A stretch of DNA of 57,160 nt from the IMG/VR virus record IMGVR_UViG_3300009151_000085, positions 1 through 57,160 of that record; one strand, given 5' to 3'. The position numbers were made by a program, and so were the translations under genes. Position 1 is the stretch's first letter; every line of letters begins with the position of its first letter. Positions 1 through 57,160 of the stretch are shown here, piece by piece. This DNA is from a virus. Under the pieces are notes generated by a model. The model was not told the origin of the DNA and did no database searches. It was given only the letters and a program-made list of their open reading frames with translations.

Positions 1-41
1 CGTGTTAAATCGGATTCTGTAAGTTTTATAATTTTTTTCAT
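1..41 (-). CDS. Leader-bearing protein, N-terminal fragment (cut by window edge)
   Basis: Only the first 13 codons are inside the window, reading MKKIIKLTESDLT. This is nearly identical to the starts of the genes at 3936-4448 (MKKIVRLTESDLT) and 43620-44021 (MKRIIKLTESDLT), so it is a third member of the group with the shared N-terminal leader. The ATG is at 39-41 and is preceded by the TATTTAT motif. The rest of the protein lies outside the window, so its body and function cannot be judged. Confidence 0.75.
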   Translation of the reverse strand, partial: MKKIIKLTESDLT

Positions 42-56
42 ATTATCGTTTTATTA

Positions 57-63
57 ATAAATA
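57..63 (-). promoter_or_regulatory. Putative late motif TATTTAT
   Basis: TATTTAT reads toward the partial leader-bearing gene, 15 nt before its ATG. It belongs to the set of TATTTAT[A/T] sites described in the findings. Confidence 0.45.
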
Positions 64-72
64 TACCAATAA

Positions 73-102
73 ACAAAAAAAACGTATATTTTTATACACG
101 TT
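73..102 (-). terminator. Rho-independent terminator
   Basis: On the minus strand an AACGTGTATA stem pairs with TATACGTT over a short A-rich loop and is followed by a run of T. The stop codon of the upstream gene (92-409) lies inside the hairpin. Confidence 0.65.
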
Positions 103-409
103 TCACTAATTCTGTTGGAACTAACCGTCTTAAAGGTATTTCATAGTTTGAAATGAACCAATCAAGAAGTAATCCTTCAGTTTGATTATCAAAATACCCT
201 TCAAGATTATCTACTAGTCCCATTGGGCAATTCAAATCTCTGCCGTACCCAATATTATTAAAATAAAAAAACACAAAATATTTTACTCTACTTTTATCTT
301 GTAAAAAAAATGTTGTGGTGTCCCCATCAAAAAGGTGTCCCAACTTTAAATCATTTAGCTGTGGATAAAACTTATCAATATAATCTGAAAAGGATTTTTC
401 TAAACTCAT
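92..409 (-). CDS. Hypothetical protein, 105 aa
   Basis: An unrecognised soluble protein with a WFISNYEIPLRRLVP segment near its C terminus and several aromatic residues. No signal peptide, membrane segment or catalytic motif is visible. Its ATG overlaps the stop codon of the 31-codon gene upstream (ATGA overlap), so the two are probably translationally coupled. It ends in a terminator, making it the last gene of its transcript. The TnpB element sits just upstream of the pair. Confidence 0.7.
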   Translation of the reverse strand: MSLEKSFSDYIDKFYPQLNDLKLGHLFDGDTTTFFLQDKSRVKYFVFFYFNNIGYGRDLNCPMGLVDNLEGYFDNQTEGLLLDWFISNYEIPLRRLVPTELVKRV

Positions 410-501
410 AGTTTTGGTTCTTCGTCTAATTTTTGTAAAAATACATAATACTCATCTGAGTTTATAAACTCATTGTGCATTAATTCTAATGTGTCTTCCA
501 T
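406..501 (-). CDS. Small hypothetical protein, 31 aa
   Basis: A short acidic reading frame that starts MEDTLELMHNEF and ends DEEPKL. It has an AGATTTAATAAT spacer before the ATG, and its TGA overlaps the ATG of the next gene. That overlap and the absence of any other explanation for the gap support it as real. Function unknown. The right end of the TnpB element lies about 22 nt upstream of its start, so its native promoter may have been displaced. Confidence 0.55.
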   Translation of the reverse strand: MEDTLELMHNEFINSDEYYVFLQKLDEEPKL

Positions 502-528
502 ATTATTAAATCTTTTTTACCTCTTGAA

Positions 529-1737
529 CTACCCAATCACTAAAGATGAATGGGATTCCTGTTTCTTAGACTTGCGTAACCGCAACGCCTCCACAGGTTT
601 TTGTTTAATGTCCGACTCGGTTCCCGAACCAGACAATATGTTTATTCCTTGTATAAGGATATTTTTAGCAGCATTTACATCTCTATCGTGATGTGTATTA
701 CAAGAAGGACAAGTCCATTCTCCATCTTTTAATGTTAATCCTTCGTTTATATAATGACAAGCGGAACAACTTTTAGAACTAGGATAGAACCTATCTATCT
801 GAACTAATTGTCTATCATTCCAATCCGATTTATATTTTAACATATCAACAAATTTTGACCAACTAACATCTGATATTGATTGAGCTAATTTATGGTTTTT
901 TATCATATTTTTAACAGATAAGTTTTCTAAACAGATAATTTGATTTTCATTAACTATTTTTTGACTTAACTTATGTAAAAAATCATTTCTTTTATTACTT
1001 ATTTTTTCATGAATTAAAGATACTAAAATTCTTTGTTTTTGTCTATTATTAGAACCTTTATTTTTTTTATTTAATTGTTTTTGTTTGTATTTTAATTTTT
1101 TTAATTGTTTTTTAAGGAATTTAGGATTGTCAAATTTAACACCAGTATCGGTTATTAAAAACTTTTTTAAACCTAAGTCAATACCTACTTTATTATCATT
1201 TTGAACTTTAGGTGTATAATTAAATTCCCCTTGTAATGAAGCATAATATTTACCTGATGCGGTTTTGGATATATTAATTGAATTAAATTTAATTAAATTT
1301 TTTAATTCTAATTTACCTCTAAAATGGATACCTTCTCTAAATTTAGGGATAATAATTTTATTTTTTTCTATTTTAAATGTAGAATTAACCGGTACTTTAA
1401 ATGATTGGTTATTTGATTTTTTCTTAAAATTAGGGAATTTTGTTTGTCCTCTGAAGAAGTTTCTAAATGAGTTATCTAAATATTTTAAACTCCATTGTAA
1501 TGATTGTGAATTAACCTCATTAAGAAAGTTAAAATTTTCTAAATTTTTCATTTCTGATAGTTTATTTGCCGTTACAACATAATTCAGATTGATTTTATTC
1601 TCTTTATATTCCAGATTTCTAACATTTAAAAAATGATTATATACGAATCTAATACAACCAAAATGTTTTTCCAAAAGAACTTTTTGTTCTTTATTAGGGT
1701 AAATTCTAACTTTGTATGATTTGTTAATAACCTTCAT
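529..1737 (-). CDS. tnpB: RNA-guided endonuclease TnpB (IS605 OrfB family)
   Basis: A 402-aa TnpB, the ancestor-type relative of Cas12, which cuts DNA guided by an omega RNA made from the element's right end. The three RuvC residues are visible: Asp in GIDLGLKKF (about residue 187), Glu in ICLENLSVKN (about 271) and Asp in HDRDVNAAKNI (about 353). The zinc finger CSAC...CPSC lies at about 324-346. Nothing is truncated, so it is probably active. I chose the ATG at 1737 (MKVINKSYKVRIYP), the usual start of the family, over a start nine codons upstream. It ends inside the right-end hairpin. Confidence 0.9.
   Translation of the reverse strand: MKVINKSYKVRIYPNKEQKVLLEKHFGCIRFVYNHFLNVRNLEYKENKINLNYVVTANKLSEMKNLENFNFLNEVNSQSLQWSLKYLDNSFRNFFRGQTKFPNFKKKSNNQSFKVPVNSTFKIEKNKIIIPKFREGIHFRGKLELKNLIKFNSINISKTASGKYYASLQGEFNYTPKVQNDNKVGIDLGLKKFLITDTGVKFDNPKFLKKQLKKLKYKQKQLNKKNKGSNNRQKQRILVSLIHEKISNKRNDFLHKLSQKIVNENQIICLENLSVKNMIKNHKLAQSISDVSWSKFVDMLKYKSDWNDRQLVQIDRFYPSSKSCSACHYINEGLTLKDGEWTCPSCNTHHDRDVNAAKNILIQGINILSGSGTESDIKQKPVEALRLRKSKKQESHSSLVIG
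532..554 (-). repeat. Right-end palindrome of the TnpB element
   Basis: CCCAATCA and TGAATGGG pair with one mismatch around the loop CTAAAGA. It overlaps the last codons of tnpB, where the 3' part of the omega RNA would lie. Confidence 0.6.
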
Positions 1738-1741
1738 ATTA

Positions 1742-1749
1742 TATAAATA
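1742..1749 (-). promoter_or_regulatory. Putative late motif TATTTATA
   Basis: An exact TATTTATA located 4 nt before the tnpB ATG. It is unexpected in front of a transposon gene unless the element captured or mimics the phage signal. Confidence 0.4.
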
Positions 1750-1812
1750 TCTTGGTTTTAACAAAAAGAAGAATTTTATTAAAAAAATATTAAATTATTT
1801 CACACCTTACAT

Positions 1813-1835
1813 CCCAACCACTAAAGATGGTTGGG
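1813..1835 (-). repeat. Left-end palindrome of the TnpB element
   Basis: A perfect 8-bp stem, CCCAACCA / TGGTTGGG, with the loop CTAAAGA. It is the partner of the right-end hairpin. On the plus strand it is followed by five T and could also act as a weak terminator. Confidence 0.6.
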
Positions 1836-1853
1836 TTTTTCGGTGGAGTGACA

Positions 1854-1884
1854 TAAAAAACCCCCAGTCAATAAAGAAGGGGGG
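1854..1884 (-). terminator. Rho-independent terminator
   Basis: On the minus strand a CCCCC...GGGGG stem is followed by TTTTTT. It ends the transcript of the two leader-bearing genes at 1911-2593. Confidence 0.7.
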
Positions 1885-1910
1885 AATGATAATATTTTAG
1901 TACTGTGTGG

Positions 1911-2210
1911 TTAATTACCAATAATCAATCCATCCAGATCGATTCCACCACTACCTTTTGCTCTATCTTCAATGTCATCATACATATGAGACTTAACAAC
2001 TGCGGTTATTGATTGTTCGGCTTGAGCGATTTTGGTTTCCATCCAATCTTCAAGTTCCTCACCCTCTTCCATCATTTCCCACATCTTATATGCCAATGTG
2101 GCTATGGTAAACAATTGTTGTTTTGCCATATAAGAACCATCATGATCATTTTCTTTTAGAATTCTAACCATCCGTTCTAGTTGTTTTTCTGTTACTATAA
2201 TTTTTCCCAT
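1911..2210 (-). CDS. Leader-bearing small protein, 99 aa
   Basis: Starts MGKIIVTEKQLERMVRILKEN, the shared leader with a possible prohead-protease site after LKE. The body is helical and acidic (YKMWEMMEEGEELEDWMETK) and ends with a glycine-rich SGGIDLDGLIIGN tail. No enzyme motif is visible. It is 11 nt downstream of the gene at 2222-2593 in one operon. The leader and operon suggest an internal virion protein; that role is an inference. Confidence 0.75.
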   Translation of the reverse strand: MGKIIVTEKQLERMVRILKENDHDGSYMAKQQLFTIATLAYKMWEMMEEGEELEDWMETKIAQAEQSITAVVKSHMYDDIEDRAKGSGGIDLDGLIIGN

Positions 2211-2221
2211 AATTTTTTATT

Positions 2222-2593
2222 TTAATTCCAAGTCCGACAGCTCCAATATCTAGGTTTCCATCTGGGACCTGGACTGTCACAATTCATTCTCGATCTAAAC
2301 GATTTTCTACGTTCAGGATTATTTTTTTTAATAACCATTCGTTTCCCATGTGCAGATTTACCACCAAATCCAAAATTCACCTTAACGACTTTTCCTTTAT
2401 CGTTTTTAACATAAACCTTAAACTTTTTAATATCCCCCTGCATGACTTTACCAAGACTCACATTTCTACCTTGATACTCCGCTTCAGTTAGAATGTTAAC
2501 CTCTTCGACCGATCCAAACTCATCCTCATATATTAAGGAATTCGTTAGAAACTCTTCTTTCAATACCTTTTTTATGATTTCATTAATATTCAT
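2222..2593 (-). CDS. Leader-bearing basic protein, 123 aa
   Basis: Starts MNINEIIKKVLKEEF, another version of the shared leader with a cut site after LKE. The body contains KKFKVYVKNDKGKVVKVNFG, then a strongly basic stretch (NNPERRKSFRSRMNC) and an aromatic end (RYWSCRTWN). This suggests a small nucleic-acid-binding domain with conserved Cys. I start at 2593 because the leader begins there and the TATTTATT motif lies 3 nt upstream; an ATG five codons earlier would run into that motif. It is the first gene of an operon with 1911-2210. Confidence 0.75.
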   Translation of the reverse strand: MNINEIIKKVLKEEFLTNSLIYEDEFGSVEEVNILTEAEYQGRNVSLGKVMQGDIKKFKVYVKNDKGKVVKVNFGFGGKSAHGKRMVIKKNNPERRKSFRSRMNCDSPGPRWKPRYWSCRTWN

Positions 2594-2596
2594 AAT

Positions 2597-2604
2597 AATA
2601 AATA
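2597..2604 (-). promoter_or_regulatory. Putative late motif TATTTATT
   Basis: TATTTATT 3 nt before the ATG at 2593, which helps decide the start of that gene. Confidence 0.45.
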
Positions 2605-2614
2605 TCACACAAAC

Positions 2615-2643
2615 AAAAAAAAGGTGAGATTTCTCTCACCTTT
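2615..2643 (-). terminator. Strong rho-independent terminator
   Basis: A perfect 10-bp stem, AAAGGTGAGA / TCTCACCTTT, with a four-base loop. On the minus strand it is followed by eight T. It ends the transcript of the gene at 2707-2973. Confidence 0.85.
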
Positions 2644-2706
2644 CAGGGTCGATCACGGATTGTGATTCGAGCAACCACCACTTTGTTTTAAAGAGAAACA
2701 AAGAAA

Positions 2707-2973
2707 CTACCCTTCCAACTTAGATTTTGCAACCATAACATCAACCATCGACACCTCTTTTGCTACACCTATAACCACACACTCTTTTAAGATTTCAGTT
2801 GGTACGTGAATCAAAAAGTCCTTCCCGTTGAACGTAGATAGTGATTGTTTCAACTCAATAGACGAGTGTATCATTTTTAAAAACAATTTGAATTGTACCT
2901 CATCGATGAATGTCTCATTCAATATTTCCCCATATTTAGGATGAATAATCGTTATGTGTTTTAGTGTCGCCAT
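2707..2973 (-). CDS. Hypothetical protein, 88 aa
   Basis: An unrecognised small soluble protein beginning MATLKHITIIHPKYGEIL. It has alternating hydrophobic strands and a helical C terminus (VVIGVAKEVSMVDVMVAKSKLEG). It forms a single-gene transcript between a TAnnTTTG promoter (2988-2995) and a strong terminator, with about 60 nt of 3' untranslated region. No motif points to a function. Confidence 0.7.
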   Translation of the reverse strand: MATLKHITIIHPKYGEILNETFIDEVQFKLFLKMIHSSIELKQSLSTFNGKDFLIHVPTEILKECVVIGVAKEVSMVDVMVAKSKLEG

Positions 2974-2987
2974 ATCTTTGATTTAAA

Positions 2988-2995
2988 CAAATGTA
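2988..2995 (-). promoter_or_regulatory. Bacteroidota -7 box TACATTTG
   Basis: TACATTTG matches TAnnTTTG 15 nt before the ATG at 2973. No clear -33 TTTG lies at the expected distance, so it is the weaker of the host-type promoters. Confidence 0.45.
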
Positions 2996-3005
2996 ATACT
3001 TTTTT

Positions 3006-3416
3006 TTATATTAAACTACCCGTTTGGAAATTAATTTTTGAAATTGTTGCATATCTACATGCGTCGATTCCGAAATATTTTAACTCATCATCAATTCTTC
3101 GTAATAACGGACCCCTCAACATACTACCCATTCGTCTAGCGCTATACCTATCAGAGTTGTGACGAGCATTTGTCATATCAATAATAACGTCAATTTCATA
3201 TGCATATTTTAGGTCGTCTCGGTACCTTTCATTGGCGTGTCGATACTTTCTAATCGATGTGATTTTGATTATCGAGTTATTTATATAATAATCAAATATC
3301 CAACCTTCAGGGTTTCCGTTCGATTCCACGACGTAAACTTTGTCTTTAATTAATTTTTTAACCGACTTAATGTGGTTATCCGATATTGCTCGTCCTACTT
3401 TATATCCGTTTTTCAT
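3006..3416 (-). CDS. Hypothetical protein, 136 aa
   Basis: An unrecognised basic protein, rich in Arg, Lys and Tyr, with the segment MTNARHNSDRYSARRMGSMLRG around residues 85-105. No known fold could be recognised. It has its own host-type promoter (3421-3450) with the ATG about 5 nt from the -7 box, implying a very short leader. It is transcribed away from the plus-strand gene at 3550. Confidence 0.7.
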   Translation of the reverse strand: MKNGYKVGRAISDNHIKSVKKLIKDKVYVVESNGNPEGWIFDYYINNSIIKITSIRKYRHANERYRDDLKYAYEIDVIIDMTNARHNSDRYSARRMGSMLRGPLLRRIDDELKYFGIDACRYATISKINFQTGSLI

Positions 3417-3420
3417 ACAA

Positions 3421-3450
3421 CAAATATACGCTTTTTAATTCAATGACAAA
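3421..3450 (-). promoter_or_regulatory. Bacteroidota-type promoter
   Basis: TTTG (3447-3450), 18 nt, then TATATTTG (3421-3428), reading toward the gene ending at 3006. Confidence 0.65.
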
Positions 3451-3500
3451 AAAATAAATAATTAATTTCACTTGAATATTATAAAAATATCATTTATTAA

Positions 3501-3530
3501 TTGCCGGTTAGTGAATTATTCATATATTTG
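3501..3530 (+). promoter_or_regulatory. Bacteroidota-type promoter
   Basis: TTG (3501-3503), 19 nt, then TATATTTG (3523-3530), reading into the gene at 3550. It is arranged back to back with the promoter at 3421-3450. Confidence 0.75.
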
Positions 3531-3549
3531 TTTTATAAAAATTTAAGAC

Positions 3550-3882
3550 ATGGTAGACAGAGATAAAATCCAAAAAGAAGCTGAATTGTATAAAAATGTG
3601 TCAACTTTAAAATTGAGAAGAACGATATTAACTTATAAGTTTTTATCACTTTCTAATTCAAGAAATTATAATTTTATTTTATCATTTCTTTCAATTTTTA
3701 TCCCGTATTTAATATTCGTTAATGTGACGTTATTCACATTGTCCCTGGTGTTTCTTTTTCACTACTTCGTTTTATGGAAATACATGTACCTAAATAAAAA
3801 TTCAAATTTAGTTAGTGACGAGGACAAGGATGAAATCGATGCGGTTATTGTGATCTTGGAGGGTTATTTAAAAAATAGATGA
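3550..3882 (+). CDS. Small membrane protein, 110 aa
   Basis: A charged N-terminal helix (about residues 1-40) is followed by two adjacent hydrophobic stretches (FILSFLSIFIPYLIFVNVTL and SLVFLFHYFVLWKYMYL), then a short acidic tail. This is a two-pass inner-membrane protein of unknown role. It stands alone between a host-type promoter and a bidirectional terminator, which suggests early expression from host RNA polymerase. A superinfection or lysis accessory role is possible but not shown. Confidence 0.75.
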   Translation: MVDRDKIQKEAELYKNVSTLKLRRTILTYKFLSLSNSRNYNFILSFLSIFIPYLIFVNVTLFTLSLVFLFHYFVLWKYMYLNKNSNLVSDEDKDEIDAVIVILEGYLKNR

Positions 3883-3887
3883 AACCA

Positions 3888-3920
3888 AAAAATCCCCCTG
3901 TATTGGGGGGATTTCTTTTA
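3888..3920 (+). terminator. Bidirectional terminator
   Basis: A 9-bp stem, AAATCCCCC / GGGGGATTT, with T-rich flanks on both strands, lying between convergent genes 3550-3882 and 3936-4448. Confidence 0.8.
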
Positions 3921-3935
3921 TATGATTTTTTTTAA

Positions 3936-4448
3936 TTATTTGTTTGTTCTTCTGTATTGTACGTCTTTACCTTTAAGAGCTAACGCCAATCCTGCAGCAA
4001 CCATAGCTACTGAAATAGGTCCAGCATAATTACCAGCTCCTGCCTGTTCAATAAATGAATGTATTTTTGATAACATCGCAGATTCAGACCAACCTGTGAA
4101 TTCGCTAAGTGTTGCGATTACCCCAGCGGCCGCAGTACCTAAACCACCTCTAATCATCATTTTTTCTTTGAAGTTTGACATTCTACTTTTAGAATCCATT
4201 TCTTCTTCTTGAATACCTCTTGATCGTTTTGGTGCTGATTTTCGTTTCAAATCACGTATTTCCTCGTCGTCTAGTTTTGGTAAAACTTTTTTATCAAGGA
4301 ATTTGGCAATTAAATCTATCGCATCTTGTTTGGACATTTCATTATCACCATCTTCATCTGTTGATTTCATATCGTTTTCAGACTCTTCAACGATTCTTTT
4401 AATAAGATCAGTTAAATCCGATTCTGTTAGTCTAACTATTTTTTTCAT
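3936..4448 (-). CDS. Leader-bearing protein with hydrophobic C-terminal region, 170 aa
   Basis: Starts MKKIVRLTESDLTDLIKRIV followed by EES, the clearest form of the leader (possible cleavage after IVE). Residues 25-90 are highly charged. Residues 95-160 hold two Gly/Ala-rich hydrophobic segments (GGLGTAAAGVIATLSEFTGW and SVAMVAAGLALALKG) that could enter a membrane. It is a single gene with a TATTTATA site 34 nt upstream. The leader plus amphipathic C terminus would fit an internal head protein delivered with the DNA; this is inference. Confidence 0.8.
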   Translation of the reverse strand: MKKIVRLTESDLTDLIKRIVEESENDMKSTDEDGDNEMSKQDAIDLIAKFLDKKVLPKLDDEEIRDLKRKSAPKRSRGIQEEEMDSKSRMSNFKEKMMIRGGLGTAAAGVIATLSEFTGWSESAMLSKIHSFIEQAGAGNYAGPISVAMVAAGLALALKGKDVQYRRTNK

Positions 4449-4482
4449 AATACTTTTTGTTTATAATTTTTTTATCTTCCAA

Positions 4483-4490
4483 TATAAATA
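4483..4490 (-). promoter_or_regulatory. Putative late motif TATTTATA
   Basis: An exact TATTTATA 34 nt before the ATG at 4448, one of the two longest spacings in the set. Confidence 0.45.
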
Positions 4491-4522
4491 TATAGTTAAT
4501 TGAAAAAGTAAGGATTATAAAC

Positions 4523-4547
4523 GAAAAAACCCCACCTTTTTGGGGTA
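4523..4547 (-). terminator. Rho-independent terminator
   Basis: An ACCCC / GGGGT stem followed by TTTTTT on the minus strand, 18 nt past the 3' end of the tRNA-like gene. Confidence 0.8.
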
Positions 4548-4564
4548 GAGTTTAATTATATTGT

Positions 4565-4635
4565 AGCATCGGACCGGAATCGAACCAGCTTGAGTTGGCT
4601 TATGAGACCAATGAAATACCTTACCTCCCCCCTGC
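4565..4635 (-). tRNA. tRNA-Met (CAT) candidate with an imperfect acceptor stem
   Basis: The minus strand gives a cloverleaf. The anticodon arm is TTGGT-CTCATAA-GCCAA (anticodon CAT at 4602-4604), the T arm is GCTGG-TTCGATT-CCGGT, the D loop contains GG, and the 3' acceptor strand is CCGATGC followed by T-ACA. The 5' acceptor strand is best read as GCAGGGG, which leaves two mismatches at positions 4 and 5. No CCA is encoded. It lies directly before a terminator, at the end of the noncoding transcript starting near 5573. It could be a functional phage tRNA (Met or lysidine-Ile) or a decaying copy. Confidence 0.6.
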
Positions 4636-4639
4636 TATA

Positions 4640-5573
4640 TTTGAATATTAAAAAAAACCTGAGATTATAGTTTTTATTAAGTGTCTTTTGAGTCATTATG
4701 TATTCTACTCTTATCCACAGGATTTTGTCCTGTAACACTCATTACCGATTGGTTAGACCAATCACTCCTTGACGATACAACTACTCTCTTACTACTCCTG
4801 TCTCATCAAGATTGCGTCCTGATTCGGATTTCGACGTCCTAGAGATTTTTCATAAAAATACGGTCAAACTTGCGGTTATCACGTTCCACTGACAGCCAGT
4901 GAATAGGTGGGTAACTTCCGTCATATCGTAACGAACACTTTTGCTTATTTTTAGTTAATTTTACTTAATTTAGTAATAAGTTGTGTGTTGTGGATGAATC
5001 AAAGTAGCGGTCCGTTTAGGATCCATTTTCTTTTGAAAAACAGAATACCTGACTACCTCGTGAAATGTCCCCATTTCCATATTTTAAGATTACTTCATAT
5101 CAAGATCTTGGTAGATCTTTGATAGGGATAATAGCGACACCACTCGTTCTTTATCTTACCTTTCGGTTTTAAGTCCCCTTTTATAATGGTATCCGCAATT
5201 ATATATTTGGAATTTATATTTTTCGCTTGATACCTATGGGTTATTCTTATTGGAGTTCCCTCCTCAGACTGACAATCCACATTGCCGTTCCATCCAACCA
5301 CTTTCCCTAAAGCGTCGCCCTCAATACTAAAGGTCGGATGATATCCCACTTGTGTACTCGACCTCAGTTTCCCAAGACGCAAATCTACTAACACTCGCAA
5401 ATTCACTTTATCCCACTTTCGTGGTTTATTTTAATGGACCATACACGGCCCAATGACTTAATTTAGTTTCACGTTTAAAGAAAGGGAGGTGTTATATTCA
5501 CTTTTTTTAACTGTGGTGACTGTTTCGGTCGGTTTTAGAATTTCAAAGAACGTTATCGGACGTTTCCGATTTG
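4640..5573 (-). ncRNA. Candidate large structured noncoding RNA upstream of the tRNA
   Basis: About 930 nt without a convincing gene, visibly richer in G and C than the surrounding coding DNA. It is bounded by a host-type promoter (5579-5609) and, after the tRNA, a terminator (4523-4547). It holds several perfect hairpins: CCAC-GAAA-GTGG with a GNRA-type loop (5413-5424), CACTG/CAGTG (4887-4901), a 7-bp GATTGGT/ACCAATC (4747-4763) and CAGGA/TCCTG (4718-4732). Size, phage setting and the adjacent tRNA recall the GOLLD and ROOL large ornate RNAs. No sequence match to either could be tested. The alternative is a decayed gene around 5095-5406. Confidence 0.45.
5555..5570 (-). promoter_or_regulatory. 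5'-leader hairpin, copy 1
   Basis: ATCGG-loop-CCGAT at the very start of the large noncoding transcript. The loop AAACGT on the minus strand is identical to the loop of copy 2, while the stem sequence differs but still pairs. Confidence 0.55.
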
Positions 5574-5578
5574 TTTTA

Positions 5579-5609
5579 CAATGTTAAGTCTTTTTTTTCA
5601 ATTAGACAA
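5579..5609 (-). promoter_or_regulatory. Bacteroidota-type promoter for the noncoding transcript
   Basis: TTG (5607-5609), 20 nt, then TAACATTG (5579-5586), one mismatch from TAnnTTTG. It is followed by TAAAACAAATCGGAAACG, closely matching the start of the other transcript from 5834-5865. Confidence 0.55.
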
Positions 5610-5625
5610 GTCCTTGTGGACATTT

Positions 5626-5772
5626 TTAAGCTTTTTCTGCGTAGACATCATAAGTCTCGTATTTACTAGCCTGAGCAGCGGCGAACTCGCTGTTAGGTGT
5701 GTAAAGTTTTTCTCCGTTAGGTCCGTAGTAGTAGAACATTTTGCTCTCAACAACTTCAATTTCTTCACTCAT
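5626..5772 (-). CDS. Small protein, 48 aa, strongly promoted
   Basis: Begins MSEEIEVVESKMFYYYGPNG and ends YETYDVYAEKA. It has a Tyr-rich central turn and an Ala/Gln helix, with no recognisable domain. Codons are richer in GC at third positions (TAC, GCC, CTT, AGC) than in neighbours. Together with a near-consensus promoter and a leader hairpin, this suggests high expression. It is the only clear coding region in the 4.5-6.0 kb stretch. A small host-takeover protein would fit, but nothing proves it. Confidence 0.7.
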   Translation of the reverse strand: MSEEIEVVESKMFYYYGPNGEKLYTPNSEFAAAQASKYETYDVYAEKA

Positions 5773-5808
5773 ATTTTAATCGTTTAAATTTAATAATTCG
5801 ATTTATTT

Positions 5809-5826
5809 ATTAGGACGTTTCCTAAT
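5809..5826 (-). promoter_or_regulatory. 5'-leader hairpin, copy 2
   Basis: A 6-bp ATTAGG/CCTAAT stem with loop AAACGT just after the start site of the 48-aa gene's transcript. Relative to copy 1 two stem pairs change on both sides, keeping the pairing. Confidence 0.55.
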
Positions 5827-5833
5827 TGTTTTA

Positions 5834-5865
5834 CAAATCTAACGCTATTAAATTGTTTTGTCAAA
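5834..5865 (-). promoter_or_regulatory. Bacteroidota-type promoter
   Basis: TTTG (5862-5865), 20 nt, then TAGATTTG (5834-5841): a full match to the Bacteroidota consensus, reading toward the 48-aa gene at 5626-5772. Confidence 0.8.
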
Positions 5866-6004
5866 CGTTTAAATAAAAAAAATGAATATTTTACGGAAGT
5901 AATAATAAATACGTCTAAAAACACCAAAAGCCAAAGTTTCTTATAAAAACTTCAATATTTCCATCAGATATCCTAAATTTAGTACCCATTACCTGATTTA
6001 ATGG

Positions 6005-6012
6005 TATTTATA
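6005..6012 (+). promoter_or_regulatory. Putative late motif TATTTATA
   Basis: An exact TATTTATA ending 4 nt before the ATG of the DUF192 gene. The surrounding AATGGTATTTATAT recurs upstream of the gene starting at 9380 on the other strand. Confidence 0.5.
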
Positions 6013-6016
6013 TTAT

Positions 6017-6373
6017 ATGAATATTATTATAAATGAAAACACATTCAAATGTAGGCTTTGTGCAACACCAAAAACAATACGTGAAGGGATGCAAAACAAA
6101 ACCTTCGATATGAATTTTAACGGCATGTTTTTTATGTTACCAAACAATGGTGATCAAAGTTTTTGGATGTACGATTGTATAACTCCATTAGATATTATAT
6201 TCATAAATGGTGATACCATTACATCCATTCATAGTGACTGTCCACCATGTCATGATGAATCGTCATGTGAATCCTACGCTGGAGTTGGTGATCAAGTGTT
6301 GGAGGTTGTTGGTGGTACCTGTGATTCACTAGGAATTAAAGTGGGGGACAGTGTAAAGACGTCCCTATATTAA
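6017..6373 (+). CDS. DUF192 family protein, 118 aa
   Basis: A complete DUF192 domain: EGMQNK near residue 24, GMFFMLPN, the hallmark FWMYDCITPLDIIFI around 52-66, the SIHSDCPPC region, then VLEVVGGTCDSLGIKVGD at about 96-113. The family is a small beta-rich fold of unknown biochemical role, often secreted in bacteria. Here there is no signal peptide, and the start MNIIINENTF replaces it. Extra cysteines (CPPCHDESSC) are present. It is one of the few plus-strand genes, alone, with the TATTTATA signal directly upstream. Confidence 0.85.
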   Translation: MNIIINENTFKCRLCATPKTIREGMQNKTFDMNFNGMFFMLPNNGDQSFWMYDCITPLDIIFINGDTITSIHSDCPPCHDESSCESYAGVGDQVLEVVGGTCDSLGIKVGDSVKTSLY

Positions 6374-6455
6374 TCAATTTTAGAATTTAATACTCTAACG
6401 AATTCGTCCTTGAGGTTATAGTACAAGTAAAAAGTATGGATTTAAAATTGGGGAT

Positions 6456-7910
6456 TTAGTTCAGATATAGATATTTCTCATTTCCGCAATTAAATATTCT
6501 ATAATAACCCAACCCATACATAATTTCCACTTCAGTCAAATTCACATCATGTCCCTTTTTAACCAATTTATGTTTTTGGTAATTAATCCTATTTTCCCGC
6601 TTACCATTAATAACATAATAATAATTTGGTTTACTTACCCCAATTAATTCAAAACCAAGATTTTTATATAAATCACCATTAGCCCAAGATATATCACAAT
6701 AAGATAAAACGCTACTTGGGTTATAATCTTTAATGAATTGTTTAAACAATTTAGAAGCTCCACCCACAACTGAGGTACCAATTTTATTACAAAATCTAAC
6801 TAATTCATATTCACCATCTTTATGTGATTTGTTCAATACCTTTCTTGTTTTCATAAAAGTCATTAATGATATCAGTTCATCATTATAATATAACCCATAA
6901 TTCATATTCGTATTAACAAACCCCTGTAAGTGATTTTTATTTAAAAAATCTTTAACAATTTCTTTATCCTTGATTACCCTAATATTTGTTTTCCTACCAT
7001 AAATTTTGTTAGATGTTTTTAAAATGTTACCAATAATCGATTTTACAATATCAATTTTAAAATCAAAGTCATCTTCAAAAACATGTATTAATCTAACATT
7101 ATTCTCACGGCACAATGTGGTCTTTTTAATATGATAATCATTATCAACAAATAATTCAGAATGCCATCTTAAACCATTAAATTCAAACCCTATCTTTAAT
7201 TCAGGTAAATAAACATCAATTTCTTTACGATTTATTTTATACGATTGAATAATCTCTCCATCATATAATTCACCGATTAATTTGTATAACAAAATCTCTT
7301 TCCCTGATATATTACCATCAATTGGATTACATTCACAACAAAACTCAGTTTTACAAATCTTTCTATTAGAATATAAATTTTTAGGTATTTTAGATTCCCC
7401 ATGAACACCACATTTAATAATAAAATGGTTTTCATCTTGACCAATAACTTTTGGGTTTTCAACTAAAAATTGATTAAACACAGTGTCTTTTCTTTTTTGT
7501 TGTTCAACTAACCCTCTTTCATTTTTCCATTTTTCACTTTGTCTAAAATGCTCAGAACCCCATTTCAATAAATTACTTTGTTTACTTTTCTCTTTAAAGT
7601 CATCCGTTTTAAATATACTTTTAGAACCGTATTTCTTTAAAAAAGTTTCCTCCATTTTGTTTTTACCACACTTAGCAGAACAAGTGTAATACCCACCTTT
7701 ATTAACCGATTGATTATATCTTCTATATTGAATTTTTACTTCTTTACCACACACATCACAAACCGCATCAACAATTAAATGACTTTGGGGATTAACCAAC
7801 TCAATTGGCAAATCATTATATTCATTAAACTTAACATCAATGTTATTTTTTCTATAATAATCACCCACATTACCAGTGATCCTAATCTTAATCTCGTTAG
7901 TTAAAAGCAT
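6456..7910 (-). CDS. Free-standing homing endonuclease, Vsr/EDxHD-like, with zinc fingers
   Basis: A 484-aa phage-type mobile endonuclease. The N terminus has treble-clef zinc finger cysteines (CDVCGKE...CSAKCGKNK), followed by repeats naming flanking modules (KKYGSKS, LKWGSEHF) and a second Cys cluster (FCCECNP). The nuclease core reads EIDVYLPELKIGFEFNGLRW then HVFEDDF (about residues 225-285), the pattern of Vsr-like homing enzymes. The last ~150 residues (from RKTNIRVI to YYYVING) look like an acetyltransferase-type fold of unclear role. I start at 7910 because the earlier ATG at 7943 lies inside a hairpin. It probably spreads itself between phages. Confidence 0.75.
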   Translation of the reverse strand: MLLTNEIKIRITGNVGDYYRKNNIDVKFNEYNDLPIELVNPQSHLIVDAVCDVCGKEVKIQYRRYNQSVNKGGYYTCSAKCGKNKMEETFLKKYGSKSIFKTDDFKEKSKQSNLLKWGSEHFRQSEKWKNERGLVEQQKRKDTVFNQFLVENPKVIGQDENHFIIKCGVHGESKIPKNLYSNRKICKTEFCCECNPIDGNISGKEILLYKLIGELYDGEIIQSYKINRKEIDVYLPELKIGFEFNGLRWHSELFVDNDYHIKKTTLCRENNVRLIHVFEDDFDFKIDIVKSIIGNILKTSNKIYGRKTNIRVIKDKEIVKDFLNKNHLQGFVNTNMNYGLYYNDELISLMTFMKTRKVLNKSHKDGEYELVRFCNKIGTSVVGGASKLFKQFIKDYNPSSVLSYCDISWANGDLYKNLGFELIGVSKPNYYYVINGKRENRINYQKHKLVKKGHDVNLTEVEIMYGLGYYRIFNCGNEKYLYLN

Positions 7911-7914
7911 AAAA

Positions 7915-7944
7915 AATGGTTTACTATAAATATAGTAAACCATT
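7915..7944 (-). terminator. 13-bp hairpin abutting the endonuclease start
   Basis: A perfect 13-bp inverted repeat (7915-7927 / 7932-7944) with a four-base loop, followed on the minus strand by six T running into the ATG at 7910. It should terminate the upstream phosphoesterase transcript and may hide the endonuclease start in read-through RNA. TATTTATA (7925-7932) lies at its tip. Confidence 0.65.
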
Positions 7945-7961
7945 CATTTATGTCCACCAAA

Positions 7962-9380
7962 TTATTGGTTATTTATTTTATCTTGTAATACTTTAACAAA
8001 TTGATCTTGTATCATCTTAGTAAACTTAACCGATGCAGAATCCTCACCTTCCGCTTTATCATTTTTACCAGGTCTTGACGGTCGACCTAAATAATTAAGT
8101 CCTGAAATGTTTGTAATACATTTGTGTCCCCCACTGTTAGATTGTATCAAATCCCAAGCATTAATAGTTATTTTATCCATTAACTCTATTTGTTTTGGTG
8201 ATAATGATTTAAATGGTTTAGTCATTATATTACCTAATATATCAAGTAATTTCTGTCCATTACCCATTTGTTTAAATTTTTCACCATATAACGCAACAAA
8301 GTCTTTAAATGTAAATCCAACTGACTCAGAATTCATACCACTTTCAGACACCCATTTAATTGTTGATAAGGGGATTTCTTTCGATTTTAATTGTGATTCC
8401 CATCTACTTAATACCTCATCTTTAATCTCACCTAAGTTAACACCTTTCAATGCTCTACTTTCTTTAAATGGATTACAAGACGCTTGTACCAATCCCATCG
8501 GCCAAGCAAGAACTATAAAGTCAGCTTCAGGATTGTTTCTGAATGGGGTATATCTGTCGTATGAACCCGGTTTGAACATAGAACCCCCTCCATATTGTTT
8601 GATAATATTTCCAACCATTTCAACGTTTTTATGACTCTTCATTGAAGATACATAATCTTCTTTGTTCTTTTCTAATTGTGGAATGTCAGCATATCCTTTT
8701 TCTTGGACAATCTGTTTGATTCTTAACAATATGTTTAATAATGATGGGGTACAATCCAATACCAACGTTTCTAAGAACCCTGGTTTGTTTTTAAATGCTA
8801 ATAACAATTTGTTTGTTACTAACCCCATTAACATTTTATTTCTTTTTAATGATGAATCTTTATCAAATTTAAATAAGTAAGACATTACCTGTTCAGGGCT
8901 AATGTTTTGAACTGCGTAGTTTGCAGAATCCACAGTTGAAATTAATATAATATCATCATTCGGAAATAATTCTTTTGGTGATATACTTTGCGAAATTGTT
9001 TCAACGTTTGATCTTGAACTTTTAAAACTTGTTGACGTTCCTGATTCAACACCAGCTTGGCTATCGTGGTGATCAGTATGAATAACAAACATTGGTTTAC
9101 CGTGAGCAAAATCCACCAATACAGGCATTACATCACCACTAGCGTCCGGTTTCTTTATCGACCATTCCTTATCTCCGTATTGGATAATTTCAGCATCAAC
9201 AACTTTGATACCTTGATTCTCCAAATAAGCTTTCATAGCGATAGCTGTTGTAACACCATCCAAATCTTGATGGAAATATATTTTAGCTTTTTTATATCTA
9301 TCTCTAATCTTACCTATGTCTCTTATTCCAGACTCTTTGATAAGTTGTTTGTATTGGCTTTCAGTTATAATTATCTTCAT
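7962..9380 (-). CDS. DHH-family phosphoesterase with capsid-type leader, 472 aa
   Basis: Residues 1-17 (MKIIITESQYKQLIKES) form the shared leader with a possible cut after IKE. A DHH (RecJ/NrnA-type) domain follows, with FHQDLDGVTTA (motif I, about 37-47), LVDFAH (motif II), HTDHHDSQ (the DHH signature, about 98-105) and STVDSANYA (motif IV). Such enzymes hydrolyse single-stranded DNA or short oligonucleotides using metal ions. The C-terminal half, with FNPEAD/FIVLAWPMGL-type strands, may be the substrate-binding part. It is a single gene with TATTTATA 4 nt before ATG. The leader suggests an enzyme carried in the virion and injected with DNA. Confidence 0.8.
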   Translation of the reverse strand: MKIIITESQYKQLIKESGIRDIGKIRDRYKKAKIYFHQDLDGVTTAIAMKAYLENQGIKVVDAEIIQYGDKEWSIKKPDASGDVMPVLVDFAHGKPMFVIHTDHHDSQAGVESGTSTSFKSSRSNVETISQSISPKELFPNDDIILISTVDSANYAVQNISPEQVMSYLFKFDKDSSLKRNKMLMGLVTNKLLLAFKNKPGFLETLVLDCTPSLLNILLRIKQIVQEKGYADIPQLEKNKEDYVSSMKSHKNVEMVGNIIKQYGGGSMFKPGSYDRYTPFRNNPEADFIVLAWPMGLVQASCNPFKESRALKGVNLGEIKDEVLSRWESQLKSKEIPLSTIKWVSESGMNSESVGFTFKDFVALYGEKFKQMGNGQKLLDILGNIMTKPFKSLSPKQIELMDKITINAWDLIQSNSGGHKCITNISGLNYLGRPSRPGKNDKAEGEDSASVKFTKMIQDQFVKVLQDKINNQ

Positions 9381-9384
9381 ACCA

Positions 9385-9392
9385 TATAAATA
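9385..9392 (-). promoter_or_regulatory. Putative late motif TATTTATA
   Basis: An exact TATTTATA 4 nt before the ATG of the DHH phosphoesterase. Confidence 0.5.
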
Positions 9393-9403
9393 CCATTAAA
9401 AAC

Positions 9404-9426
9404 AAAAAAACCAAGATTACTCTTGG
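9404..9426 (-). terminator. Terminator overlapping a stop codon
   Basis: CCAAGA-GTAA-TCTTGG followed by seven T on the minus strand. The TAA of the methyltransferase gene is in the loop. Confidence 0.75.
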
Positions 9427-10268
9427 ATTTCTTCAACTACTGTTTGTAAATTTTTAAAATACTCAACTCGAGTTTTTGCCACTTCAGCATAATTTGGTGA
9501 TAACTCAATGCCCAACCATCGTCTCCCTAAGATTTCGGCAGCCACCAAACTAGTTCCGCTTCCAGCAAATGGGTCCAAAATTATATCGTTTTTGTAGGAC
9601 AATATTTTGATTGCTTTCGTCGGTATGTCCATCGAGAATGTCGCCTTGGTGAGTGATTTAGTATCAGCAAAGTAATTCCACTGACCAAAAACAAGTTCCA
9701 TAAATTCTTTCTTATCCGTTTCTTCATACACAACTTTCTTTTTTATGGTTCCGTCCTCCTGCTCAATGTCAGTTGGTGTACCCTTCCATTGTGGTTCCCC
9801 TTTAACCTTTTTAATGTGTAGTTTTTTGTATGCCAATATTACACACTCCTTCGGGTTATAAATATAGGGCGAGCTAGGACTCATCCACGATCCCCAAGCT
9901 GTCGTTTTAGATCTATGTGGTGATTGTTCCTCCAAATCAACGATACCAAAAAACCCAAAACCAATCTCTTTCATGATCTGATACATCTCAGAAACAAAAA
10001 AGATACGTCCCCCCTTTTTCTGACGATTGGTTTCATACGGAATGTTCAATGCAATACGCCCATCATCTTTTAGTACGTTGTATGCTTCTGTTAACCAGTT
10101 TCTTGCAAATACTTTATACTCTTCAAACTCAACATCATCATCATGAGTGTCGTAAGCGATACCAACACCGTATGGGGGCGATGTCACAACTAGATCAACC
10201 GACCCCTCAGGTAATGTTTTCATCACTTCAACACAATCCCCATTTATTATTTTTCCTGTTTCTATCAT
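9417..10268 (-). CDS. DNA methyltransferase, beta class (N4-cytosine or N6-adenine), 283 aa
   Basis: The catalytic motif TSPPYGVG (about residues 29-36) comes before the S-adenosylmethionine motif DPFAGSGTSLVAAE (about 235-248), the order of beta-class enzymes. SPPY favours N4-cytosine, though some N6-adenine enzymes share it. The target-recognition region lies between them (about 100-210). No restriction partner is adjacent, so it probably protects phage DNA or alters its methylation. It is preceded by AAAAAAAAAGAAATG without a recognised promoter and ends in a terminator. Confidence 0.88.
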   Translation of the reverse strand: MIETGKIINGDCVEVMKTLPEGSVDLVVTSPPYGVGIAYDTHDDDVEFEEYKVFARNWLTEAYNVLKDDGRIALNIPYETNRQKKGGRIFFVSEMYQIMKEIGFGFFGIVDLEEQSPHRSKTTAWGSWMSPSSPYIYNPKECVILAYKKLHIKKVKGEPQWKGTPTDIEQEDGTIKKKVVYEETDKKEFMELVFGQWNYFADTKSLTKATFSMDIPTKAIKILSYKNDIILDPFAGSGTSLVAAEILGRRWLGIELSPNYAEVAKTRVEYFKNLQTVVEEIQE

Positions 10269-10279
10269 TTCTTTTTTTT

Positions 10280-10357
10280 TTAATTTAGTAATGAATTATC
10301 TAATTGTATATCTAAACCAAACAACGATTTTTCTCTAATTTCTGTTTCCGTTCTCAT
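10280..10357 (-). CDS. 25-aa peptide, truncated paralogue of 12338-12535
   Basis: It reads MRTETEIREKSLFGLDIQLD and ends NSLLN. This matches the C-terminal end of the protein at 12338-12535 (REVIEKSLFGLDIELNDLL). Its ATG overlaps the TGA of the gene upstream (ATGA). It is either a small functional domain copy or the remnant of a duplicated gene. Confidence 0.5.
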   Translation of the reverse strand: MRTETEIREKSLFGLDIQLDNSLLN

Positions 10358-10689
10358 AAATTGTCAACCCATTTTAAATTTTTAGTTAATGTCCATAAAC
10401 AATTAACATCATCAACATCTTTACTAGTAAATCTTTCAGTTATATCTTCACCAGTGTCAACATTCTTTACAGATTTTATTTTTAAAAATGGATTTTGACC
10501 AACAAGTTCAACTAATAAATCAGATGGTTTTGGTGTTGGTTCTTCTTTGAAGATGTTTTTGAAAAACTCTTTATGTTCACCACTAATTTCAAGTGAATTT
10601 ATTTTACTTTCACGTTCTTCTGTTAATTTATAATCTTTACTATCCGCTTTTATGAGGTACACCCCATTTTTTAAATTTTCTTTTTCCAT
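10354..10689 (-). CDS. Hypothetical protein, 111 aa
   Basis: An unrecognised acidic protein that begins MEKENLKNGVYLIKADSKDYKL and ends with a Trp-containing strand (NCLWTLTKNLKW). Alternating charged helices suggest a small soluble fold. It is in an operon with 10695-12148 read from the promoter at 12163-12193, and is coupled to the 25-aa peptide downstream. Confidence 0.65.
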   Translation of the reverse strand: MEKENLKNGVYLIKADSKDYKLTEERESKINSLEISGEHKEFFKNIFKEEPTPKPSDLLVELVGQNPFLKIKSVKNVDTGEDITERFTSKDVDDVNCLWTLTKNLKWVDNL

Positions 10690-10694
10690 TTTTT

Positions 10695-11168
10695 TTAGTT
10701 TTTAAAACATTCAATTAGTTTAATGTTTGGTAATTTCCAAACATCAATTATTTTATAATTCGAACCATCAGTATTTGTTAATATAATATGATGTGATTTG
10801 ATTCTAAAATTGGTTTTAATCACAACTCCAATATTATTACCATCCTCTTTTATTAAAAAAAATGGTTCAAAATCTTTACTAATATCAGATTTATATCTTT
10901 GATAATTATATACATCGTTTTCACCTATAAAATAAAAATTATCAAAATTTTCAAATATTGTACAAATTTCTCCAGATGTTATAACCACATCTAAGTTAAA
11001 TTCTTTCATATAATATAAGACAAATTTATTGAGTGTTTCATTATGTTCAAGTTGAGTAATACCTTTCTGATACGATTTGTAATCCCACACATAATCGGTT
11101 ACAACACCAACTATTTTTCCATATTCCTTAAATATTTTATATTCAAGTCTTTTTAATATATTTTCCAT
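10695..11168 (-). CDS. Hypothetical protein, 157 aa
   Basis: No family recognised. The protein is rich in Tyr, Phe and Asn, with segments KIFKEYGKIVGVVTDYVWDY near the N terminus and TNFRIKSHHIILTNTDGSNY near residue 125. There are no membrane segments or catalytic motifs. It lies 5 nt downstream of the gene at 11173-11787 in the same operon, so it is presumably co-expressed early from the host-type promoter. Confidence 0.65.
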   Translation of the reverse strand: MENILKRLEYKIFKEYGKIVGVVTDYVWDYKSYQKGITQLEHNETLNKFVLYYMKEFNLDVVITSGEICTIFENFDNFYFIGENDVYNYQRYKSDISKDFEPFFLIKEDGNNIGVVIKTNFRIKSHHIILTNTDGSNYKIIDVWKLPNIKLIECFKN

Positions 11169-11172
11169 AATT

Positions 11173-11787
11173 TCAGTTTACACATACTTTAAAAACTTCT
11201 TCAATTTTAACTATTTTATTACCAAATAAAATTTTATCACCAACAAATTTGTAGTTAGATTTAAGGTAATTTTCAAACCAATCTAAAAAATTAATAATAT
11301 CTTGGTATGAATATTCACTTTCAATATCCATAAATATTCTATGGTTTAAAAACATCCCAATGGGGTAATAAACCCAATCATCTGGATTTCTACTATCAGT
11401 CTCATCCACTATTTCCTTACAAAAGGATAAATCATTAAAATGGTGATTGTAAATATTAGGTTCATAATCACCATTTTTCGTTTTATATGGTAAATTTAAA
11501 CTTTTAATAAAATAAGGTTTTTTTTCATAATTGACATCACATTTATTTAATGAATCACGAAGTTTTAATTTAAGTTTTTCTAACTTTTTATCGTAATTGG
11601 TGTTTGTTTTCTCAACAAACCCTTTATTTTTAAATTCTTCAACTTCTTCATCTGAACAATCTTCAATCCATTTAATATCGATATCAATAAGTTCTGCCTC
11701 AAAAGAATCATCAGTATTTATTTTAGTTTGACCACGTTCAGCAAACGGTATTAACCCATTTTCTGGTATTTTAAATTTTTTTTCCAT
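11173..11787 (-). CDS. Hypothetical protein, 204 aa
   Basis: No family recognised. It begins MEKKFKIPENGLIPFAERGQ and contains an acidic central part (DCSDEEVEEFKNKG) and aromatic motifs (DDWVYYPIGMFLNHRIFMD) near residues 137-155. It is probably soluble. Four nt separate it from the gene upstream, typical of this operon. Base composition matches its neighbours, so there is no sign of recent transfer. Confidence 0.65.
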   Translation of the reverse strand: MEKKFKIPENGLIPFAERGQTKINTDDSFEAELIDIDIKWIEDCSDEEVEEFKNKGFVEKTNTNYDKKLEKLKLKLRDSLNKCDVNYEKKPYFIKSLNLPYKTKNGDYEPNIYNHHFNDLSFCKEIVDETDSRNPDDWVYYPIGMFLNHRIFMDIESEYSYQDIINFLDWFENYLKSNYKFVGDKILFGNKIVKIEEVFKVCVN

Positions 11788-11790
11788 ATT

Positions 11791-12003
11791 TTATAAATTT
11801 ATTTTATTGATTAATTGAATATATGAGTTAATAGGTAATTTTTCAGATAAATATTTTTTTATTATTTCTGAATTATTGTATTTTTTTGGGTTATCCAAAA
11901 ACTCAAAAAAAATTTCTTTAAATAAATCTTTTTCAATATCACTTTCACTACAATAACTCATAAAATTACCAAATGATGGTATGAAAGTATTAATATCAGT
12001 CAT
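11791..12003 (-). CDS. Hypothetical protein, 70 aa
   Basis: A small helical protein (MTDINTFIPSFGNFMSYCSE at the start, LPINSYIQLINKINL at the end) with no recognised motif. Its start overlaps the stop of the gene at 11996-12148 by 8 nt, so translation is likely coupled. Confidence 0.6.
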   Translation of the reverse strand: MTDINTFIPSFGNFMSYCSESDIEKDLFKEIFFEFLDNPKKYNNSEIIKKYLSEKLPINSYIQLINKINL

Positions 12004-12148
12004 TATTATTTATATGTTTTAGTATTTCTTTAATAACATCTACCCATTGATTGGTTTCAGTTATATGTTTAATTTTGTTTTCTGAAAAAGAAGATACTTG
12101 TCTAACACCTTCTTTATCTGTAATAATAATCTCCATTTTATTTTCCAT
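11996..12148 (-). CDS. Hypothetical protein, 50 aa, first gene of its operon
   Basis: It begins MENKMEIIITDKEGVRQVSS and ends IKEILKHINNND. I start at 12148, not at the longer frame opening at 12193, because the -7 box (12163-12170) lies inside that extension. This places the start about 15 nt after the promoter. Function unknown; it leads the operon running to 10280. Confidence 0.6.
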   Translation of the reverse strand: MENKMEIIITDKEGVRQVSSFSENKIKHITETNQWVDVIKEILKHINNND

Positions 12149-12162
12149 AATTCTATTTTTTA

Positions 12163-12193
12163 CAAATATACTACTTATTTTCCAATTAATCAA
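12163..12193 (-). promoter_or_regulatory. Bacteroidota-type promoter
   Basis: TTG (12191-12193), 20 nt, then TATATTTG (12163-12170). It reads into the six-gene operon 12148-10280 and starts 26 nt beyond the attC-like hairpin. Confidence 0.75.
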
Positions 12194-12218
12194 GTTTTAT
12201 ATTAAAATCACCGTACTG

Positions 12219-12314
12219 GTGCTAACAAGGTGTATAAGAAAGTTTGCTATCAAGTTTAGTGGTAATTTTAAAGTTCATCTAAGCAAACCTTCTCATACAC
12301 CCAGCTGTTAGGAG
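12219..12314. repeat. Long imperfect hairpin resembling an integron attC site
   Basis: GCTAACAAGG at the left and CTGTTAGGAGC at the right bracket a 17-bp interrupted stem: GGTGTAT/ATACACC, AGAA/TTCT and GTTTGC/GCAAAC with two A-C mismatches. The outer CTAACA/TGTTAG pair is separated from the inner stem by unpaired bases, as between the R and L boxes of attC sites (consensus RYYYAAC...GTTRRRY). The central loop is about 35 nt. The match to the consensus ends is imperfect, and no integrase is in the window. It could instead be an operon-end structure or a Bacteroidota dispersed repeat. Confidence 0.5.
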
Positions 12315-12337
12315 CAATACTACTTTTGTGTTCCAAA

Positions 12338-12535
12338 TTAAGATTTTTCAACTAATAAATCATTCAATTCTATATCTAAACCAAATAATGATTTTTCAAT
12401 CACTTCACGTATTGTCAATGTTGGTTCATCTTTCATAACGTTCAAACAAACTAACATTAATTCATTTGTTCTATCAAGTTGATTCGTGAATCTAATCACA
12501 TAATCAATATATTTTAAATCATCAAAATGTTTCAT
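12338..12535 (-). CDS. Hypothetical protein, 65 aa
   Basis: A small helical acidic protein starting MKHFDDLKYIDYVIRFTNQL. Its C-terminal segment (REVIEKSLFGLDIELNDLL) is repeated in the 25-aa frame at 10280-10357. It is the last gene of the 13487-12338 run, followed by the attC-like structure. Function unknown. Confidence 0.65.
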   Translation of the reverse strand: MKHFDDLKYIDYVIRFTNQLDRTNELMLVCLNVMKDEPTLTIREVIEKSLFGLDIELNDLLVEKS

Positions 12536-12537
12536 AA

Positions 12538-12900
12538 TTAATTAATTTTTTTAAACACTGGAAATTTACCATGTGGTACTTCATATTCATCACAACTATT
12601 TATATTTCTCAATATATGTTTATCGTCACCAACACATTTTAAATACATTGAAACCGTATTTGCTTTAGTAATGAATACATCACCTTCATTCAAATCTCTT
12701 AATAATGTATAATTTTCTTCATATTCAAATGGAATTTCTGTGTGTATGTGAAGTTTATAATTAGCATCATAACCAAAAATATCCATCAAATATCCCCTAA
12801 CTTTTTCTACTTCCAAACTATTATCATTGTTATTACCTAAAACCAATTCAACAATATCTTGTGAAATTTCTGTTAATGTTTTATCTACATCTTTTCTCAT
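12538..12900 (-). CDS. Hypothetical protein, 120 aa
   Basis: The N-terminal helix (MRKDVDKTLTEISQDIVELV) is followed by a beta-rich part with LRDLNEGDVFITKANTVSMY around residues 67-86 and a closing HGKFPVFKKIN. The GDVFI...YLKCVGDD pattern resembles a small barrel that could bind a ligand, but no family is recognised. It is 2 nt upstream of the next gene in the operon. Confidence 0.65.
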   Translation of the reverse strand: MRKDVDKTLTEISQDIVELVLGNNNDNSLEVEKVRGYLMDIFGYDANYKLHIHTEIPFEYEENYTLLRDLNEGDVFITKANTVSMYLKCVGDDKHILRNINSCDEYEVPHGKFPVFKKIN

Positions 12901-12912
12901 AATTTTATTTTT

Positions 12913-13119
12913 TTATTTAATGCTCTCTAAATAATCCCACGTGTTATTTGAAAACTCCTCGTACATATCCCCGTTTTCATCATCTGATAAATCAACGATG
13001 TCTTGGTCGAGACAAAAGTCCACAATGATTTCATGTACCTCGCCAAGTGTTTGTTCGTCATTTTTTAATCCTTCATACAGATTAAGTATCTGATTTTTTT
13101 GTTCCTCCGTTAGTGTCAT
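12913..13119 (-). CDS. Hypothetical protein, 68 aa
   Basis: A small, very acidic protein (MTLTEEQKNQILNLYEGLKN at the start, then DLSDDENGDMYEEF). The overall charge could indicate a DNA mimic, but no specific family match is visible. It sits between the DUF3310 gene and 12538-12900 in the same operon. Confidence 0.6.
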   Translation of the reverse strand: MTLTEEQKNQILNLYEGLKNDEQTLGEVHEIIVDFCLDQDIVDLSDDENGDMYEEFSNNTWDYLESIK

Positions 13120-13121
13120 CT

Positions 13122-13340
13122 TTATTTGTTTTCTAATGTGTTTATGTGATGTTCTAAATAAAATTTAGCTTTCTTTAAATCTTCTAACTCTTTAGTGGGG
13201 TCTTTCTTACCAGCTCTTGAGATATACTTCACCGTATTACCCAGTGAGAATCCCAATCCCCAAGCATCAATCACTTTAATCGCTTCATATTCATTATCCT
13301 TACCAAATCGGTAATGGTCAGGGTGATTTACTTGTTCCAT
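13122..13340 (-). CDS. DUF3310 family protein, 72 aa
   Basis: The protein shows the full DUF3310 pattern: VNHPDHYRF at the N terminus, EAIKVIDAWGLGFSLGNTVK at about residues 19-38, YISRAGKK, then ELEDLKKAKFYLEHHI. The family is very common in tailed phages, usually in early or replication regions, and its biochemical role is unknown. It lies 2 nt upstream of the next gene, so it is part of the early small-gene operon. Confidence 0.9.
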   Translation of the reverse strand: MEQVNHPDHYRFGKDNEYEAIKVIDAWGLGFSLGNTVKYISRAGKKDPTKELEDLKKAKFYLEHHINTLENK

Positions 13341-13349
13341 ATCTTTTAT

Positions 13350-13487
13350 TTATTTTGGTGTGTTATTAATATCGGTACTCCCATTTTTAATACTTAAAAC
13401 CATCTTTCTGATTTGTCTACCTAAATCCATATCGTTGGGGATTTCTTTAATCATTTGCTCTAAAACTAATACATCAATTTTTTCCAT
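13350..13487 (-). CDS. Small hypothetical protein, 45 aa
   Basis: It reads MEKIDVLVLEQMIKEIPNDM then LGRQIRKMVLSI and ends NNTPK. The sequence is helical with a ribosome-binding-like A-rich spacer (AAAAAATT) before the ATG. It fills the 175-nt space between the DUF3310 gene and 13516, and no other gene explains that space. It is probably the first gene of the operon. Function unknown. Confidence 0.6.
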   Translation of the reverse strand: MEKIDVLVLEQMIKEIPNDMDLGRQIRKMVLSIKNGSTDINNTPK

Positions 13488-13515
13488 AATTTTTTAATTT
13501 AATGATACTAAATTA

Positions 13516-14262
13516 TCACTTACTTGTCAATTTCCGATGTCTAATATTTTTTGATTGTATCATATAATTCATGATTTTTCGTTTAACTATAGGTAGTAGG
13601 GTTTCTTTTAGGGGATAACCGTTATTATGGTTCACAGCAAATACTATTAAATGCTTGTGTACGGACTCTTCATTTAAATCTTTAATTAATGAGTTTTTAA
13701 CCGTTTTTATCTTTTGTCTGAACGTTTCTTTATCACATTCACATATTCTTTTTATGTGACACTTGGTTTCTAAACTACCTCTTTTAATTGATTTAATGAT
13801 AAACTCGTAGAAGTACGTTTTATTTTTATATGTTAAAAAGAAAATTCCCTGTTTTGGTTCAATGTTTTTTGGGTTTTGAGCTGCGTCTATTGCTACCGCA
13901 TCATTAACGATATCCCAGATTGCTTTTGCGTGATTAAAATAGTCGGATAAGTTTTCTGTTGAGTACTTACATACCTGATACACTTCGATGATTTCTTCTT
14001 GGGTTAGTTGTGGACAATCGACGGGAACTAAATCTGATAATAATATTTCATCGTCGGGATCCTTCAATACTCTATTCATTGTTAGATATTGACCCTTTTC
14101 GATTAATAAATTGATGCTGGCAAGATGTAACGATATCTCTTGGAACTGTGGATATAGTTTTAAATTATTTAAATTTTTATCTATTTTTTGTAGATAATCT
14201 AAAAGCACATATTGTTTATGTTCTAAATCAATAGGTTCCTGGAATAACCAATCTGTTTTCAT
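13516..14262 (-). CDS. Hypothetical protein, 248 aa
   Basis: No family recognised. The first ~95 residues are helical (MKTDWLFQEPIDLEHKQYVL, then DKNLNNLKLYPQFQ). Residues 140-165 hold a beta-rich aromatic patch (GIFFLTYKNKTYFYEFIIKS) and the C terminus is basic (KRKIMNYMIQSKNIRHRK), so nucleic-acid contact is possible. CysxCys near KRICECDK is a single pair. It stands alone upstream of the small-gene operon, with TAATTTATT before its ATG. Confidence 0.7.
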   Translation of the reverse strand: MKTDWLFQEPIDLEHKQYVLLDYLQKIDKNLNNLKLYPQFQEISLHLASINLLIEKGQYLTMNRVLKDPDDEILLSDLVPVDCPQLTQEEIIEVYQVCKYSTENLSDYFNHAKAIWDIVNDAVAIDAAQNPKNIEPKQGIFFLTYKNKTYFYEFIIKSIKRGSLETKCHIKRICECDKETFRQKIKTVKNSLIKDLNEESVHKHLIVFAVNHNNGYPLKETLLPIVKRKIMNYMIQSKNIRHRKLTSK

Positions 14263-14321
14263 TAATAAATTATAGTAAAACTATTTGTGGGTGTAAATTA
14301 TAAATCTTTTAAATTACACAA

Positions 14322-14750
14322 CTAACGCATATGGCTGAATAATTCATCAAATCCCGCCTCTATAGTAATTCCCCTTAAATGGTACACGTCACCCAACCAT
14401 ACCTTTATAACGTCCCTAACTTGGGAATCTCTAAGTCCAAAACCATATGTCAAAAATGACCAAATATCACCATAAGATATATAAATAATTTTTTTATCCA
14501 ACAACATTAAATTATTTCCGTTTTCTTGTTTAAATAAAGTCCAGTTTGCTGATAACTTACGCTGAACCATATCCAAATCATCAAACATATGTAGAAACCC
14601 CATTGGATCATTATTGAATGCCAATTTTGCCAACTCTTTTGATCCATTAACCATTTGCGAAGTATCTACCCAACCATAATCTTTAATCTGTTGTTTAAGA
14701 TTATGCTTTAACGATTCCTCTTTTAATATTTTTTTAATTAATTGCTTCAT
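14322..14750 (-). CDS. Leader-bearing protein, 142 aa
   Basis: Starts MKQLIKKILKEESLKHNLKQ, a short form of the shared leader with a possible cut after LKE. The rest (MVNGSKELAKLAFNNDPMGF, then YISYGDIWSFLTYGFGLRD) forms a compact helical body with no catalytic pattern. It lies 4 nt after the stop of the 398-aa leader-bearing gene, so the two form one operon driven from the TATTTATA at 15956. An internal virion protein is the likeliest reading. Confidence 0.7.
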   Translation of the reverse strand: MKQLIKKILKEESLKHNLKQQIKDYGWVDTSQMVNGSKELAKLAFNNDPMGFLHMFDDLDMVQRKLSANWTLFKQENGNNLMLLDKKIIYISYGDIWSFLTYGFGLRDSQVRDVIKVWLGDVYHLRGITIEAGFDELFSHMR

Positions 14751-14754
14751 AAAA

Positions 14755-15951
14755 TTAATTTTGTCTCATTACGTGGTACCACTTATTGTTTACCTTATAT
14801 TCATCATCTCTACCATCATAACCATTAAAAATATTACCATAACCGTCATCATTAATTATATCGGTAATAACACCATCGATGTCAACGAATTCTAAAAAAT
14901 AATCATCATCATAACCCATATCCTTCAGGTGTCTTAAAAAATCAGAACCAACATCATTAACTCGCCCATTTATTTCATCCTCAATAGCCGCCTCGTCGTA
15001 ATCCCCCTCTGGAGAATCGTTTATGTCCTCAATAATTTCTTCGATGTCGGTTATTTCATCTTCAATTTCTTCAACTTGATTTTCGTCTAACTCCTCGTCG
15101 TTTAATCTGATTTTTAGTTTTTCTATTTTTTGTGTATAAATATTAACGTAGTTTTTTTGTTGATGTGAAAGGGTTTTTGGGATGTCGAATTCCTCTGGAT
15201 TATTTGTTATATCATCCGAATAATAGTCATATAACCATTTGTCAACTCGATCTGTGTCTAAATTATTTTCCCAAACATACGATCTGAACGTTTCATAACC
15301 TGACTCATCAATCCTATCCTGCAGATATTCTCTAGCAACATCATCTATCTTATCATCCGGTATCACCAACCATTCGCTTTCGCCATTTTCATCTCCAAGC
15401 CATTCATAATATTTATGATTACTATCAGTCCAAATAAAATATTTATCCTCAGGTACAGTTTCCCCTTCTTCGTTTTCATATTCACCCACAGATCCGATAT
15501 CCATAAGATGTAAAAAGAGAGCTTCCGTTTCATTTGATACCTCGTCGTCATTATCTTCCACATTCCATTCACCATTCTCTCGATACCCATTAAGGACTTT
15601 AAGTTTTTTATCTAAAATCTTTTTATTTTCGATTTGCTCCATTCTACTACTATAATATCTGAACCAACCTTTAACTTTATTTTTATCGAAATAAGTTATA
15701 TTCGTTTTGGATATATCTAAATTTCCATCAACGTAATCAATACTATCAATATTTGTTATGTCACCATTATAACTTAAATTTAAATCACCATCAATTTTAA
15801 TTTTTTTACCCTTATAGTCTGGTAGTCGGTTTATAATCGATCCATCACCGTTAACGTACTTTAACAAGTCCATATACTCTTCAGGTGAAACGCTCACCCA
15901 TTCCTCATCTTGCTCTCTTAAAACCATTCTGACGTTATTTTTTAATCCCAT
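14755..15951 (-). CDS. Leader-bearing acidic protein, 398 aa
   Basis: Starts MGLKNNVRMVLREQDEE, a leader ending in the possible cut site VLRE. Residues ~45-95 carry a short leucine-rich-like ladder (KIKIDGDLNLSYNGDITNID then YVDGNLDIS). The remainder is very acidic (many DD and EE pairs) with a long coiled segment (KIEKLKIRLNDEELDENQVE) around 275-295. It has no enzyme motif. Such acidity suits a protein meant to bind basic partners or mimic DNA. TATTTATA lies 4 nt upstream of the ATG. It is probably packaged in the head. Confidence 0.75.
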   Translation of the reverse strand: MGLKNNVRMVLREQDEEWVSVSPEEYMDLLKYVNGDGSIINRLPDYKGKKIKIDGDLNLSYNGDITNIDSIDYVDGNLDISKTNITYFDKNKVKGWFRYYSSRMEQIENKKILDKKLKVLNGYRENGEWNVEDNDDEVSNETEALFLHLMDIGSVGEYENEEGETVPEDKYFIWTDSNHKYYEWLGDENGESEWLVIPDDKIDDVAREYLQDRIDESGYETFRSYVWENNLDTDRVDKWLYDYYSDDITNNPEEFDIPKTLSHQQKNYVNIYTQKIEKLKIRLNDEELDENQVEEIEDEITDIEEIIEDINDSPEGDYDEAAIEDEINGRVNDVGSDFLRHLKDMGYDDDYFLEFVDIDGVITDIINDDGYGNIFNGYDGRDDEYKVNNKWYHVMRQN

Positions 15952-15955
15952 AATC

Positions 15956-15963
15956 TATAAATA
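15956..15963 (-). promoter_or_regulatory. Putative late motif TATTTATA
   Basis: An exact TATTTATA 4 nt before the ATG at 15951. It is one of a divergent pair, the other being 16001-16008 on the plus strand. Confidence 0.5.
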
Positions 15964-16000
15964 GTTTCTATTTACAAATGATTCTTTTATAGTTATCAAA

Positions 16001-16008
16001 TATTTATA
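16001..16008 (+). promoter_or_regulatory. Putative late motif TATTTATA
   Basis: An exact TATTTATA 33 nt before the ATG of the Cys/Gln-rich small gene at 16042. Confidence 0.45.
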
Positions 16009-16041
16009 TACATAACGATAAACTTACTAAAAAATTTAATC

Positions 16042-16188
16042 ATGGGGTGCGGATGCAAAAACAAAACTAACGAACAAACACAAGTTCAAACACAACAACA
16101 ACAAACACAAACACAACAACAACAAAATAACGAGTCTGTTAAGGTGGCTGTAACTAAGATTGTTGAAAAATATTACAATAAAAAATAA
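16042..16188 (+). CDS. Cys/Gln-rich small protein, 48 aa
   Basis: The frame begins MGCGCKNKTNEQTQ, runs through a Gln/Thr tract made of two QQQQ blocks, and ends in a helical KVAVTKIVEKYYNKK. The N-terminal Cys-Gly-Cys could bind metal or be modified. There is no signal peptide or lipobox. The low-complexity linker resembles those joining a small anchor to a helix in virion accessory proteins. It is a single gene on the plus strand behind a TATTTATA site. Function unknown. Confidence 0.65.
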   Translation: MGCGCKNKTNEQTQVQTQQQQTQTQQQQNNESVKVAVTKIVEKYYNKK

Positions 16189-16252
16189 TTAGTATTTAAC
16201 CTATATTTTTTTTTACATAACATTGTTAAAATAAATGTTCAATTAAAAAAAA

Positions 16253-17134
16253 ATGAATACAACAGAATACTATAACTTTTTAGACGGCAAAAACCTTTGT
16301 AATATTTTTGCAAGTCTTATAGTGAAAAAAATAAATGAGTCCGTTCCTAACGCCAAAACTGAAATCTCAGTAATAAACGTTAGGAATTTTTTTATCGTAA
16401 AGGGTAAAACGTCTTCGGATAAACCATTGATGGTTGCTGACATTTTTCAAGAGTTTACATCTAAATATAGTGAAGATTTATCTAAGACTATTAGAGTTAT
16501 TGACATCATTAACTACACTACCGATCCCGAATATGATTCGATAGATATCGACTACCAACTAAAAAAAGATTATAACGATTTTAACATACAAAAATTCGTT
16601 AACTCATTTGTTGATAAAAACATATATTTTAATTTAAAATTAGATAAATCAAATCTCTCTATTTATTACGATTGTTTATCAGAAAAAAATGATGATGTGG
16701 TTCATATTTTAAAATCAAAGTTTAGTGATTATAAATTATTTAAATCTGATTTTTCCCAAGAGACTTACATTTCAGAAAAATTCTATGGTTTATCAAACAA
16801 TAACGAAAAGTTATACCACATGGCTTTAAAACATATTTTTCATAATATATCAATGGTTGGTATAACTAAAGAACTGAACGTTAAATTAACGTCCGAAAAC
16901 AAAATATCTTCAATAGATAACGAGAATATTAATTTATTCATTTATAACGACAACCACATAGTTAAAACCCCGTGGCTAACGTCATTAATATTGGATGTGT
17001 TTCCATTTACAGTTAGTGAACTAACGGAATTGTATCTGTCATCAGAAATTAACCACGTCGATGATGTAATTAATGACGATGACAATGCGCCTTGGAAAAA
17101 ATTAAATATGGTTGGCGATTTAATTTTATTTTAA
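16253..17134 (+). CDS. Hypothetical protein, 293 aa
   Basis: No family recognised. It begins MNTTEYYNFLDGKNLCNIFA and shows alternating strands and helices in the first third (TEISVINVRNFFIVKGKT, then RVIDIINY). It has many Asn, Asp and Ser residues and ends NDDDNAPWKKLNMVGDLILF. There are no Cys clusters or membrane helices. Its 3' end overlaps the glutaredoxin gene on the other strand by 9 nt. A run of eight A precedes its ATG. Confidence 0.75.
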   Translation: MNTTEYYNFLDGKNLCNIFASLIVKKINESVPNAKTEISVINVRNFFIVKGKTSSDKPLMVADIFQEFTSKYSEDLSKTIRVIDIINYTTDPEYDSIDIDYQLKKDYNDFNIQKFVNSFVDKNIYFNLKLDKSNLSIYYDCLSEKNDDVVHILKSKFSDYKLFKSDFSQETYISEKFYGLSNNNEKLYHMALKHIFHNISMVGITKELNVKLTSENKISSIDNENINLFIYNDNHIVKTPWLTSLILDVFPFTVSELTELYLSSEINHVDDVINDDDNAPWKKLNMVGDLILF

Positions 17135-17410
17135 ATACCCCTTAACCATTTCAACGCCCTCGTGGATATCCTGGAAATCTCTTTCGGGGGCGTATAATTT
17201 AATATTGTTTGGATTATCTTCATTATCAAGAGTGAGAAGTAAAAACGCGGGTATATATTCATTCTCTATTAGTTTTGAGTATTCATCATATTCCTGTTCA
17301 TATTCGTCAATGTCTCTTTCTAAAAAATCAATGTTTGATTTTTCTAACTCTTCTTTAATCATGGTACAATAAGGACATCCCTTCATTGTGTATAAAATAA
17401 CAACTTTCAT
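17126..17410 (-). CDS. Glutaredoxin, 94 aa
   Basis: A small thioredoxin-fold protein with the dithiol active site CPYC (about residues 12-15) following the VVILYTMKG strand and preceding a long helix. A cis-Pro equivalent lies in EYIPAFLLL. Phage glutaredoxins usually donate electrons to ribonucleotide reductase or reset redox proteins; no reductase is in this window. It is the last gene of the operon that begins at 19741, 1 nt after the gene at 17412-17756. Confidence 0.85.
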   Translation of the reverse strand: MKVVILYTMKGCPYCTMIKEELEKSNIDFLERDIDEYEQEYDEYSKLIENEYIPAFLLLTLDNEDNPNNIKLYAPERDFQDIHEGVEMVKGYLK

Positions 17411-17411
17411 A

Positions 17412-17756
17412 TTAATCGATTGTATTGAATTTATTTAGACTTTTTATTAAAAAGGAAATCATCTCATCATTCTCCCCATTTGTTAGAATATATAAAGTAT
17501 AGACACTTTCTCCCCCCACTTTTTCATAATAAATCATATCCATCTTAGTCCCATACATTAATAACCCCTCTAAATTAAATAACTTGTTGCCGTCAAAAAA
17601 CTTTCGATACCAAACTAATTTATTTTTTTTTATCAATTCATCAATACCTTCCTTTGTTATATTTTTTGTTTGTATAATAGATGGTAAAATAGTAAAGGAC
17701 GACTCATATATCTCCGTTATGTAGTTAGGTAGTATAAAATCTTTTTTTTCTTCCAT
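17412..17756 (-). CDS. Hypothetical protein, 114 aa
   Basis: No family recognised. It begins MEEKKDFILPNYITEIYESS and contains a TKEGIDELIKKNKLVWYRKF segment and a beta-hairpin-like LFNLEGLLMYGTKMDMIYYE. It is probably a small soluble protein. It is packed 1 nt from both neighbours, between the PcfJ-like protein and glutaredoxin. Confidence 0.65.
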   Translation of the reverse strand: MEEKKDFILPNYITEIYESSFTILPSIIQTKNITKEGIDELIKKNKLVWYRKFFDGNKLFNLEGLLMYGTKMDMIYYEKVGGESVYTLYILTNGENDEMISFLIKSLNKFNTID

Positions 17757-17757
17757 A

Positions 17758-19428
17758 TCAAAAATCGTCTAATAGATTATAATCCACCATATTCTCTTGT
17801 AAAGCACAATTACCATTATTCCAAACCGGGTACATATTTTTAATCATGTCATCATTTTTAAATATAGACAGTGTTTTAACCACCTTACCATTTGGAAATC
17901 TTTTCTCCATTAATGGTAATTTTATGATGTCTTTACCATAAAGATACTTGGCGAACCCTTCCAATTCGTTAATTGGTGATATCCACTCATCTGTAAGTGG
18001 TTTATTGAATCTACCTAGTTTTTGCATAACCTTAAGTCCGTCTTTCGAGTATCGTAGCTCAACACTAGCTCTGTCATTACCATTCACATTCCCCTTTCTT
18101 AAAGACACAATAAAACAATAAGGTTTCTCACTATAAGTTCTAACGCAGTTATTTTGAATCATAGACTCACACTCGTATTGTTCTGTCGTTTTTAGTAGTA
18201 CGGGGTAATATGTTTCCCCATCATGAATAATTGGTTTTTCAATCAAATACGCATCATCACCGTAGAATCGATTAACCACACCAGTTCGATAAGATTGCAC
18301 AATCGTCGACCATTCTGTATGTTCAACAACGTAATCATCGTAGTTAGTTGCTAAAATTTTAACGTTTTCACCATATCGAGCTAAGGATGATTTATATTGG
18401 ATGTGATCATATAAAGAGTTTAATAACGTATTGGTGGTTGTTGTGTTTAATATTTTAACAATGTTTTCACGTTCCTTTTTACTTAAATCATAAACTTGTG
18501 TAGTGTATACCCCATTAAAGTACTCACCTATGGCGGTGTCATTTAAAAAGCACTCATTATTAACTTTATTAAATAAGTCTTGTCCTAGTAGACTATAAAA
18601 TTCATTAACCCCTCGCAAGTCAACATTATTATATTTATTTAATAACGTTCTGATTTTTGTTCCTTTAAACTTATTTTTAGTCATGAACCAAGTAACCAGA
18701 TTATTCCCACTTTCCCTAATTTCTTTTTTTGGTGTGTAGTATGATTTGAACTTAGAGAATGCGTCTGGGTATTTAATTCCTGAGAATTTCAAATACAACT
18801 GATAGAATTTATCCTCTGGCAACATATCTTCATTATCAAACTTAACGTCCATTCTCTCAGCAACCCTATCTAAAAATATTTTAGTCACCTCATCATAGAG
18901 GGGATTAGTACTATAGTTAGGGTTGGGGTCCATATTAAAATAACGTAAACTGTTAATAACCTCCATAGTATTTAAGTCGGTTCTATACATGGACATTTTA
19001 GATCCAACTTTAGCTCGTTTTTTAAGTCTAAGTATTCCCGAATAAAATGTTTTTCTTTTAATGTTGAATGTCAGATAACTAATTTCACGTCTAACTCTAA
19101 AAAATCTTTTTGATACGTCTCTAATATTATTATAACTATAAATTTTAAGTGCGATTTTATTTTCGGTCTCCTCAATAACTAAGGTTTTTCTTCTCATATG
19201 TACACTAGCCAATGGTGTTCCGTAGTTTTCTAAAAAAAGGTTTTCGTCATGAGTTGTATACTTCAATGTGAATGTCCCGAACGATCGTATAGGGGTTGCT
19301 GAAACATGAGTAAAGATATCCATCGGATCACTATCTTTTTTTACTGTTGGTATTTTGTTGTAATTCTCAAAAACCTCAGTTGTATAAATAACTTGTTGTT
19401 TTTTAAAAAGTGTTGTCACATCTGACAT
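17758..19428 (-). CDS. PcfJ-like protein, 556 aa
   Basis: The C-terminal ~140 residues carry the PcfJ-type signature: ECESMIQNNCVRTYSEKPYC, then FIVSLRK, RASVELRYS, VMQKLGRFNKPL and a closing helical segment. This domain is widespread in plasmids and phages, and its activity is unknown. The N-terminal 400 residues are basic and rich in Tyr, with RRKTLVIEETENKIALK-type strands. It is in the operon started at 19759-19789. By neighbourhood it is an early or middle gene of unknown mechanism. Confidence 0.65.
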   Translation of the reverse strand: MSDVTTLFKKQQVIYTTEVFENYNKIPTVKKDSDPMDIFTHVSATPIRSFGTFTLKYTTHDENLFLENYGTPLASVHMRRKTLVIEETENKIALKIYSYNNIRDVSKRFFRVRREISYLTFNIKRKTFYSGILRLKKRAKVGSKMSMYRTDLNTMEVINSLRYFNMDPNPNYSTNPLYDEVTKIFLDRVAERMDVKFDNEDMLPEDKFYQLYLKFSGIKYPDAFSKFKSYYTPKKEIRESGNNLVTWFMTKNKFKGTKIRTLLNKYNNVDLRGVNEFYSLLGQDLFNKVNNECFLNDTAIGEYFNGVYTTQVYDLSKKERENIVKILNTTTTNTLLNSLYDHIQYKSSLARYGENVKILATNYDDYVVEHTEWSTIVQSYRTGVVNRFYGDDAYLIEKPIIHDGETYYPVLLKTTEQYECESMIQNNCVRTYSEKPYCFIVSLRKGNVNGNDRASVELRYSKDGLKVMQKLGRFNKPLTDEWISPINELEGFAKYLYGKDIIKLPLMEKRFPNGKVVKTLSIFKNDDMIKNMYPVWNNGNCALQENMVDYNLLDDF

Positions 19429-19450
19429 AAAACGTATAATTAAAAGATTA

Positions 19451-19741
19451 CTAATTCAAACAGATTAACCCCATACGGTGCTCCATAAAGGGCAATTTCA
19501 TTAACTTTTTTTCGTCGACAGGTACACCACTATTTATTTCAACTAGAATTTCAAGAATTTGTTTTCTTGTTGGTTCGACGGACTTTTCTTCTGTGACATT
19601 TTTTTCTACGGTTTCTCTTATTTTAACATAAAAAGATTCCGGTTCAACGTCACCTATTAGAATTTTCAATTGATCAGGATTTTTACTAAAAAACCCTTTA
19701 AACTGACTCATGTATATTTCAATTTCTAAACTCATTCCCAA
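19451..19741 (-). CDS. Hypothetical protein, 96 aa
   Basis: A small helical acidic protein (MGMSLEIEIYMSQFKGFFSK at the start, EEKSVEPTRKQILEILVEIN in the middle). No family recognised. It is first in the operon driven by the promoter at 19759-19789. An alternative start two codons downstream is possible. Confidence 0.65.
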   Translation of the reverse strand: MGMSLEIEIYMSQFKGFFSKNPDQLKILIGDVEPESFYVKIRETVEKNVTEEKSVEPTRKQILEILVEINSGVPVDEKKLMKLPFMEHRMGLICLN

Positions 19742-19758
19742 AATTTTTAAACTTTAAA

Positions 19759-19789
19759 CAAAAATACTAAACATTTTGGTTATTACAAA
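19759..19789 (-). promoter_or_regulatory. Bacteroidota-type promoter
   Basis: TTTG (19786-19789), 19 nt, then TATTTTTG (19759-19766). Its -33 box sits in a 6-bp hairpin GGTTAT/ATAACC (19778-19794) that follows the stop codon of the gene upstream. Confidence 0.7.
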
Positions 19790-19794
19790 TAACC

Positions 19795-21108
19795 TTAAGC
19801 AAATAAATGGAAATTATCATCAGAATCCATTTTCTTTCTTAAATCATCAGGTATCGACGTGCTAGGATTACTACCTTTCATATTAAGTACCGTTAATCTT
19901 GGTAAATTAACCAAACAAGCAGGTAATGGTTTCATATTTGGATTCTCAGGTAATGAAAGGAATTGTAATTTTTCAAGACTACAAAGCGATTCAGGTATTT
20001 CACTAACACATCCAACTAAGTGTATCGCAGTTAAGCTTTTAAACTTACCGATAGTATCTGGAATCACCAATGATAACGGTTCCCCACCTTTTTTGGTGAA
20101 CTCAAGTCTTTCAATGTTTTCAGGTAAAGTATCGAAGAAATCATCAAAACCATATAGAGCGATGAATTTAGATGCTGAATCTCCAGGATAGTTAACTGTA
20201 ACTTTTTTCCCGTTTTTAGATGTCAGTCCACTCATGAACTCAGGTTTAAAATACTCTTTAAGTCCTGGCTCTTGTTTGTTTAAGAATTCAACCAAGTCAA
20301 TTTGATGATCGGCAGGATCCATATACTGATTATCAGGGAAATGGAATTGGTATCTAAGAGCTGGAAGTCCTGAACTTTGTCCAACATCCATGCTACTAGT
20401 AAACGCTTGTGGAGAATTTGGTATAACCACATAAAGAGGTCCTTTAGCGATGTATCTTTCGAACCATGTAAGTCCAGGGGATGATGTACACCATCTTGTT
20501 TCACCCTTAGATGGCTCCAAATGGTTTCCACCATAAAAACACGCCGCCTTCTTACCTAACTCACCTTTATCCTCGATTCTAGCAACCGTCCATTGACTTC
20601 CACGATAAACGATTTCAGCTCCAGGGTATTGGTATGTAACTGACGCTTCAGCCTTTTCTTCTTTACTTGCCTTAGTTTTTTCTAATGAAAAATCTTTAAC
20701 TTGATCGTATAATGTCGCCGGTGTTAACTTATTAATATCTCTAAACTCTTCTGGAATTCTATTTTTAAATCTTTCATACTTCATTAAATCAGAAGTAACC
20801 GTATACAAATCCTCCATCGCCTGACCATTAGGATCAAACTCAACATCAGGTTGTATATAATTTTTAAGTATCCATTGAACATACTTTCCAATTTTTACCT
20901 TGTCCATGTCTTTTTGACTCACATTATCAGGATCGATACCATTCGGTACTCTTGTCGTTGGGTCAGCCGCGATGAGCTTAAACAACGTTTTGAAGGATAT
21001 TGCCGCCTTTTTCTCCTTTGAAGGTTTTGCGTATTTGTCTAAAAGGATTTGAAATCTCGCGTTTTCAATTATCAAATCTCTTAGGATGTCTGTAAATCTA
21101 ATAGCCAT
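19795..21108 (-). CDS. Leader-bearing leucine-rich-repeat protein, 437 aa
   Basis: It starts MAIRFTDILRDLIIENARF, a leader variant with a possible cut after IIE. A helical region follows to about residue 150. Next comes a domain with GETRWCTSSPGLTWFERYI and GPLYVVIPN (about 203-237), and finally about five leucine-rich repeats (IPDTIGKFKSLTAIHLVG, LEKLQFLSLPENPNMKPLP, LVNLPRLTVLNMKG) at ~330-420. The repeat type with IP..I/L is common in secreted effectors. The TATTTATT motif lies 16 nt upstream. A virion-carried effector acting in the host is a reasonable guess. Confidence 0.75.
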   Translation of the reverse strand: MAIRFTDILRDLIIENARFQILLDKYAKPSKEKKAAISFKTLFKLIAADPTTRVPNGIDPDNVSQKDMDKVKIGKYVQWILKNYIQPDVEFDPNGQAMEDLYTVTSDLMKYERFKNRIPEEFRDINKLTPATLYDQVKDFSLEKTKASKEEKAEASVTYQYPGAEIVYRGSQWTVARIEDKGELGKKAACFYGGNHLEPSKGETRWCTSSPGLTWFERYIAKGPLYVVIPNSPQAFTSSMDVGQSSGLPALRYQFHFPDNQYMDPADHQIDLVEFLNKQEPGLKEYFKPEFMSGLTSKNGKKVTVNYPGDSASKFIALYGFDDFFDTLPENIERLEFTKKGGEPLSLVIPDTIGKFKSLTAIHLVGCVSEIPESLCSLEKLQFLSLPENPNMKPLPACLVNLPRLTVLNMKGSNPSTSIPDDLRKKMDSDDNFHLFA

Positions 21109-21124
21109 TTTAAATAGTTTTATT

Positions 21125-21132
21125 AATAAATA
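21125..21132 (-). promoter_or_regulatory. Putative late motif TATTTATT
   Basis: TATTTATT 16 nt before the ATG at 21108. Confidence 0.4.
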
Positions 21133-21156
21133 TCACAAATATAAGAAAAATGTTAT

Positions 21157-21999
21157 TTAATAGTTCATTATTAATAATTCCTCTCCCATATTTTGTTTTG
21201 TTCCTTTTTTTGCTGCCGCCGCTTTTGCGAATTCTTTTTTCTCCCAAGAGTATTGATCTTTGGGAAACCATTCAGATAATAATGGGAAATCATAATACGA
21301 TAAGGAAAACTTACCCTTCACATCTTTTAAACAAATAGCCAATCTTTCGTGATCCTCTCTATCAAAATCGTGGTTCGAATAGTAGTTTTCTGTCTTCCAA
21401 TATGGTGGATCCAAATAAATGTATGTCGTTGGTGAATCATACTTTTTAATCACGTCAGCAAAATCCATATTCTCAACGTGGGTGATTTTTAAAAAGTGTT
21501 CAATCCAATCAGGTTTAGAAAGTTTATCTCTAAACGTTAAGTATTTTGACTTATACTTCCCTTTCAAATCAATAAACGAACTTGTTTCAGGTTTAGAACC
21601 ACTAAATACTTGTGTTAGCACATATACGTATTTAGCGGCAACTTCATAATCGCCAGGTTCTAAGCTGAAACCTTCATTAAAAATTTCAGCCTGAAACCTT
21701 ACAAACTGTTCTTTATATATTGGTGGTGTTGGTTCCTCCCCGAACTTCTGACAAGGAATCGAGTTTATTTCCTCTAACAACCTTGTGGGGTTTTGAATAC
21801 ATTTGAACAAGTTATAATTAAGTGGATTAAAGTCATTGTAAACGACTTTCTTTAGGTTGGGGAACTGTTTCAAGTCCATATTAAAGAAACACCAATACAT
21901 CCCCCCGAACGTTTCCACATACGTTTCCATATCTTTATCGTAGAAAGGTACAATCCACTTTCCAATCTTACTCTTACCACCAATATAACTCAATGCCAT
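21157..21999 (-). CDS. DNA adenine methyltransferase, Dam/D12 class, 280 aa
   Basis: It has the alpha-class order: YIGGKSKIGKWIVP (about residues 5-18) and YVETFGGMYW as the cofactor site, then YIYLDPPYW (catalytic DPPY, about 190-198), with a helical target-recognition part between. Such enzymes make N6-methyladenine at short palindromes. No cognate nuclease is near. The C terminus is basic and Ala/Lys-rich (AKAAAAKKGTKQ). It lies alone, between the LRR gene and a divergent small membrane gene. Confidence 0.9.
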   Translation of the reverse strand: MALSYIGGKSKIGKWIVPFYDKDMETYVETFGGMYWCFFNMDLKQFPNLKKVVYNDFNPLNYNLFKCIQNPTRLLEEINSIPCQKFGEEPTPPIYKEQFVRFQAEIFNEGFSLEPGDYEVAAKYVYVLTQVFSGSKPETSSFIDLKGKYKSKYLTFRDKLSKPDWIEHFLKITHVENMDFADVIKKYDSPTTYIYLDPPYWKTENYYSNHDFDREDHERLAICLKDVKGKFSLSYYDFPLLSEWFPKDQYSWEKKEFAKAAAAKKGTKQNMGEELLIMNY

Positions 22000-22143
22000 G
22001 TTATTTATTTTATTTCTTATTTATTAATCTTATTAAGTATAATCTTTTTCCTTTTAAAAACAAGTTATCAGTAGTATGTCCCCCCCTTTAAATTTCTATC
22101 CCCCAACCAATAAATTTATTTAAAATAATTATTTTTTATTTAT

Positions 22144-22353
22144 ATGTCAACTTATAATAATTATGTTTATAAAAAAGCCATGGAAAACGAATTAAAAGAA
22201 AATGAAGGACCAACTAAAGTGAGCGGATGTAAGACATGTAAGGACCCACTATCTAAAACTCAAAAAGGTATTTTAGTAATATCAGTATATATGTTTGGTA
22301 CATCGATATACGGTACAATTAAAATAGCTGAATATCTAATTAGTTTGTTTTAA
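22144..22353 (+). CDS. Small membrane protein, 69 aa
   Basis: A charged N-terminal half contains a CKTCKDPL pair, and a hydrophobic C-terminal segment follows (GILVISVYMFGTSIYGTIKI), long enough to span a membrane once. TTATTTAT directly touches the ATG, a variant of the late motif with no spacer. Its last 18 nt overlap the 3' end of dnaJ on the other strand. Function unknown. Confidence 0.65.
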   Translation: MSTYNNYVYKKAMENELKENEGPTKVSGCKTCKDPLSKTQKGILVISVYMFGTSIYGTIKIAEYLISLF

Positions 22354-23325
22354 AACATTTCTAATCTCATCTTTAATAGTATCATCAACATTCCCGTCCT
22401 TTTTAACGGATAGTTTTAAATAAAAATGTCCTCTATTACCATCAATAGTATACCCTTTATTCGGCATCCTTAATGGTTTATCAGAATCAAAATTAAGTGG
22501 CATTTTTATTTTTAAATTACCTTCAGGATGTTCGACTTCTAAATCATCCATAACAATTAAATCTAATACATCTAACTTCATCTTTAAAATAAGATCTAGA
22601 CCCATTTTTTCAAATTTATCGGTATTGTTGATGGTAACCTTTAAAATTAAGTCTCCTCTCATTTTGGATTGTTGGTAATAATCGCCTCTAAGTCTAACTC
22701 TCATATGATCACCGTTATCAACATTTTTTGGTATATCCACATTTAATTTTTCTTTGCTTGGTATTACCCCGTTACCAATACATGATTCACATCTACGTTT
22801 AAGTATTGATCCTTGCCCATTACAGGAATTACAATTCATTTGGACCTGTTGTCTAAACATACCAGTACCAAAAATTTGGATGACTACCCCTCTACCTTTA
22901 CAGGTGGCGCAACCAGTCTTTTCCCCACCAGTCCCATCACATGGATCACACTTTAAATATACGTCGTAGTCTATGTCTTTTTTAACGCCAAAAAAACTAT
23001 CAACTGGAGTTAATACTATCTCTAAAATTTTATCAGGAGCCTTTGGTTGTCTCTGTCTATTACCGTTCACCATTTGTTCGAACATAGAATTAACATCAAA
23101 TCCCCCACCCATACCAGCAAATGGATTGCTTTTTTGATTATCGTAATTTTTTCTCTTATTGGGATCTCCAATATTGTCATACGCCGCAGAAATATCTTTA
23201 AACTTTTCTTCACCGTCAGGGTTTACATCTGGATGATATTGTTTACTTAATTTTCTATATGCTTTTTTTATTTCGGCTTGTGTTGCTTTTTCGTCAACAC
23301 CTAAAATTTCATAGTAATTTTTCAT
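22336..23325 (-). CDS. dnaJ: DnaJ-type Hsp40 co-chaperone, 329 aa
   Basis: A type I Hsp40. The J domain covers residues 1-65 with HPD at 31-33, followed by a short Gly/Phe region (NPFAGMGGGF). Four CxxCxGxG zinc modules follow (CDPCDGTG, CATCKGRG, CNSCNGQG, CESCIGNG) at about 130-195, then the two C-terminal client-binding barrels. It would stimulate a host DnaK, since no DnaK is in the window. I start at 23325 (MKNYYEILGV), the canonical J-domain start. That start codon overlaps by 2 nt the ATG of the divergent gene at 23324. Confidence 0.93.
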   Translation of the reverse strand: MKNYYEILGVDEKATQAEIKKAYRKLSKQYHPDVNPDGEEKFKDISAAYDNIGDPNKRKNYDNQKSNPFAGMGGGFDVNSMFEQMVNGNRQRQPKAPDKILEIVLTPVDSFFGVKKDIDYDVYLKCDPCDGTGGEKTGCATCKGRGVVIQIFGTGMFRQQVQMNCNSCNGQGSILKRRCESCIGNGVIPSKEKLNVDIPKNVDNGDHMRVRLRGDYYQQSKMRGDLILKVTINNTDKFEKMGLDLILKMKLDVLDLIVMDDLEVEHPEGNLKIKMPLNFDSDKPLRMPNKGYTIDGNRGHFYLKLSVKKDGNVDDTIKDEIRNVLKQTN

Positions 23326-23968
23326 GCAATTGGATTTCTTAATAGTTTTATTTAAAAATAGGAAAAAAAGAAAAATTATCAAACGTTACCGTACAGAAAA
23401 ACGTTCGTTAGATAAATTCAATGAACTTGTTAAACAAAGTAGTTCGGTTTTATTTCCAAAGTTAATAGAAAATGCGGAAGAATCAAACTATGAGTTGGCA
23501 ATTTTAACAAATAAGACTAAAATTCAAAATAGTTTATTTTTAACGGATGATTTAGGTAGGAATGTCCCGGTAAATTTAGAAAACCCAGAGTACGTTTTTT
23601 TAAAAATAGAAAAGTATTATACTGAGGAACTCATATACGACTGGCAGAATAAATCTAAAATCACATTACTAAGTCTTGTTAAAACCTATTGTAAAACAAA
23701 AGATTTAAAAAGCATATTCACATTAAATAATAAAATTTGTATACAAATCAATTCAGATGTTAGTGTTTTTTCTTTGAAGGACAAAGACGAGTCTATAAGA
23801 TTTTTAGAGTCTCTACAGGATTATTTTATTAGTGTCGGTAGAAGTGATGGTATTTTTGTTAGAGACGTGTCTACAGCACAAAGAAAATGGATATATGGTG
23901 TATTAGAGGAGAAGGGGTTTGAGAAAAAAAGATTATATAGATTAAAAACTACTTTTTCGAAAAGATAA
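23324..23968 (+). CDS. Hypothetical protein, 214 aa
   Basis: A short hydrophobic start (MQLDFLIVLF) is followed by a very basic stretch (KNRKKRKIIKRYRTEKRS) and a mixed alpha/beta body. The only Met in the frame is the first, so there is no alternative ATG. The start overlaps that of dnaJ on the other strand. The hydrophobic-then-basic start could be a membrane anchor with the body inside the cell. No family recognised. Confidence 0.7.
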   Translation: MQLDFLIVLFKNRKKRKIIKRYRTEKRSLDKFNELVKQSSSVLFPKLIENAEESNYELAILTNKTKIQNSLFLTDDLGRNVPVNLENPEYVFLKIEKYYTEELIYDWQNKSKITLLSLVKTYCKTKDLKSIFTLNNKICIQINSDVSVFSLKDKDESIRFLESLQDYFISVGRSDGIFVRDVSTAQRKWIYGVLEEKGFEKKRLYRLKTTFSKR

Positions 23969-24170
23969 TATTAGTATTTCCAATTGAAACAATACATTTA
24001 TCGTCTTTGATATTATTGTTTAGCTCAATCATTAAATCATTAAAGGTATCCTCTTTCAAAGATACCCTTATTTCGTCTAAACCTTGTTTAATGAATGTAT
24101 TTTCTAATATTTCGATAGATTGAGCAATTTTACTTAACTCACCCCTAAAGTCCTCAATATTCTTTGCCAT
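23949..24170 (-). CDS. Hypothetical protein, 73 aa
   Basis: A small helical protein (MAKNIEDFRGELSKIAQSIE at the start) ending with two predicted strands (CIVSIGNTNIIFSKK). It overlaps its upstream neighbour by 37 nt in another frame and the convergent plus-strand gene by 20 nt. It is the last gene of a run of small overlapping genes from 25653. Function unknown. Confidence 0.6.
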   Translation of the reverse strand: MAKNIEDFRGELSKIAQSIEILENTFIKQGLDEIRVSLKEDTFNDLMIELNNNIKDDKCIVSIGNTNIIFSKK

Positions 24171-24301
24171 GTTGTAAATTTTTCCTCGACGCTCAGTGTA
24201 TTTTTAATATCCTTCGGGTTGAACTTTTTTATTTCTTCAGAGACTTTATTTTTATAATCCTCTGAGAATTTTTTAGTTATTTGTTCCTCGTCTTTAAACA
24301 T
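24134..24301 (-). CDS. Hypothetical protein, 55 aa
   Basis: A charged helical protein beginning MFKDEEQITKKFSEDYKNKV. I use the ATG at 24301, which overlaps the stop of the gene upstream by 8 nt. An ATG at 24346 would give a 53-nt overlap. The long overlap with the next gene is unusual and supports strong selection for compact coding here. Function unknown. Confidence 0.5.
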   Translation of the reverse strand: MFKDEEQITKKFSEDYKNKVSEEIKKFNPKDIKNTLSVEEKFTTWQRILRTLGVS

Positions 24302-24728
24302 TTTCAGTTGCTTCTGCAACTCCGCTATTGATTTCTGATTCCTCATCTTTCATAAATTTAGTTAGTTCCTCGATGTCAAATTTTAAACCTTTTAAGTTTT
24401 CAAGGTTTTGATTTTCAAATATACCTTTTAACTCCTGTACCTTAGTTTTAAATAATCTTTCCTTTTCTTCTCTTTCGATATTACTCTTTATAATATTATC
24501 CATAGTCGATTCTAAAACGTCTATAAGGGTTTGTTTATTTTCACAAACAAACGAAGTTATTAAAATACTTTCTTGACTCTCGTTTTGTAGAACTTCAACC
24601 CCTTCTGGAAATTTCTTAGGTAATAACCAACTACTCGGAAATATCATGTCAAAACTCACGTAGTTTTTTAATACCCTAACCGATTTAAGGTATTTATTTG
24701 TTTTATTTATAAATTGGCTAAAAATCAT
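24294..24728 (-). CDS. Hypothetical protein, 144 aa
   Basis: No family recognised. Residues 1-65 are hydrophobic/aromatic (MIFSQFINKTNKYLKSVRVL, then FPSSWLLPKKFPEGVEVLQN), and the second half is a long charged helix or coiled coil (NIIKSNIEREEKERLFKTKV). It sits between a two-pass membrane protein and a small helical protein, 1 nt from the former. Confidence 0.65.
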   Translation of the reverse strand: MIFSQFINKTNKYLKSVRVLKNYVSFDMIFPSSWLLPKKFPEGVEVLQNESQESILITSFVCENKQTLIDVLESTMDNIIKSNIEREEKERLFKTKVQELKGIFENQNLENLKGLKFDIEELTKFMKDEESEINSGVAEATENV

Positions 24729-24729
24729 A

Positions 24730-24927
24730 TTAAAAATTAATTAAGTAAGTGATTATGTAAGACACGAATAAACCATACATCATTGTTTCGTATTTTTCAA
24801 ACTCAAACGGTTTTGGTGGGTTGGACAGTAATGCCTTTAAAAAATTAACACCTAACCTAACCAAAGATATGGTTGAGAATATAAATAAGAACGTTAAAAC
24901 CGTGTCTACTATATTAATCATTTTCAT
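24730..24927 (-). CDS. Small two-pass membrane protein, 65 aa
   Basis: There are two hydrophobic segments, TVLTFLFIFSTISLVRLGV near the N terminus and MMYGLFVSYIITYLINF at the C terminus, joined by a short NPPKPFEFEK loop. Size and topology would fit a holin or a small membrane effector; nothing distinguishes them. Its start overlaps the 3' end of the histone H1-like gene by 14 nt. Confidence 0.7.
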   Translation of the reverse strand: MKMINIVDTVLTFLFIFSTISLVRLGVNFLKALLSNPPKPFEFEKYETMMYGLFVSYIITYLINF

Positions 24928-25099
24928 TTTCTTTTGTGTCTGCTAATATCTCTTTTCTCAATACTTGCATTAAATCTTTAAGTTGTTGTGCCGCTTTTCT
25001 AGCTCTCGTACCTGCAGATTTATTTTTCTTTTCGTAAAATTTAGTAGTCTCAGCTGTTAGTGTATCTACCAATGTTTTAATCTGTTCTAAAGTTTCCAT
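24914..25099 (-). CDS. Histone H1-like DNA-binding protein (Bacteroidota type), 61 aa
   Basis: The frame carries the signature of the short histone H1-like proteins of Bacteroidota: an N-terminal helix (METLEQIKTLVDTLTAETTK), then KNKSAGTRARKAAQQLKDLM, then an Arg/Lys helix and an acidic tail. In the host such proteins compact or organise DNA. A phage copy could shape the phage or host nucleoid, or be packaged. The ATG is preceded by an A/T-only spacer. Confidence 0.75.
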   Translation of the reverse strand: METLEQIKTLVDTLTAETTKFYEKKNKSAGTRARKAAQQLKDLMQVLRKEILADTKENEND

Positions 25100-25164
25100 A
25101 TTTTTGTTAAAATTTAATTTTATTATATATAATATTCATTTATTTATCTTTGTAAATGTATTTT

Positions 25165-25653
25165 TCACTTTTTAAGTGATCTTTCCAAAACTTTATATAT
25201 GTCTGTAAAAATCTCAATGTCGGACTTAGTTTTTTTAAACTTATAATCAAATATTTGTTTAAAGAAGTCATTTATCGCCCCTTTAATTTCAAAATCTTTT
25301 TGATTATAAAATATCTCAAAGAAGAAACCCTCAAAAACCTCAGAGTCTTGTTCCCCAAATTTAAAGTCGATATTTTCTTTACTAAAATTTTCTGCAGTTT
25401 TTTTCCAACACCACTTAAAGTGTTCTTGCTTTTGTTCTGTAGTCATACCTATTTTAGTTTCCTGATTTTCAGAAAAATCATCACCTAAATACGTATCGTT
25501 AAGTAGGCTTAAAAAAGATAAACAAAAGTCTCTAAAGAGTTCTGTTAGTTCGGGCGTTATGTTATTTGCTAAATACCAAGCAGTAATATCTTCTTGGCTC
25601 ATTGGTTTTGCCAACCAATCAAAAAAACGTCCCATATTATTATCGGATTTCAT
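25165..25653 (-). CDS. Hypothetical protein, 162 aa
   Basis: Aromatic and helical (MGRFFDWLAKPMSQEDITAW near the start; EVFEGFFFEIFYNQKDFEIK later). No known domain. Its 3' end forms a hairpin (TCACTT/AAGTGA) over the stop codon that may act as a weak terminator before the histone-like gene. An internal ATG at the seventh codon is an alternative start. Confidence 0.65.
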   Translation of the reverse strand: MKSDNNMGRFFDWLAKPMSQEDITAWYLANNITPELTELFRDFCLSFLSLLNDTYLGDDFSENQETKIGMTTEQKQEHFKWCWKKTAENFSKENIDFKFGEQDSEVFEGFFFEIFYNQKDFEIKGAINDFFKQIFDYKFKKTKSDIEIFTDIYKVLERSLKK

Positions 25654-25694
25654 AATCTAATAGTAATGCGTATTGAATAAAATGAAAGTATTAA

Positions 25695-26747
25695 TTATTG
25701 TGTTTTTTTAATATTTTGAAATAAATTTTTCATTTTTTCAATATCACTAATAATTTTTTTATCTTCAATAGATTCTAAATTAATCAATACTTTAGATGCT
25801 TTATCTGTTTTACTTCCAGTAACGTCAGTAACAGGTTGTGGAGCTTTATTATACGCTTTAGCCTTTAATTTTGATAGTAAATTATCTTTTCTAATTTGGT
25901 TTCGTTTCTGGTTAACCGGGGTTTCGACAGCATTTGCCCAATCAGGATTATTACCTGTTCTAGAAGAACCAACCACCAAGTCATCCATCCATTCTTCATC
26001 TGGTTTTATACCATCTTTAAAATCTATGTTCTCCAACCCGGCTGCGGTGTAATTATCCGTGTAATCTTTAACTGCGTTTGATGGTATGTAAGCCATTTTA
26101 TCCATCACTTCCAATTCTCCGTTTCCTTTAGGAAAATGTTTAGGATTCATTTCATACTTACCTTTAGAACCATCTTTAAGGTATCCTTTCATTTTTTTAA
26201 CAACACTTTCAATATAATCGTCATTTTGTTTTTTAGACTTATCTTGATTGTCTTTTGTTAATTTTATTGGGTTTTTAGATTTACCTTTTGGTTTGTTTTT
26301 TGATTTTTTCTTCTCTTCTAAGACGATAGTTTCAATCATATCAATCATTTCAGACTCATAAAAATAAAGTTTGTCTCCAGTGGATTCATTCATATCTAAT
26401 TCATACATAGCTCCCTTATCACATTCGACACAATCGTTCTCATCTAACTCATCACTATGTTTATTAGTCGTTTTTTTAGATCTCAACATTTTTAAGTCTT
26501 CTCTATCTATTCTATTATTTTTATTTTTATCTATTCTATATTGCTTTCCGTGTAACGTTTCTCCCATTTCTGTGGATCCATATCCACACTCATTACATTC
26601 ACCTTCAATCATTTTACTACCACACTCAGAACACATTTGTTTTTTCATAACATCAGATTCAAAAATTTTATTATTAACGTTTTTAATTCTACCCGTTATC
26701 TCCTCAGATAACACTCTATTTACTATATTTAATATTTCTCTATCCAT
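25695..26747 (-). CDS. Leader-bearing Zn-ribbon and EF-hand protein, 350 aa
   Basis: Leader MDREILNIVNRVLSEEI (possible cut after LSE). A zinc ribbon CSECGSK...CNECGYG follows at about residues 38-55. A canonical calcium loop, DKNKNNRIDRED, lies at about 73-84. There is a second Cys pair (CVECDKG), then a Lys-rich low-complexity region (EKKKSKNKPKGKSKNPIKLT) and an acidic/charged C-terminal half. The modules suggest a structural or scaffolding protein that binds metal, not an enzyme. TATTTATT lies 4 nt upstream. It follows the head/lysis operon. Confidence 0.75.
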   Translation of the reverse strand: MDREILNIVNRVLSEEITGRIKNVNNKIFESDVMKKQMCSECGSKMIEGECNECGYGSTEMGETLHGKQYRIDKNKNNRIDREDLKMLRSKKTTNKHSDELDENDCVECDKGAMYELDMNESTGDKLYFYESEMIDMIETIVLEEKKKSKNKPKGKSKNPIKLTKDNQDKSKKQNDDYIESVVKKMKGYLKDGSKGKYEMNPKHFPKGNGELEVMDKMAYIPSNAVKDYTDNYTAAGLENIDFKDGIKPDEEWMDDLVVGSSRTGNNPDWANAVETPVNQKRNQIRKDNLLSKLKAKAYNKAPQPVTDVTGSKTDKASKVLINLESIEDKKIISDIEKMKNLFQNIKKTQ

Positions 26748-26751
26748 ACTT

Positions 26752-26759
26752 AATAAATA
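26752..26759 (-). promoter_or_regulatory. Putative late motif TATTTATT
   Basis: TATTTATT 4 nt before the ATG at 26747. Confidence 0.5.
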
Positions 26760-26768
26760 TCTTTAAAA

Positions 26769-27287
26769 TCATAAAGTATTATCGATTACCGATAATATTA
26801 TTTTTTTTATTTGTTCTTCAGATAAACCAGTCCTTAATGATACATTATAAATCGCTTCATTCATTGGTGAATTTTTACGTTTTTTTACCCTTTTTGGTTC
26901 TGATTTACTCAATTTAACCGGTTTATCTTTACTGTCGCCTTGACTACAATATGGGAACTTTTTACATTTTGGGTCAATATTAACAAATGATCCTCCCGGT
27001 ATTTGTGATTTTCTCCAAGAAGTACCTTTACCTTTTAAAGTATTACCTCTCATATTAACGTCTTGGAATCCTGGTGCGTCGTAAGCCCCAACAGACGAAG
27101 ACGACGTCGCCTCTTTAAACTCACCCTCAACCTCCTCTTTTTTCTTATATTCAGACTTAGCTTCATCATCCTCAGACCACATACTAAACGCTGGTCCACT
27201 AAACCCACCAGCAGAACCTGACCCTGTTGCTTCTGTAGTTTCTTTGAAAGCCTGCTCAATTAATTTATCTAATACCTTCTTATTCAT
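26769..27287 (-). CDS. Virion-associated protein with Gly/Ser motifs, 172 aa
   Basis: A helical start, MNKKVLDKLIEQAFKETTEA, resembles the shared leader. Two related Gly/Ser modules follow (EATGSGSAGGFSGPAF and EATSSSSVGAYDAPGF), then SQIPGGSFVNIDPKCKKFPY with CSQGD, and a basic part (SEPKRVKKRKNSPMNEAIYN). The C-terminal helix may form an assembly contact. Repeated modules plus leader suggest a packaged or capsid-decorating protein. It overlaps the upstream gene by 4 nt. Confidence 0.65.
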   Translation of the reverse strand: MNKKVLDKLIEQAFKETTEATGSGSAGGFSGPAFSMWSEDDEAKSEYKKKEEVEGEFKEATSSSSVGAYDAPGFQDVNMRGNTLKGKGTSWRKSQIPGGSFVNIDPKCKKFPYCSQGDSKDKPVKLSKSEPKRVKKRKNSPMNEAIYNVSLRTGLSEEQIKKIILSVIDNTL

Positions 27288-27535
27288 ATCTTTATGTTTT
27301 TAATTGAACTTTCCCATGTCGCCTTTTGTCTCCACATTAAATAATAAAACTCATAAAATGCTTTAGATATGAATTCGGTAATATCCCCTCTTAGTGTCCC
27401 TTTTTGTATTTCTTTTTTCACATTATCAATCATACTTTTTTCAAATTGCTTCAATGTGTTAGAACCCAAAAAGTCTTTTATCTCTTTTCTAACTAAAGAT
27501 TCTATTTCGCCTTTTTCACTTTGTGTAAATGCCAT
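27284..27535 (-). CDS. Hypothetical protein, 83 aa
   Basis: A helical protein with KEIKDFLGSNTLKQFEKSMI and a closing MWRQKATWESSIKNIKI. This composition is reminiscent of small phage head-assembly proteins, but no family is certain. ATGA overlap with the next gene and TAATG overlap with the gene upstream show tight translational coupling. Confidence 0.65.
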   Translation of the reverse strand: MAFTQSEKGEIESLVRKEIKDFLGSNTLKQFEKSMIDNVKKEIQKGTLRGDITEFISKAFYEFYYLMWRQKATWESSIKNIKI

Positions 27536-27939
27536 TACTTGAATATTGATAAATAGGTTATGGCTACAACTAACGCTCCCGATATTACTTCAATAATGGT
27601 GTTTTTAGTTTTTAATTTGCCCATGTCGTCATTTAATTTCTTATTTTCTTTTTCAACTATTTTAAATTTTTCATCACTTTTAATGATTAAAATTTGACTT
27701 GTACTATCAATCAATTCTAAAGATTTTATTTCATTATCCTGTTTCAGTACTTTCTTTTCTAATTCTATTATTTCATTTTTTGATGATATAAGTAACTCTT
27801 TAGTCCTATCAAGTTCATTTAAATCTAATAGGACTTGTCTCCCCACAGTATATGGGAAGTATATTTGGGTACTGTCTATTTTTTGTGAAAAAAAGTTAGT
27901 ACTAATCAATAAAAAAAATAATAGTATAGTTTTGTTCAT
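27535..27939 (-). CDS. Secreted coiled-coil protein with C-terminal membrane segment, 134 aa
   Basis: A clear signal peptide (MNKTILLFFLLISTNFFSQK) is followed by a coiled coil (about residues 40-105) and a C-terminal hydrophobic stretch (IIEVISGALVVAITYLSIFK). Together with the next gene (N-terminal membrane anchor and coiled coil) it forms a pair that spans the envelope. This is the arrangement of phage spanins, which join inner and outer membranes at lysis. No lipobox cysteine is present, so it would be an unusual outer partner. The call is from topology only. Confidence 0.65.
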   Translation of the reverse strand: MNKTILLFFLLISTNFFSQKIDSTQIYFPYTVGRQVLLDLNELDRTKELLISSKNEIIELEKKVLKQDNEIKSLELIDSTSQILIIKSDEKFKIVEKENKKLNDDMGKLKTKNTIIEVISGALVVAITYLSIFK

Positions 27940-27940
27940 A

Positions 27941-28294
27941 TTAATAGTTGTATCGTTTTCTTAATAGACTATCAACTTTTTTAGCGTCCAACATTTTAAG
28001 TTCGTCTATTTTTTTATCGTAATAATTATTTGTTACGTTTCTTTGCATTTTAATGTTAGTTATATTCTCGTCAATTTTTTTGATATCCTTTTTGTAACTA
28101 CTAATCGAATCCCTAAATTCTTTTTGCAGTTCTTTAACCTTACCAATTTCCTCGTCTAATTTTTCTAATTTGTATTTTACTAACTCTGAATTATCATTCG
28201 TTTTACTAAAAATTCTAACTAAAAAAAATAATAGTAACAGAAACCCAATAACTATTAATATATTTTTAAAATTATATGTTATAAAATCTTTCAT
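27941..28294 (-). CDS. Membrane-anchored coiled-coil protein, Rz-like, 117 aa
   Basis: One N-terminal transmembrane helix (ILIVIGFLLLLFFLVRIF, about residues 12-29) is followed by a long charged coiled coil to the end. That is the topology of an inner-membrane spanin (Rz). It is 1 nt downstream of the 180-aa gene and 1 nt upstream of the secreted coiled-coil partner. The lysis-like pairing is inferred from order and topology. Confidence 0.65.
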   Translation of the reverse strand: MKDFITYNFKNILIVIGFLLLLFFLVRIFSKTNDNSELVKYKLEKLDEEIGKVKELQKEFRDSISSYKKDIKKIDENITNIKMQRNVTNNYYDKKIDELKMLDAKKVDSLLRKRYNY

Positions 28295-28295
28295 T

Positions 28296-28838
28296 CTAGT
28301 TTTCTGTAGTTATTGATTTTCTTCTTAGTGATATCACTTTAGCCCACTTTGTTTTAAATTTTTCATAAAAAGAGGTTAGTTTGGTAATCAACTCAGTTAA
28401 TTTATCGTCCAATTTAATCATGTCTCCATTAACGTACACCCCATTGTTTTCTCCTATAGAAAAGAAAAACTCCAAATCAAAATCAATAACCTTACCACTC
28501 CATTGTACTTCGTTATGGTATACCTTTAGAACCCCAAAATCAGATAAATCAGATACATCGGAAACGAACTCATCCATCGTTTCCTGATAACATGTTTTTT
28601 CCTCTGTTGTTAATTCTAAATCACTTTTATCTTTACCATGAAGAGTTAAGAGTCCACCAGATATACGATACGTTTTAGATTTATCTTTTTTAACGTCATC
28701 AGTATCAATTTCAGCTTTCTCCACGTCTGAGTCTATATTGTTCTCAATACTTTTAGCCATATTATTAATGGTGGATTGTTCCATTAATATTCTCGTTTTC
28801 TTTAAAAGAGATTTTAATTCGTCGTATTCGTTAGTCAT
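28296..28838 (-). CDS. Leader-bearing protein, 180 aa
   Basis: It starts MTNEYDELKSLLKKTRILME, which ends in the pattern RILMEQ and so may be cut after LME. An acidic linker leads to a compact domain from YRISGGLLTLHGKDKSDLEL to GVYVNGDMIKLDDKLTELIT (about residues 57-150) with a basic C terminus. No enzyme motif. It lies in the operon 30592-26769 between the amidase-like and spanin-like genes and overlaps the former by 8 nt. Likely a virion component. Confidence 0.65.
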   Translation of the reverse strand: MTNEYDELKSLLKKTRILMEQSTINNMAKSIENNIDSDVEKAEIDTDDVKKDKSKTYRISGGLLTLHGKDKSDLELTTEEKTCYQETMDEFVSDVSDLSDFGVLKVYHNEVQWSGKVIDFDLEFFFSIGENNGVYVNGDMIKLDDKLTELITKLTSFYEKFKTKWAKVISLRRKSITTEN

Positions 28839-29430
28839 TTTCTAATAATTCATTTAAAAGTTTAAAGTCAAATGATGGGTTCGTATCTTTATAAATAAAA
28901 TCGAAGTTACTTTTGGTAACCACTCCTTTAAAATTTTCAACTCCGTCATACTTGACATTGTTCCCTAAAGTTTTTTTAGGGATATTAAATTTATCACAAA
29001 GTTCAATTATTAATTTTGATAAAGCAATAATCTGTTCTTCATTATAGGGTTCCCAAAAAAAATAGTCTCTCCATTTTTTCTCAAACACCTTTCCCTTATA
29101 AATATCACCAATCCAGTTAACATACGTATCTGAAAGTGCATTTTTTTTTAACCACCCTAAATTCTCCAAAGAAATAATAATCGACGTTTTATTTATCTCC
29201 TCATCATCCATATAGTTTGAATAATTGTCAGGGGGCATGATGTTGTAAATCCCACCCTCTTTAGTTATAACATAATTTGGTAAATATGGGTTTTTTTTAT
29301 TATACCGATACTTTAACGATCGGATATAATTTCTATAGTCCCTTTTTGTTTCGGTAAGGATTATTCTTGTTTTTTTATCAGATGTCCCGATTGGGTTAAA
29401 ATCTGTTAATACGTATAGATTTTCCGTCAT
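28831..29430 (-). CDS. Amidase-like protein without zinc ligands, 199 aa
   Basis: Its layout resembles Amidase_2 (peptidoglycan amidase, T7 lysozyme type): a first strand RIILTETKRD, then YVITKEGGIYNIMPP, NKTSIIISLENLGWL, the helix EQIIALSKLIIELCDKF, and a final NPSFDFKLLNEL. In T7 lysozyme the zinc is held by two His and a Cys. Here the corresponding places read T/E, T-K-S and T-N, and the whole protein has no His at all. It is therefore either catalytically dead, perhaps a wall-binding domain, or uses other chemistry. Its start overlaps the upstream gene by 35 nt. Confidence 0.6.
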   Translation of the reverse strand: MTENLYVLTDFNPIGTSDKKTRIILTETKRDYRNYIRSLKYRYNKKNPYLPNYVITKEGGIYNIMPPDNYSNYMDDEEINKTSIIISLENLGWLKKNALSDTYVNWIGDIYKGKVFEKKWRDYFFWEPYNEEQIIALSKLIIELCDKFNIPKKTLGNNVKYDGVENFKGVVTKSNFDFIYKDTNPSFDFKLLNELLEND

Positions 29431-30592
29431 TACTATTTCTATTTGAATAAGATAACCTCTTCGGTTGTATTATCACTTCGTTGATATTGTCTTCAATTGG
29501 GTTCTTTTCGATATTATCCGTTTTGTGGTAATCATCTCTTTCAAAATATTCCTCTATCGGTAGGACATCTTTTTTTACTGGTACTTCAACAATCTTTTCA
29601 ATTTCTTTAATTACTTCAACAATCTTTTCAACTTCAACAATCTTTTCAACTTCGACTATCTTTTCAACTTCAACTATTTTTTCAACCTCAACAATTTTTT
29701 CAACCTCCTTAATAACTTCAACAGGTACCTCAACTATTTTTTCAATGATGATTGGTTCAACTTGCTCGGTAACTTGGTCGGTATTATCTCGATTCTTTTT
29801 TTTCTTAAACGCCTGATTTGTGGCAATCACTAACGTTATCGCCAATGGATCAAACACAAATATTAGAATCATTATAAAGAGATTTGCAGTTTTTTTAATG
29901 TCCCAACCAAGTAATTCACTAACATATTTCAATGCTCCCAATTCACTACCAGAGATTTCTTCAGATTCCATATTTAAAATACTAACATCAAGATTAGTGA
30001 TACTATCATTCATGTTATCAATTCTTTTGGCTAATGTGTCTCGTCTTACTTGGGCTTGTAATAGTTGGGTTTCAAATGAACGTCTATTATCTTTATTTGC
30101 CTTTGTTACAATCTGTCCCGTTTTTCTATCAACAGATTGTGTGGTGGTGTTATTAGATAACCCATCTCTTAATTTGGTAATGTCGCTATCTAATGTGTTT
30201 TTCTCACCAGTTAGTTCCACCTTTACCTCCTCAAAACGTTTCTTTTTAACCTCAACATTTTTAACTTTCTTTTCATTGATTTCGAGTTTTGCGATATTCC
30301 CTTGGAATCCCGTACTCAATAACCCATAAATCCCAAATGAGGTGATAAGTGATAACGTCACAAGGGCAAGTGTTAGATATATCTTTAACGCTCCGTACGT
30401 GTCTTTCCACTTATCGTGGAGATACGTGGCAATTGCAATCTTGGATATTTCAAGGAATGATCCCATTATTATTACGGGTAACGCCACCCCAACAAACACT
30501 ATAGACAACCCGACAACACTATAATACGCGGCAGTTCCTGACAGTCCTAAAGCACAAAACAATAAAAACCAAGGTAAAAATTTCTCTTTCAT
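29396..30592 (-). CDS. Multi-pass membrane protein with coiled coil and EKIVEV repeats, 398 aa
   Basis: Three hydrophobic segments in the first ~95 residues (FLLFCALGLSGTAAYYSVVG, IVFVGVALPVIIMGSFLEI, IYLTLALVTLSLITSFGIYG) are followed by a coiled coil (~105-215), another membrane segment (LFIMILIFVFDPLAITLVIA, ~245) and a tandem repeat of IVEVEK units (~280-330). The repeat is also found in the protein at 38201-39010. No channel or transporter family is recognised. It is first in the operon containing the amidase-like and spanin-like genes, with TATTTATT 17 nt upstream. Confidence 0.7.
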   Translation of the reverse strand: MKEKFLPWFLLFCALGLSGTAAYYSVVGLSIVFVGVALPVIIMGSFLEISKIAIATYLHDKWKDTYGALKIYLTLALVTLSLITSFGIYGLLSTGFQGNIAKLEINEKKVKNVEVKKKRFEEVKVELTGEKNTLDSDITKLRDGLSNNTTTQSVDRKTGQIVTKANKDNRRSFETQLLQAQVRRDTLAKRIDNMNDSITNLDVSILNMESEEISGSELGALKYVSELLGWDIKKTANLFIMILIFVFDPLAITLVIATNQAFKKKKNRDNTDQVTEQVEPIIIEKIVEVPVEVIKEVEKIVEVEKIVEVEKIVEVEKIVEVEKIVEVIKEIEKIVEVPVKKDVLPIEEYFERDDYHKTDNIEKNPIEDNINEVIIQPKRLSYSNRNSNDGKSIRINRF

Positions 30593-30609
30593 AATATTAA
30601 ACTATAATT

Positions 30610-30617
30610 AATAAATA
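30610..30617 (-). promoter_or_regulatory. Putative late motif TATTTATT
   Basis: TATTTATT 17 nt before the ATG at 30592. It is also in the short space shared with the divergent gene at 30641. Confidence 0.4.
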
Positions 30618-30640
30618 CTTATAATAAAGGTAATGTAACA

Positions 30641-31048
30641 ATGACATCATTAAGAGAGAGTATACTGAAAAATTTATTACTAGAAAAAAAGATTGCACAG
30701 ATAAGGGCGAACCTTACCATAATTTTTAATTTGGGGTATAAACGTGGTGCAGTTCAAGGTATGAAATCACATGCCGAACATAGAAAAAATAGACACCAGG
30801 GTGATCCTATTAGGGATTATGATATTTTAAGTGCAGTTGAGAAATCAAAAGACACTATCGTCCAATATATAGTTATTGGTGAACTTTATGATGGTGTTGA
30901 ATTTATCATTAAAGAAAAATCCACGTCACTTAATATCCCCGTAATTTTGGAGGAGGTATCACCATATGAGTTTAACATTTTCGTTAAAACGGTTATGAAA
31001 TCGGATGACTTTTTTGTTGGTCGTGATCAGATAGTAATTTCGGTATAA
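30641..31048 (+). CDS. Leader-bearing protein, 135 aa
   Basis: Starts MTSLRESILKNLLLEKKIAQ, a leader variant with a possible cut after LLE. A body rich in His/Arg follows (KSHAEHRKNRHQGDPIRDYD, about residues 43-62), then IVIGELYDGVEFIIKEKS and FFVGRDQIVISV. The pattern of a basic helix followed by beta strands looks like a small ligand- or RNA-binding fold, but no family is recognised. It is divergent from the membrane gene and ends against the terminator of the small ncRNA. Confidence 0.7.
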   Translation: MTSLRESILKNLLLEKKIAQIRANLTIIFNLGYKRGAVQGMKSHAEHRKNRHQGDPIRDYDILSAVEKSKDTIVQYIVIGELYDGVEFIIKEKSTSLNIPVILEEVSPYEFNIFVKTVMKSDDFFVGRDQIVISV

Positions 31049-31078
31049 AAATAAAACCCCCACTGGTACCAATGGGGG
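31049..31078 (-). terminator. Terminator of the small ncRNA
   Basis: CCCCCA...TGGGGG with an inner GGTACC palindrome, followed on the minus strand by TTTTATTTTT. Confidence 0.75.
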
Positions 31079-31189
31079 AGTGTAGTTTCATCTTACCGCT
31101 CGAGTAAGATTGAGGATTTTCACCCAGGGCTCTTCGTGTCCCATCCCGCCGAGTTATAAGGGTAATCTCGGTTCAACCCTTTTTGTTTG
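31049..31189 (-). ncRNA. Small structured noncoding RNA, about 140 nt
   Basis: A near-consensus promoter (31195-31226) reads into about 140 nt with no reading frame and then a strong terminator. The RNA is rich in G and C and folds locally: a perfect 7-bp ATCTTAC/GTAAGAT hairpin with loop TCGAGCG, and CCGAG/CTCGG nearer the 5' end. It lies immediately downstream of the sigma factor gene. Its size and position would suit a regulator of transcription (6S-like or antisense). It is not a tRNA by inspection. Confidence 0.65.
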
Positions 31190-31194
31190 TCTTA

Positions 31195-31226
31195 CAAATA
31201 TATGGCGAATATATTAATCCACCAAA
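31195..31226 (-). promoter_or_regulatory. Bacteroidota-type promoter for the small ncRNA
   Basis: TTTG (31223-31226), 20 nt, then TATATTTG (31195-31202), right after the stop codon of the sigma factor gene. Confidence 0.8.
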
Positions 31227-31230
31227 CATT

Positions 31231-32019
31231 TTATCCTAAATATTCAAATAAATCTGAACATTCGTTTCTTAACTTACGAAGTGCTTTTTCTTTAATCTGT
31301 CTTACACGTTCTTTTGTTAAAGAAAAATCAGTTCCAATGTCCTCCAATGTTCTTGGTGTTCCAGTGATGCCGTAGTAGTCTTCAACTATTGCTCGTTCTC
31401 TTTCATCCAAAACTGACATTATATTAATCATCTTTTGTTTCAGGGCGTCTTTGGTTGAGAATATCTCGTCGGGTGATTCCACATTTTCGTTTTTTATTAT
31501 GTCAACCAATGTGTCCCCATCTTCGTTTATGTGCATATCCAAATCAATTATTTTTGGTAGTGTTGCAAATTTGTCTGAAAGATCATTATGAGTTTTCTCG
31601 TTTGCCTTTTTTTCTTTTTGCATTTCTTGTATTACGTTCACCGGTAATCTTATTGTTCTTGAATTATCGTTCAGAGACTGTAGAATCGATTGTTTAATCC
31701 ACCAAACCGCGTATGATATGAACCTGTTATTTTTACTCCAATCAAAATTTTTAATCGCCTTCATAAGTCCAAAGTTCCCCTCAGCAATCAAATCAGATAA
31801 ATCCACCCCTTGATTCTGATATTGCTTCGCCACAGTGATAACAAATCTTAGATTACCTTCCAATAGTTCCTTATGGACAAGTTCCTTTTCTCTTTCTGAA
31901 CAATCTTCACCCATCATCTTAACGGCTAACACCTTTTCTCTTTCAGGTGTCATAACTTTTAATTTTCTGATGTCTTTTAAGTAAATTTGAATCTCGTCTT
32001 GGTTTAAAGGATTTGACAT
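31231..32019 (-). CDS. RNA polymerase sigma-70 factor, primary-like, 262 aa
   Basis: Region 1.2 (EIQIYLKDIRKLKVMTPERE) is present. Region 2 is complete and canonical (GNLRFVITVAKQYQNQGVDL, then DLIAEGNFGLMKAIKNFDW and FISYAVWWIKQSI). Region 3 and region 4 follow, with the helix-turn-helix LEDIGTDFSLTKERVRQIKE (about residues 225-245). Size and sequence fit the short primary sigma of Bacteroidota. I start at 32019, which has GGAGG at a proper distance; two in-frame ATGs lie 5 and 10 codons upstream. It may redirect host polymerase to phage promoters, perhaps the TATTTAT set. Confidence 0.93.
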   Translation of the reverse strand: MSNPLNQDEIQIYLKDIRKLKVMTPEREKVLAVKMMGEDCSEREKELVHKELLEGNLRFVITVAKQYQNQGVDLSDLIAEGNFGLMKAIKNFDWSKNNRFISYAVWWIKQSILQSLNDNSRTIRLPVNVIQEMQKEKKANEKTHNDLSDKFATLPKIIDLDMHINEDGDTLVDIIKNENVESPDEIFSTKDALKQKMINIMSVLDERERAIVEDYYGITGTPRTLEDIGTDFSLTKERVRQIKEKALRKLRNECSDLFEYLG

Positions 32020-32020
32020 T

Positions 32021-32614
32021 TTAATTCCCTCCATTTTTTCTCTTCCCATAATTGTCTAGTATTTCTTTTTCTGTTTCTGTTAATGATTCTATTCCTTCCT
32101 CTGTAATTTTCTCTAATATCTCGTCTACTGTGGGTTCCACAATTTTAATCATTTTATCCGTTTGATCTATAATCCCAAAGTCCTCTGGATTTAGGAACTC
32201 AAACGTAAAATTTCTCAATTCTTCTCTTCTTTCGTTTAATTTTAATTCTATATTTATTTCTCCTGTTTTTGTTTCTTCTTTTTTTGCGTCATCATCAACG
32301 TTTAAAAAATCTTTTTTTAATTTTTTCGTCATTTTAATATCTACACCACTTGGGGTGGTTTCTATTAAGAAATACTGATCAGTAATATCATTTAATACCA
32401 TGTCAACATATTCCTTTAACTCTGAAAATAATTCGTCACTCCTAAAGTGAAATACTACACCGAACTCACCATACGTGTACTTTAAAAATGGTGAACTAAC
32501 TAACGTTAACATCTGACCTGACAATTCTTGTATTAAGTTCTCAGATTCACTAAAATCTCCATATATGAATAACATATATGATGGATTCTTTTTTGGTTTT
32601 CTGCTTCTCGCCAT
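32021..32614 (-). CDS. Hypothetical protein upstream of the sigma factor, 197 aa
   Basis: A basic N terminus (MARSRKPKKNPSYMLFIYGD) leads to a two-strand, two-helix domain, an acidic linker and a C-terminal helix motif, DEILEKITEEGIESLTETEK. This motif is also seen at the ends of Bacteroidota rhomboid-type proteins. I start at 32614 because the promoter at 32635-32665 lies inside the longer frame. It ends 1 nt before the sigma start, so the two are co-transcribed. It could be a sigma partner (anti-sigma or co-activator), but nothing specific shows this. Confidence 0.7.
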   Translation of the reverse strand: MARSRKPKKNPSYMLFIYGDFSESENLIQELSGQMLTLVSSPFLKYTYGEFGVVFHFRSDELFSELKEYVDMVLNDITDQYFLIETTPSGVDIKMTKKLKKDFLNVDDDAKKEETKTGEINIELKLNERREELRNFTFEFLNPEDFGIIDQTDKMIKIVEPTVDEILEKITEEGIESLTETEKEILDNYGKRKNGGN

Positions 32615-32634
32615 TTTGTTTTTTAGATATACTA

Positions 32635-32665
32635 CAAAGTTATATATTTTTTCCCCAATCCCAAA
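32635..32665 (-). promoter_or_regulatory. Bacteroidota-type promoter of the sigma operon
   Basis: TTTG (32662-32665), 19 nt, then TAACTTTG (32635-32642). This decides the start of the gene at 32021-32614. Confidence 0.75.
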
Positions 32666-32717
32666 CATATTCTATAAATAAATATTTTATTAATCCTTTT
32701 TATTGTTTTTTCGTTTT

Positions 32718-32746
32718 AAAAGTGTGACACAAATATATACACTTTT
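32718..32746 (-). promoter_or_regulatory. Second promoter box inside an inverted repeat (possible operator)
   Basis: A TATATTTG -7 box (32730-32737) is bracketed by AAAAGTGT (32718-32725) and ACACTTTT (32739-32746), a perfect 8-bp inverted repeat. An inner TGTGACACA palindrome abuts it. It sits upstream of the sigma operon promoter and looks like a repressor site overlapping a promoter. Confidence 0.45.
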
Positions 32747-32763
32747 TTAGTATTTCCCACGTA

Positions 32764-33690
32764 TTATTTTAATAAAAATCCAAGTTCATAAACTAAAGGT
32801 CTCATTCTATTTTCCAAATTTTTATATAATTGTCTAAATTCTTTAAATTCTTCTGGGAAATACTCTTTCCATACCAATTTAAGTTGTGCGTAACCAGCAT
32901 CCCAACTATTAAGGTGGTTATGATCGTCAGCGAAGTGACTTCTCATTGTCATTGACATTCTAACAAGTTCTGTCGCCTTATCTAACACTATTTTAGCGTC
33001 AGGTGATAGTCGTTCGTATATGTTTTGTTCACCGAATAGTAGGGTGTGAACGTATCTATTTTTGTCAGTTCTTGCGTCACCATATAACTCATTATAGTTG
33101 TTGTTATTTGCGAGTTCCGTCATTTCTTCTTTTGACATCCAAAAAAATTCGTTTTTAATGTCCCATAGTTGTCCTTTATATGTGATTTGACGAAGGCTGG
33201 ATTGTTGACTTGAGTTATTAAATAATGAATATACAACACTGTCATTCGTGAATTGGTGGTATTGTTCGTGTTCTTCGTTTGGTGCTAAGTATTCGTCTTT
33301 ACAGTTAATCCAGTTAGTCTCAATTAATTTACGAGCCGAAAACATAGAACTAACTTTAATAAAATTTTCAGGTATTATCGGTAACCCCGATTTCCCACTA
33401 AAACAAGACGTAAACATACTAACATTTGTTCCGTTATAATAAACATTATTTCCGTTATTATAAAAATACCCAAATGACCCTTCACATAGTTTACTATACC
33501 CACTTTGTTTAACTGATAGCGCAGAACTTAACTTTGGGTGGTCAAGGTTACACTTTTTACCTTTTATTTCTTGTCTAACCCATGTTGATGCGGTAATATT
33601 CCCATCAACATTATATATTTTTTTATCACCATTTTTTATAATCTCATTAGTGATTGGTTTTGATTCTAATATGTCAAATTTATATTCCAT
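32764..33690 (-). CDS. Conserved partner of the adenine methylase, 308 aa
   Basis: No family recognised with certainty. It begins MEYKFDILESKPITNEIIKN, contains a glycine- and asparagine-rich segment (GYFYNNGNNVYYNGTN), and a C-terminal helical part (ELVRMSMTMRSHFADDHNHL then AGYAQLKLVWKEYFPEEFKE). I start at 33690; the longer frame would overlap the methylase. It lies 2 nt downstream of the methylase. In this arrangement it may be the target-recognition or restriction half of a split enzyme. Confidence 0.65.
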   Translation of the reverse strand: MEYKFDILESKPITNEIIKNGDKKIYNVDGNITASTWVRQEIKGKKCNLDHPKLSSALSVKQSGYSKLCEGSFGYFYNNGNNVYYNGTNVSMFTSCFSGKSGLPIIPENFIKVSSMFSARKLIETNWINCKDEYLAPNEEHEQYHQFTNDSVVYSLFNNSSQQSSLRQITYKGQLWDIKNEFFWMSKEEMTELANNNNYNELYGDARTDKNRYVHTLLFGEQNIYERLSPDAKIVLDKATELVRMSMTMRSHFADDHNHLNSWDAGYAQLKLVWKEYFPEEFKEFRQLYKNLENRMRPLVYELGFLLK

Positions 33691-33692
33691 AA

Positions 33693-35198
33693 TTATTTCT
33701 TTACTTTTAAAACAGAAAATGTTAATCCCCAACTTTTTACATCCGCAAATTGGGATGAATTCATAATGAACCCACCTTTAAATTCGTATTTATTTAAAAC
33801 CTTTTCACGAAATATTTTGAAGTCAATACCAGAATACATTAAAGGTGGCGAAAAAACACATATATTAATATTCCCAATTTTACTCAAACGATAAATAAAT
33901 TGGGTATATAAATTTTTAACACAAAGACCCATTTGATCCTGATTCATTTGGGTTTTAATTACCGTATCTTCAATTTTATTTTTAGATTGTCCTCCGTCTT
34001 GTTTAATGTTTTGGAAATCATTTACAGACCCATAAGGTGGATTCATCAAGACGATAATCCCCTTCCCACCCTCAATCGCATCTCTCAAACCCTTCGGTAA
34101 AAAATCATAATCATCATTTAAAAAATCAAACTGAAACTTAACCGCTTCAGGATTATACCCCATCTGATTGGCCGTTTGAATATCCGAATAATTCAACGTG
34201 GACACATACAACTCCTTAAATTTATATCCACGTGTTAAGTTCCCCGTACCCCAAGCCGGATCCCACACAACGTACTTCTCCTTCCAATCTTCACCATATA
34301 CGGAAGCGATGTATTCGTGAGCTTTATTGGCCCATAATGCTGGTGTAAAAAATTCACCTTGTTTACGTCTTGTAATATCTTCGATTAACCTATCAACAAC
34401 CGCGGTAAGATCCTCTTTTTGTGTAGGACTATACTCATTGGAAAAGTGACTAAAAAACGAACTAAACGATTCTTTCGTTTTTACCGGTACCTCATTAAAC
34501 GATTTTGTTACAATAGTTTTTCTTTTTTTAACGGGATGTAGGTAATTATCGTCAGGATTAATTAAAATCTGAACAAAAAGATTAGCGAGTTGGTTTGTAT
34601 TCAAACTATGTTTACCCAATACATTTTTTTCAAAGTAAGAAAATACTTCAGTAATATTAATCGGTGTAATCGGTATTAATCTAGTGACACCATCAGTTAA
34701 ATCTTTAAGTTTTACAATACATTTGTCAATATTATGAATTGAGAATATGTGTGGATTAATATTTTCGTCCAACATCATTTCATTCACCAATACCAAGTTT
34801 TTGTGAGCATTTGACGGAGCAGTACTCCAATCCAAATCCATAGATAGGTATTTAAATAAATCATTTGCGTGAATAACAAAACATTCGTTTCTATCACCAA
34901 CAAAAACGGTTGTTGGTAACATTATCCCTGCAAGTTCAAACTTTTTTATATAATAAACTGTTTGAGCCAAAACTTTTATTTGGTTGGATTTACTTAAAAG
35001 ATTTAATTCATCTTTAAATTCTGTCAATACTCTAATTTTCTGACTTTTTGATTCACCTAATCCATCACAGGAAAATGGTGATGTAAAAATCATATCTGAG
35101 AATTTTCTTGTGAAATATTGTCTGTAACTATTCTCAACATCCTTTTCGTTAACCGATAAAGTTAATTGAGTTATTGTTTGTCCTGTTACTGTTGCCAT
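33693..35198 (-). CDS. N6-adenine DNA methyltransferase, 501 aa
   Basis: Motif I VWDPAWGTGNLTRGY (about residues 303-317) and catalytic motif IV VLMNPPYGS (about 385-393) are both clear, in gamma-class order. The ~290-residue N-terminal part is helical, as in type I HsdM or type IIG enzymes, and includes RRKQGEFFTPALWANKAHEY just before motif I, the usual entry to these domains. It should methylate adenine in a longer recognition site. No nuclease domain is visible. It forms an operon with 32764-33690 and has a weak TATATTTG box at 35224-35231. Confidence 0.88.
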   Translation of the reverse strand: MATVTGQTITQLTLSVNEKDVENSYRQYFTRKFSDMIFTSPFSCDGLGESKSQKIRVLTEFKDELNLLSKSNQIKVLAQTVYYIKKFELAGIMLPTTVFVGDRNECFVIHANDLFKYLSMDLDWSTAPSNAHKNLVLVNEMMLDENINPHIFSIHNIDKCIVKLKDLTDGVTRLIPITPINITEVFSYFEKNVLGKHSLNTNQLANLFVQILINPDDNYLHPVKKRKTIVTKSFNEVPVKTKESFSSFFSHFSNEYSPTQKEDLTAVVDRLIEDITRRKQGEFFTPALWANKAHEYIASVYGEDWKEKYVVWDPAWGTGNLTRGYKFKELYVSTLNYSDIQTANQMGYNPEAVKFQFDFLNDDYDFLPKGLRDAIEGGKGIIVLMNPPYGSVNDFQNIKQDGGQSKNKIEDTVIKTQMNQDQMGLCVKNLYTQFIYRLSKIGNINICVFSPPLMYSGIDFKIFREKVLNKYEFKGGFIMNSSQFADVKSWGLTFSVLKVKK

Positions 35199-35237
35199 AT
35201 CATTTTAAGTATTAATTGCTTTACAAATATAACGACT

Positions 35238-37571
35238 TTATTGATATACTCGTGAAATATTATCTTCTTTTTTGATTTTAACTATCGTATCCGCCCATTG
35301 GTTAATCATCGGGTTATGTGAAATCAAAAATATGTTATCAAAATACTCTTTAATCTTAATGAAAAACTCGGACACCATTTCCAAATTATCATTAGATATT
35401 TTACCGAATATTTCGTCAAACACCACGATGTTAGGTTTTGGTAGTGAACATACTTTACTTAATACCGACCTTAAAGCTAAAGACGCTATTGTTCTTTCAT
35501 ACCCCGACCCAGATACCATTAATTTTTCAACACCCGTACCATTATCTATCATTAAGAATTCGACCTCATTTTTATCTGAAATCCTTATTTCCAATTTAAA
35601 ATAGGAACTATCCTCCATAAGTCTTTGAAGTTCAGAATTGATTAATGGCATCATTGTTTTCATGATGGTTTTGGATATCCCATTTTTACCGTAAGCCTCC
35701 AAATAAATTTTATGTATTCTCTCTTTTTCTTGCTCTTCAGATATTTTAATAATGTTACCTAAATTGGTTTTAATTTTTTCCTCTAAAGTTTTAACCGAGT
35801 ATTCATCACTACTTATTTGATTCTGTTTTTGTGTCTTTTGTCTTTCTAATTCCTCAAGTCTCATTCCCGCCTTTATTAACTGCCCATCGATTTGTTCGTT
35901 AGATTTAATTTTATCCAACATCTTATCGTACTCGGTTAACTTACCTTTAAGGGTATTAATTTTTAAGTTATAATTTTCAATGGTTGCTTCGTATTTCTCT
36001 TTAATAAGTTTGTTTTTTTCATACTCATCGAAATCCTTTTTAAGTTGCGTGAACCCTTGCTCTTTAACCATTAAATTGGTAATTACCCCCGAAATTTGGT
36101 CTCTTTGATTGTTATAACCATCAAGTTCAGAAATTTTAGATTGGGTAATCGACGCATTCATAAGATCAATTCCGCAGTGCTCACATTTAATCCCACCATC
36201 AACGGAACTTTTTAATTTCTCAATTTCAGATATGATGGTATCCAACTGAATCTTATCTTTAAAGACAATATTATACTCTTCTTTTACTTTATCGTGATTC
36301 TCTTCAGTATAAAATTCTTTTGGTTCAACAACCTTTAATTCGGATGATTTGATATTGGTTTGCTCAATCTGGTATTCATACCCTGATATCTCATTTTGAA
36401 CGTCACTAGGTACCAGTCTACTCAATTCAACATCGATGTCTGTATGTTTTTTTCCTAACATATCGTCACGATACTCTTTACCCTTTATAAGGTTACCTTC
36501 GATAGTTTGAAGTTCCACCTTAAAGGTTTCAACATTACCCTTTAATTCCGTTATTTTTAATTCATTGTTTTCGTTATCCGTTTTTAACTGTTCGGTGTTA
36601 TAGATGTTCGATAACATTGATTTTGAGTAGTCGGAGTATATCGCCTTGGCAACTTCCTCTTTTCTTTTTAAAAATTCAAGACCCATAAACCTCGATAAGA
36701 CTTGTCCTCTTGCAGTTGGTTTTGCATCGATTAAGTCTTCGAGATTTGTTGATGTTGTTAGTATCGTCATTAAAAAATCTTCCTTAGTTCCAATCGACTC
36801 TTTAATGAATTTTTCGGTTTCTCTTCTTTGTTCCCCAGTAAAATTTTGTAAACTACCATCAGACATTTTTTTGAAAAAGTCCAATTCCGTTTTCACATTC
36901 CATTCACCCTTTTTGGACATCTTTCTTTCGATGTTTCTAACAATAATGTAATCCTCCCCATCGATAGTGACTTCACCCTTTACAGATACCGTATCTAAGT
37001 TAGTAAACCGATTAAAGATTTCTTCAGCTTTAGTCGTCTTAGTGGTTTCATTAAAAAATAAAAACATTAGAAGATCAACCGAAAGGACCGTTTTTCCGCC
37101 AAAATTCGGGGGAGAGGACTCAATAACAGTCAACCCATTACACTTTTCAAAATCAATTTTTTGGTTTTCACCATACGATAAGAAATTAGAAAACTCAATA
37201 TTTTTAATATACCATTTTTTAAATATAGTCGTTTCCGTTTCGTTTTCTCGCATCTTATTCTCAACCATGTTATTATGTGATAAAATGGAATCCAAATAGT
37301 CATCATACCCCTTACCATTCAAGTATTGTTTTAACAACTCAACTTGGTAGTTAGTGTCCATGATATTAACCGATACGTCAATAGTTTGTTCAGTCTCTCC
37401 CTGTGCAGTTTTTACCTTAGTTATAACATTAACATTAGTTGTGTTATATTTTTTTTGGAAATAATGTTTTACACCTTTAATTCTGTCTTGCGTGAAATTC
37501 TCATTTACATCTTCCCAAACCACTTGGATATAAGGGTTTTCAAACTTTGAAGTATCGATTTCTTTTGTCAT
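35238..37571 (-). CDS. Recombination endonuclease ATPase subunit, gp46/Rad50/SbcC-like, 777 aa
   Basis: An SMC-type ATPase that with gp47 resects DNA ends in phage recombination-dependent replication. The N-terminal ATPase half starts at IKNIEFSNFLSYGENQKIDF (about residue 124) with a Walker A of the form SPPNFGGKT. Two long coiled coils flank a zinc hook, CEHC (about 458). The C-terminal half has VSGSGYERTIASLALRSVL as signature and NIVVFDEIFGK as Walker B. Odd points are an extra ~110-residue N-terminal extension and a Walker A lacking the usual GxNGxGK spacing. It starts an operon shared with small genes and gp47. Confidence 0.88.
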   Translation of the reverse strand: MTKEIDTSKFENPYIQVVWEDVNENFTQDRIKGVKHYFQKKYNTTNVNVITKVKTAQGETEQTIDVSVNIMDTNYQVELLKQYLNGKGYDDYLDSILSHNNMVENKMRENETETTIFKKWYIKNIEFSNFLSYGENQKIDFEKCNGLTVIESSPPNFGGKTVLSVDLLMFLFFNETTKTTKAEEIFNRFTNLDTVSVKGEVTIDGEDYIIVRNIERKMSKKGEWNVKTELDFFKKMSDGSLQNFTGEQRRETEKFIKESIGTKEDFLMTILTTSTNLEDLIDAKPTARGQVLSRFMGLEFLKRKEEVAKAIYSDYSKSMLSNIYNTEQLKTDNENNELKITELKGNVETFKVELQTIEGNLIKGKEYRDDMLGKKHTDIDVELSRLVPSDVQNEISGYEYQIEQTNIKSSELKVVEPKEFYTEENHDKVKEEYNIVFKDKIQLDTIISEIEKLKSSVDGGIKCEHCGIDLMNASITQSKISELDGYNNQRDQISGVITNLMVKEQGFTQLKKDFDEYEKNKLIKEKYEATIENYNLKINTLKGKLTEYDKMLDKIKSNEQIDGQLIKAGMRLEELERQKTQKQNQISSDEYSVKTLEEKIKTNLGNIIKISEEQEKERIHKIYLEAYGKNGISKTIMKTMMPLINSELQRLMEDSSYFKLEIRISDKNEVEFLMIDNGTGVEKLMVSGSGYERTIASLALRSVLSKVCSLPKPNIVVFDEIFGKISNDNLEMVSEFFIKIKEYFDNIFLISHNPMINQWADTIVKIKKEDNISRVYQ

Positions 37572-37581
37572 TTTAAACTAA

Positions 37582-37836
37582 TTAAACGGTTTGATCTTCT
37601 TGAGTAGGTTCAACTGATTCGTTATCTTCTTGGGTTGTTTGTTCTTCTGAGGTTTCCACATCATCTAATAACCCCATCATTGTTTCTCCTGACATTGATG
37701 CATATTTCTCTCTCATCACATTCATTTGTTCCTCGAACGCCTCTTGCCAAATCTTTTGCGTTCTTTTTTCTTTCACTTTCAAGTCGGTGTTTCTTTTTGC
37801 TACTTTCGCTCTATGAGCCTTTGATGCCTTTCCCAT
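37582..37836 (-). CDS. Small basic/acidic protein, 84 aa
   Basis: The first third is strongly basic (MGKASKAHRAKVAKRNTDLK), the middle is helical (QEAFEEQMNVMREKYASMSG) and the tail is acidic (EEQTTQEDNESVEPTQEDQT). This polarity suggests a nucleic-acid- or partner-binding adaptor. No named family. It is located between gp46 and a membrane protein in the gp47-gp46 operon, 10 nt upstream of gp46. Confidence 0.7.
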   Translation of the reverse strand: MGKASKAHRAKVAKRNTDLKVKEKRTQKIWQEAFEEQMNVMREKYASMSGETMMGLLDDVETSEEQTTQEDNESVEPTQEDQTV

Positions 37837-37848
37837 TCTATTTTTATT

Positions 37849-38199
37849 TTATTTATTATTACTCGGTCTATTCTCCTCAAACCATTCAATCACAGCATTT
37901 ATTCCCCATACGAAACCTGCAGATAACATACCATCAAAAAATACGGATAATCCTTTATTAAGTCCAATAATATCCGCATTTGGTGAAAAATAACACATCG
38001 ATAGAAAAAATCCAATCCACGTGGACATGCATAAAACACAAGAAATTAATCCCGATAAAAAATGTCCCATCGGTTGAAAAAATGAGTTATCATTTTCTCC
38101 CCAGTTATGGATTTTATCTCTTAATCCGTTAAATATTGATCCGTAAACCATTATATTTGTCATCCCATAGGCAACTACCGCCCAAATTATTAAACTCAT
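37849..38199 (-). CDS. Multi-pass membrane protein, 116 aa
   Basis: Three hydrophobic stretches: IIWAVVAYGMTNIMVYGSIF, GHFLSGLISCVLCMSTWIGF through FFLSMC, and FFDGMLSAGFVWGINAVIEW. A CxxC-like CVLC lies in the middle helix. The layout resembles phage-encoded DUF1360-type membrane proteins of unknown role. It lies 1 nt from the coiled-coil gene upstream within the recombination operon. Confidence 0.7.
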   Translation of the reverse strand: MSLIIWAVVAYGMTNIMVYGSIFNGLRDKIHNWGENDNSFFQPMGHFLSGLISCVLCMSTWIGFFLSMCYFSPNADIIGLNKGLSVFFDGMLSAGFVWGINAVIEWFEENRPSNNK

Positions 38200-38200
38200 G

Positions 38201-39010
38201 TTATTTGTATAAATTATTGTTTAGGTTAGAACCACCATGAAACTTGGCGGGAATCCCGCCACGTTGGTTTGGTAAATCTAACAGTTTATTCTCTAAATCT
38301 TCGTTTTTCTTTTTAAGTCCCCTAACCTCCGAAGAAAGGGTTTGGATGGTGTCTTGTAACATTTTTAACTTGTTGTCGTCTTGTTTAACATCTAAACTCC
38401 GTCTAAGTTCGTCTAAACTTTCATCCTTTTTAGATATGTCATCCTGGAAAAGATTTGCCATTTCTTGGGTTTTAGTGGAAAATTCTTGCCTTTCTGACTC
38501 CAAATCATCATTTAACTGGAAAACAGTTTGTTCAAGTTGTTGTATTTTAAACAACAACTCGTTTTCAGATTCTTTGTCACTAATGTATTCTATTTTTGTG
38601 ACAACTTTCTCAATGGGCACTTCTTTAATAATCTCTTTAATAACCACCTTTTCAACCGGAACCTCTTTAATTACCTCAACAATACGATCAACTGTAACCT
38701 CTTTAATAACCTCAACAATTTTTTCAACTTCCTTAATCACTTCAACAGGAACTTCCACCCGTTTTTCGACAATCACCTCCTTTATTACTTGTTTTTCTTC
38801 AACTTCACCCGTTTTTAAGTCTTTTTCACCATCATTAAGTGTTTTACCTAATAGTCCATACTTTTTTATGTTGAACCCATCATTGAACGTCCCCTTAATG
38901 AAATTCTCAATATCATCAATACCGTTTAGTTTACAAAAACTATCGACACTATCGAGGGTCACTTTATTAAAGATTTTTGAGTAATTCGGTTCCATGTTCA
39001 ATATCTTCAA
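38201..39010 (-). CDS. Coiled-coil protein with VEV/KEV repeats, 269 aa
   Basis: After a short N-terminal part, residues ~70-145 are a repeat of units such as VPVEVIKEVEKIVEVIKEV, related to those in the membrane protein at 29396-30592. A classical coiled coil follows (~150-245) with a Gly/Asn-rich end (RGGIPAKFHGGSNLNNNLYK). It is probably a rod-like scaffold. The start at 39010 overlaps the gp47-like gene by 44 nt; an ATG at 38995 would cut this to 29 nt. Confidence 0.7.
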   Translation of the reverse strand: MKILNMEPNYSKIFNKVTLDSVDSFCKLNGIDDIENFIKGTFNDGFNIKKYGLLGKTLNDGEKDLKTGEVEEKQVIKEVIVEKRVEVPVEVIKEVEKIVEVIKEVTVDRIVEVIKEVPVEKVVIKEIIKEVPIEKVVTKIEYISDKESENELLFKIQQLEQTVFQLNDDLESERQEFSTKTQEMANLFQDDISKKDESLDELRRSLDVKQDDNKLKMLQDTIQTLSSEVRGLKKKNEDLENKLLDLPNQRGGIPAKFHGGSNLNNNLYK

Positions 39011-39746
39011 ATGATTTTATTTCAAACTTTAAAAATGGTTTTGGGTTGTCCAAATCAACATATCCATACTCTTTAGTTTCAACATCGTACACACCATAAC
39101 CGTGTCTACCGACACTTTCCCCAATGTTGTTCTGGATCGTCGATCCTATCATATATCCTTTACCCCCTTTAATTTGGAACTCAGCTCGTTTATGAATATC
39201 ACCACACAATACGGTTTCGAGTCCATCAAACTTTTCAATATCATATGCCTCTTCTCCGAACTCAAACCCAAGATCGGTTTTTAACCCAACGATTGGACCA
39301 TGAAATAAACCAACTTTAATCCCCCTCGCTTCACTAATGTCGGGGGGGATATTTCCTTGATATTGTGAGTAAACGCACCAACTAACGTTATCGTCCTCAT
39401 AAACACCTCTATCTTTGTAATAAACAATATTTGAGTTATTTAATGAATTAATAATTGGCGTTAATGCGTCCAATCTTTCAATATTATTGGTCAAAAAGTC
39501 GTGATTTCCAGGTATAATGATAGTTTTTGAGATATTAGCACATTCAGTTAAAATCCAAGCAACAAACTCAATTAACTCTGGTGTCATCTGATTTTTGGAA
39601 TGTACCAAATCACCAGTAAAGACAATACGGTCAGGTGATAATACTTTCCATTGTTCGATTGCGGACTCCAAAATTGATCGATATAAGTCGTGATCCTTAT
39701 ATAGTCTGATATGTAAATCAGAAAAATGTACTATTTTTTTAATCAT
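38967..39746 (-). CDS. Recombination endonuclease subunit, gp47/Mre11/SbcD-like, 259 aa
   Basis: A calcineurin-type phosphoesterase with all metal motifs: FSDLHIRL (about residues 8-15), VFTGDLVHSK (about 41-50), IIPGNHDFL (about 77-85), then GLFHGP and CGDIHKR. Mre11 nucleases trim DNA ends with Rad50; the gp46 partner is 1.4 kb downstream in the same operon. Length is shorter than T4 gp47 (about 340 aa), lacking most of the C-terminal capping part. It overlaps the upstream gene by 4 nt. Confidence 0.9.
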   Translation of the reverse strand: MIKKIVHFSDLHIRLYKDHDLYRSILESAIEQWKVLSPDRIVFTGDLVHSKNQMTPELIEFVAWILTECANISKTIIIPGNHDFLTNNIERLDALTPIINSLNNSNIVYYKDRGVYEDDNVSWCVYSQYQGNIPPDISEARGIKVGLFHGPIVGLKTDLGFEFGEEAYDIEKFDGLETVLCGDIHKRAEFQIKGGKGYMIGSTIQNNIGESVGRHGYGVYDVETKEYGYVDLDNPKPFLKFEIKSFEDIEHGTELLKNL

Positions 39747-40744
39747 TTTTTAGTTTGTTTGTATTTTTTCATATCCGAATTCACTTTTCTGCCGTAGTTC
39801 TCAAACTTACTTATCCGATCCTCAACTTCTTTATTTTTTGTTAATATACGACGTAATCTATCCAATGACGTTTCACTAATAGGTTCATCCACATCACGTA
39901 ATGTCTCACTAATTAATTGTTTACCTTTAATTGAGATTTCTTCTTGTGCTCTTAAAAACTCATCAATGATTTCTAAAGTAATGAGTCTTGGGTTGTCACC
40001 GTACTCATCAATAAATTGTCGTCTTAAATGGGGTGGTATAATTTTACTTTTTATCTCTAAATTAACCTCACCTTGTTTAACAACATTTGTTTCTAAATAA
40101 AAAACCGTATATCCCACTTCCTCCGGTTTATTTTTAGTCAGATCAACATCATATTCATTTCTTACGACGTCATCATCATTTTCAATAACTTCAAATAAAC
40201 CTCTCACTAAAACATTTCTAAGTCCTTTAGTTTTATATTCGTCAGGATTGTTTAAAACATCATCTAATAGCTTATGCATACCATCTCTTAACGTTAACTC
40301 GTCATTATCGTTTGAGGTATCTTGAGACATTTCAGGTGACCAAGTTAATAAGATATGTTTTCTTGGTGTAAAATCAGTTGGGTCATATATAGTAGGTCCT
40401 ATAGCCGCTCCATTCTTAACGGGTTTAATCAATCGACTTGGGTCATACATTTCAGGAGTTAACCCCAATGATAATAGATAACATCTACCTTTAAATTCCA
40501 TTAAATCAGATAATTTAACAGTGTTAGCTGCGTATCTTTTATCATCATTACCCTTAACCAACGGCATTGTTAAAATATCTAACGAATCACATTTAGCAAA
40601 TTCATCACATTCTTTAATGATGTTTTTGTATTTATCCAATTCATTACCATAAAGACAAGTTTCATCAACAAATGATTCATTATATTGATTTGGATTATCC
40701 TTTTTACCTAATAAGGCGACTTCTAAAAATTCTTTTAATTTCAT
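39743..40744 (-). CDS. Hypothetical protein, 333 aa
   Basis: No family recognised. It begins MKLKEFLEVALLGKKDNPNQ. A central part contains PRKHILLTWSPEMSQD and an acidic region (NDDDVVRNEYDVDLTK). The C-terminal third is helical and basic (SLDRLRRILTKNKEVEDRIS). Position directly upstream of the gp47-like gene, with a 4-nt overlap, suggests a role in replication or recombination, but no motif confirms it. Confidence 0.65.
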   Translation of the reverse strand: MKLKEFLEVALLGKKDNPNQYNESFVDETCLYGNELDKYKNIIKECDEFAKCDSLDILTMPLVKGNDDKRYAANTVKLSDLMEFKGRCYLLSLGLTPEMYDPSRLIKPVKNGAAIGPTIYDPTDFTPRKHILLTWSPEMSQDTSNDNDELTLRDGMHKLLDDVLNNPDEYKTKGLRNVLVRGLFEVIENDDDVVRNEYDVDLTKNKPEEVGYTVFYLETNVVKQGEVNLEIKSKIIPPHLRRQFIDEYGDNPRLITLEIIDEFLRAQEEISIKGKQLISETLRDVDEPISETSLDRLRRILTKNKEVEDRISKFENYGRKVNSDMKKYKQTKK

Positions 40745-40745
40745 A

Positions 40746-40979
40746 TTACATTACAATTTTTGGTGGATGACCTAAATCATCCTTATCCCCAAACGGCATT
40801 GTTACCGGGTTAAATGGGGGTGTTTTTTTATTGCTTCTTAATGAAGCCCAATCAATTTCTAACTCATCTCTTACCTCCCCCATTTTTTCAACTATCGGGA
40901 CAATATCGATGTGTTTATTCTCAAGTTTACCTGTTAGATACCCATCTAACCAAACGTAAAATTCTTTGTGTGTTAACAT
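40746..40979 (-). CDS. Hypothetical protein, 77 aa
   Basis: A small protein with a helical acidic first half (LTHKEFYVWLDGYLTGKLEN) and a Pro-rich second half (KKTPPFNPVTMPFGDKDDLG). Its start overlaps the stop of the 48-aa gene upstream by 7 nt (ATGTTAA). It is part of the run of replication-region genes. Function unknown. Confidence 0.65.
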   Translation of the reverse strand: MLTHKEFYVWLDGYLTGKLENKHIDIVPIVEKMGEVRDELEIDWASLRSNKKTPPFNPVTMPFGDKDDLGHPPKIVM

Positions 40980-41119
40980 AATTCTCTACCGTATAAGTTC
41001 ACTAAAATCAATCTAGCCATTTTAAATTCCTTAACTCTATTCAACCTTAAACCATAAGCTCGAGCCACATCATTTAAGTGTGGTAATGCTTCAGTTATTT
41101 TCATTTTGCCAATTTCCAT
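40973..41119 (-). CDS. Small helical protein, 48 aa, possible HTH
   Basis: The frame reads MEIGKMKITEALPHLNDVAR, then AYGLRLNRVKEFKMARLILV and a C-terminal NLYGRELC. The LPHLNDVARAYGLRLNRVKE section resembles a helix-turn-helix. Tight overlap with the gene downstream supports it as a real gene. It could be a small DNA-binding regulator; unproved. Confidence 0.6.
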   Translation of the reverse strand: MEIGKMKITEALPHLNDVARAYGLRLNRVKEFKMARLILVNLYGRELC

Positions 41120-41127
41120 ATCGGAAT

Positions 41128-41337
41128 TTAGAATAATTCAAATTCAACATTAACGTGTCCACATTCGTTACACATATAAGTTGGGAATGGTATTATAGTA
41201 TCTTCATGACTACCTGTTAAAATTTTTGATACTATTTTTAACATCACGACTTCTTTAAAAAATTTAGACTCACATTTTTCACAACTAACGGTTGGTTGTT
41301 CCTTAATGTTAATTTTTGGTTTAATAATATCGTCCAT
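41128..41337 (-). CDS. Zinc-ribbon protein, 69 aa
   Basis: Two Cys pairs, CEKCESKFF (about residue 19) and CNECGHVNV (about 55), 33 residues apart, form a zinc ribbon with a hydrophobic strand-helix insert (MLKIVSKILTGSHEDTIIPF) between. Small zinc-ribbon proteins of this kind often contact RNA polymerase or DNA. It directly follows the gene at 41338 (ATG abutting the stop). Confidence 0.75.
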   Translation of the reverse strand: MDDIIKPKINIKEQPTVSCEKCESKFFKEVVMLKIVSKILTGSHEDTIIPFPTYMCNECGHVNVEFELF

Positions 41338-41592
41338 TTACTCTTTAATTAATTTTAGTTCATACTCTTCATCAAAAATTTCATCCTCAAGCATTTCTTG
41401 ATTGAATTCAAATTCATTTACCAACGAACCTTCCTGACTACCTTTAATTTCAAATTCATACATGTTTTCATCCAAATATGAAATCGCATCTTCATCCGAC
41501 ATCCCTTGAAGTTCAGGATAATCCTCTTTATTGATTTCCATCGTGTCATAAAGTTGGTAAACACTATAAGTTTTAACCATTCTTAGTTTCAT
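41338..41592 (-). CDS. Hypothetical protein, 84 aa
   Basis: A small, very acidic protein (DYPELQGMSDEDAISYLDEN in the first half, EMLEDEIFDEEYELKLIKE at the end). No family recognised. It is the first gene of the transcript from the promoter at 41682-41713, with a palindrome in its untranslated leader. Confidence 0.65.
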   Translation of the reverse strand: MKLRMVKTYSVYQLYDTMEINKEDYPELQGMSDEDAISYLDENMYEFEIKGSQEGSLVNEFEFNQEMLEDEIFDEEYELKLIKE

Positions 41593-41636
41593 AATATATT
41601 ATAATTAACGTTTATTTTTACCGTACCACTATCCAA

Positions 41637-41653
41637 GGTGGTATTATACCACC
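41637..41653 (-). promoter_or_regulatory. 8-bp palindrome in the leader, possible operator
   Basis: A perfect GGTGGTAT/ATACCACC inverted repeat around one base, about 29 nt downstream of the -7 box and 45 nt before the ATG at 41592. It could act as a repressor site or an RNA hairpin. Confidence 0.4.
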
Positions 41654-41681
41654 AATTAATTGTTAAATCATTTGTCATACT

Positions 41682-41713
41682 AAAATATAATCATTTGGTT
41701 TTTTTTTGTCAAA
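41682..41713 (-). promoter_or_regulatory. Bacteroidota-type promoter, one mismatch
   Basis: TTTG (41710-41713), 20 nt, then TATATTTT (41682-41689). The final G of TAnnTTTG is replaced by T. It reads into the 41592-37582 run of genes. Confidence 0.5.
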
Positions 41714-41721
41714 CGTTTTTT

Positions 41722-42603
41722 TCACTTTATATCGACAAAAGTTAAATGTTTTAGATATTTTGTTATATCCATATCTAATATGGTTTGTTGAATCTGTTTT
41801 GGTATTCTGAATTCTTCGAATGTTCCATTATCTTTAACTAACACAATAATACACCCATAAACTTTAATGTTCTCATATTTAGATCCCTGTAACATCTTCA
41901 ACAATAATTTACAATAAAACGGTAATTGTGTTGAATAATGTCCAAGAGCCGTGTCGTCCAACTTTTCGAAAGGATATTTCATTTTTTTGGTGAAGTAACT
42001 TGCCTCGAAGTTTTTTGGTTTATTTGTTTTATAATCCGTTATAACCAACCCAAACTCGGTTTGTTCCTTATTCATTATGATCCACACCTTATCGGGAGCC
42101 CCCGTATAACCATACTCATCATCCCCCAGAATTAACTCCGTATCTAATAATATTGCCCCCCTTTTTTTCATGGTTTCTAAAAAGTCAGTCCCGGCTGAAA
42201 CCATAGAATCACTACGTAAAATCTGATCAAAATCACAGTCAAAAATTGGTTGTCTAACCTCTTTATCAATCCCAAATAGTTCGAGTGATATCTTCTCCAA
42301 TAAATAGTGAGTTCGACTCCCCACGTTTATTGAGTAGTCGGCAGCCGCTTTCCATTCAGCTAATAATTGTTCCTGTACGATTGGGTCACCTTTTGCTTTC
42401 TTAAATGAAATCCCTTTTGAATCAAACTTAGGGTAAAATAAAGTCATAACTTTACTAACCGACGGCCAATCACTCTTTAACTCACCTTCGGAGTTTTTCA
42501 TCGTATAGGTATGTGTGTCCTCCACAAATGTAAGTTCAAGCTCTTGTCGTCTTTTTTCTAAAATATCTAATATTTCAGTTGCAATAATTTTTAAATCTAT
42601 CAT
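41722..42603 (-). CDS. PD-(D/E)XK nuclease, Cas4/RecB-like, 293 aa
   Basis: The catalytic core is visible: an upstream Glu in LLDTELILGDD, Asp in GYTGAPDKVW (about residues 165-174) and the D-x-K of VITDYKTNKP (about 187-196). A helix with Tyr/Gln (YSTQLPFYCKLLLKML, about 236-251) matches the QhxxY motif of RecB-type nucleases. No Cys cluster for an iron-sulfur site is seen, unlike Cas4. It lies 1 nt downstream of the primase gene, so a role in replication or recombination is likely. Confidence 0.85.
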   Translation of the reverse strand: MIDLKIIATEILDILEKRRQELELTFVEDTHTYTMKNSEGELKSDWPSVSKVMTLFYPKFDSKGISFKKAKGDPIVQEQLLAEWKAAADYSINVGSRTHYLLEKISLELFGIDKEVRQPIFDCDFDQILRSDSMVSAGTDFLETMKKRGAILLDTELILGDDEYGYTGAPDKVWIIMNKEQTEFGLVITDYKTNKPKNFEASYFTKKMKYPFEKLDDTALGHYSTQLPFYCKLLLKMLQGSKYENIKVYGCIIVLVKDNGTFEEFRIPKQIQQTILDMDITKYLKHLTFVDIK

Positions 42604-42604
42604 G

Positions 42605-43525
42605 TTAATCTTTTTCTTGTATATAGTAAGGTGTGATATCCCCTCTTAAATCACAAACATCCTTATCTTTTGGTAGTTTGACGAGTTTTACTCGATTATA
42701 TAAGTCACCCCCGTTTAGTTTATCGTATAGTTTTTTGGCGTCGTCATATGCGTCCCCATCGAGACAAATGATAATATCTTTTTTTGCCTTAGTGTAGAGT
42801 TTTTCCCACATATTGTCATTGATGTATTTACCTAGTAGCGCTATCGAATTCTCCAAGAAAAACGAATCAAACACACCCTCAACAATGTAGATATCCTTTT
42901 TAAAATCAATTAAGCTTTCATTAAAGATAAGAAAGTCTTTAGCTGCTTCTGGGTTTTTGTATTTAAGTCTCGATTTGGGATTCCATGATCTTGAAACAAA
43001 AAAGTTTAATTCCCCATTTTTATTAAATGACGGCACGATTATTCGTCCAGCGTAGTCACCTTCAATACAAATCCCAATTTGATATTTATCAATAATCTCT
43101 TGGGTTATTCCTCGTTTTTTAAGGTAGTTAAATGCCTCTTTTCTTGGTATGTGAAGGGGATGTATTTCGTCAAACTTTTTATACTCTTTTGGTAGTTCTA
43201 ACTCTTTAAATACTTTTTCCTTTTTTTCAAACTTGTCCGGTCGGATTAGCTTGTAGGTTTTTTTATCTTTCTTTGACCCGAACTTATCTATCAACTTCCC
43301 TAGATGTCCATGAGTTTCGTGAGTTTCACTACACGACCAACATTTATAAATATGATTTTGGTAATTTATTTCTAAATTTCCCTTTCCGTCGGTTTTCGAT
43401 AAACCTTTAATATCGTATGAACATACAGGACAGTCAACTGAAATTTGTCCAGAATATTCATTAACACTTTTTGGTTCCCCAAAAATTGTTAGTATTAAAT
43501 CGATTAATAGTGATTCATCATCCAT
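42605..43525 (-). CDS. DnaG-type DNA primase, 306 aa
   Basis: The N-terminal zinc ribbon has CPVC...CWSC (about residues 33-63). Next comes an RNA-polymerase-like middle (KRGITQEIIDKYQIGI) and a TOPRIM domain with YIVEGVFDSFFL (Glu) and IICLDGDAYDDAKK (Asp-x-Asp) at about 213-265. This makes it a compact primase without a helicase domain; the replicative helicase is not in this window. I start at 43525 (MDDESLLIDLIL), 17 codons into the longer frame, where the conserved part begins. Confidence 0.9.
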   Translation of the reverse strand: MDDESLLIDLILTIFGEPKSVNEYSGQISVDCPVCSYDIKGLSKTDGKGNLEINYQNHIYKCWSCSETHETHGHLGKLIDKFGSKKDKKTYKLIRPDKFEKKEKVFKELELPKEYKKFDEIHPLHIPRKEAFNYLKKRGITQEIIDKYQIGICIEGDYAGRIIVPSFNKNGELNFFVSRSWNPKSRLKYKNPEAAKDFLIFNESLIDFKKDIYIVEGVFDSFFLENSIALLGKYINDNMWEKLYTKAKKDIIICLDGDAYDDAKKLYDKLNGGDLYNRVKLVKLPKDKDVCDLRGDITPYYIQEKD

Positions 43526-43565
43526 ACATATAAGATAAACATATGGAGTGGTTTTGTCAAATAAT

Positions 43566-43601
43566 AAAACCCCCACCTGTATTAGAGATGAGGGGTTTTT
43601 T
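43566..43601 (-). terminator. Terminator
   Basis: AAAACCCC pairs with GGGGTTTT around a 17-nt loop and works on either strand. It ends the single-gene transcript of 43620-44021. Confidence 0.7.
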
Positions 43602-43619
43602 AATTTTTAAATAAATTTA

Positions 43620-44021
43620 CTATCCTAAACTAAGTGCGTATTTAACCGCTTGTCTTGCACCATCTTGACCCGCAGAGAATTTTTTCAAATTTTTCCCCCC
43701 TTGGTTATAAACTTCAATTGTCCAAACACCACCTGTATTTCCTTTACCACAATTCAAAAGTACGTTAGTTCCTGTGTCATGGTTTCCCTTATACATATAA
43801 GTACAACACTTATTAATACATGGAACATTAGATTTAGGGGCTGTTTTTGAAACAAATCCAGCGAGTTTTAATTTCGGAGCAAGATCTAAAGACCACCAAT
43901 CTCTATCATTACCTCCCTCATCATTACCTCCCTCATCATTACCTCCCTTTTCTTGTTCTTTAATTACTCGTCTAACAATTCTTGTTAAATCCGATTCTGT
44001 TAATTTAATTATTCTTTTCAT
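43620..44021 (-). CDS. Leader-bearing Cys-containing protein, 133 aa
   Basis: Starts MKRIIKLTESDLTRIVRRVI followed by KEQ, the textbook leader of this genome. A perfect GGNDE triple repeat follows (GGNDEGGNDEGGND), then a domain with CINKCCTYMYKGNH, NVLLNCGKG and a C-terminal helix ARQAVKYALSLG. The four Cys could form disulfides or bind metal. It is a single gene with TATTTATA 16 nt upstream and a terminator behind. Probably packaged, perhaps acting outside the cytoplasm. Confidence 0.8.
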   Translation of the reverse strand: MKRIIKLTESDLTRIVRRVIKEQEKGGNDEGGNDEGGNDRDWWSLDLAPKLKLAGFVSKTAPKSNVPCINKCCTYMYKGNHDTGTNVLLNCGKGNTGGVWTIEVYNQGGKNLKKFSAGQDGARQAVKYALSLG

Positions 44022-44037
44022 AATATTTTAATTTATA

Positions 44038-44045
44038 TATAAATA
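44038..44045 (-). promoter_or_regulatory. Putative late motif TATTTATA
   Basis: An exact TATTTATA 16 nt before the ATG at 44021. Confidence 0.45.
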
Positions 44046-44083
44046 CATTACAAAATAATAAAATGATGGTTAATTAACTAAAT

Positions 44084-44689
44084 CTACCAAATTTTATTTT
44101 GTTTCATGTATCCTAAAACACAGGTGTAGGAATCAGACATATCAAAACATTCCTTTTTAAGTGTATTGTTTTTAGTATAAAGCCATGTGATTTGAGGTTC
44201 TTTGTCAGAAACCTGTTTCCAAATTAACTCTTTTTTATCAATATCTTTTGGTAGTCCTCCAAATAAAACATGTTTCCCTTTATCGTTTTGTTGTACCAAA
44301 TCGGGCCAAGCAAATTTTCTTGAATTGTATGTAGATATGTAATTTGGTACAATACCTAAAATATCGTAAATAGATTTAGTTATCATTGAATTGTATCTCA
44401 ATAATATTCCCACCGTCCATACATTATTTGAATTTAAAAGTGGTTCTTCTATCACAACTTTAGTTATACCTAAATTCTTATACTCTTTTAATTTTTCTTC
44501 AAACCCATCAACTTTCATTAATAGCTCCTCGATTTTATCTTCAGGTTTCGGTTTAATTACCGGTGAAAAATGTGTTAATTCTAACAAATCTTTCGTTTGA
44601 ATATCAAAAATTGCAACACCTATTGTTCGAGTTGACACGTCTAATCCAAGAACTTTTGGTGTGTTTTTAAAATCGGGTTTTTGACTCAT
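44084..44689 (-). CDS. RuvC-like Holliday junction resolvase, 201 aa
   Basis: An RNase H-fold nuclease with the first catalytic Asp in VLGLDVSTRTIGVAIF (about residue 17), a Glu in VVIEEPLLNSNN (about 83) and a C-terminal acidic residue in CFDMSDSYTC. Phage resolvases of this type trim branched DNA before packaging. A basic helical part (NSRKFAWPDLVQQNDKGKHV) lies between. It lies upstream of the primase side and just downstream of the first tail gene, which starts a new late operon. Confidence 0.8.
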   Translation of the reverse strand: MSQKPDFKNTPKVLGLDVSTRTIGVAIFDIQTKDLLELTHFSPVIKPKPEDKIEELLMKVDGFEEKLKEYKNLGITKVVIEEPLLNSNNVWTVGILLRYNSMITKSIYDILGIVPNYISTYNSRKFAWPDLVQQNDKGKHVLFGGLPKDIDKKELIWKQVSDKEPQITWLYTKNNTLKKECFDMSDSYTCVLGYMKQNKIW

Positions 44690-44696
44690 AAAAAAA

Positions 44697-46886
44697 TTAA
44701 AAATCTAGTTTAACTGGATACTGTTGTATCCCCTGTCTTTTTTGTGGGGACTGTATCTTAGAAACAACCATAAGTTCTTTATCTGCATTGTAAAGAGCTA
44801 CTTCAGTGATGTGTGGTTTGGTTACTCCATCCCATGTAGGGTTAGACGATGTTAAAAATTGTGTTTGTCCTAAATTACATAGATAGTTCATTACATATAT
44901 CGTCGCTTGGATATCCGTTTGTAAAGTACCATAAAAATAATACTCCCCTCCAAAATTTAAAGTTAACCCACTTTGATTAAGTGTTGGTAGATTAATATAA
45001 TCATATAAATGATATGTAGGTGCCGTGTCGTACATATCTTTCGTTATTTGAAACGTTGTACCCGTTAACCCACTAGTAGTTAAAAACCCATTTGTAGTAC
45101 TTGCTGACAGTTGTGACATCACATTGATTTCTCTCCATTGATTCGGTAATGGTCTGGTGGTTCCGCTACTTACCTTTTGTATTAACACTTTCATTTCATT
45201 GGCAGTGAACCCTGTTGGTGTTGTAGTGTTTTGTGAATTTAAAAATTTAAATTCGTTTCCAAACTTTAAAAATACATTATAGGTTAATTGCGTCGTATCA
45301 ACTAATTGTGGTGTGACTTTACTATAATAATTACAATGTAATGAATTCGTAAACGCACTATTATTAAATCTATATGTAACAAAAACTGACTCAGTATTTG
45401 CACTCAACAATCCCTCATCATCACCCAAAACTCCGTCACACACATTAGGTACGATTTGCCCCACTTTTGGTGCCGGTAAAGTCCAAGAACGATTACTCTT
45501 ATAATTTAATGCTGCCACGATTTCATCATCATCAAAAACTACCATCTTCAAGTCAGGAAAAACTTTACCAACCCTATTAGGGTATCCACTAGAGGTTATG
45601 TTTGTATCCCATAAATTGTAGTATCTAATACCTGGTTTATTAAAGTCAGCACTTCTTTTAGACTTAATATAATGTGTTTGAAATAAATCGATAGTGAACC
45701 CACTTGGGTCGGTATAAAAATATTCACCCATAATGCCGTTTGGATTTTTATGCCACATTAACCATGGCAACCCAACTTTAAAATTTCTTGCTTGTCCAGT
45801 ATCTCCAGGATTTGCAGGATCATACTCTTGTTGTGCGAATTTTTCACCATAAAAGTTATCAATAGATTGATTCGTATAGTGTACAATTGCGATTGATTTT
45901 TGATCCGATGGACTTAGAATAATACTCTCATTAAATGAGTTATTGAAATACACACTACCCGTGTCTATTTGTCCTGCGTTACTACCGTATCCTAAATACT
46001 CTTTTGTTCCAACATATGTTGATGCTGAAAAATAATTATAATCTTGATTTACGGAGTTAAATGTTCCTGCTGGTGATTCCGTCCAAGGAATGTTCATATT
46101 CCAAACTTTAACATCCGTTTGTGAAACGTCACAGTTTGTTTCAAAGTTGAAAACGTTTGTTGCCCAATATGGTTGTGGTGTTACCGTATCATATAGTCCA
46201 GTCATTCCTGATGGGTAAAACACAACAAACGAATTTCCGGTGTACCCCATAGATTGTAAATTGGGTAATTGTCTATCGACAGATATCGTTACCGTATTTG
46301 CGGATGACGTATCCCCCGTTATTCCCGTCACCAAATAGGTAAACATAGGTGTGTTTCCTGTTAAAGGACTTGTCGGATTATTTGTTAATATATTCACAAA
46401 CATACCTGGAGTTACGGTTCCTGATACTGACGCGTCAATTGTATTAGCCGAAATAACTAAAGTATTACCCGAATTTAGATTACCATTACCCACAATAAAA
46501 TTAGGGTTTATCGTATATGCCGATGTGGTATATGTCGTATTACCCGTGAAAAACCCTCTAGGTGCTGCGGAATTATAAATATTATCAACAAAAGATGAAT
46601 CATATGGTATACCAAAAGTGCTTCCAGATGTTGAGTCAACAAATAGTGGGTACTTAACGTTTAATCGGTTAAATTCGGGTATGGGTGTGTTATTATCCGC
46701 GTTATATTGCGGCATCAAAACATTAAGATCGTTATAATTCTGATTAGTAATTGAATTATAGCTAACCTCACTATCTCCGACTTGGAAATATGCGATATCG
46801 AACTTACCTTGTGATATCTTTTTCCTAGCGGCGTCGGTTAAAATTGTATTTATTAATCCGCTTGTGTTTTTTATTATATATGACAT
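44697..46886 (-). CDS. Large virion structural protein, tail or baseplate, 729 aa
   Basis: Residues 1-60 (NTSGLINTILTDAARKKISQ, then FDIAYFQVGDSEVSY) and the C terminus (HITEVALYNADKELMVVSKI then QSPQKRQGIQQYPVKLDF) look like the conserved ends of a baseplate or tail-fibre-anchoring protein. The middle is beta-rich, with many Thr, Asn, Ser and Gly. No enzyme motif or membrane segment. It has TATTTATA 4 nt upstream and is not fused to any recognised domain. The assignment is from composition and order. Confidence 0.7.
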   Translation of the reverse strand: MSYIIKNTSGLINTILTDAARKKISQGKFDIAYFQVGDSEVSYNSITNQNYNDLNVLMPQYNADNNTPIPEFNRLNVKYPLFVDSTSGSTFGIPYDSSFVDNIYNSAAPRGFFTGNTTYTTSAYTINPNFIVGNGNLNSGNTLVISANTIDASVSGTVTPGMFVNILTNNPTSPLTGNTPMFTYLVTGITGDTSSANTVTISVDRQLPNLQSMGYTGNSFVVFYPSGMTGLYDTVTPQPYWATNVFNFETNCDVSQTDVKVWNMNIPWTESPAGTFNSVNQDYNYFSASTYVGTKEYLGYGSNAGQIDTGSVYFNNSFNESIILSPSDQKSIAIVHYTNQSIDNFYGEKFAQQEYDPANPGDTGQARNFKVGLPWLMWHKNPNGIMGEYFYTDPSGFTIDLFQTHYIKSKRSADFNKPGIRYYNLWDTNITSSGYPNRVGKVFPDLKMVVFDDDEIVAALNYKSNRSWTLPAPKVGQIVPNVCDGVLGDDEGLLSANTESVFVTYRFNNSAFTNSLHCNYYSKVTPQLVDTTQLTYNVFLKFGNEFKFLNSQNTTTPTGFTANEMKVLIQKVSSGTTRPLPNQWREINVMSQLSASTTNGFLTTSGLTGTTFQITKDMYDTAPTYHLYDYINLPTLNQSGLTLNFGGEYYFYGTLQTDIQATIYVMNYLCNLGQTQFLTSSNPTWDGVTKPHITEVALYNADKELMVVSKIQSPQKRQGIQQYPVKLDF

Positions 46887-46890
46887 ATTT

Positions 46891-46898
46891 TATAAATA
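46891..46898 (-). promoter_or_regulatory. Putative late motif TATTTATA
   Basis: An exact TATTTATA 4 nt before the ATG at 46886, at the head of the first tail gene. It directly abuts the 3' end of the gene at 46899. Confidence 0.5.
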
Positions 46899-48512
46899 TT
46901 ACATCGATGCACTACCTGTGCCTATGGTTATGGAAGCTATGGTTCCGGACATTCCAACAACAACGGTAATTGGCGTTACTGAAGGACTTATTTGTTCACA
47001 CACTTGTTGATTATTTAAAACGACATTACCAATAGATAACGTATCCTTTATTGATCCAGTAGTCGTACACTTTACCCCATTATTAACGACTTGTACTTTT
47101 TGTAATATCTGACCACCAACAACACCTGTACCCGATATACTAACATTATACGTTCGAGTGATGCCTGTTGTATAATAATTAGGGTGACAAAGTATGTTCG
47201 TATAACTATTTGTTGTTGTTGTCAATGTTGACGTAACAAACTGACTTGTCCCTGTCGTACCAGTTGTGTTAGAATATGTCAAAACGGGTGATCCGTTAGA
47301 TGCGGTACCCGCAGACATTGATGTAGTATCATATAACGTAAACGACACCGATCGGTTTGCTGGTAATGGTGGTGTCACGTTAATACCCCAATTATATATT
47401 TTTTGAGCGTAGTTTGTTGTGTTTAACGTTTGAGTACTAATAAGAGATAAATTTATCTGATATGTTGTTATTGTACTTATTCCCGTCAATACCGCTATCG
47501 CCGTTCCGATATTGCCAATAATATCCTTCACATAAACAGTATAACTCCCAACTGGTAAATTATTAAACATAATCGATGTTTGGTACACAATGTTATCCAA
47601 TGAATACGTATATGGTGCCGTTCCACCAATAACCCCACCAACCTGAATAAGTCCGTCAGACGCTACGTTACATGATGGGTCAGTCGTTCGTAGTCTCACA
47701 ACAATTTTATCATCACAATTACCAGCACTTACGTTAACAGTTCGAGGACTACCATCCACTGTCCATACCCCCAAAGGTGGAGAAACATTTAATCCTAACG
47801 ACGGTATACCGCTTAATGTCCAACCAGAAACTTTCCATTGACTTGTCATAGTATTAAAATAAATTTTTTGGTCAGGTGATGTTGAAACCCACGTAGGGTA
47901 TCCGTTCATTGTATCAGCAGAATAAAATTGGTATTGTGTTGACGATGGTACACCAAAAACTGACTTAACGGTAGTTAAACACATACCTGATATACTTTCT
48001 ATTTCTGGCGTTGTAGGTAAACAGTCATCACAGTCCACAAATGGTCCTGAAGTGGTTATTGCACTATAATTGTAAAACGTTTGTCCCGTATTTGTAATAA
48101 TACCTGCACTAACCCAACATCCTGATTGTGATGTTAAAGTGAACACACCATTACTTGGGTATAAAGAGTTAATGTTTGCTACGTAATATATCTTTTCTGT
48201 TGGGTTGGTACAATTAAAAAACTCCTCTAAAATTGCAGCATAATTAGTACTCACGATACAAGTTGTTGTTGCACTAAAATCACCATAATAATCCGTTATA
48301 TTAGCAGTATACGTTCCAAATTGTAAACCCGTTAAGTATTGTGTCTGAGAACCATTATTCCATGAAATCTTATAAGGTGGTGTTCCTCCAGTAATTGTCA
48401 AATAAATTGCACCATCATTATTATACGGCGAAGATGAATTCACTGCCGAACATTCAACCCCCATTGGGAAGAGTGTTATAATATTACATGTATTTCCACT
48501 AAATTGTCCCAT
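46899..48512 (-). CDS. Tail surface protein with SprB-like repeats, 537 aa
   Basis: At least two SprB-like modules are seen: LTITGGTPPYKISWNNGSQT with LQFGTYTANITDYYGD (about residues 30-75), and GGTAPYTYSLDNIVYQ with LPVGSYTVYVKDIIGN (about 290-335). They are joined by Cys-containing and Thr/Ser-rich stretches. Such modules form extracellular beta domains in Bacteroidota adhesins. Its C-terminal half is Thr-rich. Its position in the tail cluster points to a fibre or receptor-binding protein. Confidence 0.75.
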   Translation of the reverse strand: MGQFSGNTCNIITLFPMGVECSAVNSSSPYNNDGAIYLTITGGTPPYKISWNNGSQTQYLTGLQFGTYTANITDYYGDFSATTTCIVSTNYAAILEEFFNCTNPTEKIYYVANINSLYPSNGVFTLTSQSGCWVSAGIITNTGQTFYNYSAITTSGPFVDCDDCLPTTPEIESISGMCLTTVKSVFGVPSSTQYQFYSADTMNGYPTWVSTSPDQKIYFNTMTSQWKVSGWTLSGIPSLGLNVSPPLGVWTVDGSPRTVNVSAGNCDDKIVVRLRTTDPSCNVASDGLIQVGGVIGGTAPYTYSLDNIVYQTSIMFNNLPVGSYTVYVKDIIGNIGTAIAVLTGISTITTYQINLSLISTQTLNTTNYAQKIYNWGINVTPPLPANRSVSFTLYDTTSMSAGTASNGSPVLTYSNTTGTTGTSQFVTSTLTTTTNSYTNILCHPNYYTTGITRTYNVSISGTGVVGGQILQKVQVVNNGVKCTTTGSIKDTLSIGNVVLNNQQVCEQISPSVTPITVVVGMSGTIASITIGTGSASM

Positions 48513-48513
48513 T

Positions 48514-48672
48514 TTATCTTATTGTGTACCCTTGTCTTATATCCCCATAATAATATTCAATAGTTTCGATTTCATTTCTTCTATTGTAGTATGTTATTTT
48601 TTGCTTCGTTAATATACCCGCTGTTGGGTGATTTACGGTATATGTTTCAATTACGTATGTTCCTAGTTCCAT
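48514..48672 (-). CDS. Small Tyr-rich protein, 52 aa
   Basis: The frame reads MELGTYVIETYTVNHPTAGI and continues with KQKITYYNRRNE and TIEYYYGDIRQGYTIR. It has an alternating beta pattern with eight Tyr in 52 residues, like a short beta-strand segment of a fibre. It fills the gap between the Gly-X-Y fibre gene and the SprB-like gene. A 1-nt gap to the next gene supports translation. Confidence 0.6.
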   Translation of the reverse strand: MELGTYVIETYTVNHPTAGILTKQKITYYNRRNEIETIEYYYGDIRQGYTIR

Positions 48673-48674
48673 GA

Positions 48675-49979
48675 TTAATATTCTAAATAAACGTTCATTT
48701 GTTGTCTAACACTTGTTGGGTTAATAACCCAAGCGGGTGTTGTCCATCTTATTTCCACTTTATCCCCAACAGTTACCGGTAATGGAGACACTAAGTCATA
48801 TGCAATATTTCCTGTCGATGCCGTATAAATGTATGTAGTCGTTATTGTTGATTGTGTGGATTGTGTTGTATTATTTATCGTGAATGTACTATATTCGGTA
48901 GCCCCAGTTTGGACTGTACCTCCTACGTTTTGACAAATATCAACTCTAACAATGTTACCCGTTTTTGGTAATATGACTCTTCTACTGTCTGACCCTGAAG
49001 TTGTTGCCGCTAGATTTATCGCATTACCAATAAAGTAAGTTTGAGTATCTGCAGGACTCGTTGAATCATGACCAAAAAATAACGCAATTGTTTGTTTTGG
49101 GTTTACCGTCACACCACTAATACTAACCGTGTTAGCGCTCAACCCACCAGTGAAGTTTGTTTGTCCACTAATAGTTCCTCCCGTGTATGTACCATTTACC
49201 CCAGAACTGCCGCTTGATCCCGACAATCCACTAGTTCCTGAAGAACCACTAGTACCGCTTGATCCCGACAATCCACTAGTTCCTGAAGAACCACTAGTAC
49301 CGCTTGATCCCGACAATCCACTAGTACCATCAATACCGCTAGTGCCTGAAGAGCCATTACCCCCAGACGCCCCATCTAAATTGGTTGTCCAAGTGGAGTG
49401 TGTTCCAGACCCTTGAGTTTCTGTTACTTCTAATTGTATCTGACCCGTAGAACCGGTATATGTCAAAACGTCACCATGAAAATGTTCCGTATTTGAAAAA
49501 GCTACGATAACATGCTGAGCAACGGTATAAGATAAATTAGGGGATGTCGTTATATTGATAGTTAACCCTGAATATAATGATGATATATTAATATTATCGA
49601 GACATGTACCAATATAGTCAGCACTAATACCCGACGACCCACTAGTTCCGTTAATTCCACTAGTACCATCAATACCTGATGTTCCACTAGTTCCGTTGAT
49701 ACCGCTAGTTCCGTCGATACCAGATGTGCCACTTGTTCCGTCAATACCACTAGTACCATTAATTCCACTAGTTCCATTAATACCGCTAGTTCCATTAATA
49801 CCGCTAGTTCCTGAACCTCCAGATGTTCCACCAAAAATAGACACTAATTGTTGTAATTCCGCTTTATACCCCGAACCGGCAGAATTTTGTGAAGTGTCTC
49901 CGGTTGTTACGATATATATCAACGTTGTTGGTGTTATTGCCGTTGTTGATGCTAATGTTTTATCTGTTAATCTTGCCAT
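48675..49979 (-). CDS. Tail fibre with Gly-X-Y (collagen-like) repeats, 434 aa
   Basis: The N-terminal ~50 residues look like a virion attachment part (DKTLASTTAITPTTLIYIVT). Two collagen-like blocks of GTSGIN/GIDGTS and GSSGTSGLS triplets follow (about residues 55-120 and 205-265), separated by a globular domain. The C-terminal ~170 residues form a beta-rich tip (VGDKVEIRWTTPAWVINPTS). Gly-X-Y without Pro makes a flexible trimeric stalk in phage fibres. The second block is encoded by a 45-bp tandem DNA repeat, so its length may vary. Confidence 0.85.
   Translation of the reverse strand: MARLTDKTLASTTAITPTTLIYIVTTGDTSQNSAGSGYKAELQQLVSIFGGTSGGSGTSGINGTSGINGTSGINGTSGIDGTSGTSGIDGTSGINGTSGTSGIDGTSGINGTSGSSGISADYIGTCLDNINISSLYSGLTINITTSPNLSYTVAQHVIVAFSNTEHFHGDVLTYTGSTGQIQLEVTETQGSGTHSTWTTNLDGASGGNGSSGTSGIDGTSGLSGSSGTSGSSGTSGLSGSSGTSGSSGTSGLSGSSGSSGVNGTYTGGTISGQTNFTGGLSANTVSISGVTVNPKQTIALFFGHDSTSPADTQTYFIGNAINLAATTSGSDSRRVILPKTGNIVRVDICQNVGGTVQTGATEYSTFTINNTTQSTQSTITTTYIYTASTGNIAYDLVSPLPVTVGDKVEIRWTTPAWVINPTSVRQQMNVYLEY
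49210..49320 (-). repeat. 45-bp tandem repeat in the fibre gene
   Basis: A 45-bp unit starting at 49210, 49255 and 49300 (last copy partial) is identical over the parts compared. It encodes GSSGTSGLS-type triplets. Slippage here would lengthen or shorten the stalk. Confidence 0.75.
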
Positions 49980-49999
49980 TTTATTTTTTATATAGTCTT

Positions 50000-50299
50000 T
50001 TATTGGAAATCAAATTCATCCCCATCTTGAAATTCAGCATATCCTCCGTCTTGATATTGTAAAGTTAATGCACTTACCGAGTTACAATAAATACAACCAG
50101 TATCATCGATAACTCTGATGGCGTAAATGATATTATTCTCATATTCAGAAGGTAAAGTAAAACTGTACGGTAAAGATGATGTTGTGTCATAATAAACACA
50201 GGTGGCGGTACTATCGCAGGAATCACATATCCATATGTCCAGTGGTAGTATACCTGTTGTTGATGTTAATGAAACTATTGTCCCCATATTATTTAACAA
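50000..50299 (-). CDS. Small tail surface protein, 99 aa
   Basis: A single SprB-like module (TSTTGILPLDIWICDSCDST, then FTLPSEYENNIIYAIRVIDD) is followed by a TGCIYC motif and an acidic tail (DGGYAEFQDGDEFDFQ). The Cys pairs IWICDSCD and CIYC may form disulfides. It overlaps the upstream gene by 7 nt, so it is co-translated with it. The same layout recurs in 54707-54994. Confidence 0.7.
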   Translation of the reverse strand: MLNNMGTIVSLTSTTGILPLDIWICDSCDSTATCVYYDTTSSLPYSFTLPSEYENNIIYAIRVIDDTGCIYCNSVSALTLQYQDGGYAEFQDGDEFDFQ

Positions 50300-51918
50300 T
50301 TACCGTTTAATGTGCAAAATTCAGTAATTTTACCATTTAAATCTACTGAATAAATTTTATTTGAATATTTAACATAACTCGTTATTACAGGAGTAACTAA
50401 AGTAGTGTCTTCATAAATATATACCCCCGTTTGTAATATCGTATCTGCAGATGAACTATAGAAAGTCATGTCGGCTCCCCCATTTACTAATTCACATGTC
50501 GGACATGAAACCGTAAACTCACCTTTCGCGTTCCAAGTACGGTAAGCGGGTCCTGGTGTTGGTGAAGGAGTTAAACAAGAAATACAAGTACTATATGTCG
50601 TTGCAGTAGCGGCAGTAAAGGCGTTAATATTTGACCATATATATCCTGCAGGTGGAACATAAGCAACATAATTCCCAACATAACTATAACAATTACCCGA
50701 CAAGTCTTTAACTACCAACCCTATATTAACATTCGAAGGTGGTGTCATATTTTGTATTATCATCGAATTATTAGTACAAGACGTAAACACAAATTGAGTA
50801 TTAGGTGCGTATGTTGGTGTTGGAGTGGATGTTGGCGTCGGTGTTGGAGTGGCGGTAGGGGTCAACGTAGGTGCTGGTGTTGGCGTTATTACCACACAAG
50901 TAGAACAACTACTTCCCGTCGATATAATCGAGGTTAATAAGTCTCCAGGACTTCCCGCATTATCCTCAGTATATGTTAAACACTTATAATCACCATTTAT
51001 AATACCAAAAAATGTTGTTCCTGAACTAATGACTCCACCAGAATAAACTAGAGGACCAGAAACGTAATAAATCTCACTACTATTACAATCAGTTAACACT
51101 TTAACATCCACACAATTAAAATTACCACTATCAATCACAAAGGTTACCCCCGAATTAATTGAGTAAGCGAACGTAGGTGTTGGTGTTGCCGTTGGTGATG
51201 GTGTTGCCGTTGGTGTCGGTGTTGTTGCACTAAAACTAATATCAACTGAGTACCCTAAACACGGATCAGGTGTTGGGGTAGGTGTTGGTGTCGGAGTGGG
51301 TGTTGCCGTTGCCGTGGGTGTCGGCGTAGGTGTCGGTATCAAACATTCGGTCAATATATCAAAATCTAAAATAGAACATGGGTCATATGGTGTTGGTGTT
51401 GGTACACAAACACCACTATAAACAATACTAGTATCTAAATCAGGACATTCATATAACGTTGGGTTAGACCCATAAAATAAACAACTTTGATTTAGTCCTG
51501 TTGAAAGACACCATCTCGTTGAATTAAAATAGATGGTTCCTCCACTAGTTCCTCCCGTCCAATAGGGATATCCATTAAATCCACCCGATACCGTATAATT
51601 ACCATTAAGTCCCGAATACGCATCTAATGGTATGCTAACACACACAATGTTTGAACAACAATTTGCCGTCATACATAGAGTGTCAGAACAATCGGTTTGT
51701 AGAGTGTATGTTCCCGTTAATTGTGTAAATGTTTCTGAACTAAACCCAGCAACGAATGATGAGACAATAGTATAACAACCATTAGGTACAACAGGATCAC
51801 CAGAAAAATGATAGGTTAAACCTACCGTCGCGGTACCTCCCGTCGCAACCCAATCACCATCATTAGTAACATACTGATAACCATCGTAACAACAACCCTG
51901 GAATAATAAATTTGCCAT
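50293..51918 (-). CDS. Tail surface protein with Thr/Pro mucin-like linkers, 541 aa
   Basis: Cys-rich beta domains (CCYDGYQYVTNDGDWVATGG at the start) alternate with three low-complexity linkers of TP and TA repeats at about residues 195-217, 234-251 and 345-372. Regular Thr-Pro alternation is typical of extended, O-glycosylated stalks. There are no enzyme motifs. TATTTATA lies 18 nt upstream. Two glycosyltransferase genes are read just before it on the same strand. Confidence 0.75.
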   Translation of the reverse strand: MANLLFQGCCYDGYQYVTNDGDWVATGGTATVGLTYHFSGDPVVPNGCYTIVSSFVAGFSSETFTQLTGTYTLQTDCSDTLCMTANCCSNIVCVSIPLDAYSGLNGNYTVSGGFNGYPYWTGGTSGGTIYFNSTRWCLSTGLNQSCLFYGSNPTLYECPDLDTSIVYSGVCVPTPTPYDPCSILDFDILTECLIPTPTPTPTATATPTPTPTPTPTPDPCLGYSVDISFSATTPTPTATPSPTATPTPTFAYSINSGVTFVIDSGNFNCVDVKVLTDCNSSEIYYVSGPLVYSGGVISSGTTFFGIINGDYKCLTYTEDNAGSPGDLLTSIISTGSSCSTCVVITPTPAPTLTPTATPTPTPTSTPTPTYAPNTQFVFTSCTNNSMIIQNMTPPSNVNIGLVVKDLSGNCYSYVGNYVAYVPPAGYIWSNINAFTAATATTYSTCISCLTPSPTPGPAYRTWNAKGEFTVSCPTCELVNGGADMTFYSSSADTILQTGVYIYEDTTLVTPVITSYVKYSNKIYSVDLNGKITEFCTLNGNC

Positions 51919-51936
51919 TAAAGTTTAAACTTTATA

Positions 51937-51944
51937 TATAAATA
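51937..51944 (-). promoter_or_regulatory. Putative late motif TATTTATA
   Basis: An exact TATTTATA 18 nt before the ATG at 51918. Confidence 0.45.
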
Positions 51945-51970
51945 ATCAAAACTTTATTTTATTGAAGTAT

Positions 51971-52768
51971 TTAAGTTCCAAATATGTCAAAATATTGCCT
52001 CCAATCGGATTTAACTAGGTTATATTCAGACTTATTCTCCAGATAACAAAAATCTAAGTATTTTTCTTCACTACCAACAAACCCTCGATTTAACGACTCG
52101 TTTATTTCTTTTTTAAAACTCTCCAATAGTAAATCAATCGAATTATTATTTGGTACAAAAAAACATCCTCCATGTATGTATCTAAATTGTGATACTAAAT
52201 GGTAGTCTTTATTTGGTGTTGTAAATTCCAATTCATGACTAAAAAAAGTGATTTTATCATTAAATCCATCATTTATTTTATCCACGTTTGGGAAATCTTT
52301 TTTAATTGTCGGATCATCACTTCTAAGGATTGCCGCGTCCGCCCAAATATAAAAATCAGAATCAAAATGTTTTTTCATTATTGATTCCTGTATATAAAAC
52401 AGCTTATTAAAAATGACAATATTATATAATGGTTTTGTCATTTCTGGGACATTAAAATGTATTTTAGATTTAAACTCATCTGAAACCATAAGTTCACTTA
52501 CCGGTTTATAATACGTCTGGTGGGCAACTAAATCCTCCAATTTTTTAATTTCAAAAATGGTTTTTTCTAAGTTTGGGTCACAAACCATTCTATTTTTTTT
52601 TATCTCATCATATAACTTTTCATCGGTATATATAACCATTGGGGTGTCGTACATCAATATCGATTTCATCCAATATAGATAAGTACCGTAGGATAACTCG
52701 TATCCATCCCAAGCATCTCTACCAATATCAAATAATGCGGTAACTATTGTCGGTTTTTCAATTCTCAT
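51971..52768 (-). CDS. HtrL/YibB-like (WlaTC-type) glycosyltransferase, 265 aa
   Basis: It matches the HtrL/YibB pattern: TIVTALFDIGRDAWDGYELS at the start, PMVIYTDEKLYDEIKK, then YIWADAAILRSDDPTIK (about residues 142-158) and HGGCFFVPNNNSI. The family includes glycosyltransferases of surface polysaccharide loci. The sequence is complete, with no signal peptide, so it acts in the cytoplasm, probably during virion assembly. It overlaps the next glycosyltransferase by 4 nt, forming a pair between the tail protein genes. Confidence 0.75.
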   Translation of the reverse strand: MRIEKPTIVTALFDIGRDAWDGYELSYGTYLYWMKSILMYDTPMVIYTDEKLYDEIKKNRMVCDPNLEKTIFEIKKLEDLVAHQTYYKPVSELMVSDEFKSKIHFNVPEMTKPLYNIVIFNKLFYIQESIMKKHFDSDFYIWADAAILRSDDPTIKKDFPNVDKINDGFNDKITFFSHELEFTTPNKDYHLVSQFRYIHGGCFFVPNNNSIDLLLESFKKEINESLNRGFVGSEEKYLDFCYLENKSEYNLVKSDWRQYFDIFGT

Positions 52769-54015
52769 AATTTCCCCGTTATTTTTTCACCCCAACCTTT
52801 TGATTCTGTATGTAACCAAACAACCCATTCTGATGGTTTAATTGTTGTATTAAATTCTCTCCAAATATTAACAAAATCACCTTGTTTAGTTAAAATACCA
52901 CTAATTTCGTTCTTATCGGCATCCTTTCTAAAGATTTCATCTCCATTTTTATCTAAAAATATTACCGCCCAAAAATCGTAATCCGTGTCCGTTAAACTAC
53001 CACGATACACATCAATACAATGTTTAAAAATAGATGAAAAACTATTAACCCACTCTTCTTCGGTTTTATAATCATAGGGATTTGGTGGGTAGTGTTTATC
53101 TATGGTATATTGTTGTGTCGCTCTTTTTGAAAAAAGTAATCCAGAATAAATTTCATAATCCCTAAGTGTCCTTTCAGTTCCGAAACCGTATTTTCCGAAC
53201 TCATCTGGGTTATAAACCTCACCATCCATTGAGAATAGTTTTCTGTTTTTTAAATGTGCTGATTCATTTTTTTTACCCCACTCTTTATCGTCGTCCCAAC
53301 TTTTAACTCGGTTTTTACGAGTATATTCGTGCCAAATTAAAGTTTTGTGTGGATGAAATAAATCATACCCGTGAGTGTATGCTCTAACACCCACAGCAAT
53401 TTCTTCGCCGTGGAAATAAAATTCATTATCATGTTGTACCTCCTGACTAAAGATTCCTAATGTAAAACAAAAATGTGCTGAGTAGAATCTAGCAGGAACT
53501 GGTTCCGTTAATGTTTGCCAATTCGGAATCGTTTCGGGTAAGAAAAATACGGCACCTTCAGGTATAAATCTATCAAATGACATCCTCCAAGGATCTTGGA
53601 CTCTACCTGCCGGGTCATTCTCAGGATCAAAAGAGGAAACGTATCCAGTTAAAAGGGGTTTCTTAAATCCTTTCTTTTGTAGTTGTTTAATCATTTTAAT
53701 TAGTTCAACATCCCAATTGGGTGCGAATCTCATATGGGAATCCACTTGTAGAGTATATGTTTCTCCACTATATCTTTGTTGTAATAAGTTTCTAGCCCAA
53801 CAAGTCCCTTTAGAGTTGGAATAAAGGACATTCTCAATTCTAAATCCTTCGTCATTTTGGTATTCATCAATATTAAATTCATCGTCTGGGTGAAATTGAT
53901 TACAAACACCAAACACTAAATTTTTAGGGTGTTTAGCGTTTTTAATACAGTCTTTAATTGTTATATTAAGTTGGGGATCTCGATAGGCAGCAATTTGAAT
54001 AAAAATTGTATTCAT
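52765..54015 (-). CDS. GlcNAc-type polypeptide glycosyltransferase, 416 aa
   Basis: The N-terminal ~290 residues follow the eukaryote-like GlcNAc-transferase family (Skp1/mucin type): IFIQIAAYRDPQLNITIKDC, SKGTCWARNLLQQRYSGETY, the metal/sugar motif LQVDSHMRFAPNWD (about residues 90-103), PARFYSAHFCFTLGIF and FHGEEIAVGVRAYTHGYDLF. The C-terminal ~120 residues form a beta-rich domain with FWAVIFLDKNGDEIF and WVVWLHTESKGWGEK. Known relatives add GlcNAc to hydroxyl groups of proteins. In a phage tail operon, the likely target is a Thr/Pro-rich fibre. Confidence 0.8.
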   Translation of the reverse strand: MNTIFIQIAAYRDPQLNITIKDCIKNAKHPKNLVFGVCNQFHPDDEFNIDEYQNDEGFRIENVLYSNSKGTCWARNLLQQRYSGETYTLQVDSHMRFAPNWDVELIKMIKQLQKKGFKKPLLTGYVSSFDPENDPAGRVQDPWRMSFDRFIPEGAVFFLPETIPNWQTLTEPVPARFYSAHFCFTLGIFSQEVQHDNEFYFHGEEIAVGVRAYTHGYDLFHPHKTLIWHEYTRKNRVKSWDDDKEWGKKNESAHLKNRKLFSMDGEVYNPDEFGKYGFGTERTLRDYEIYSGLLFSKRATQQYTIDKHYPPNPYDYKTEEEWVNSFSSIFKHCIDVYRGSLTDTDYDFWAVIFLDKNGDEIFRKDADKNEISGILTKQGDFVNIWREFNTTIKPSEWVVWLHTESKGWGEKITGKL

Positions 54016-54099
54016 GTTTAATTTTTATTCAAAAAATAACGTAAATCCAACAAAAAGGGTAGTAATAATTAAAATTTACGAATATTTTAGTTTACGTCG

Positions 54100-54705
54100 T
54101 TACGGATAACAAGTCGTTGTTACAGATTTTGCTAATATAGTACCTACAGAGTCTTTTACAACTAACCAATAGGTGTCGTCAGCCAAACTAGAAACCCCAT
54201 AACTAATATTACCAACGTTTAATATCCATGACGTGTTTAATAACGCGGCAGCTTGGGTTGAGAATACGGTAGATCCACCATCATAAGGCGGAACCCCTCC
54301 TGTTATAGTGTTAAGTTGGACAAGGATACCTGAAGGTAATGAACAAATAACTAAGGTTTGGAAATCGAGGGGAGCCAGTGTTGGGGTAGGTGTTGGCGTT
54401 GGTGTTGCTGTTGCCGTAGGTGTTGGTGTCGCAGTTGGCGTGGCTGTCGGGGTTGGTGTCGCCGTAGGGGTTGGTGTTGGTGTTGGTATACAAGTAACGT
54501 CCATAACATCCGTACACCCAATACTATTAATAATCTTCACCTTTAGAGGGTCAACACCTGGAAAAAAATTATTACTATCAATGGTTATTGTTGGTGGTAT
54601 AGTGGTAACTCCAGACACATAAAAGCAACCCGTTAACCCCGAATCACATAAATAAATGTCATATGGTCCATTACCATTTGTAACCCCCGTTATTTCAATA
54701 ATCAT
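54100..54705 (-). CDS. Tail surface protein with Thr/Pro/Ala linker, 201 aa
   Basis: The N-terminal half is a single SprB-like module ([20 protein letters not shown], then [20 protein letters not shown]). Next comes a 35-residue block of TPTPTA repeats (about 78-112), and then a second globular module ([36 protein letters not shown]). A 94-base gap separates it from the GlcNAc-type transferase gene downstream. It is a clear candidate substrate. Confidence 0.7.
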
Positions 54706-54706
54706 T

Positions 54707-54994
54707 TTATATCCATACTAATTCATCCCCACTTTCTGTGGTTATTATGAGTTCAGTCTCAGTTAAAATAAAGAAAGTATCAATATCACAATAAATGTAC
54801 TTAAATGTGAGACACCCCGTACTGTCAACAATTTTAATTATTAGAGTTTGTGCTCCAGAAAAAAAAGAATTAAAATAATACGTCCCCCCTGTTGGTCCTA
54901 ACAAAAAACAGTTATTCATGTTTTCATCACACACATAAAGACTATATGGTGGTGTCCCACCAACAATATTAGATATATCTATGGAGTATGGCAT
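54707..54994 (-). CDS. Small SprB-like tail protein, 95 aa
   Basis: One SprB-like module, [20 protein letters not shown] with [20 protein letters not shown], is followed by the acidic tail [11 protein letters not shown]. Cys pairs CDENMNNC and CLTFKYIYC suggest disulfides. It lies 1 nt upstream of 54705 and 3 nt after the large SprB-like gene. The same design is found in 50000-50299, so the two may be duplicates. Confidence 0.7.
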
Positions 54995-54997
54995 CTT

Positions 54998-57160
54998 TTA
55001 ACAAGTGTATTTTAATATGATTTTACCTAGATTGTTTACTTTAGTTATCGTTCTCGACCCAACAATTGGACAATCATTAGATAAGAACATAACTCCCCAC
55101 CCACCGCTGGATGGTCCATAATTAACCGCTAAACCACCTATATTTGTCGTCAATGCTGCGTCCAAATAAATAACGTCACCAACATTTAAAGTTAATCCCG
55201 TAGTGTAGAATTGTGTTGAGCAATTTACTTCACTACAAGCCAGACCAGCGTATGGTTGTGAAACCATATTACCAGTACCGTACCATGTTGTGTAGCTCGG
55301 CATACCTGTAGGTGTAGGTGTTGGCGTTGGTGTTGCCGTAGGTATTGGTGTTGGACATGGATGTACACTTAAACAACTAGGACAATCCACATATGTAGTA
55401 CCACCATCCCAAGTCAGAGTTGCTGGTCCAACACTAGCTGATGATTTTTGATAACATTTACCATTAGTACCCACAATTCTAGTACCCGTAGCAAAAACTG
55501 CAGGTAACCCCATAATACCATCACTATCCAATACACAACAAGCCTTCACAAAGAAAAGTGGGTATGGTACTGCTGTTGGTGTAGGTGTCGGTGCCGGTAA
55601 AACACCTTCACAACTTATATCGTAATTTATTTCAAGTTCTAAAACAAACTCACCATTACCAATTGGGTCAATCCCCCCGTTGGTGCAATTAGATTTTATG
55701 GTTAACGTATTATTTAATAAATTAACATCATAACTACCAACTTCGGGTATTGACGCTAAAATCGTTTCAATAGATTCTCTCCAAATCTCGTCATTAGCAA
55801 TAACAAAACTCTGACTATAACCACTACCGTTTAGAGTTATATTACAATTTAAAGTTACCGAATTTAATATACAATTAGTATAACCGGTGGTTAAATCTAA
55901 AAACCCTTCACTTAACATTTCTGATATACCTCTTTTTGTTCCCGTTGTTGTTGTGAACTGAGAACTACAGATACTATAAGTGGTATCACCAGTAACCAGT
56001 GTCGATGTACAATCTATTGTAAAATTGTGGTATTTTGTACATCCACTACCATCAACCACTTCGACACTATATGATCCACCAGTAAGGTTATTTACGGTAT
56101 TACCGGTTTCACCTATAGGTACGTTATTTGACCATATATATGTGAATGGTGGCTCACCACCAAAAATTATAACATTTGCAGAACCCGCTCCACCACCTTG
56201 GCAATCGTTAGTTAAAATGGAACTATTTAAAGTCCCACCCAAAGCGATTGTAAATGTTTTACTGACAGTACAATTACTCTCATCGGTAACATTTAAAGTA
56301 TAAGTTCCAGCCACTAAATTAGTATATGTAAATGCGGATAAATTAATGTCATACACTTGCTGTCCATTACTTAACGAATAATCTAATAATCCGTTACCCG
56401 TATCCCAATTAGTGTAGCCAGTACCCACGTTAATCATCGCAACCCCATTTGGTGTTCCACACGTTGATCCGGTTAATGAAACATTAACTGAAAACTTCTC
56501 TTGTGACGAAACAACAATAGTTTCACTATATATACATGTCGTGTTTTGTCCCGATATGAATAGTAGGTATGTATCGTTAGGTAAATTATCAAATAAGTTC
56601 GTTTGATTTGTCGATACGGTATTTCTAACTTCATTGGTTGTTAGTCCCGTTAATGCGTATATATAATTCCCAAAAGTTCCGTTTAATGTTGTACTAATTT
56701 TACCGGAGTTTTGATTACAAACAGAATTAGTGATAGTATTACTTACATTATAAAATCCGTTTTGAGATATTAGAAACCCACCAACAACTAGCTCACAAAA
56801 GTTAGCATCTCTAATATTCACAACATATGAACCACTCGCTAAATTATCCAATGTAAAACTATTAGATAACGTGTAACCAACAGTTCCAGTGTTTGCCGAA
56901 TAATAAAAAGGTGCGGTACCTCCAGTTAAATTAAATGTTAATGATCCGTCACTACCACTACAAGATGGGTTTATTGACGTTGTTAGTCCGACACCTAAAG
57001 GAAGTGCCTGTCCTATTAAAACTTGTTTTTCGGTTGTACACCCATAATAATCGGTAACTAACACAGACAAAACTCCCTGAGTTAGTCCCGTTGCCAACTG
57101 CCCCGTTTGCCCATTAGACCAAAGATAAGTAAACGGACCCGTACCTGTTGTACCAGTAAC
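54998..57160 (-). CDS. Large SprB-repeat adhesin-like tail protein, partial at the window edge
   Basis: At least four SprB-type modules are visible, e.g. LTGGTAPFYYSANTGTVGYT with LASGSYVVNIRDANFC, and GGEPPFTYIWSNNVPIGETG with LTGGSYSVEVVDGSGCT. Near the C terminus are two Thr/Pro linkers (PAPTPTPTAVP and [16 protein letters not shown]). The frame stays open to base 57160, reading TGTGPFTYLWSNGQTGQ upstream, so the start lies outside the window. The first in-frame Met-like codon (TTG at 57097) is not the true start. This looks like a phage copy of a gliding-adhesin repeat array. Confidence 0.8.
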   Translation of the reverse strand, partial: VTGTTGTGPFTYLWSNGQTGQLATGLTQGVLSVLVTDYYGCTTEKQVLIGQALPLGVGLTTSINPSCSGSDGSLTFNLTGGTAPFYYSANTGTVGYTLSNSFTLDNLASGSYVVNIRDANFCELVVGGFLISQNGFYNVSNTITNSVCNQNSGKISTTLNGTFGNYIYALTGLTTNEVRNTVSTNQTNLFDNLPNDTYLLFISGQNTTCIYSETIVVSSQEKFSVNVSLTGSTCGTPNGVAMINVGTGYTNWDTGNGLLDYSLSNGQQVYDINLSAFTYTNLVAGTYTLNVTDESNCTVSKTFTIALGGTLNSSILTNDCQGGGAGSANVIIFGGEPPFTYIWSNNVPIGETGNTVNNLTGGSYSVEVVDGSGCTKYHNFTIDCTSTLVTGDTTYSICSSQFTTTTGTKRGISEMLSEGFLDLTTGYTNCILNSVTLNCNITLNGSGYSQSFVIANDEIWRESIETILASIPEVGSYDVNLLNNTLTIKSNCTNGGIDPIGNGEFVLELEINYDISCEGVLPAPTPTPTAVPYPLFFVKACCVLDSDGIMGLPAVFATGTRIVGTNGKCYQKSSASVGPATLTWDGGTTYVDCPSCLSVHPCPTPIPTATPTPTPTPTGMPSYTTWYGTGNMVSQPYAGLACSEVNCSTQFYTTGLTLNVGDVIYLDAALTTNIGGLAVNYGPSSGGWGVMFLSNDCPIVGSRTITKVNNLGKIILKYTC

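Follow-up and report, generated by a model that had tools for sequence, protein, structure and literature searches.

The window analysed here, a stretch of 57,160 nucleotides, corresponds to part of a 281-kb phage contig (IMGVR_UViG_3300010158_000027, hereafter G001), which it matches at positions 176654-233812 on the reverse strand with 99.98% identity. G001 is one of six contigs of 272-322 kb that were examined and that represent uncultured, very large T4-like jumbo phages. A preliminary description of the window proposed that twelve proteins share a short N-terminal leader ending in a hydrophobic-x-Glu motif. Eleven of these starts end in [ILVM]-x-E and are credible; they are given below, all on the minus strand, with a slash after the Glu.

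3 to 41, minus strand: class A leader cut short by the contig end after 13 residues, MKKIIKLTESDLT
2151 to 2210, minus strand: 20-residue leader MGKIIVTEKQLERMVRILKE/N of gene 1911-2210
2555 to 2593, minus strand: 13-residue leader MNINEIIKKVLKE/E of gene 2222-2593
4383 to 4448, minus strand: 22-residue class A leader MKKIVRLTESDLTDLIKRIVEE/S of gene 3936-4448
9333 to 9380, minus strand: 16-residue class B leader MKIIITESQYKQLIKE/S of the DHH-like gene 7962-9380
14718 to 14750, minus strand: 11-residue class C leader MKQLIKKILKE/E of gene 14322-14750
15913 to 15951, minus strand: 13-residue class C leader MGLKNNVRMVLRE/Q of gene 14755-15951
21064 to 21108, minus strand: 15-residue leader MAIRFTDILRDLIIE/N of the LRR-like gene 19795-21108
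26703 to 26747, minus strand: 15-residue leader MDREILNIVNRVLSE/E of gene 25695-26747
28779 to 28838, minus strand: 20-residue leader MTNEYDELKSLLKKTRILME/Q of gene 28296-28838
43956 to 44021, minus strand: 22-residue class A leader MKRIIKLTESDLTRIVRRVIKE/Q of gene 43620-44021

The twelfth (30641 to 30685, plus strand, MTSLRESILKNLLLE/K, ending NLLLE/K) was dropped as unsupported: it is on the opposite strand, and the other five genomes contain no homologue of it. The start at 41 is whole in G001 (233772-234551), where it reads ...RIVRRVIKE/RDERDEE. Homologues of several genes carry the motif in related form. The Glu of gene 1911-2210 is conserved in four homologues, whose leaders are longer, and the leaders of five homologues of gene 14755-15951 are likewise longer and class A-like. 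Close homologues of gene 19795-21108 have LITE/Q, LITE/D or LVTE/D, four of five homologues of gene 25695-26747 have KILKE/T, KVLKE/N or KILNE/T, and for gene 28296-28838 a longer leader ends LTE/Q, ITE/Q or INE/Q in four of five homologues and IKE/D in the fifth. Gene 2222-2593 has an additional conserved site, of LTE/AEYQGR type, at about residue 37, and gene 14322-14750 is one of four paralogues in G001. Of the names first given to the bodies, DHH and LRR correspond to Pfam matches below cut-off, and the supposed zinc ribbon and EF hand of the protein starting at 26747 have no Pfam match at E 0.01.

Across the six genomes the pattern is wider than first described, with at least six leader types as classified by eye and 25-35 tagged proteins in each genome under a strict rule. 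This strict set (174 proteins, defined by regular expressions on gene models that are greedy open reading frames) is the basis of the counts; it leaves out some clear leaders, such as that of the OmpA-like protein of G006. It replaced a looser set, some members of which are false hits (thymidylate synthase and glutaredoxin-like proteins among them). The ferritin encoded at 15364 of G001 falls outside the strict set; its leader is doubtful and both of its homologues lack one. Clustering of leader genes as neighbours is weak, none of the six genomes exceeding the maximum of its own 1000 shuffles.

The anatomy of the leader is clearest in class A, for which a scan fixing residues 1-12 alone recovered 150 open reading frames with 111 unrelated bodies, bearing out the claim that a common leader precedes unrelated proteins. 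Outside the search pattern, [ILVMF]-x-E occurs at residues 20-22 in 101 of the 111 bodies and somewhere within residues 13-32 in all of them; residue 20 (P3) is I, L or V in 108, mostly I. Conservation reaches 3.21 bits at E22 and ends directly thereafter (1.26, 0.39 and about 0.1 bits). In class B, only 34 of 41 bodies have a downstream [ILVMF]xE. The exact bond that would be cleaved is uncertain, because an internal [IL]TE/S present in classes A and B also fits the protease motif, and in some MK[IV][IL]ITE[NS] proteins a conserved domain begins directly after the leader-like start.

Because silent positions vary and 142 of the 150 class A leader DNAs are distinct, selection acts on the peptide. 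The same observation weighs against the proposal that the leader is conserved as a DNA element, a translation-start signal or a seed for recombinational cassette exchange, with the peptide a passive product. Repeated leaders would indeed aid homologous exchange of cassettes, and T-even phages differ in their internal-protein genes, as noted in a passage of PMC12373910, but silent sites are free to vary and different leader sequences are exchanged on one and the same body, so that we regard this proposal as highly improbable.

Such exchanges are seen where homologous bodies carry different leaders that switch at the Glu. The SRYMFFSNL body has a class C leader in G001 and a class A leader in G008 and G006; the AVGVP body follows a long or a short leader and begins directly after the E; and DHH bodies are preceded by class A, class B, minimal MKKLIKE/S or KYxQFINE/E leaders. 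In 82 of 124 homologous body pairs, the alignment starts no more than 8 residues from the chosen Glu in each of the two proteins. In this comparison the site tallies and the A, B and C labels are unreliable, the class B site having been set at the first [ILV]xE (ITE/S), and a number of the B/C 'differences' amount to little; pairs were accepted as swaps only if their leaders differ visibly.

The weakest form of the motif is common enough for chance to be considered, that is, a fortuitous resemblance among amphipathic N-terminal helices of AT-rich genes. About 10% of shuffled N-termini fit the loosest pattern ([ILV][ILV]xE within residues 8-28), and of its 16 matches among the 85 genes of the window four are non-leaders by eye and one is the unsupported 30641. 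Even this pattern is enriched about twofold in G001 (65 of 296 vs 28.5 in shuffled sequences, maximum 48 in 300 shuffles). The tighter [KR]x?[ILVM][ILVM]xE[QSNDEAGT] is found in 33 of 296 proteins vs 4.6 shuffled (maximum 11), and the search of related phages that had been suggested found it enriched in all five relatives (21-33 each vs 4.0-4.8 shuffled). In an unrelated AT-rich phage it is not enriched (1 of 127 vs 1.7 shuffled). Class A and B starts are absent from 1456 open reading frames of random viral loci, compared with 11-14 per related genome, and the corresponding DNA patterns have no match in nine large control records. These results, and the strong positional conservation across unrelated bodies, make chance so improbable as to be nearly negligible; it is refuted for classes A and B, the refutation not extending to isolated class C instances like 30641. 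A tblastn search of isolate phages with a 23-residue class A leader gave no match, though the brevity of the query makes this a weak test; the window protein 44697-46886 likewise had no tblastn match, and a literature text search with the leader letters returned noise only among the matches listed.

If the leaders are removed as in T4, the phage should encode a protease of the gp21 type, and the predicted T4-gp21-type S77 prohead protease was found in the parent phage. None is present within the 57-kb window, as expected since the head module lies outside it. The S77 catalytic His, Ser and Asp align with those of T4 gp21 in the six genomes examined. More broadly, PF03420 scores above cut-off in seven of 13 related records; the same seven have gp23, and the other six lack both. 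In all six genomes examined, gp21 has an N-terminal [IL]-x-E/S site, gp22 an LV[KR]E/S site, and gp23 both VIKE/D and LINE/A sites. These candidate cleavage sites match the leader motif; the gp23 match is suggestive, not unique, because gp23 contains 7-11 [IL]xE in total, 4-5 of them within the first 70 residues. The distribution of the protease agrees weakly with capsid targeting. Among leader-positive records of at least 150 kb, 15 of 19 have S77 compared with four of nine controls (Fisher p 0.10), the 19, taken from among the matches listed, comprising one group of 13 (12 with S77) and another of six (three with and three without). One of five smaller controls (109-147 kb) has S77. Of the four leader-positive records without it, three also lack gp23 and the fourth is a contig that breaks off within gp23, so these misses look like absent head modules. 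As the difference from controls is not significant, the linkage was dropped as a strong argument.

That lack of significance in a small sample would suit a reading in which the [ILV]xE ending arose by coincidence and the leader targets its proteins elsewhere, be it to the tail, a replication compartment or a membrane of the host, as would the several tagged proteins whose target is the cell wall. The leaders are charged and, by eye, devoid of any signal-peptide-like hydrophobic stretch, and their boundary matches the consensus of T4 gp21 as well as sites in the phages' own gp21, gp22 and gp23; a destination other than the head is in our judgement improbable.

A further tie to the virion lies upstream of the genes, where the element TATTTAT precedes 44 of 65 structural, 89 of 174 leader, 6 of 51 replication and 442 of 1970 other genes, as well as 109 of 150 class A genes on independent contigs. 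The strict leader set contains none of the 51 replication and 65 structural genes so labelled. The excess is significant in four of the six genomes taken alone, the exceptions being G005 (p 0.052) and G007 (p 0.12), and about half of the leader genes lack the element.

The tagged proteins are diverse, 231 loosely called members falling into 136 clusters. Among 13 records, the Acb1 family PF23474 is matched in three (G010, G011 and G012; 29.4-32.9 bits vs a curated cut-off of 27), each time behind a class F leader, and these homologues are predicted anti-CBASS proteins. Tagged family A3 is probably an ADP-ribosyltransferase (ART)-fold protein on the strength of a structural model (137-residue homologue, 11 sequences, pLDDT 72.0), whose best structural match is a tRNA 2'-phosphotransferase-type chain (Z 9.8, rmsd 2.9, 93 aligned). 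The 50 VIA rows matching it we take, as far as we recognise them, to be ART-type enzymes. The first six Foldseek rows are tRNA 2'-phosphotransferases (best E 0.0043, none at or below 0.001), and searching PDB sequences with a profile of the 137-residue homologue's alignment gave no useful match. The model of a second, 203-residue ART-like protein (four sequences, pLDDT 46.5) was too poor for use, and the 'YRGT' paralogues of LR756508 are ART-like by eye yet have no useful Pfam match. Further tagged proteins include an ECF-type sigma factor, lysozyme, cell-wall hydrolases and metallopeptidases; some of the matches are to HNH or homing endonuclease families, not to effectors. PADLOC models matched no family among 95 tagged proteins (92 of 133 cluster representatives chosen by eye, plus three more). 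Several tagged proteins fit injected effectors.

Head loading need not imply delivery, as the tagged proteins could be consumable parts of the prohead core that are loaded and cut but serve assembly, for example as scaffold or in setting head size. The families of genes 26747 and 28838 occur in all six genomes, and the T4 core proteins gp22, gp67 and gp68 are likewise gp21 substrates according to a passage of PMC9026906 (which prints 'gp6' for one of the three). Such a role sits poorly with the variety of the bodies, both in the clusters above and in class A, and with tagged enzymes (lysozyme, Acb1, the probable ART fold) and a sigma factor; we consider it unlikely, if the most serious of the alternatives.

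The reading offered in the preliminary description, that the leaders are T4-type capsid-targeting sequences, with gp21-like cleavage after the Glu and cargo that is loaded and ejected, is supported along three independent lines: the parent phage has an S77 protease and head substrates with matching sites, conservation stops and leaders swap at the Glu, and an upstream element is common to leader and virion genes; on these sequence features we hold it to be very probable. We infer that the tagged proteins undergo core binding, cleavage, packaging and injection. Late in infection, the N-terminal part of the leader would attach to the scaffolding core while the head is being assembled and so bring its protein into the prohead, where the phage's gp21-like S77 protease would cut after [I/L/V/M]-x-E and free the mature cargo, to be ejected with the DNA into the next host cell. 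The leader classes may correspond to different places or times of core loading. There is perhaps an even chance that each jumbo phage thus stocks its head with an arsenal of dozens of proteins, addressed by a small code of interchangeable leaders, that disarms immunity and begins host takeover before phage expression; Acb1 would then act against CBASS, and the ART-fold enzyme, ECF-type sigma factor, metallopeptidases and wall hydrolases in takeover. If this is correct, the leader can be read as an address label by which sequence alone lists the proteins delivered with huge-phage DNA, hundreds of 'hypothetical proteins' become candidate injected effectors, and an anti-CBASS enzyme is predicted to arrive pre-made. 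The contents of large-phage heads would be directly testable through N-terminal peptides, and interchangeable leaders would provide ready-made tags for engineered protein cargo in phage heads.

The closest known counterpart is the capsid-targeting sequence (CTS) of T4 internal proteins IPI-III and Alt, which is likewise a short leader on unrelated proteins with a hydrophobic-x-E end and an S77 protease in the same phage. As stated in a section of PMC9026906, cleavage by T4 gp21 follows L/I-X-E, and targeting needs no more than ten residues of IPIII; anti-restriction proteins are among the T4 cargo mentioned in part of PMC12373910. That cargo also includes the ADP-ribosyltransferase Alt. With sites set by motif, the T4 record gives MKTYQEFIAE/A for IPII and IPIII, ...TITE/A for IPI and MAKINELLRE/S for gp24, and Alt begins MELITELFDED. 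Beyond hydrophobic-x-E, the CTS MKTYQEFIAE shows by eye no likeness to classes A-F, the sole leader resembling it being KYxQFINE of a megaphage DHH protein; this dissimilarity is not decisive for mechanism, because within T4 itself the N-termini of Alt and gp24 are unlike the leaders of the internal proteins. The jumbo phages differ from T4 in having several-fold more tagged proteins (T4 has three internal proteins and Alt), in the coexistence and swapping of several leader classes, and in that their tagged proteins extend to a homologue of Acb1 and to a sigma factor. In phiKZ and SPN3US, the relevant sections of PMC5694885 and PMC9026906 describe a prohead protease that removes N-terminal propeptides after Glu from several head proteins; the motif given there is A-x-E or S/A-x-E, unlike the P3 of class A, several SPN3US propeptides exceed 100 residues, and an identical N-terminus is described in those sections for the paralogues gp53 and gp54 only. 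Also comparable is the isolate Flavobacterium phage immuto (NC_055915), with an annotated prohead core serine protease, a gp23 with IVSE/A, and repeated leaders of its own (MENFDLKKFLVENKLTxNSKILKE type on three proteins, MKKQILSEQFRRMQKLAGIITES type on two); N-terminal [ILV][ILV]xE is enriched (29 vs 14.1 shuffled), but its genome is 160 kb and none of its 218 open reading frames has a class A or B start. Set beside these systems, the leaders are best read as T4-like capsid targeting, apparently enlarged several-fold and drawing on a number of leader classes that are interchangeable.

The window covers part of a jumbo phage genome, matching the IMG/VR contig IMGVR_UViG_3300010158_000027 (G001; 281,269 bases) end to end at 99.98%, and a scan with its gp46-like protein recovered 78 related loci. 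The preliminary description had proposed that twelve of its proteins share a leader resembling the T4 capsid targeting sequence (CTS); eleven of the twelve starts do carry a leader ending in [ILVM]-x-E, while that at 30641 is without support. G001 and five related contigs of 272-322 kb (G005, G006, G007, G008, and G011) were fetched entire and their N-termini tested against shuffled N-termini. A tighter form of the motif was carried by 33/296 proteins in G001, 31/338 in G005, 21/348 in G006, 21/301 in G007, 33/307 in G008, and 22/329 in G011, against 4.0-4.8 per genome expected from shuffling, and was not enriched in Alsa_1, an AT-rich phage of 100 kb unrelated to these (1/127 vs. 1.7). N-termini of Flavobacterium phage immuto are enriched for [ILV][ILV]xE (29/190 vs. 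14.1; 0/300 shuffles as high), as, slightly, are those in 100 kb of T4 (16/132 vs. 9.9; 6/300 shuffles as high). Sorted by eye, the leaders form six recurrent types, given here with a slash at the presumed cut after Glu.

Recurrent leader types
Class A: MKKIIRLTESDLxRIVKRVIKE/Q
Class B: MKIIITESQYKxLIKE/x
Class C: MKELIKKILRE/E
Class D: ...IITEEEKNEIKSLYNINE/Q, plus longer forms
Class E: MDKKLINEDIANMKYLFGYKAGRVISE/Q
Class F: MNLNENIHRIHQMMGIINE/N

Leader sets were defined by regular expression on greedily called ORFs; the strict set comprises 174 proteins of median length 170 residues, at 25-35 per genome, and a looser set of 231 proteins resolves into 136 body clusters. Three immuto proteins bear a MENFDLKKFLVEN-type leader ending in ...KILKE, ...QLLKE, or ...KLINE. 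Starts resembling classes A or B number 11-14 per related genome vs. 0/1456 ORFs across 120 random viral loci, and nine large control records contained no match to the DNA pattern of either class. As four of these controls encode an S77 protease, both classes belong to a lineage rather than to every S77 phage.

The boundary between leader and body was best tested by scans whose DNA patterns fix the first 12 residues of class A, or the first 10 of class B, and nothing beyond. The class A scan returned at least 150 ORFs from at least 118 loci, with at least 111 unrelated bodies. Outside the search pattern, and among the matches listed (111 bodies), Arg14 was present in 80, [IV]16 in 110, [RK]18 in 102, [ILV]20 in 108, and Glu22 in 101, and all 111 had [ILVMF]xE within residues 13-32. 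Information in the same matches is 3.21 bits at Glu22 and drops over the positions that follow to 1.26, 0.39, and mostly 0.1-0.3; silent sites vary, with 142 distinct leader DNAs among 150. Class B was less clean, a downstream [ILVMF]xE occurring in 34 of 41 bodies among the matches listed. Different leaders are found on homologous bodies, with the junction at the Glu. The SRYMFFSNL body follows a class C leader in G001 and a class A one in both G008 and G006; the AVGVP body begins immediately past the Glu of a long (G001, G008) or short (G007, G006) leader; and the class C protein at 15951 of the window has five homologues with class A-like leaders. Window gene 9380 has a DHH-like body that carries class B in the window and locus L319, class A in locus L205, a minimal MKKLIKE/SG in G005-G007 with near variants in G008 and G011, and M[IL]xKYxQFINE/EVG in two metagenomic phages of 635-642 kb. 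In the tagged family A3 the Glu is invariant (11/11) behind a class C or B leader. Since an internal [IL]TE/S is present in classes A and B too, the exact bond that would be cut is uncertain. Some MK[IV][IL]ITE proteins run on into an ordinary domain. The family of the protein at 2222-2593 of the window has a second strongly conserved site, E/AEYQGR, at about residue 37, where the conserved body of its homologues starts.

A gp21-like prohead protease, sought in the full genome, was found in G001 as an S77 gp21; it lies outside the window, clustered at 63-74 kb with terminase, portal, a gp22-like scaffold, and gp23. Both gp21 (PF03420) and the gp23 major capsid protein exceeded curated cut-offs in 7 of 13 related records, and neither did so in the remaining six. 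The top match of gp23 in the phage collection is metagenomic phage LR756508 (43%), its closest named matches being Microcystis phage Mel-JY01 and immuto (42-43% over 56% of the protein). The gp21 homologues align to T4 gp21 at the His, Ser, and Asp positions, the catalytic triad named in PMC5694885. According to PMC9026906, T4 gp21 cleaves after L/I-X-E, ten residues of IPIII are enough for targeting, and within the CTS targeting resides mainly in the N-terminal part, with processing at residues 8 and 10. Comparable sites occur in head proteins of all six genomes: an N-terminal [IL]-x-E/S in gp21, VIKE/D and LINE/A in gp23, and LV[KR]E/S in gp22. [IL]xE occurs 7-11 times in gp23, 4-5 of these within the first 70 residues. 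S77 was present in 15 of the 19 leader-positive records listed vs. 4 of 9 random-word controls, all of at least 150 kb (p 0.10), a co-occurrence that is weak evidence for capsid targeting; of the four leader-positive records without S77, three are without gp23 and one ends inside it. In LR756508 an intein-like domain that matches LAGLIDADG interrupts the S77 gene (locus L454, 6480-8204), and the leader-positive 269-kb record G020 has two separate S77 matches over cut-off (C1:31291-31773 and 233494-233940).

Most tagged bodies are without any match: 95 tagged proteins yielded 16 Pfam families, and 141 from the leader scans yielded 18. The following combine a clear leader with a match over the Pfam cut-off.

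Predicted cargo
G001, 254488: phage lysozyme
G006, 137965: PG-binding
G005, 63071: DUF5872
Locus L378: ECF-type sigma factor
G011: Acb1

Acb1 homologues occur in three of 13 records, each with a class F leader; T4 57B (record name RNA ligase), which we take to be T4's Acb1, starts without a leader of this type. The structural model of the A3 family (pLDDT 72.0) shows a probable ADP-ribosyltransferase fold, with Z 9.8 against a chain of tRNA 2'-phosphotransferase type and a Foldseek E of only 0.0043. The tagged proteins of T4 are IPI-III and Alt, and Alt, a capsid-carried ADP-ribosyltransferase according to its record, is the obvious parallel to A3. HExxH motifs occur in 8/170 leader proteins vs. 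22/1764 others. The DHH and LRR names given earlier to two bodies have matches below the curated Pfam cut-offs. PHROGs matches among tagged proteins include HNH or homing endonucleases, which are not obvious effectors. The DUF192 protein at 6017-6373 of the window (over Pfam cut-off) starts with MNIIINEN, which mimics class B, and is probably not cargo.

Genes were labeled structural or replication where their products resembled proteins of immuto and T4; the strict leader set contains 0/51 of the replication and 0/65 of the structural genes. TATTTAT lies upstream of 44/65 structural, 6/51 replication (all six dnaB), 89/174 leader, and 442/1970 other genes (leader vs. all others, odds ratio 3.4, p 8e-14; individually significant in 4/6 genomes), and, on independent contigs, of 109/150 class A genes among the matches listed. 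It may be a late promoter; a translational role is possible because in the six genomes the positions of the TATTTATA element peak at about 10-14 and 20-24 nt 5' of the ATG. The word TATCTTTG, which resembles the Bacteroidota host promoter, is also enriched in G005, G008, and G011.

Other features of the window, the first four assigned by eye
529-1764: IS605-type TnpB-like ORF with CxxC zinc ribbon
22336-23382: DnaJ-like chaperone
31231-32049: phage-encoded RpoD-like sigma factor
48675-57097: proteins resembling tail fibres, with GTSG runs of collagen type and extended PTPTPT repeats
26769-27287: protein rich in ...EATGSGSAGG... and ...KEATSSSSVGAYDAP... segments with E/A junctions, possibly a core protein that is cleaved repeatedly; G001 82991-83716 has a similar start, IREATSTSGSGRGSY

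Beyond these contigs, in the 484-kb phage LR756508, the 50 kb surrounding the head genes have [ILV][ILV]xE in 34/65 N-termini vs. 10.0 when shuffled (maximum 18), with about 18 leaders of MKLSERKLRRIVKEEIxRVLxE type that appear class A-like by eye. At L454 27696-33575 of this phage, six of seven neighboring genes have short leaders such as MKFKELLKE/Q, and several of the proteins have a Y-R-G-T motif, ADP-ribosyltransferase-like by eye, with no useful Pfam match. Across 150 kb of LR745206, [ILV][ILV]xE is not enriched (19/177 vs. 15.4) and Yx(1-3)F[ILVM]xE is (6 vs. 1.1, maximum 4). Related T-even phages carry differing internal proteins behind a common leader, at least 10 being reported in PMC12373910 and PMC3012670, where Ip1-3 are each described as blocking distinct Type IV restriction enzymes. 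Titles and abstract openings among the matches listed from open-licence PMC described no such system in uncultured or jumbo T4-like phages. Thus, the CTS is a mechanism class already known from T-even internal proteins, while the scale of its apparent use here, the presence of several exchangeable classes of leader, and the tagging of anti-CBASS and sigma-factor proteins appear new.
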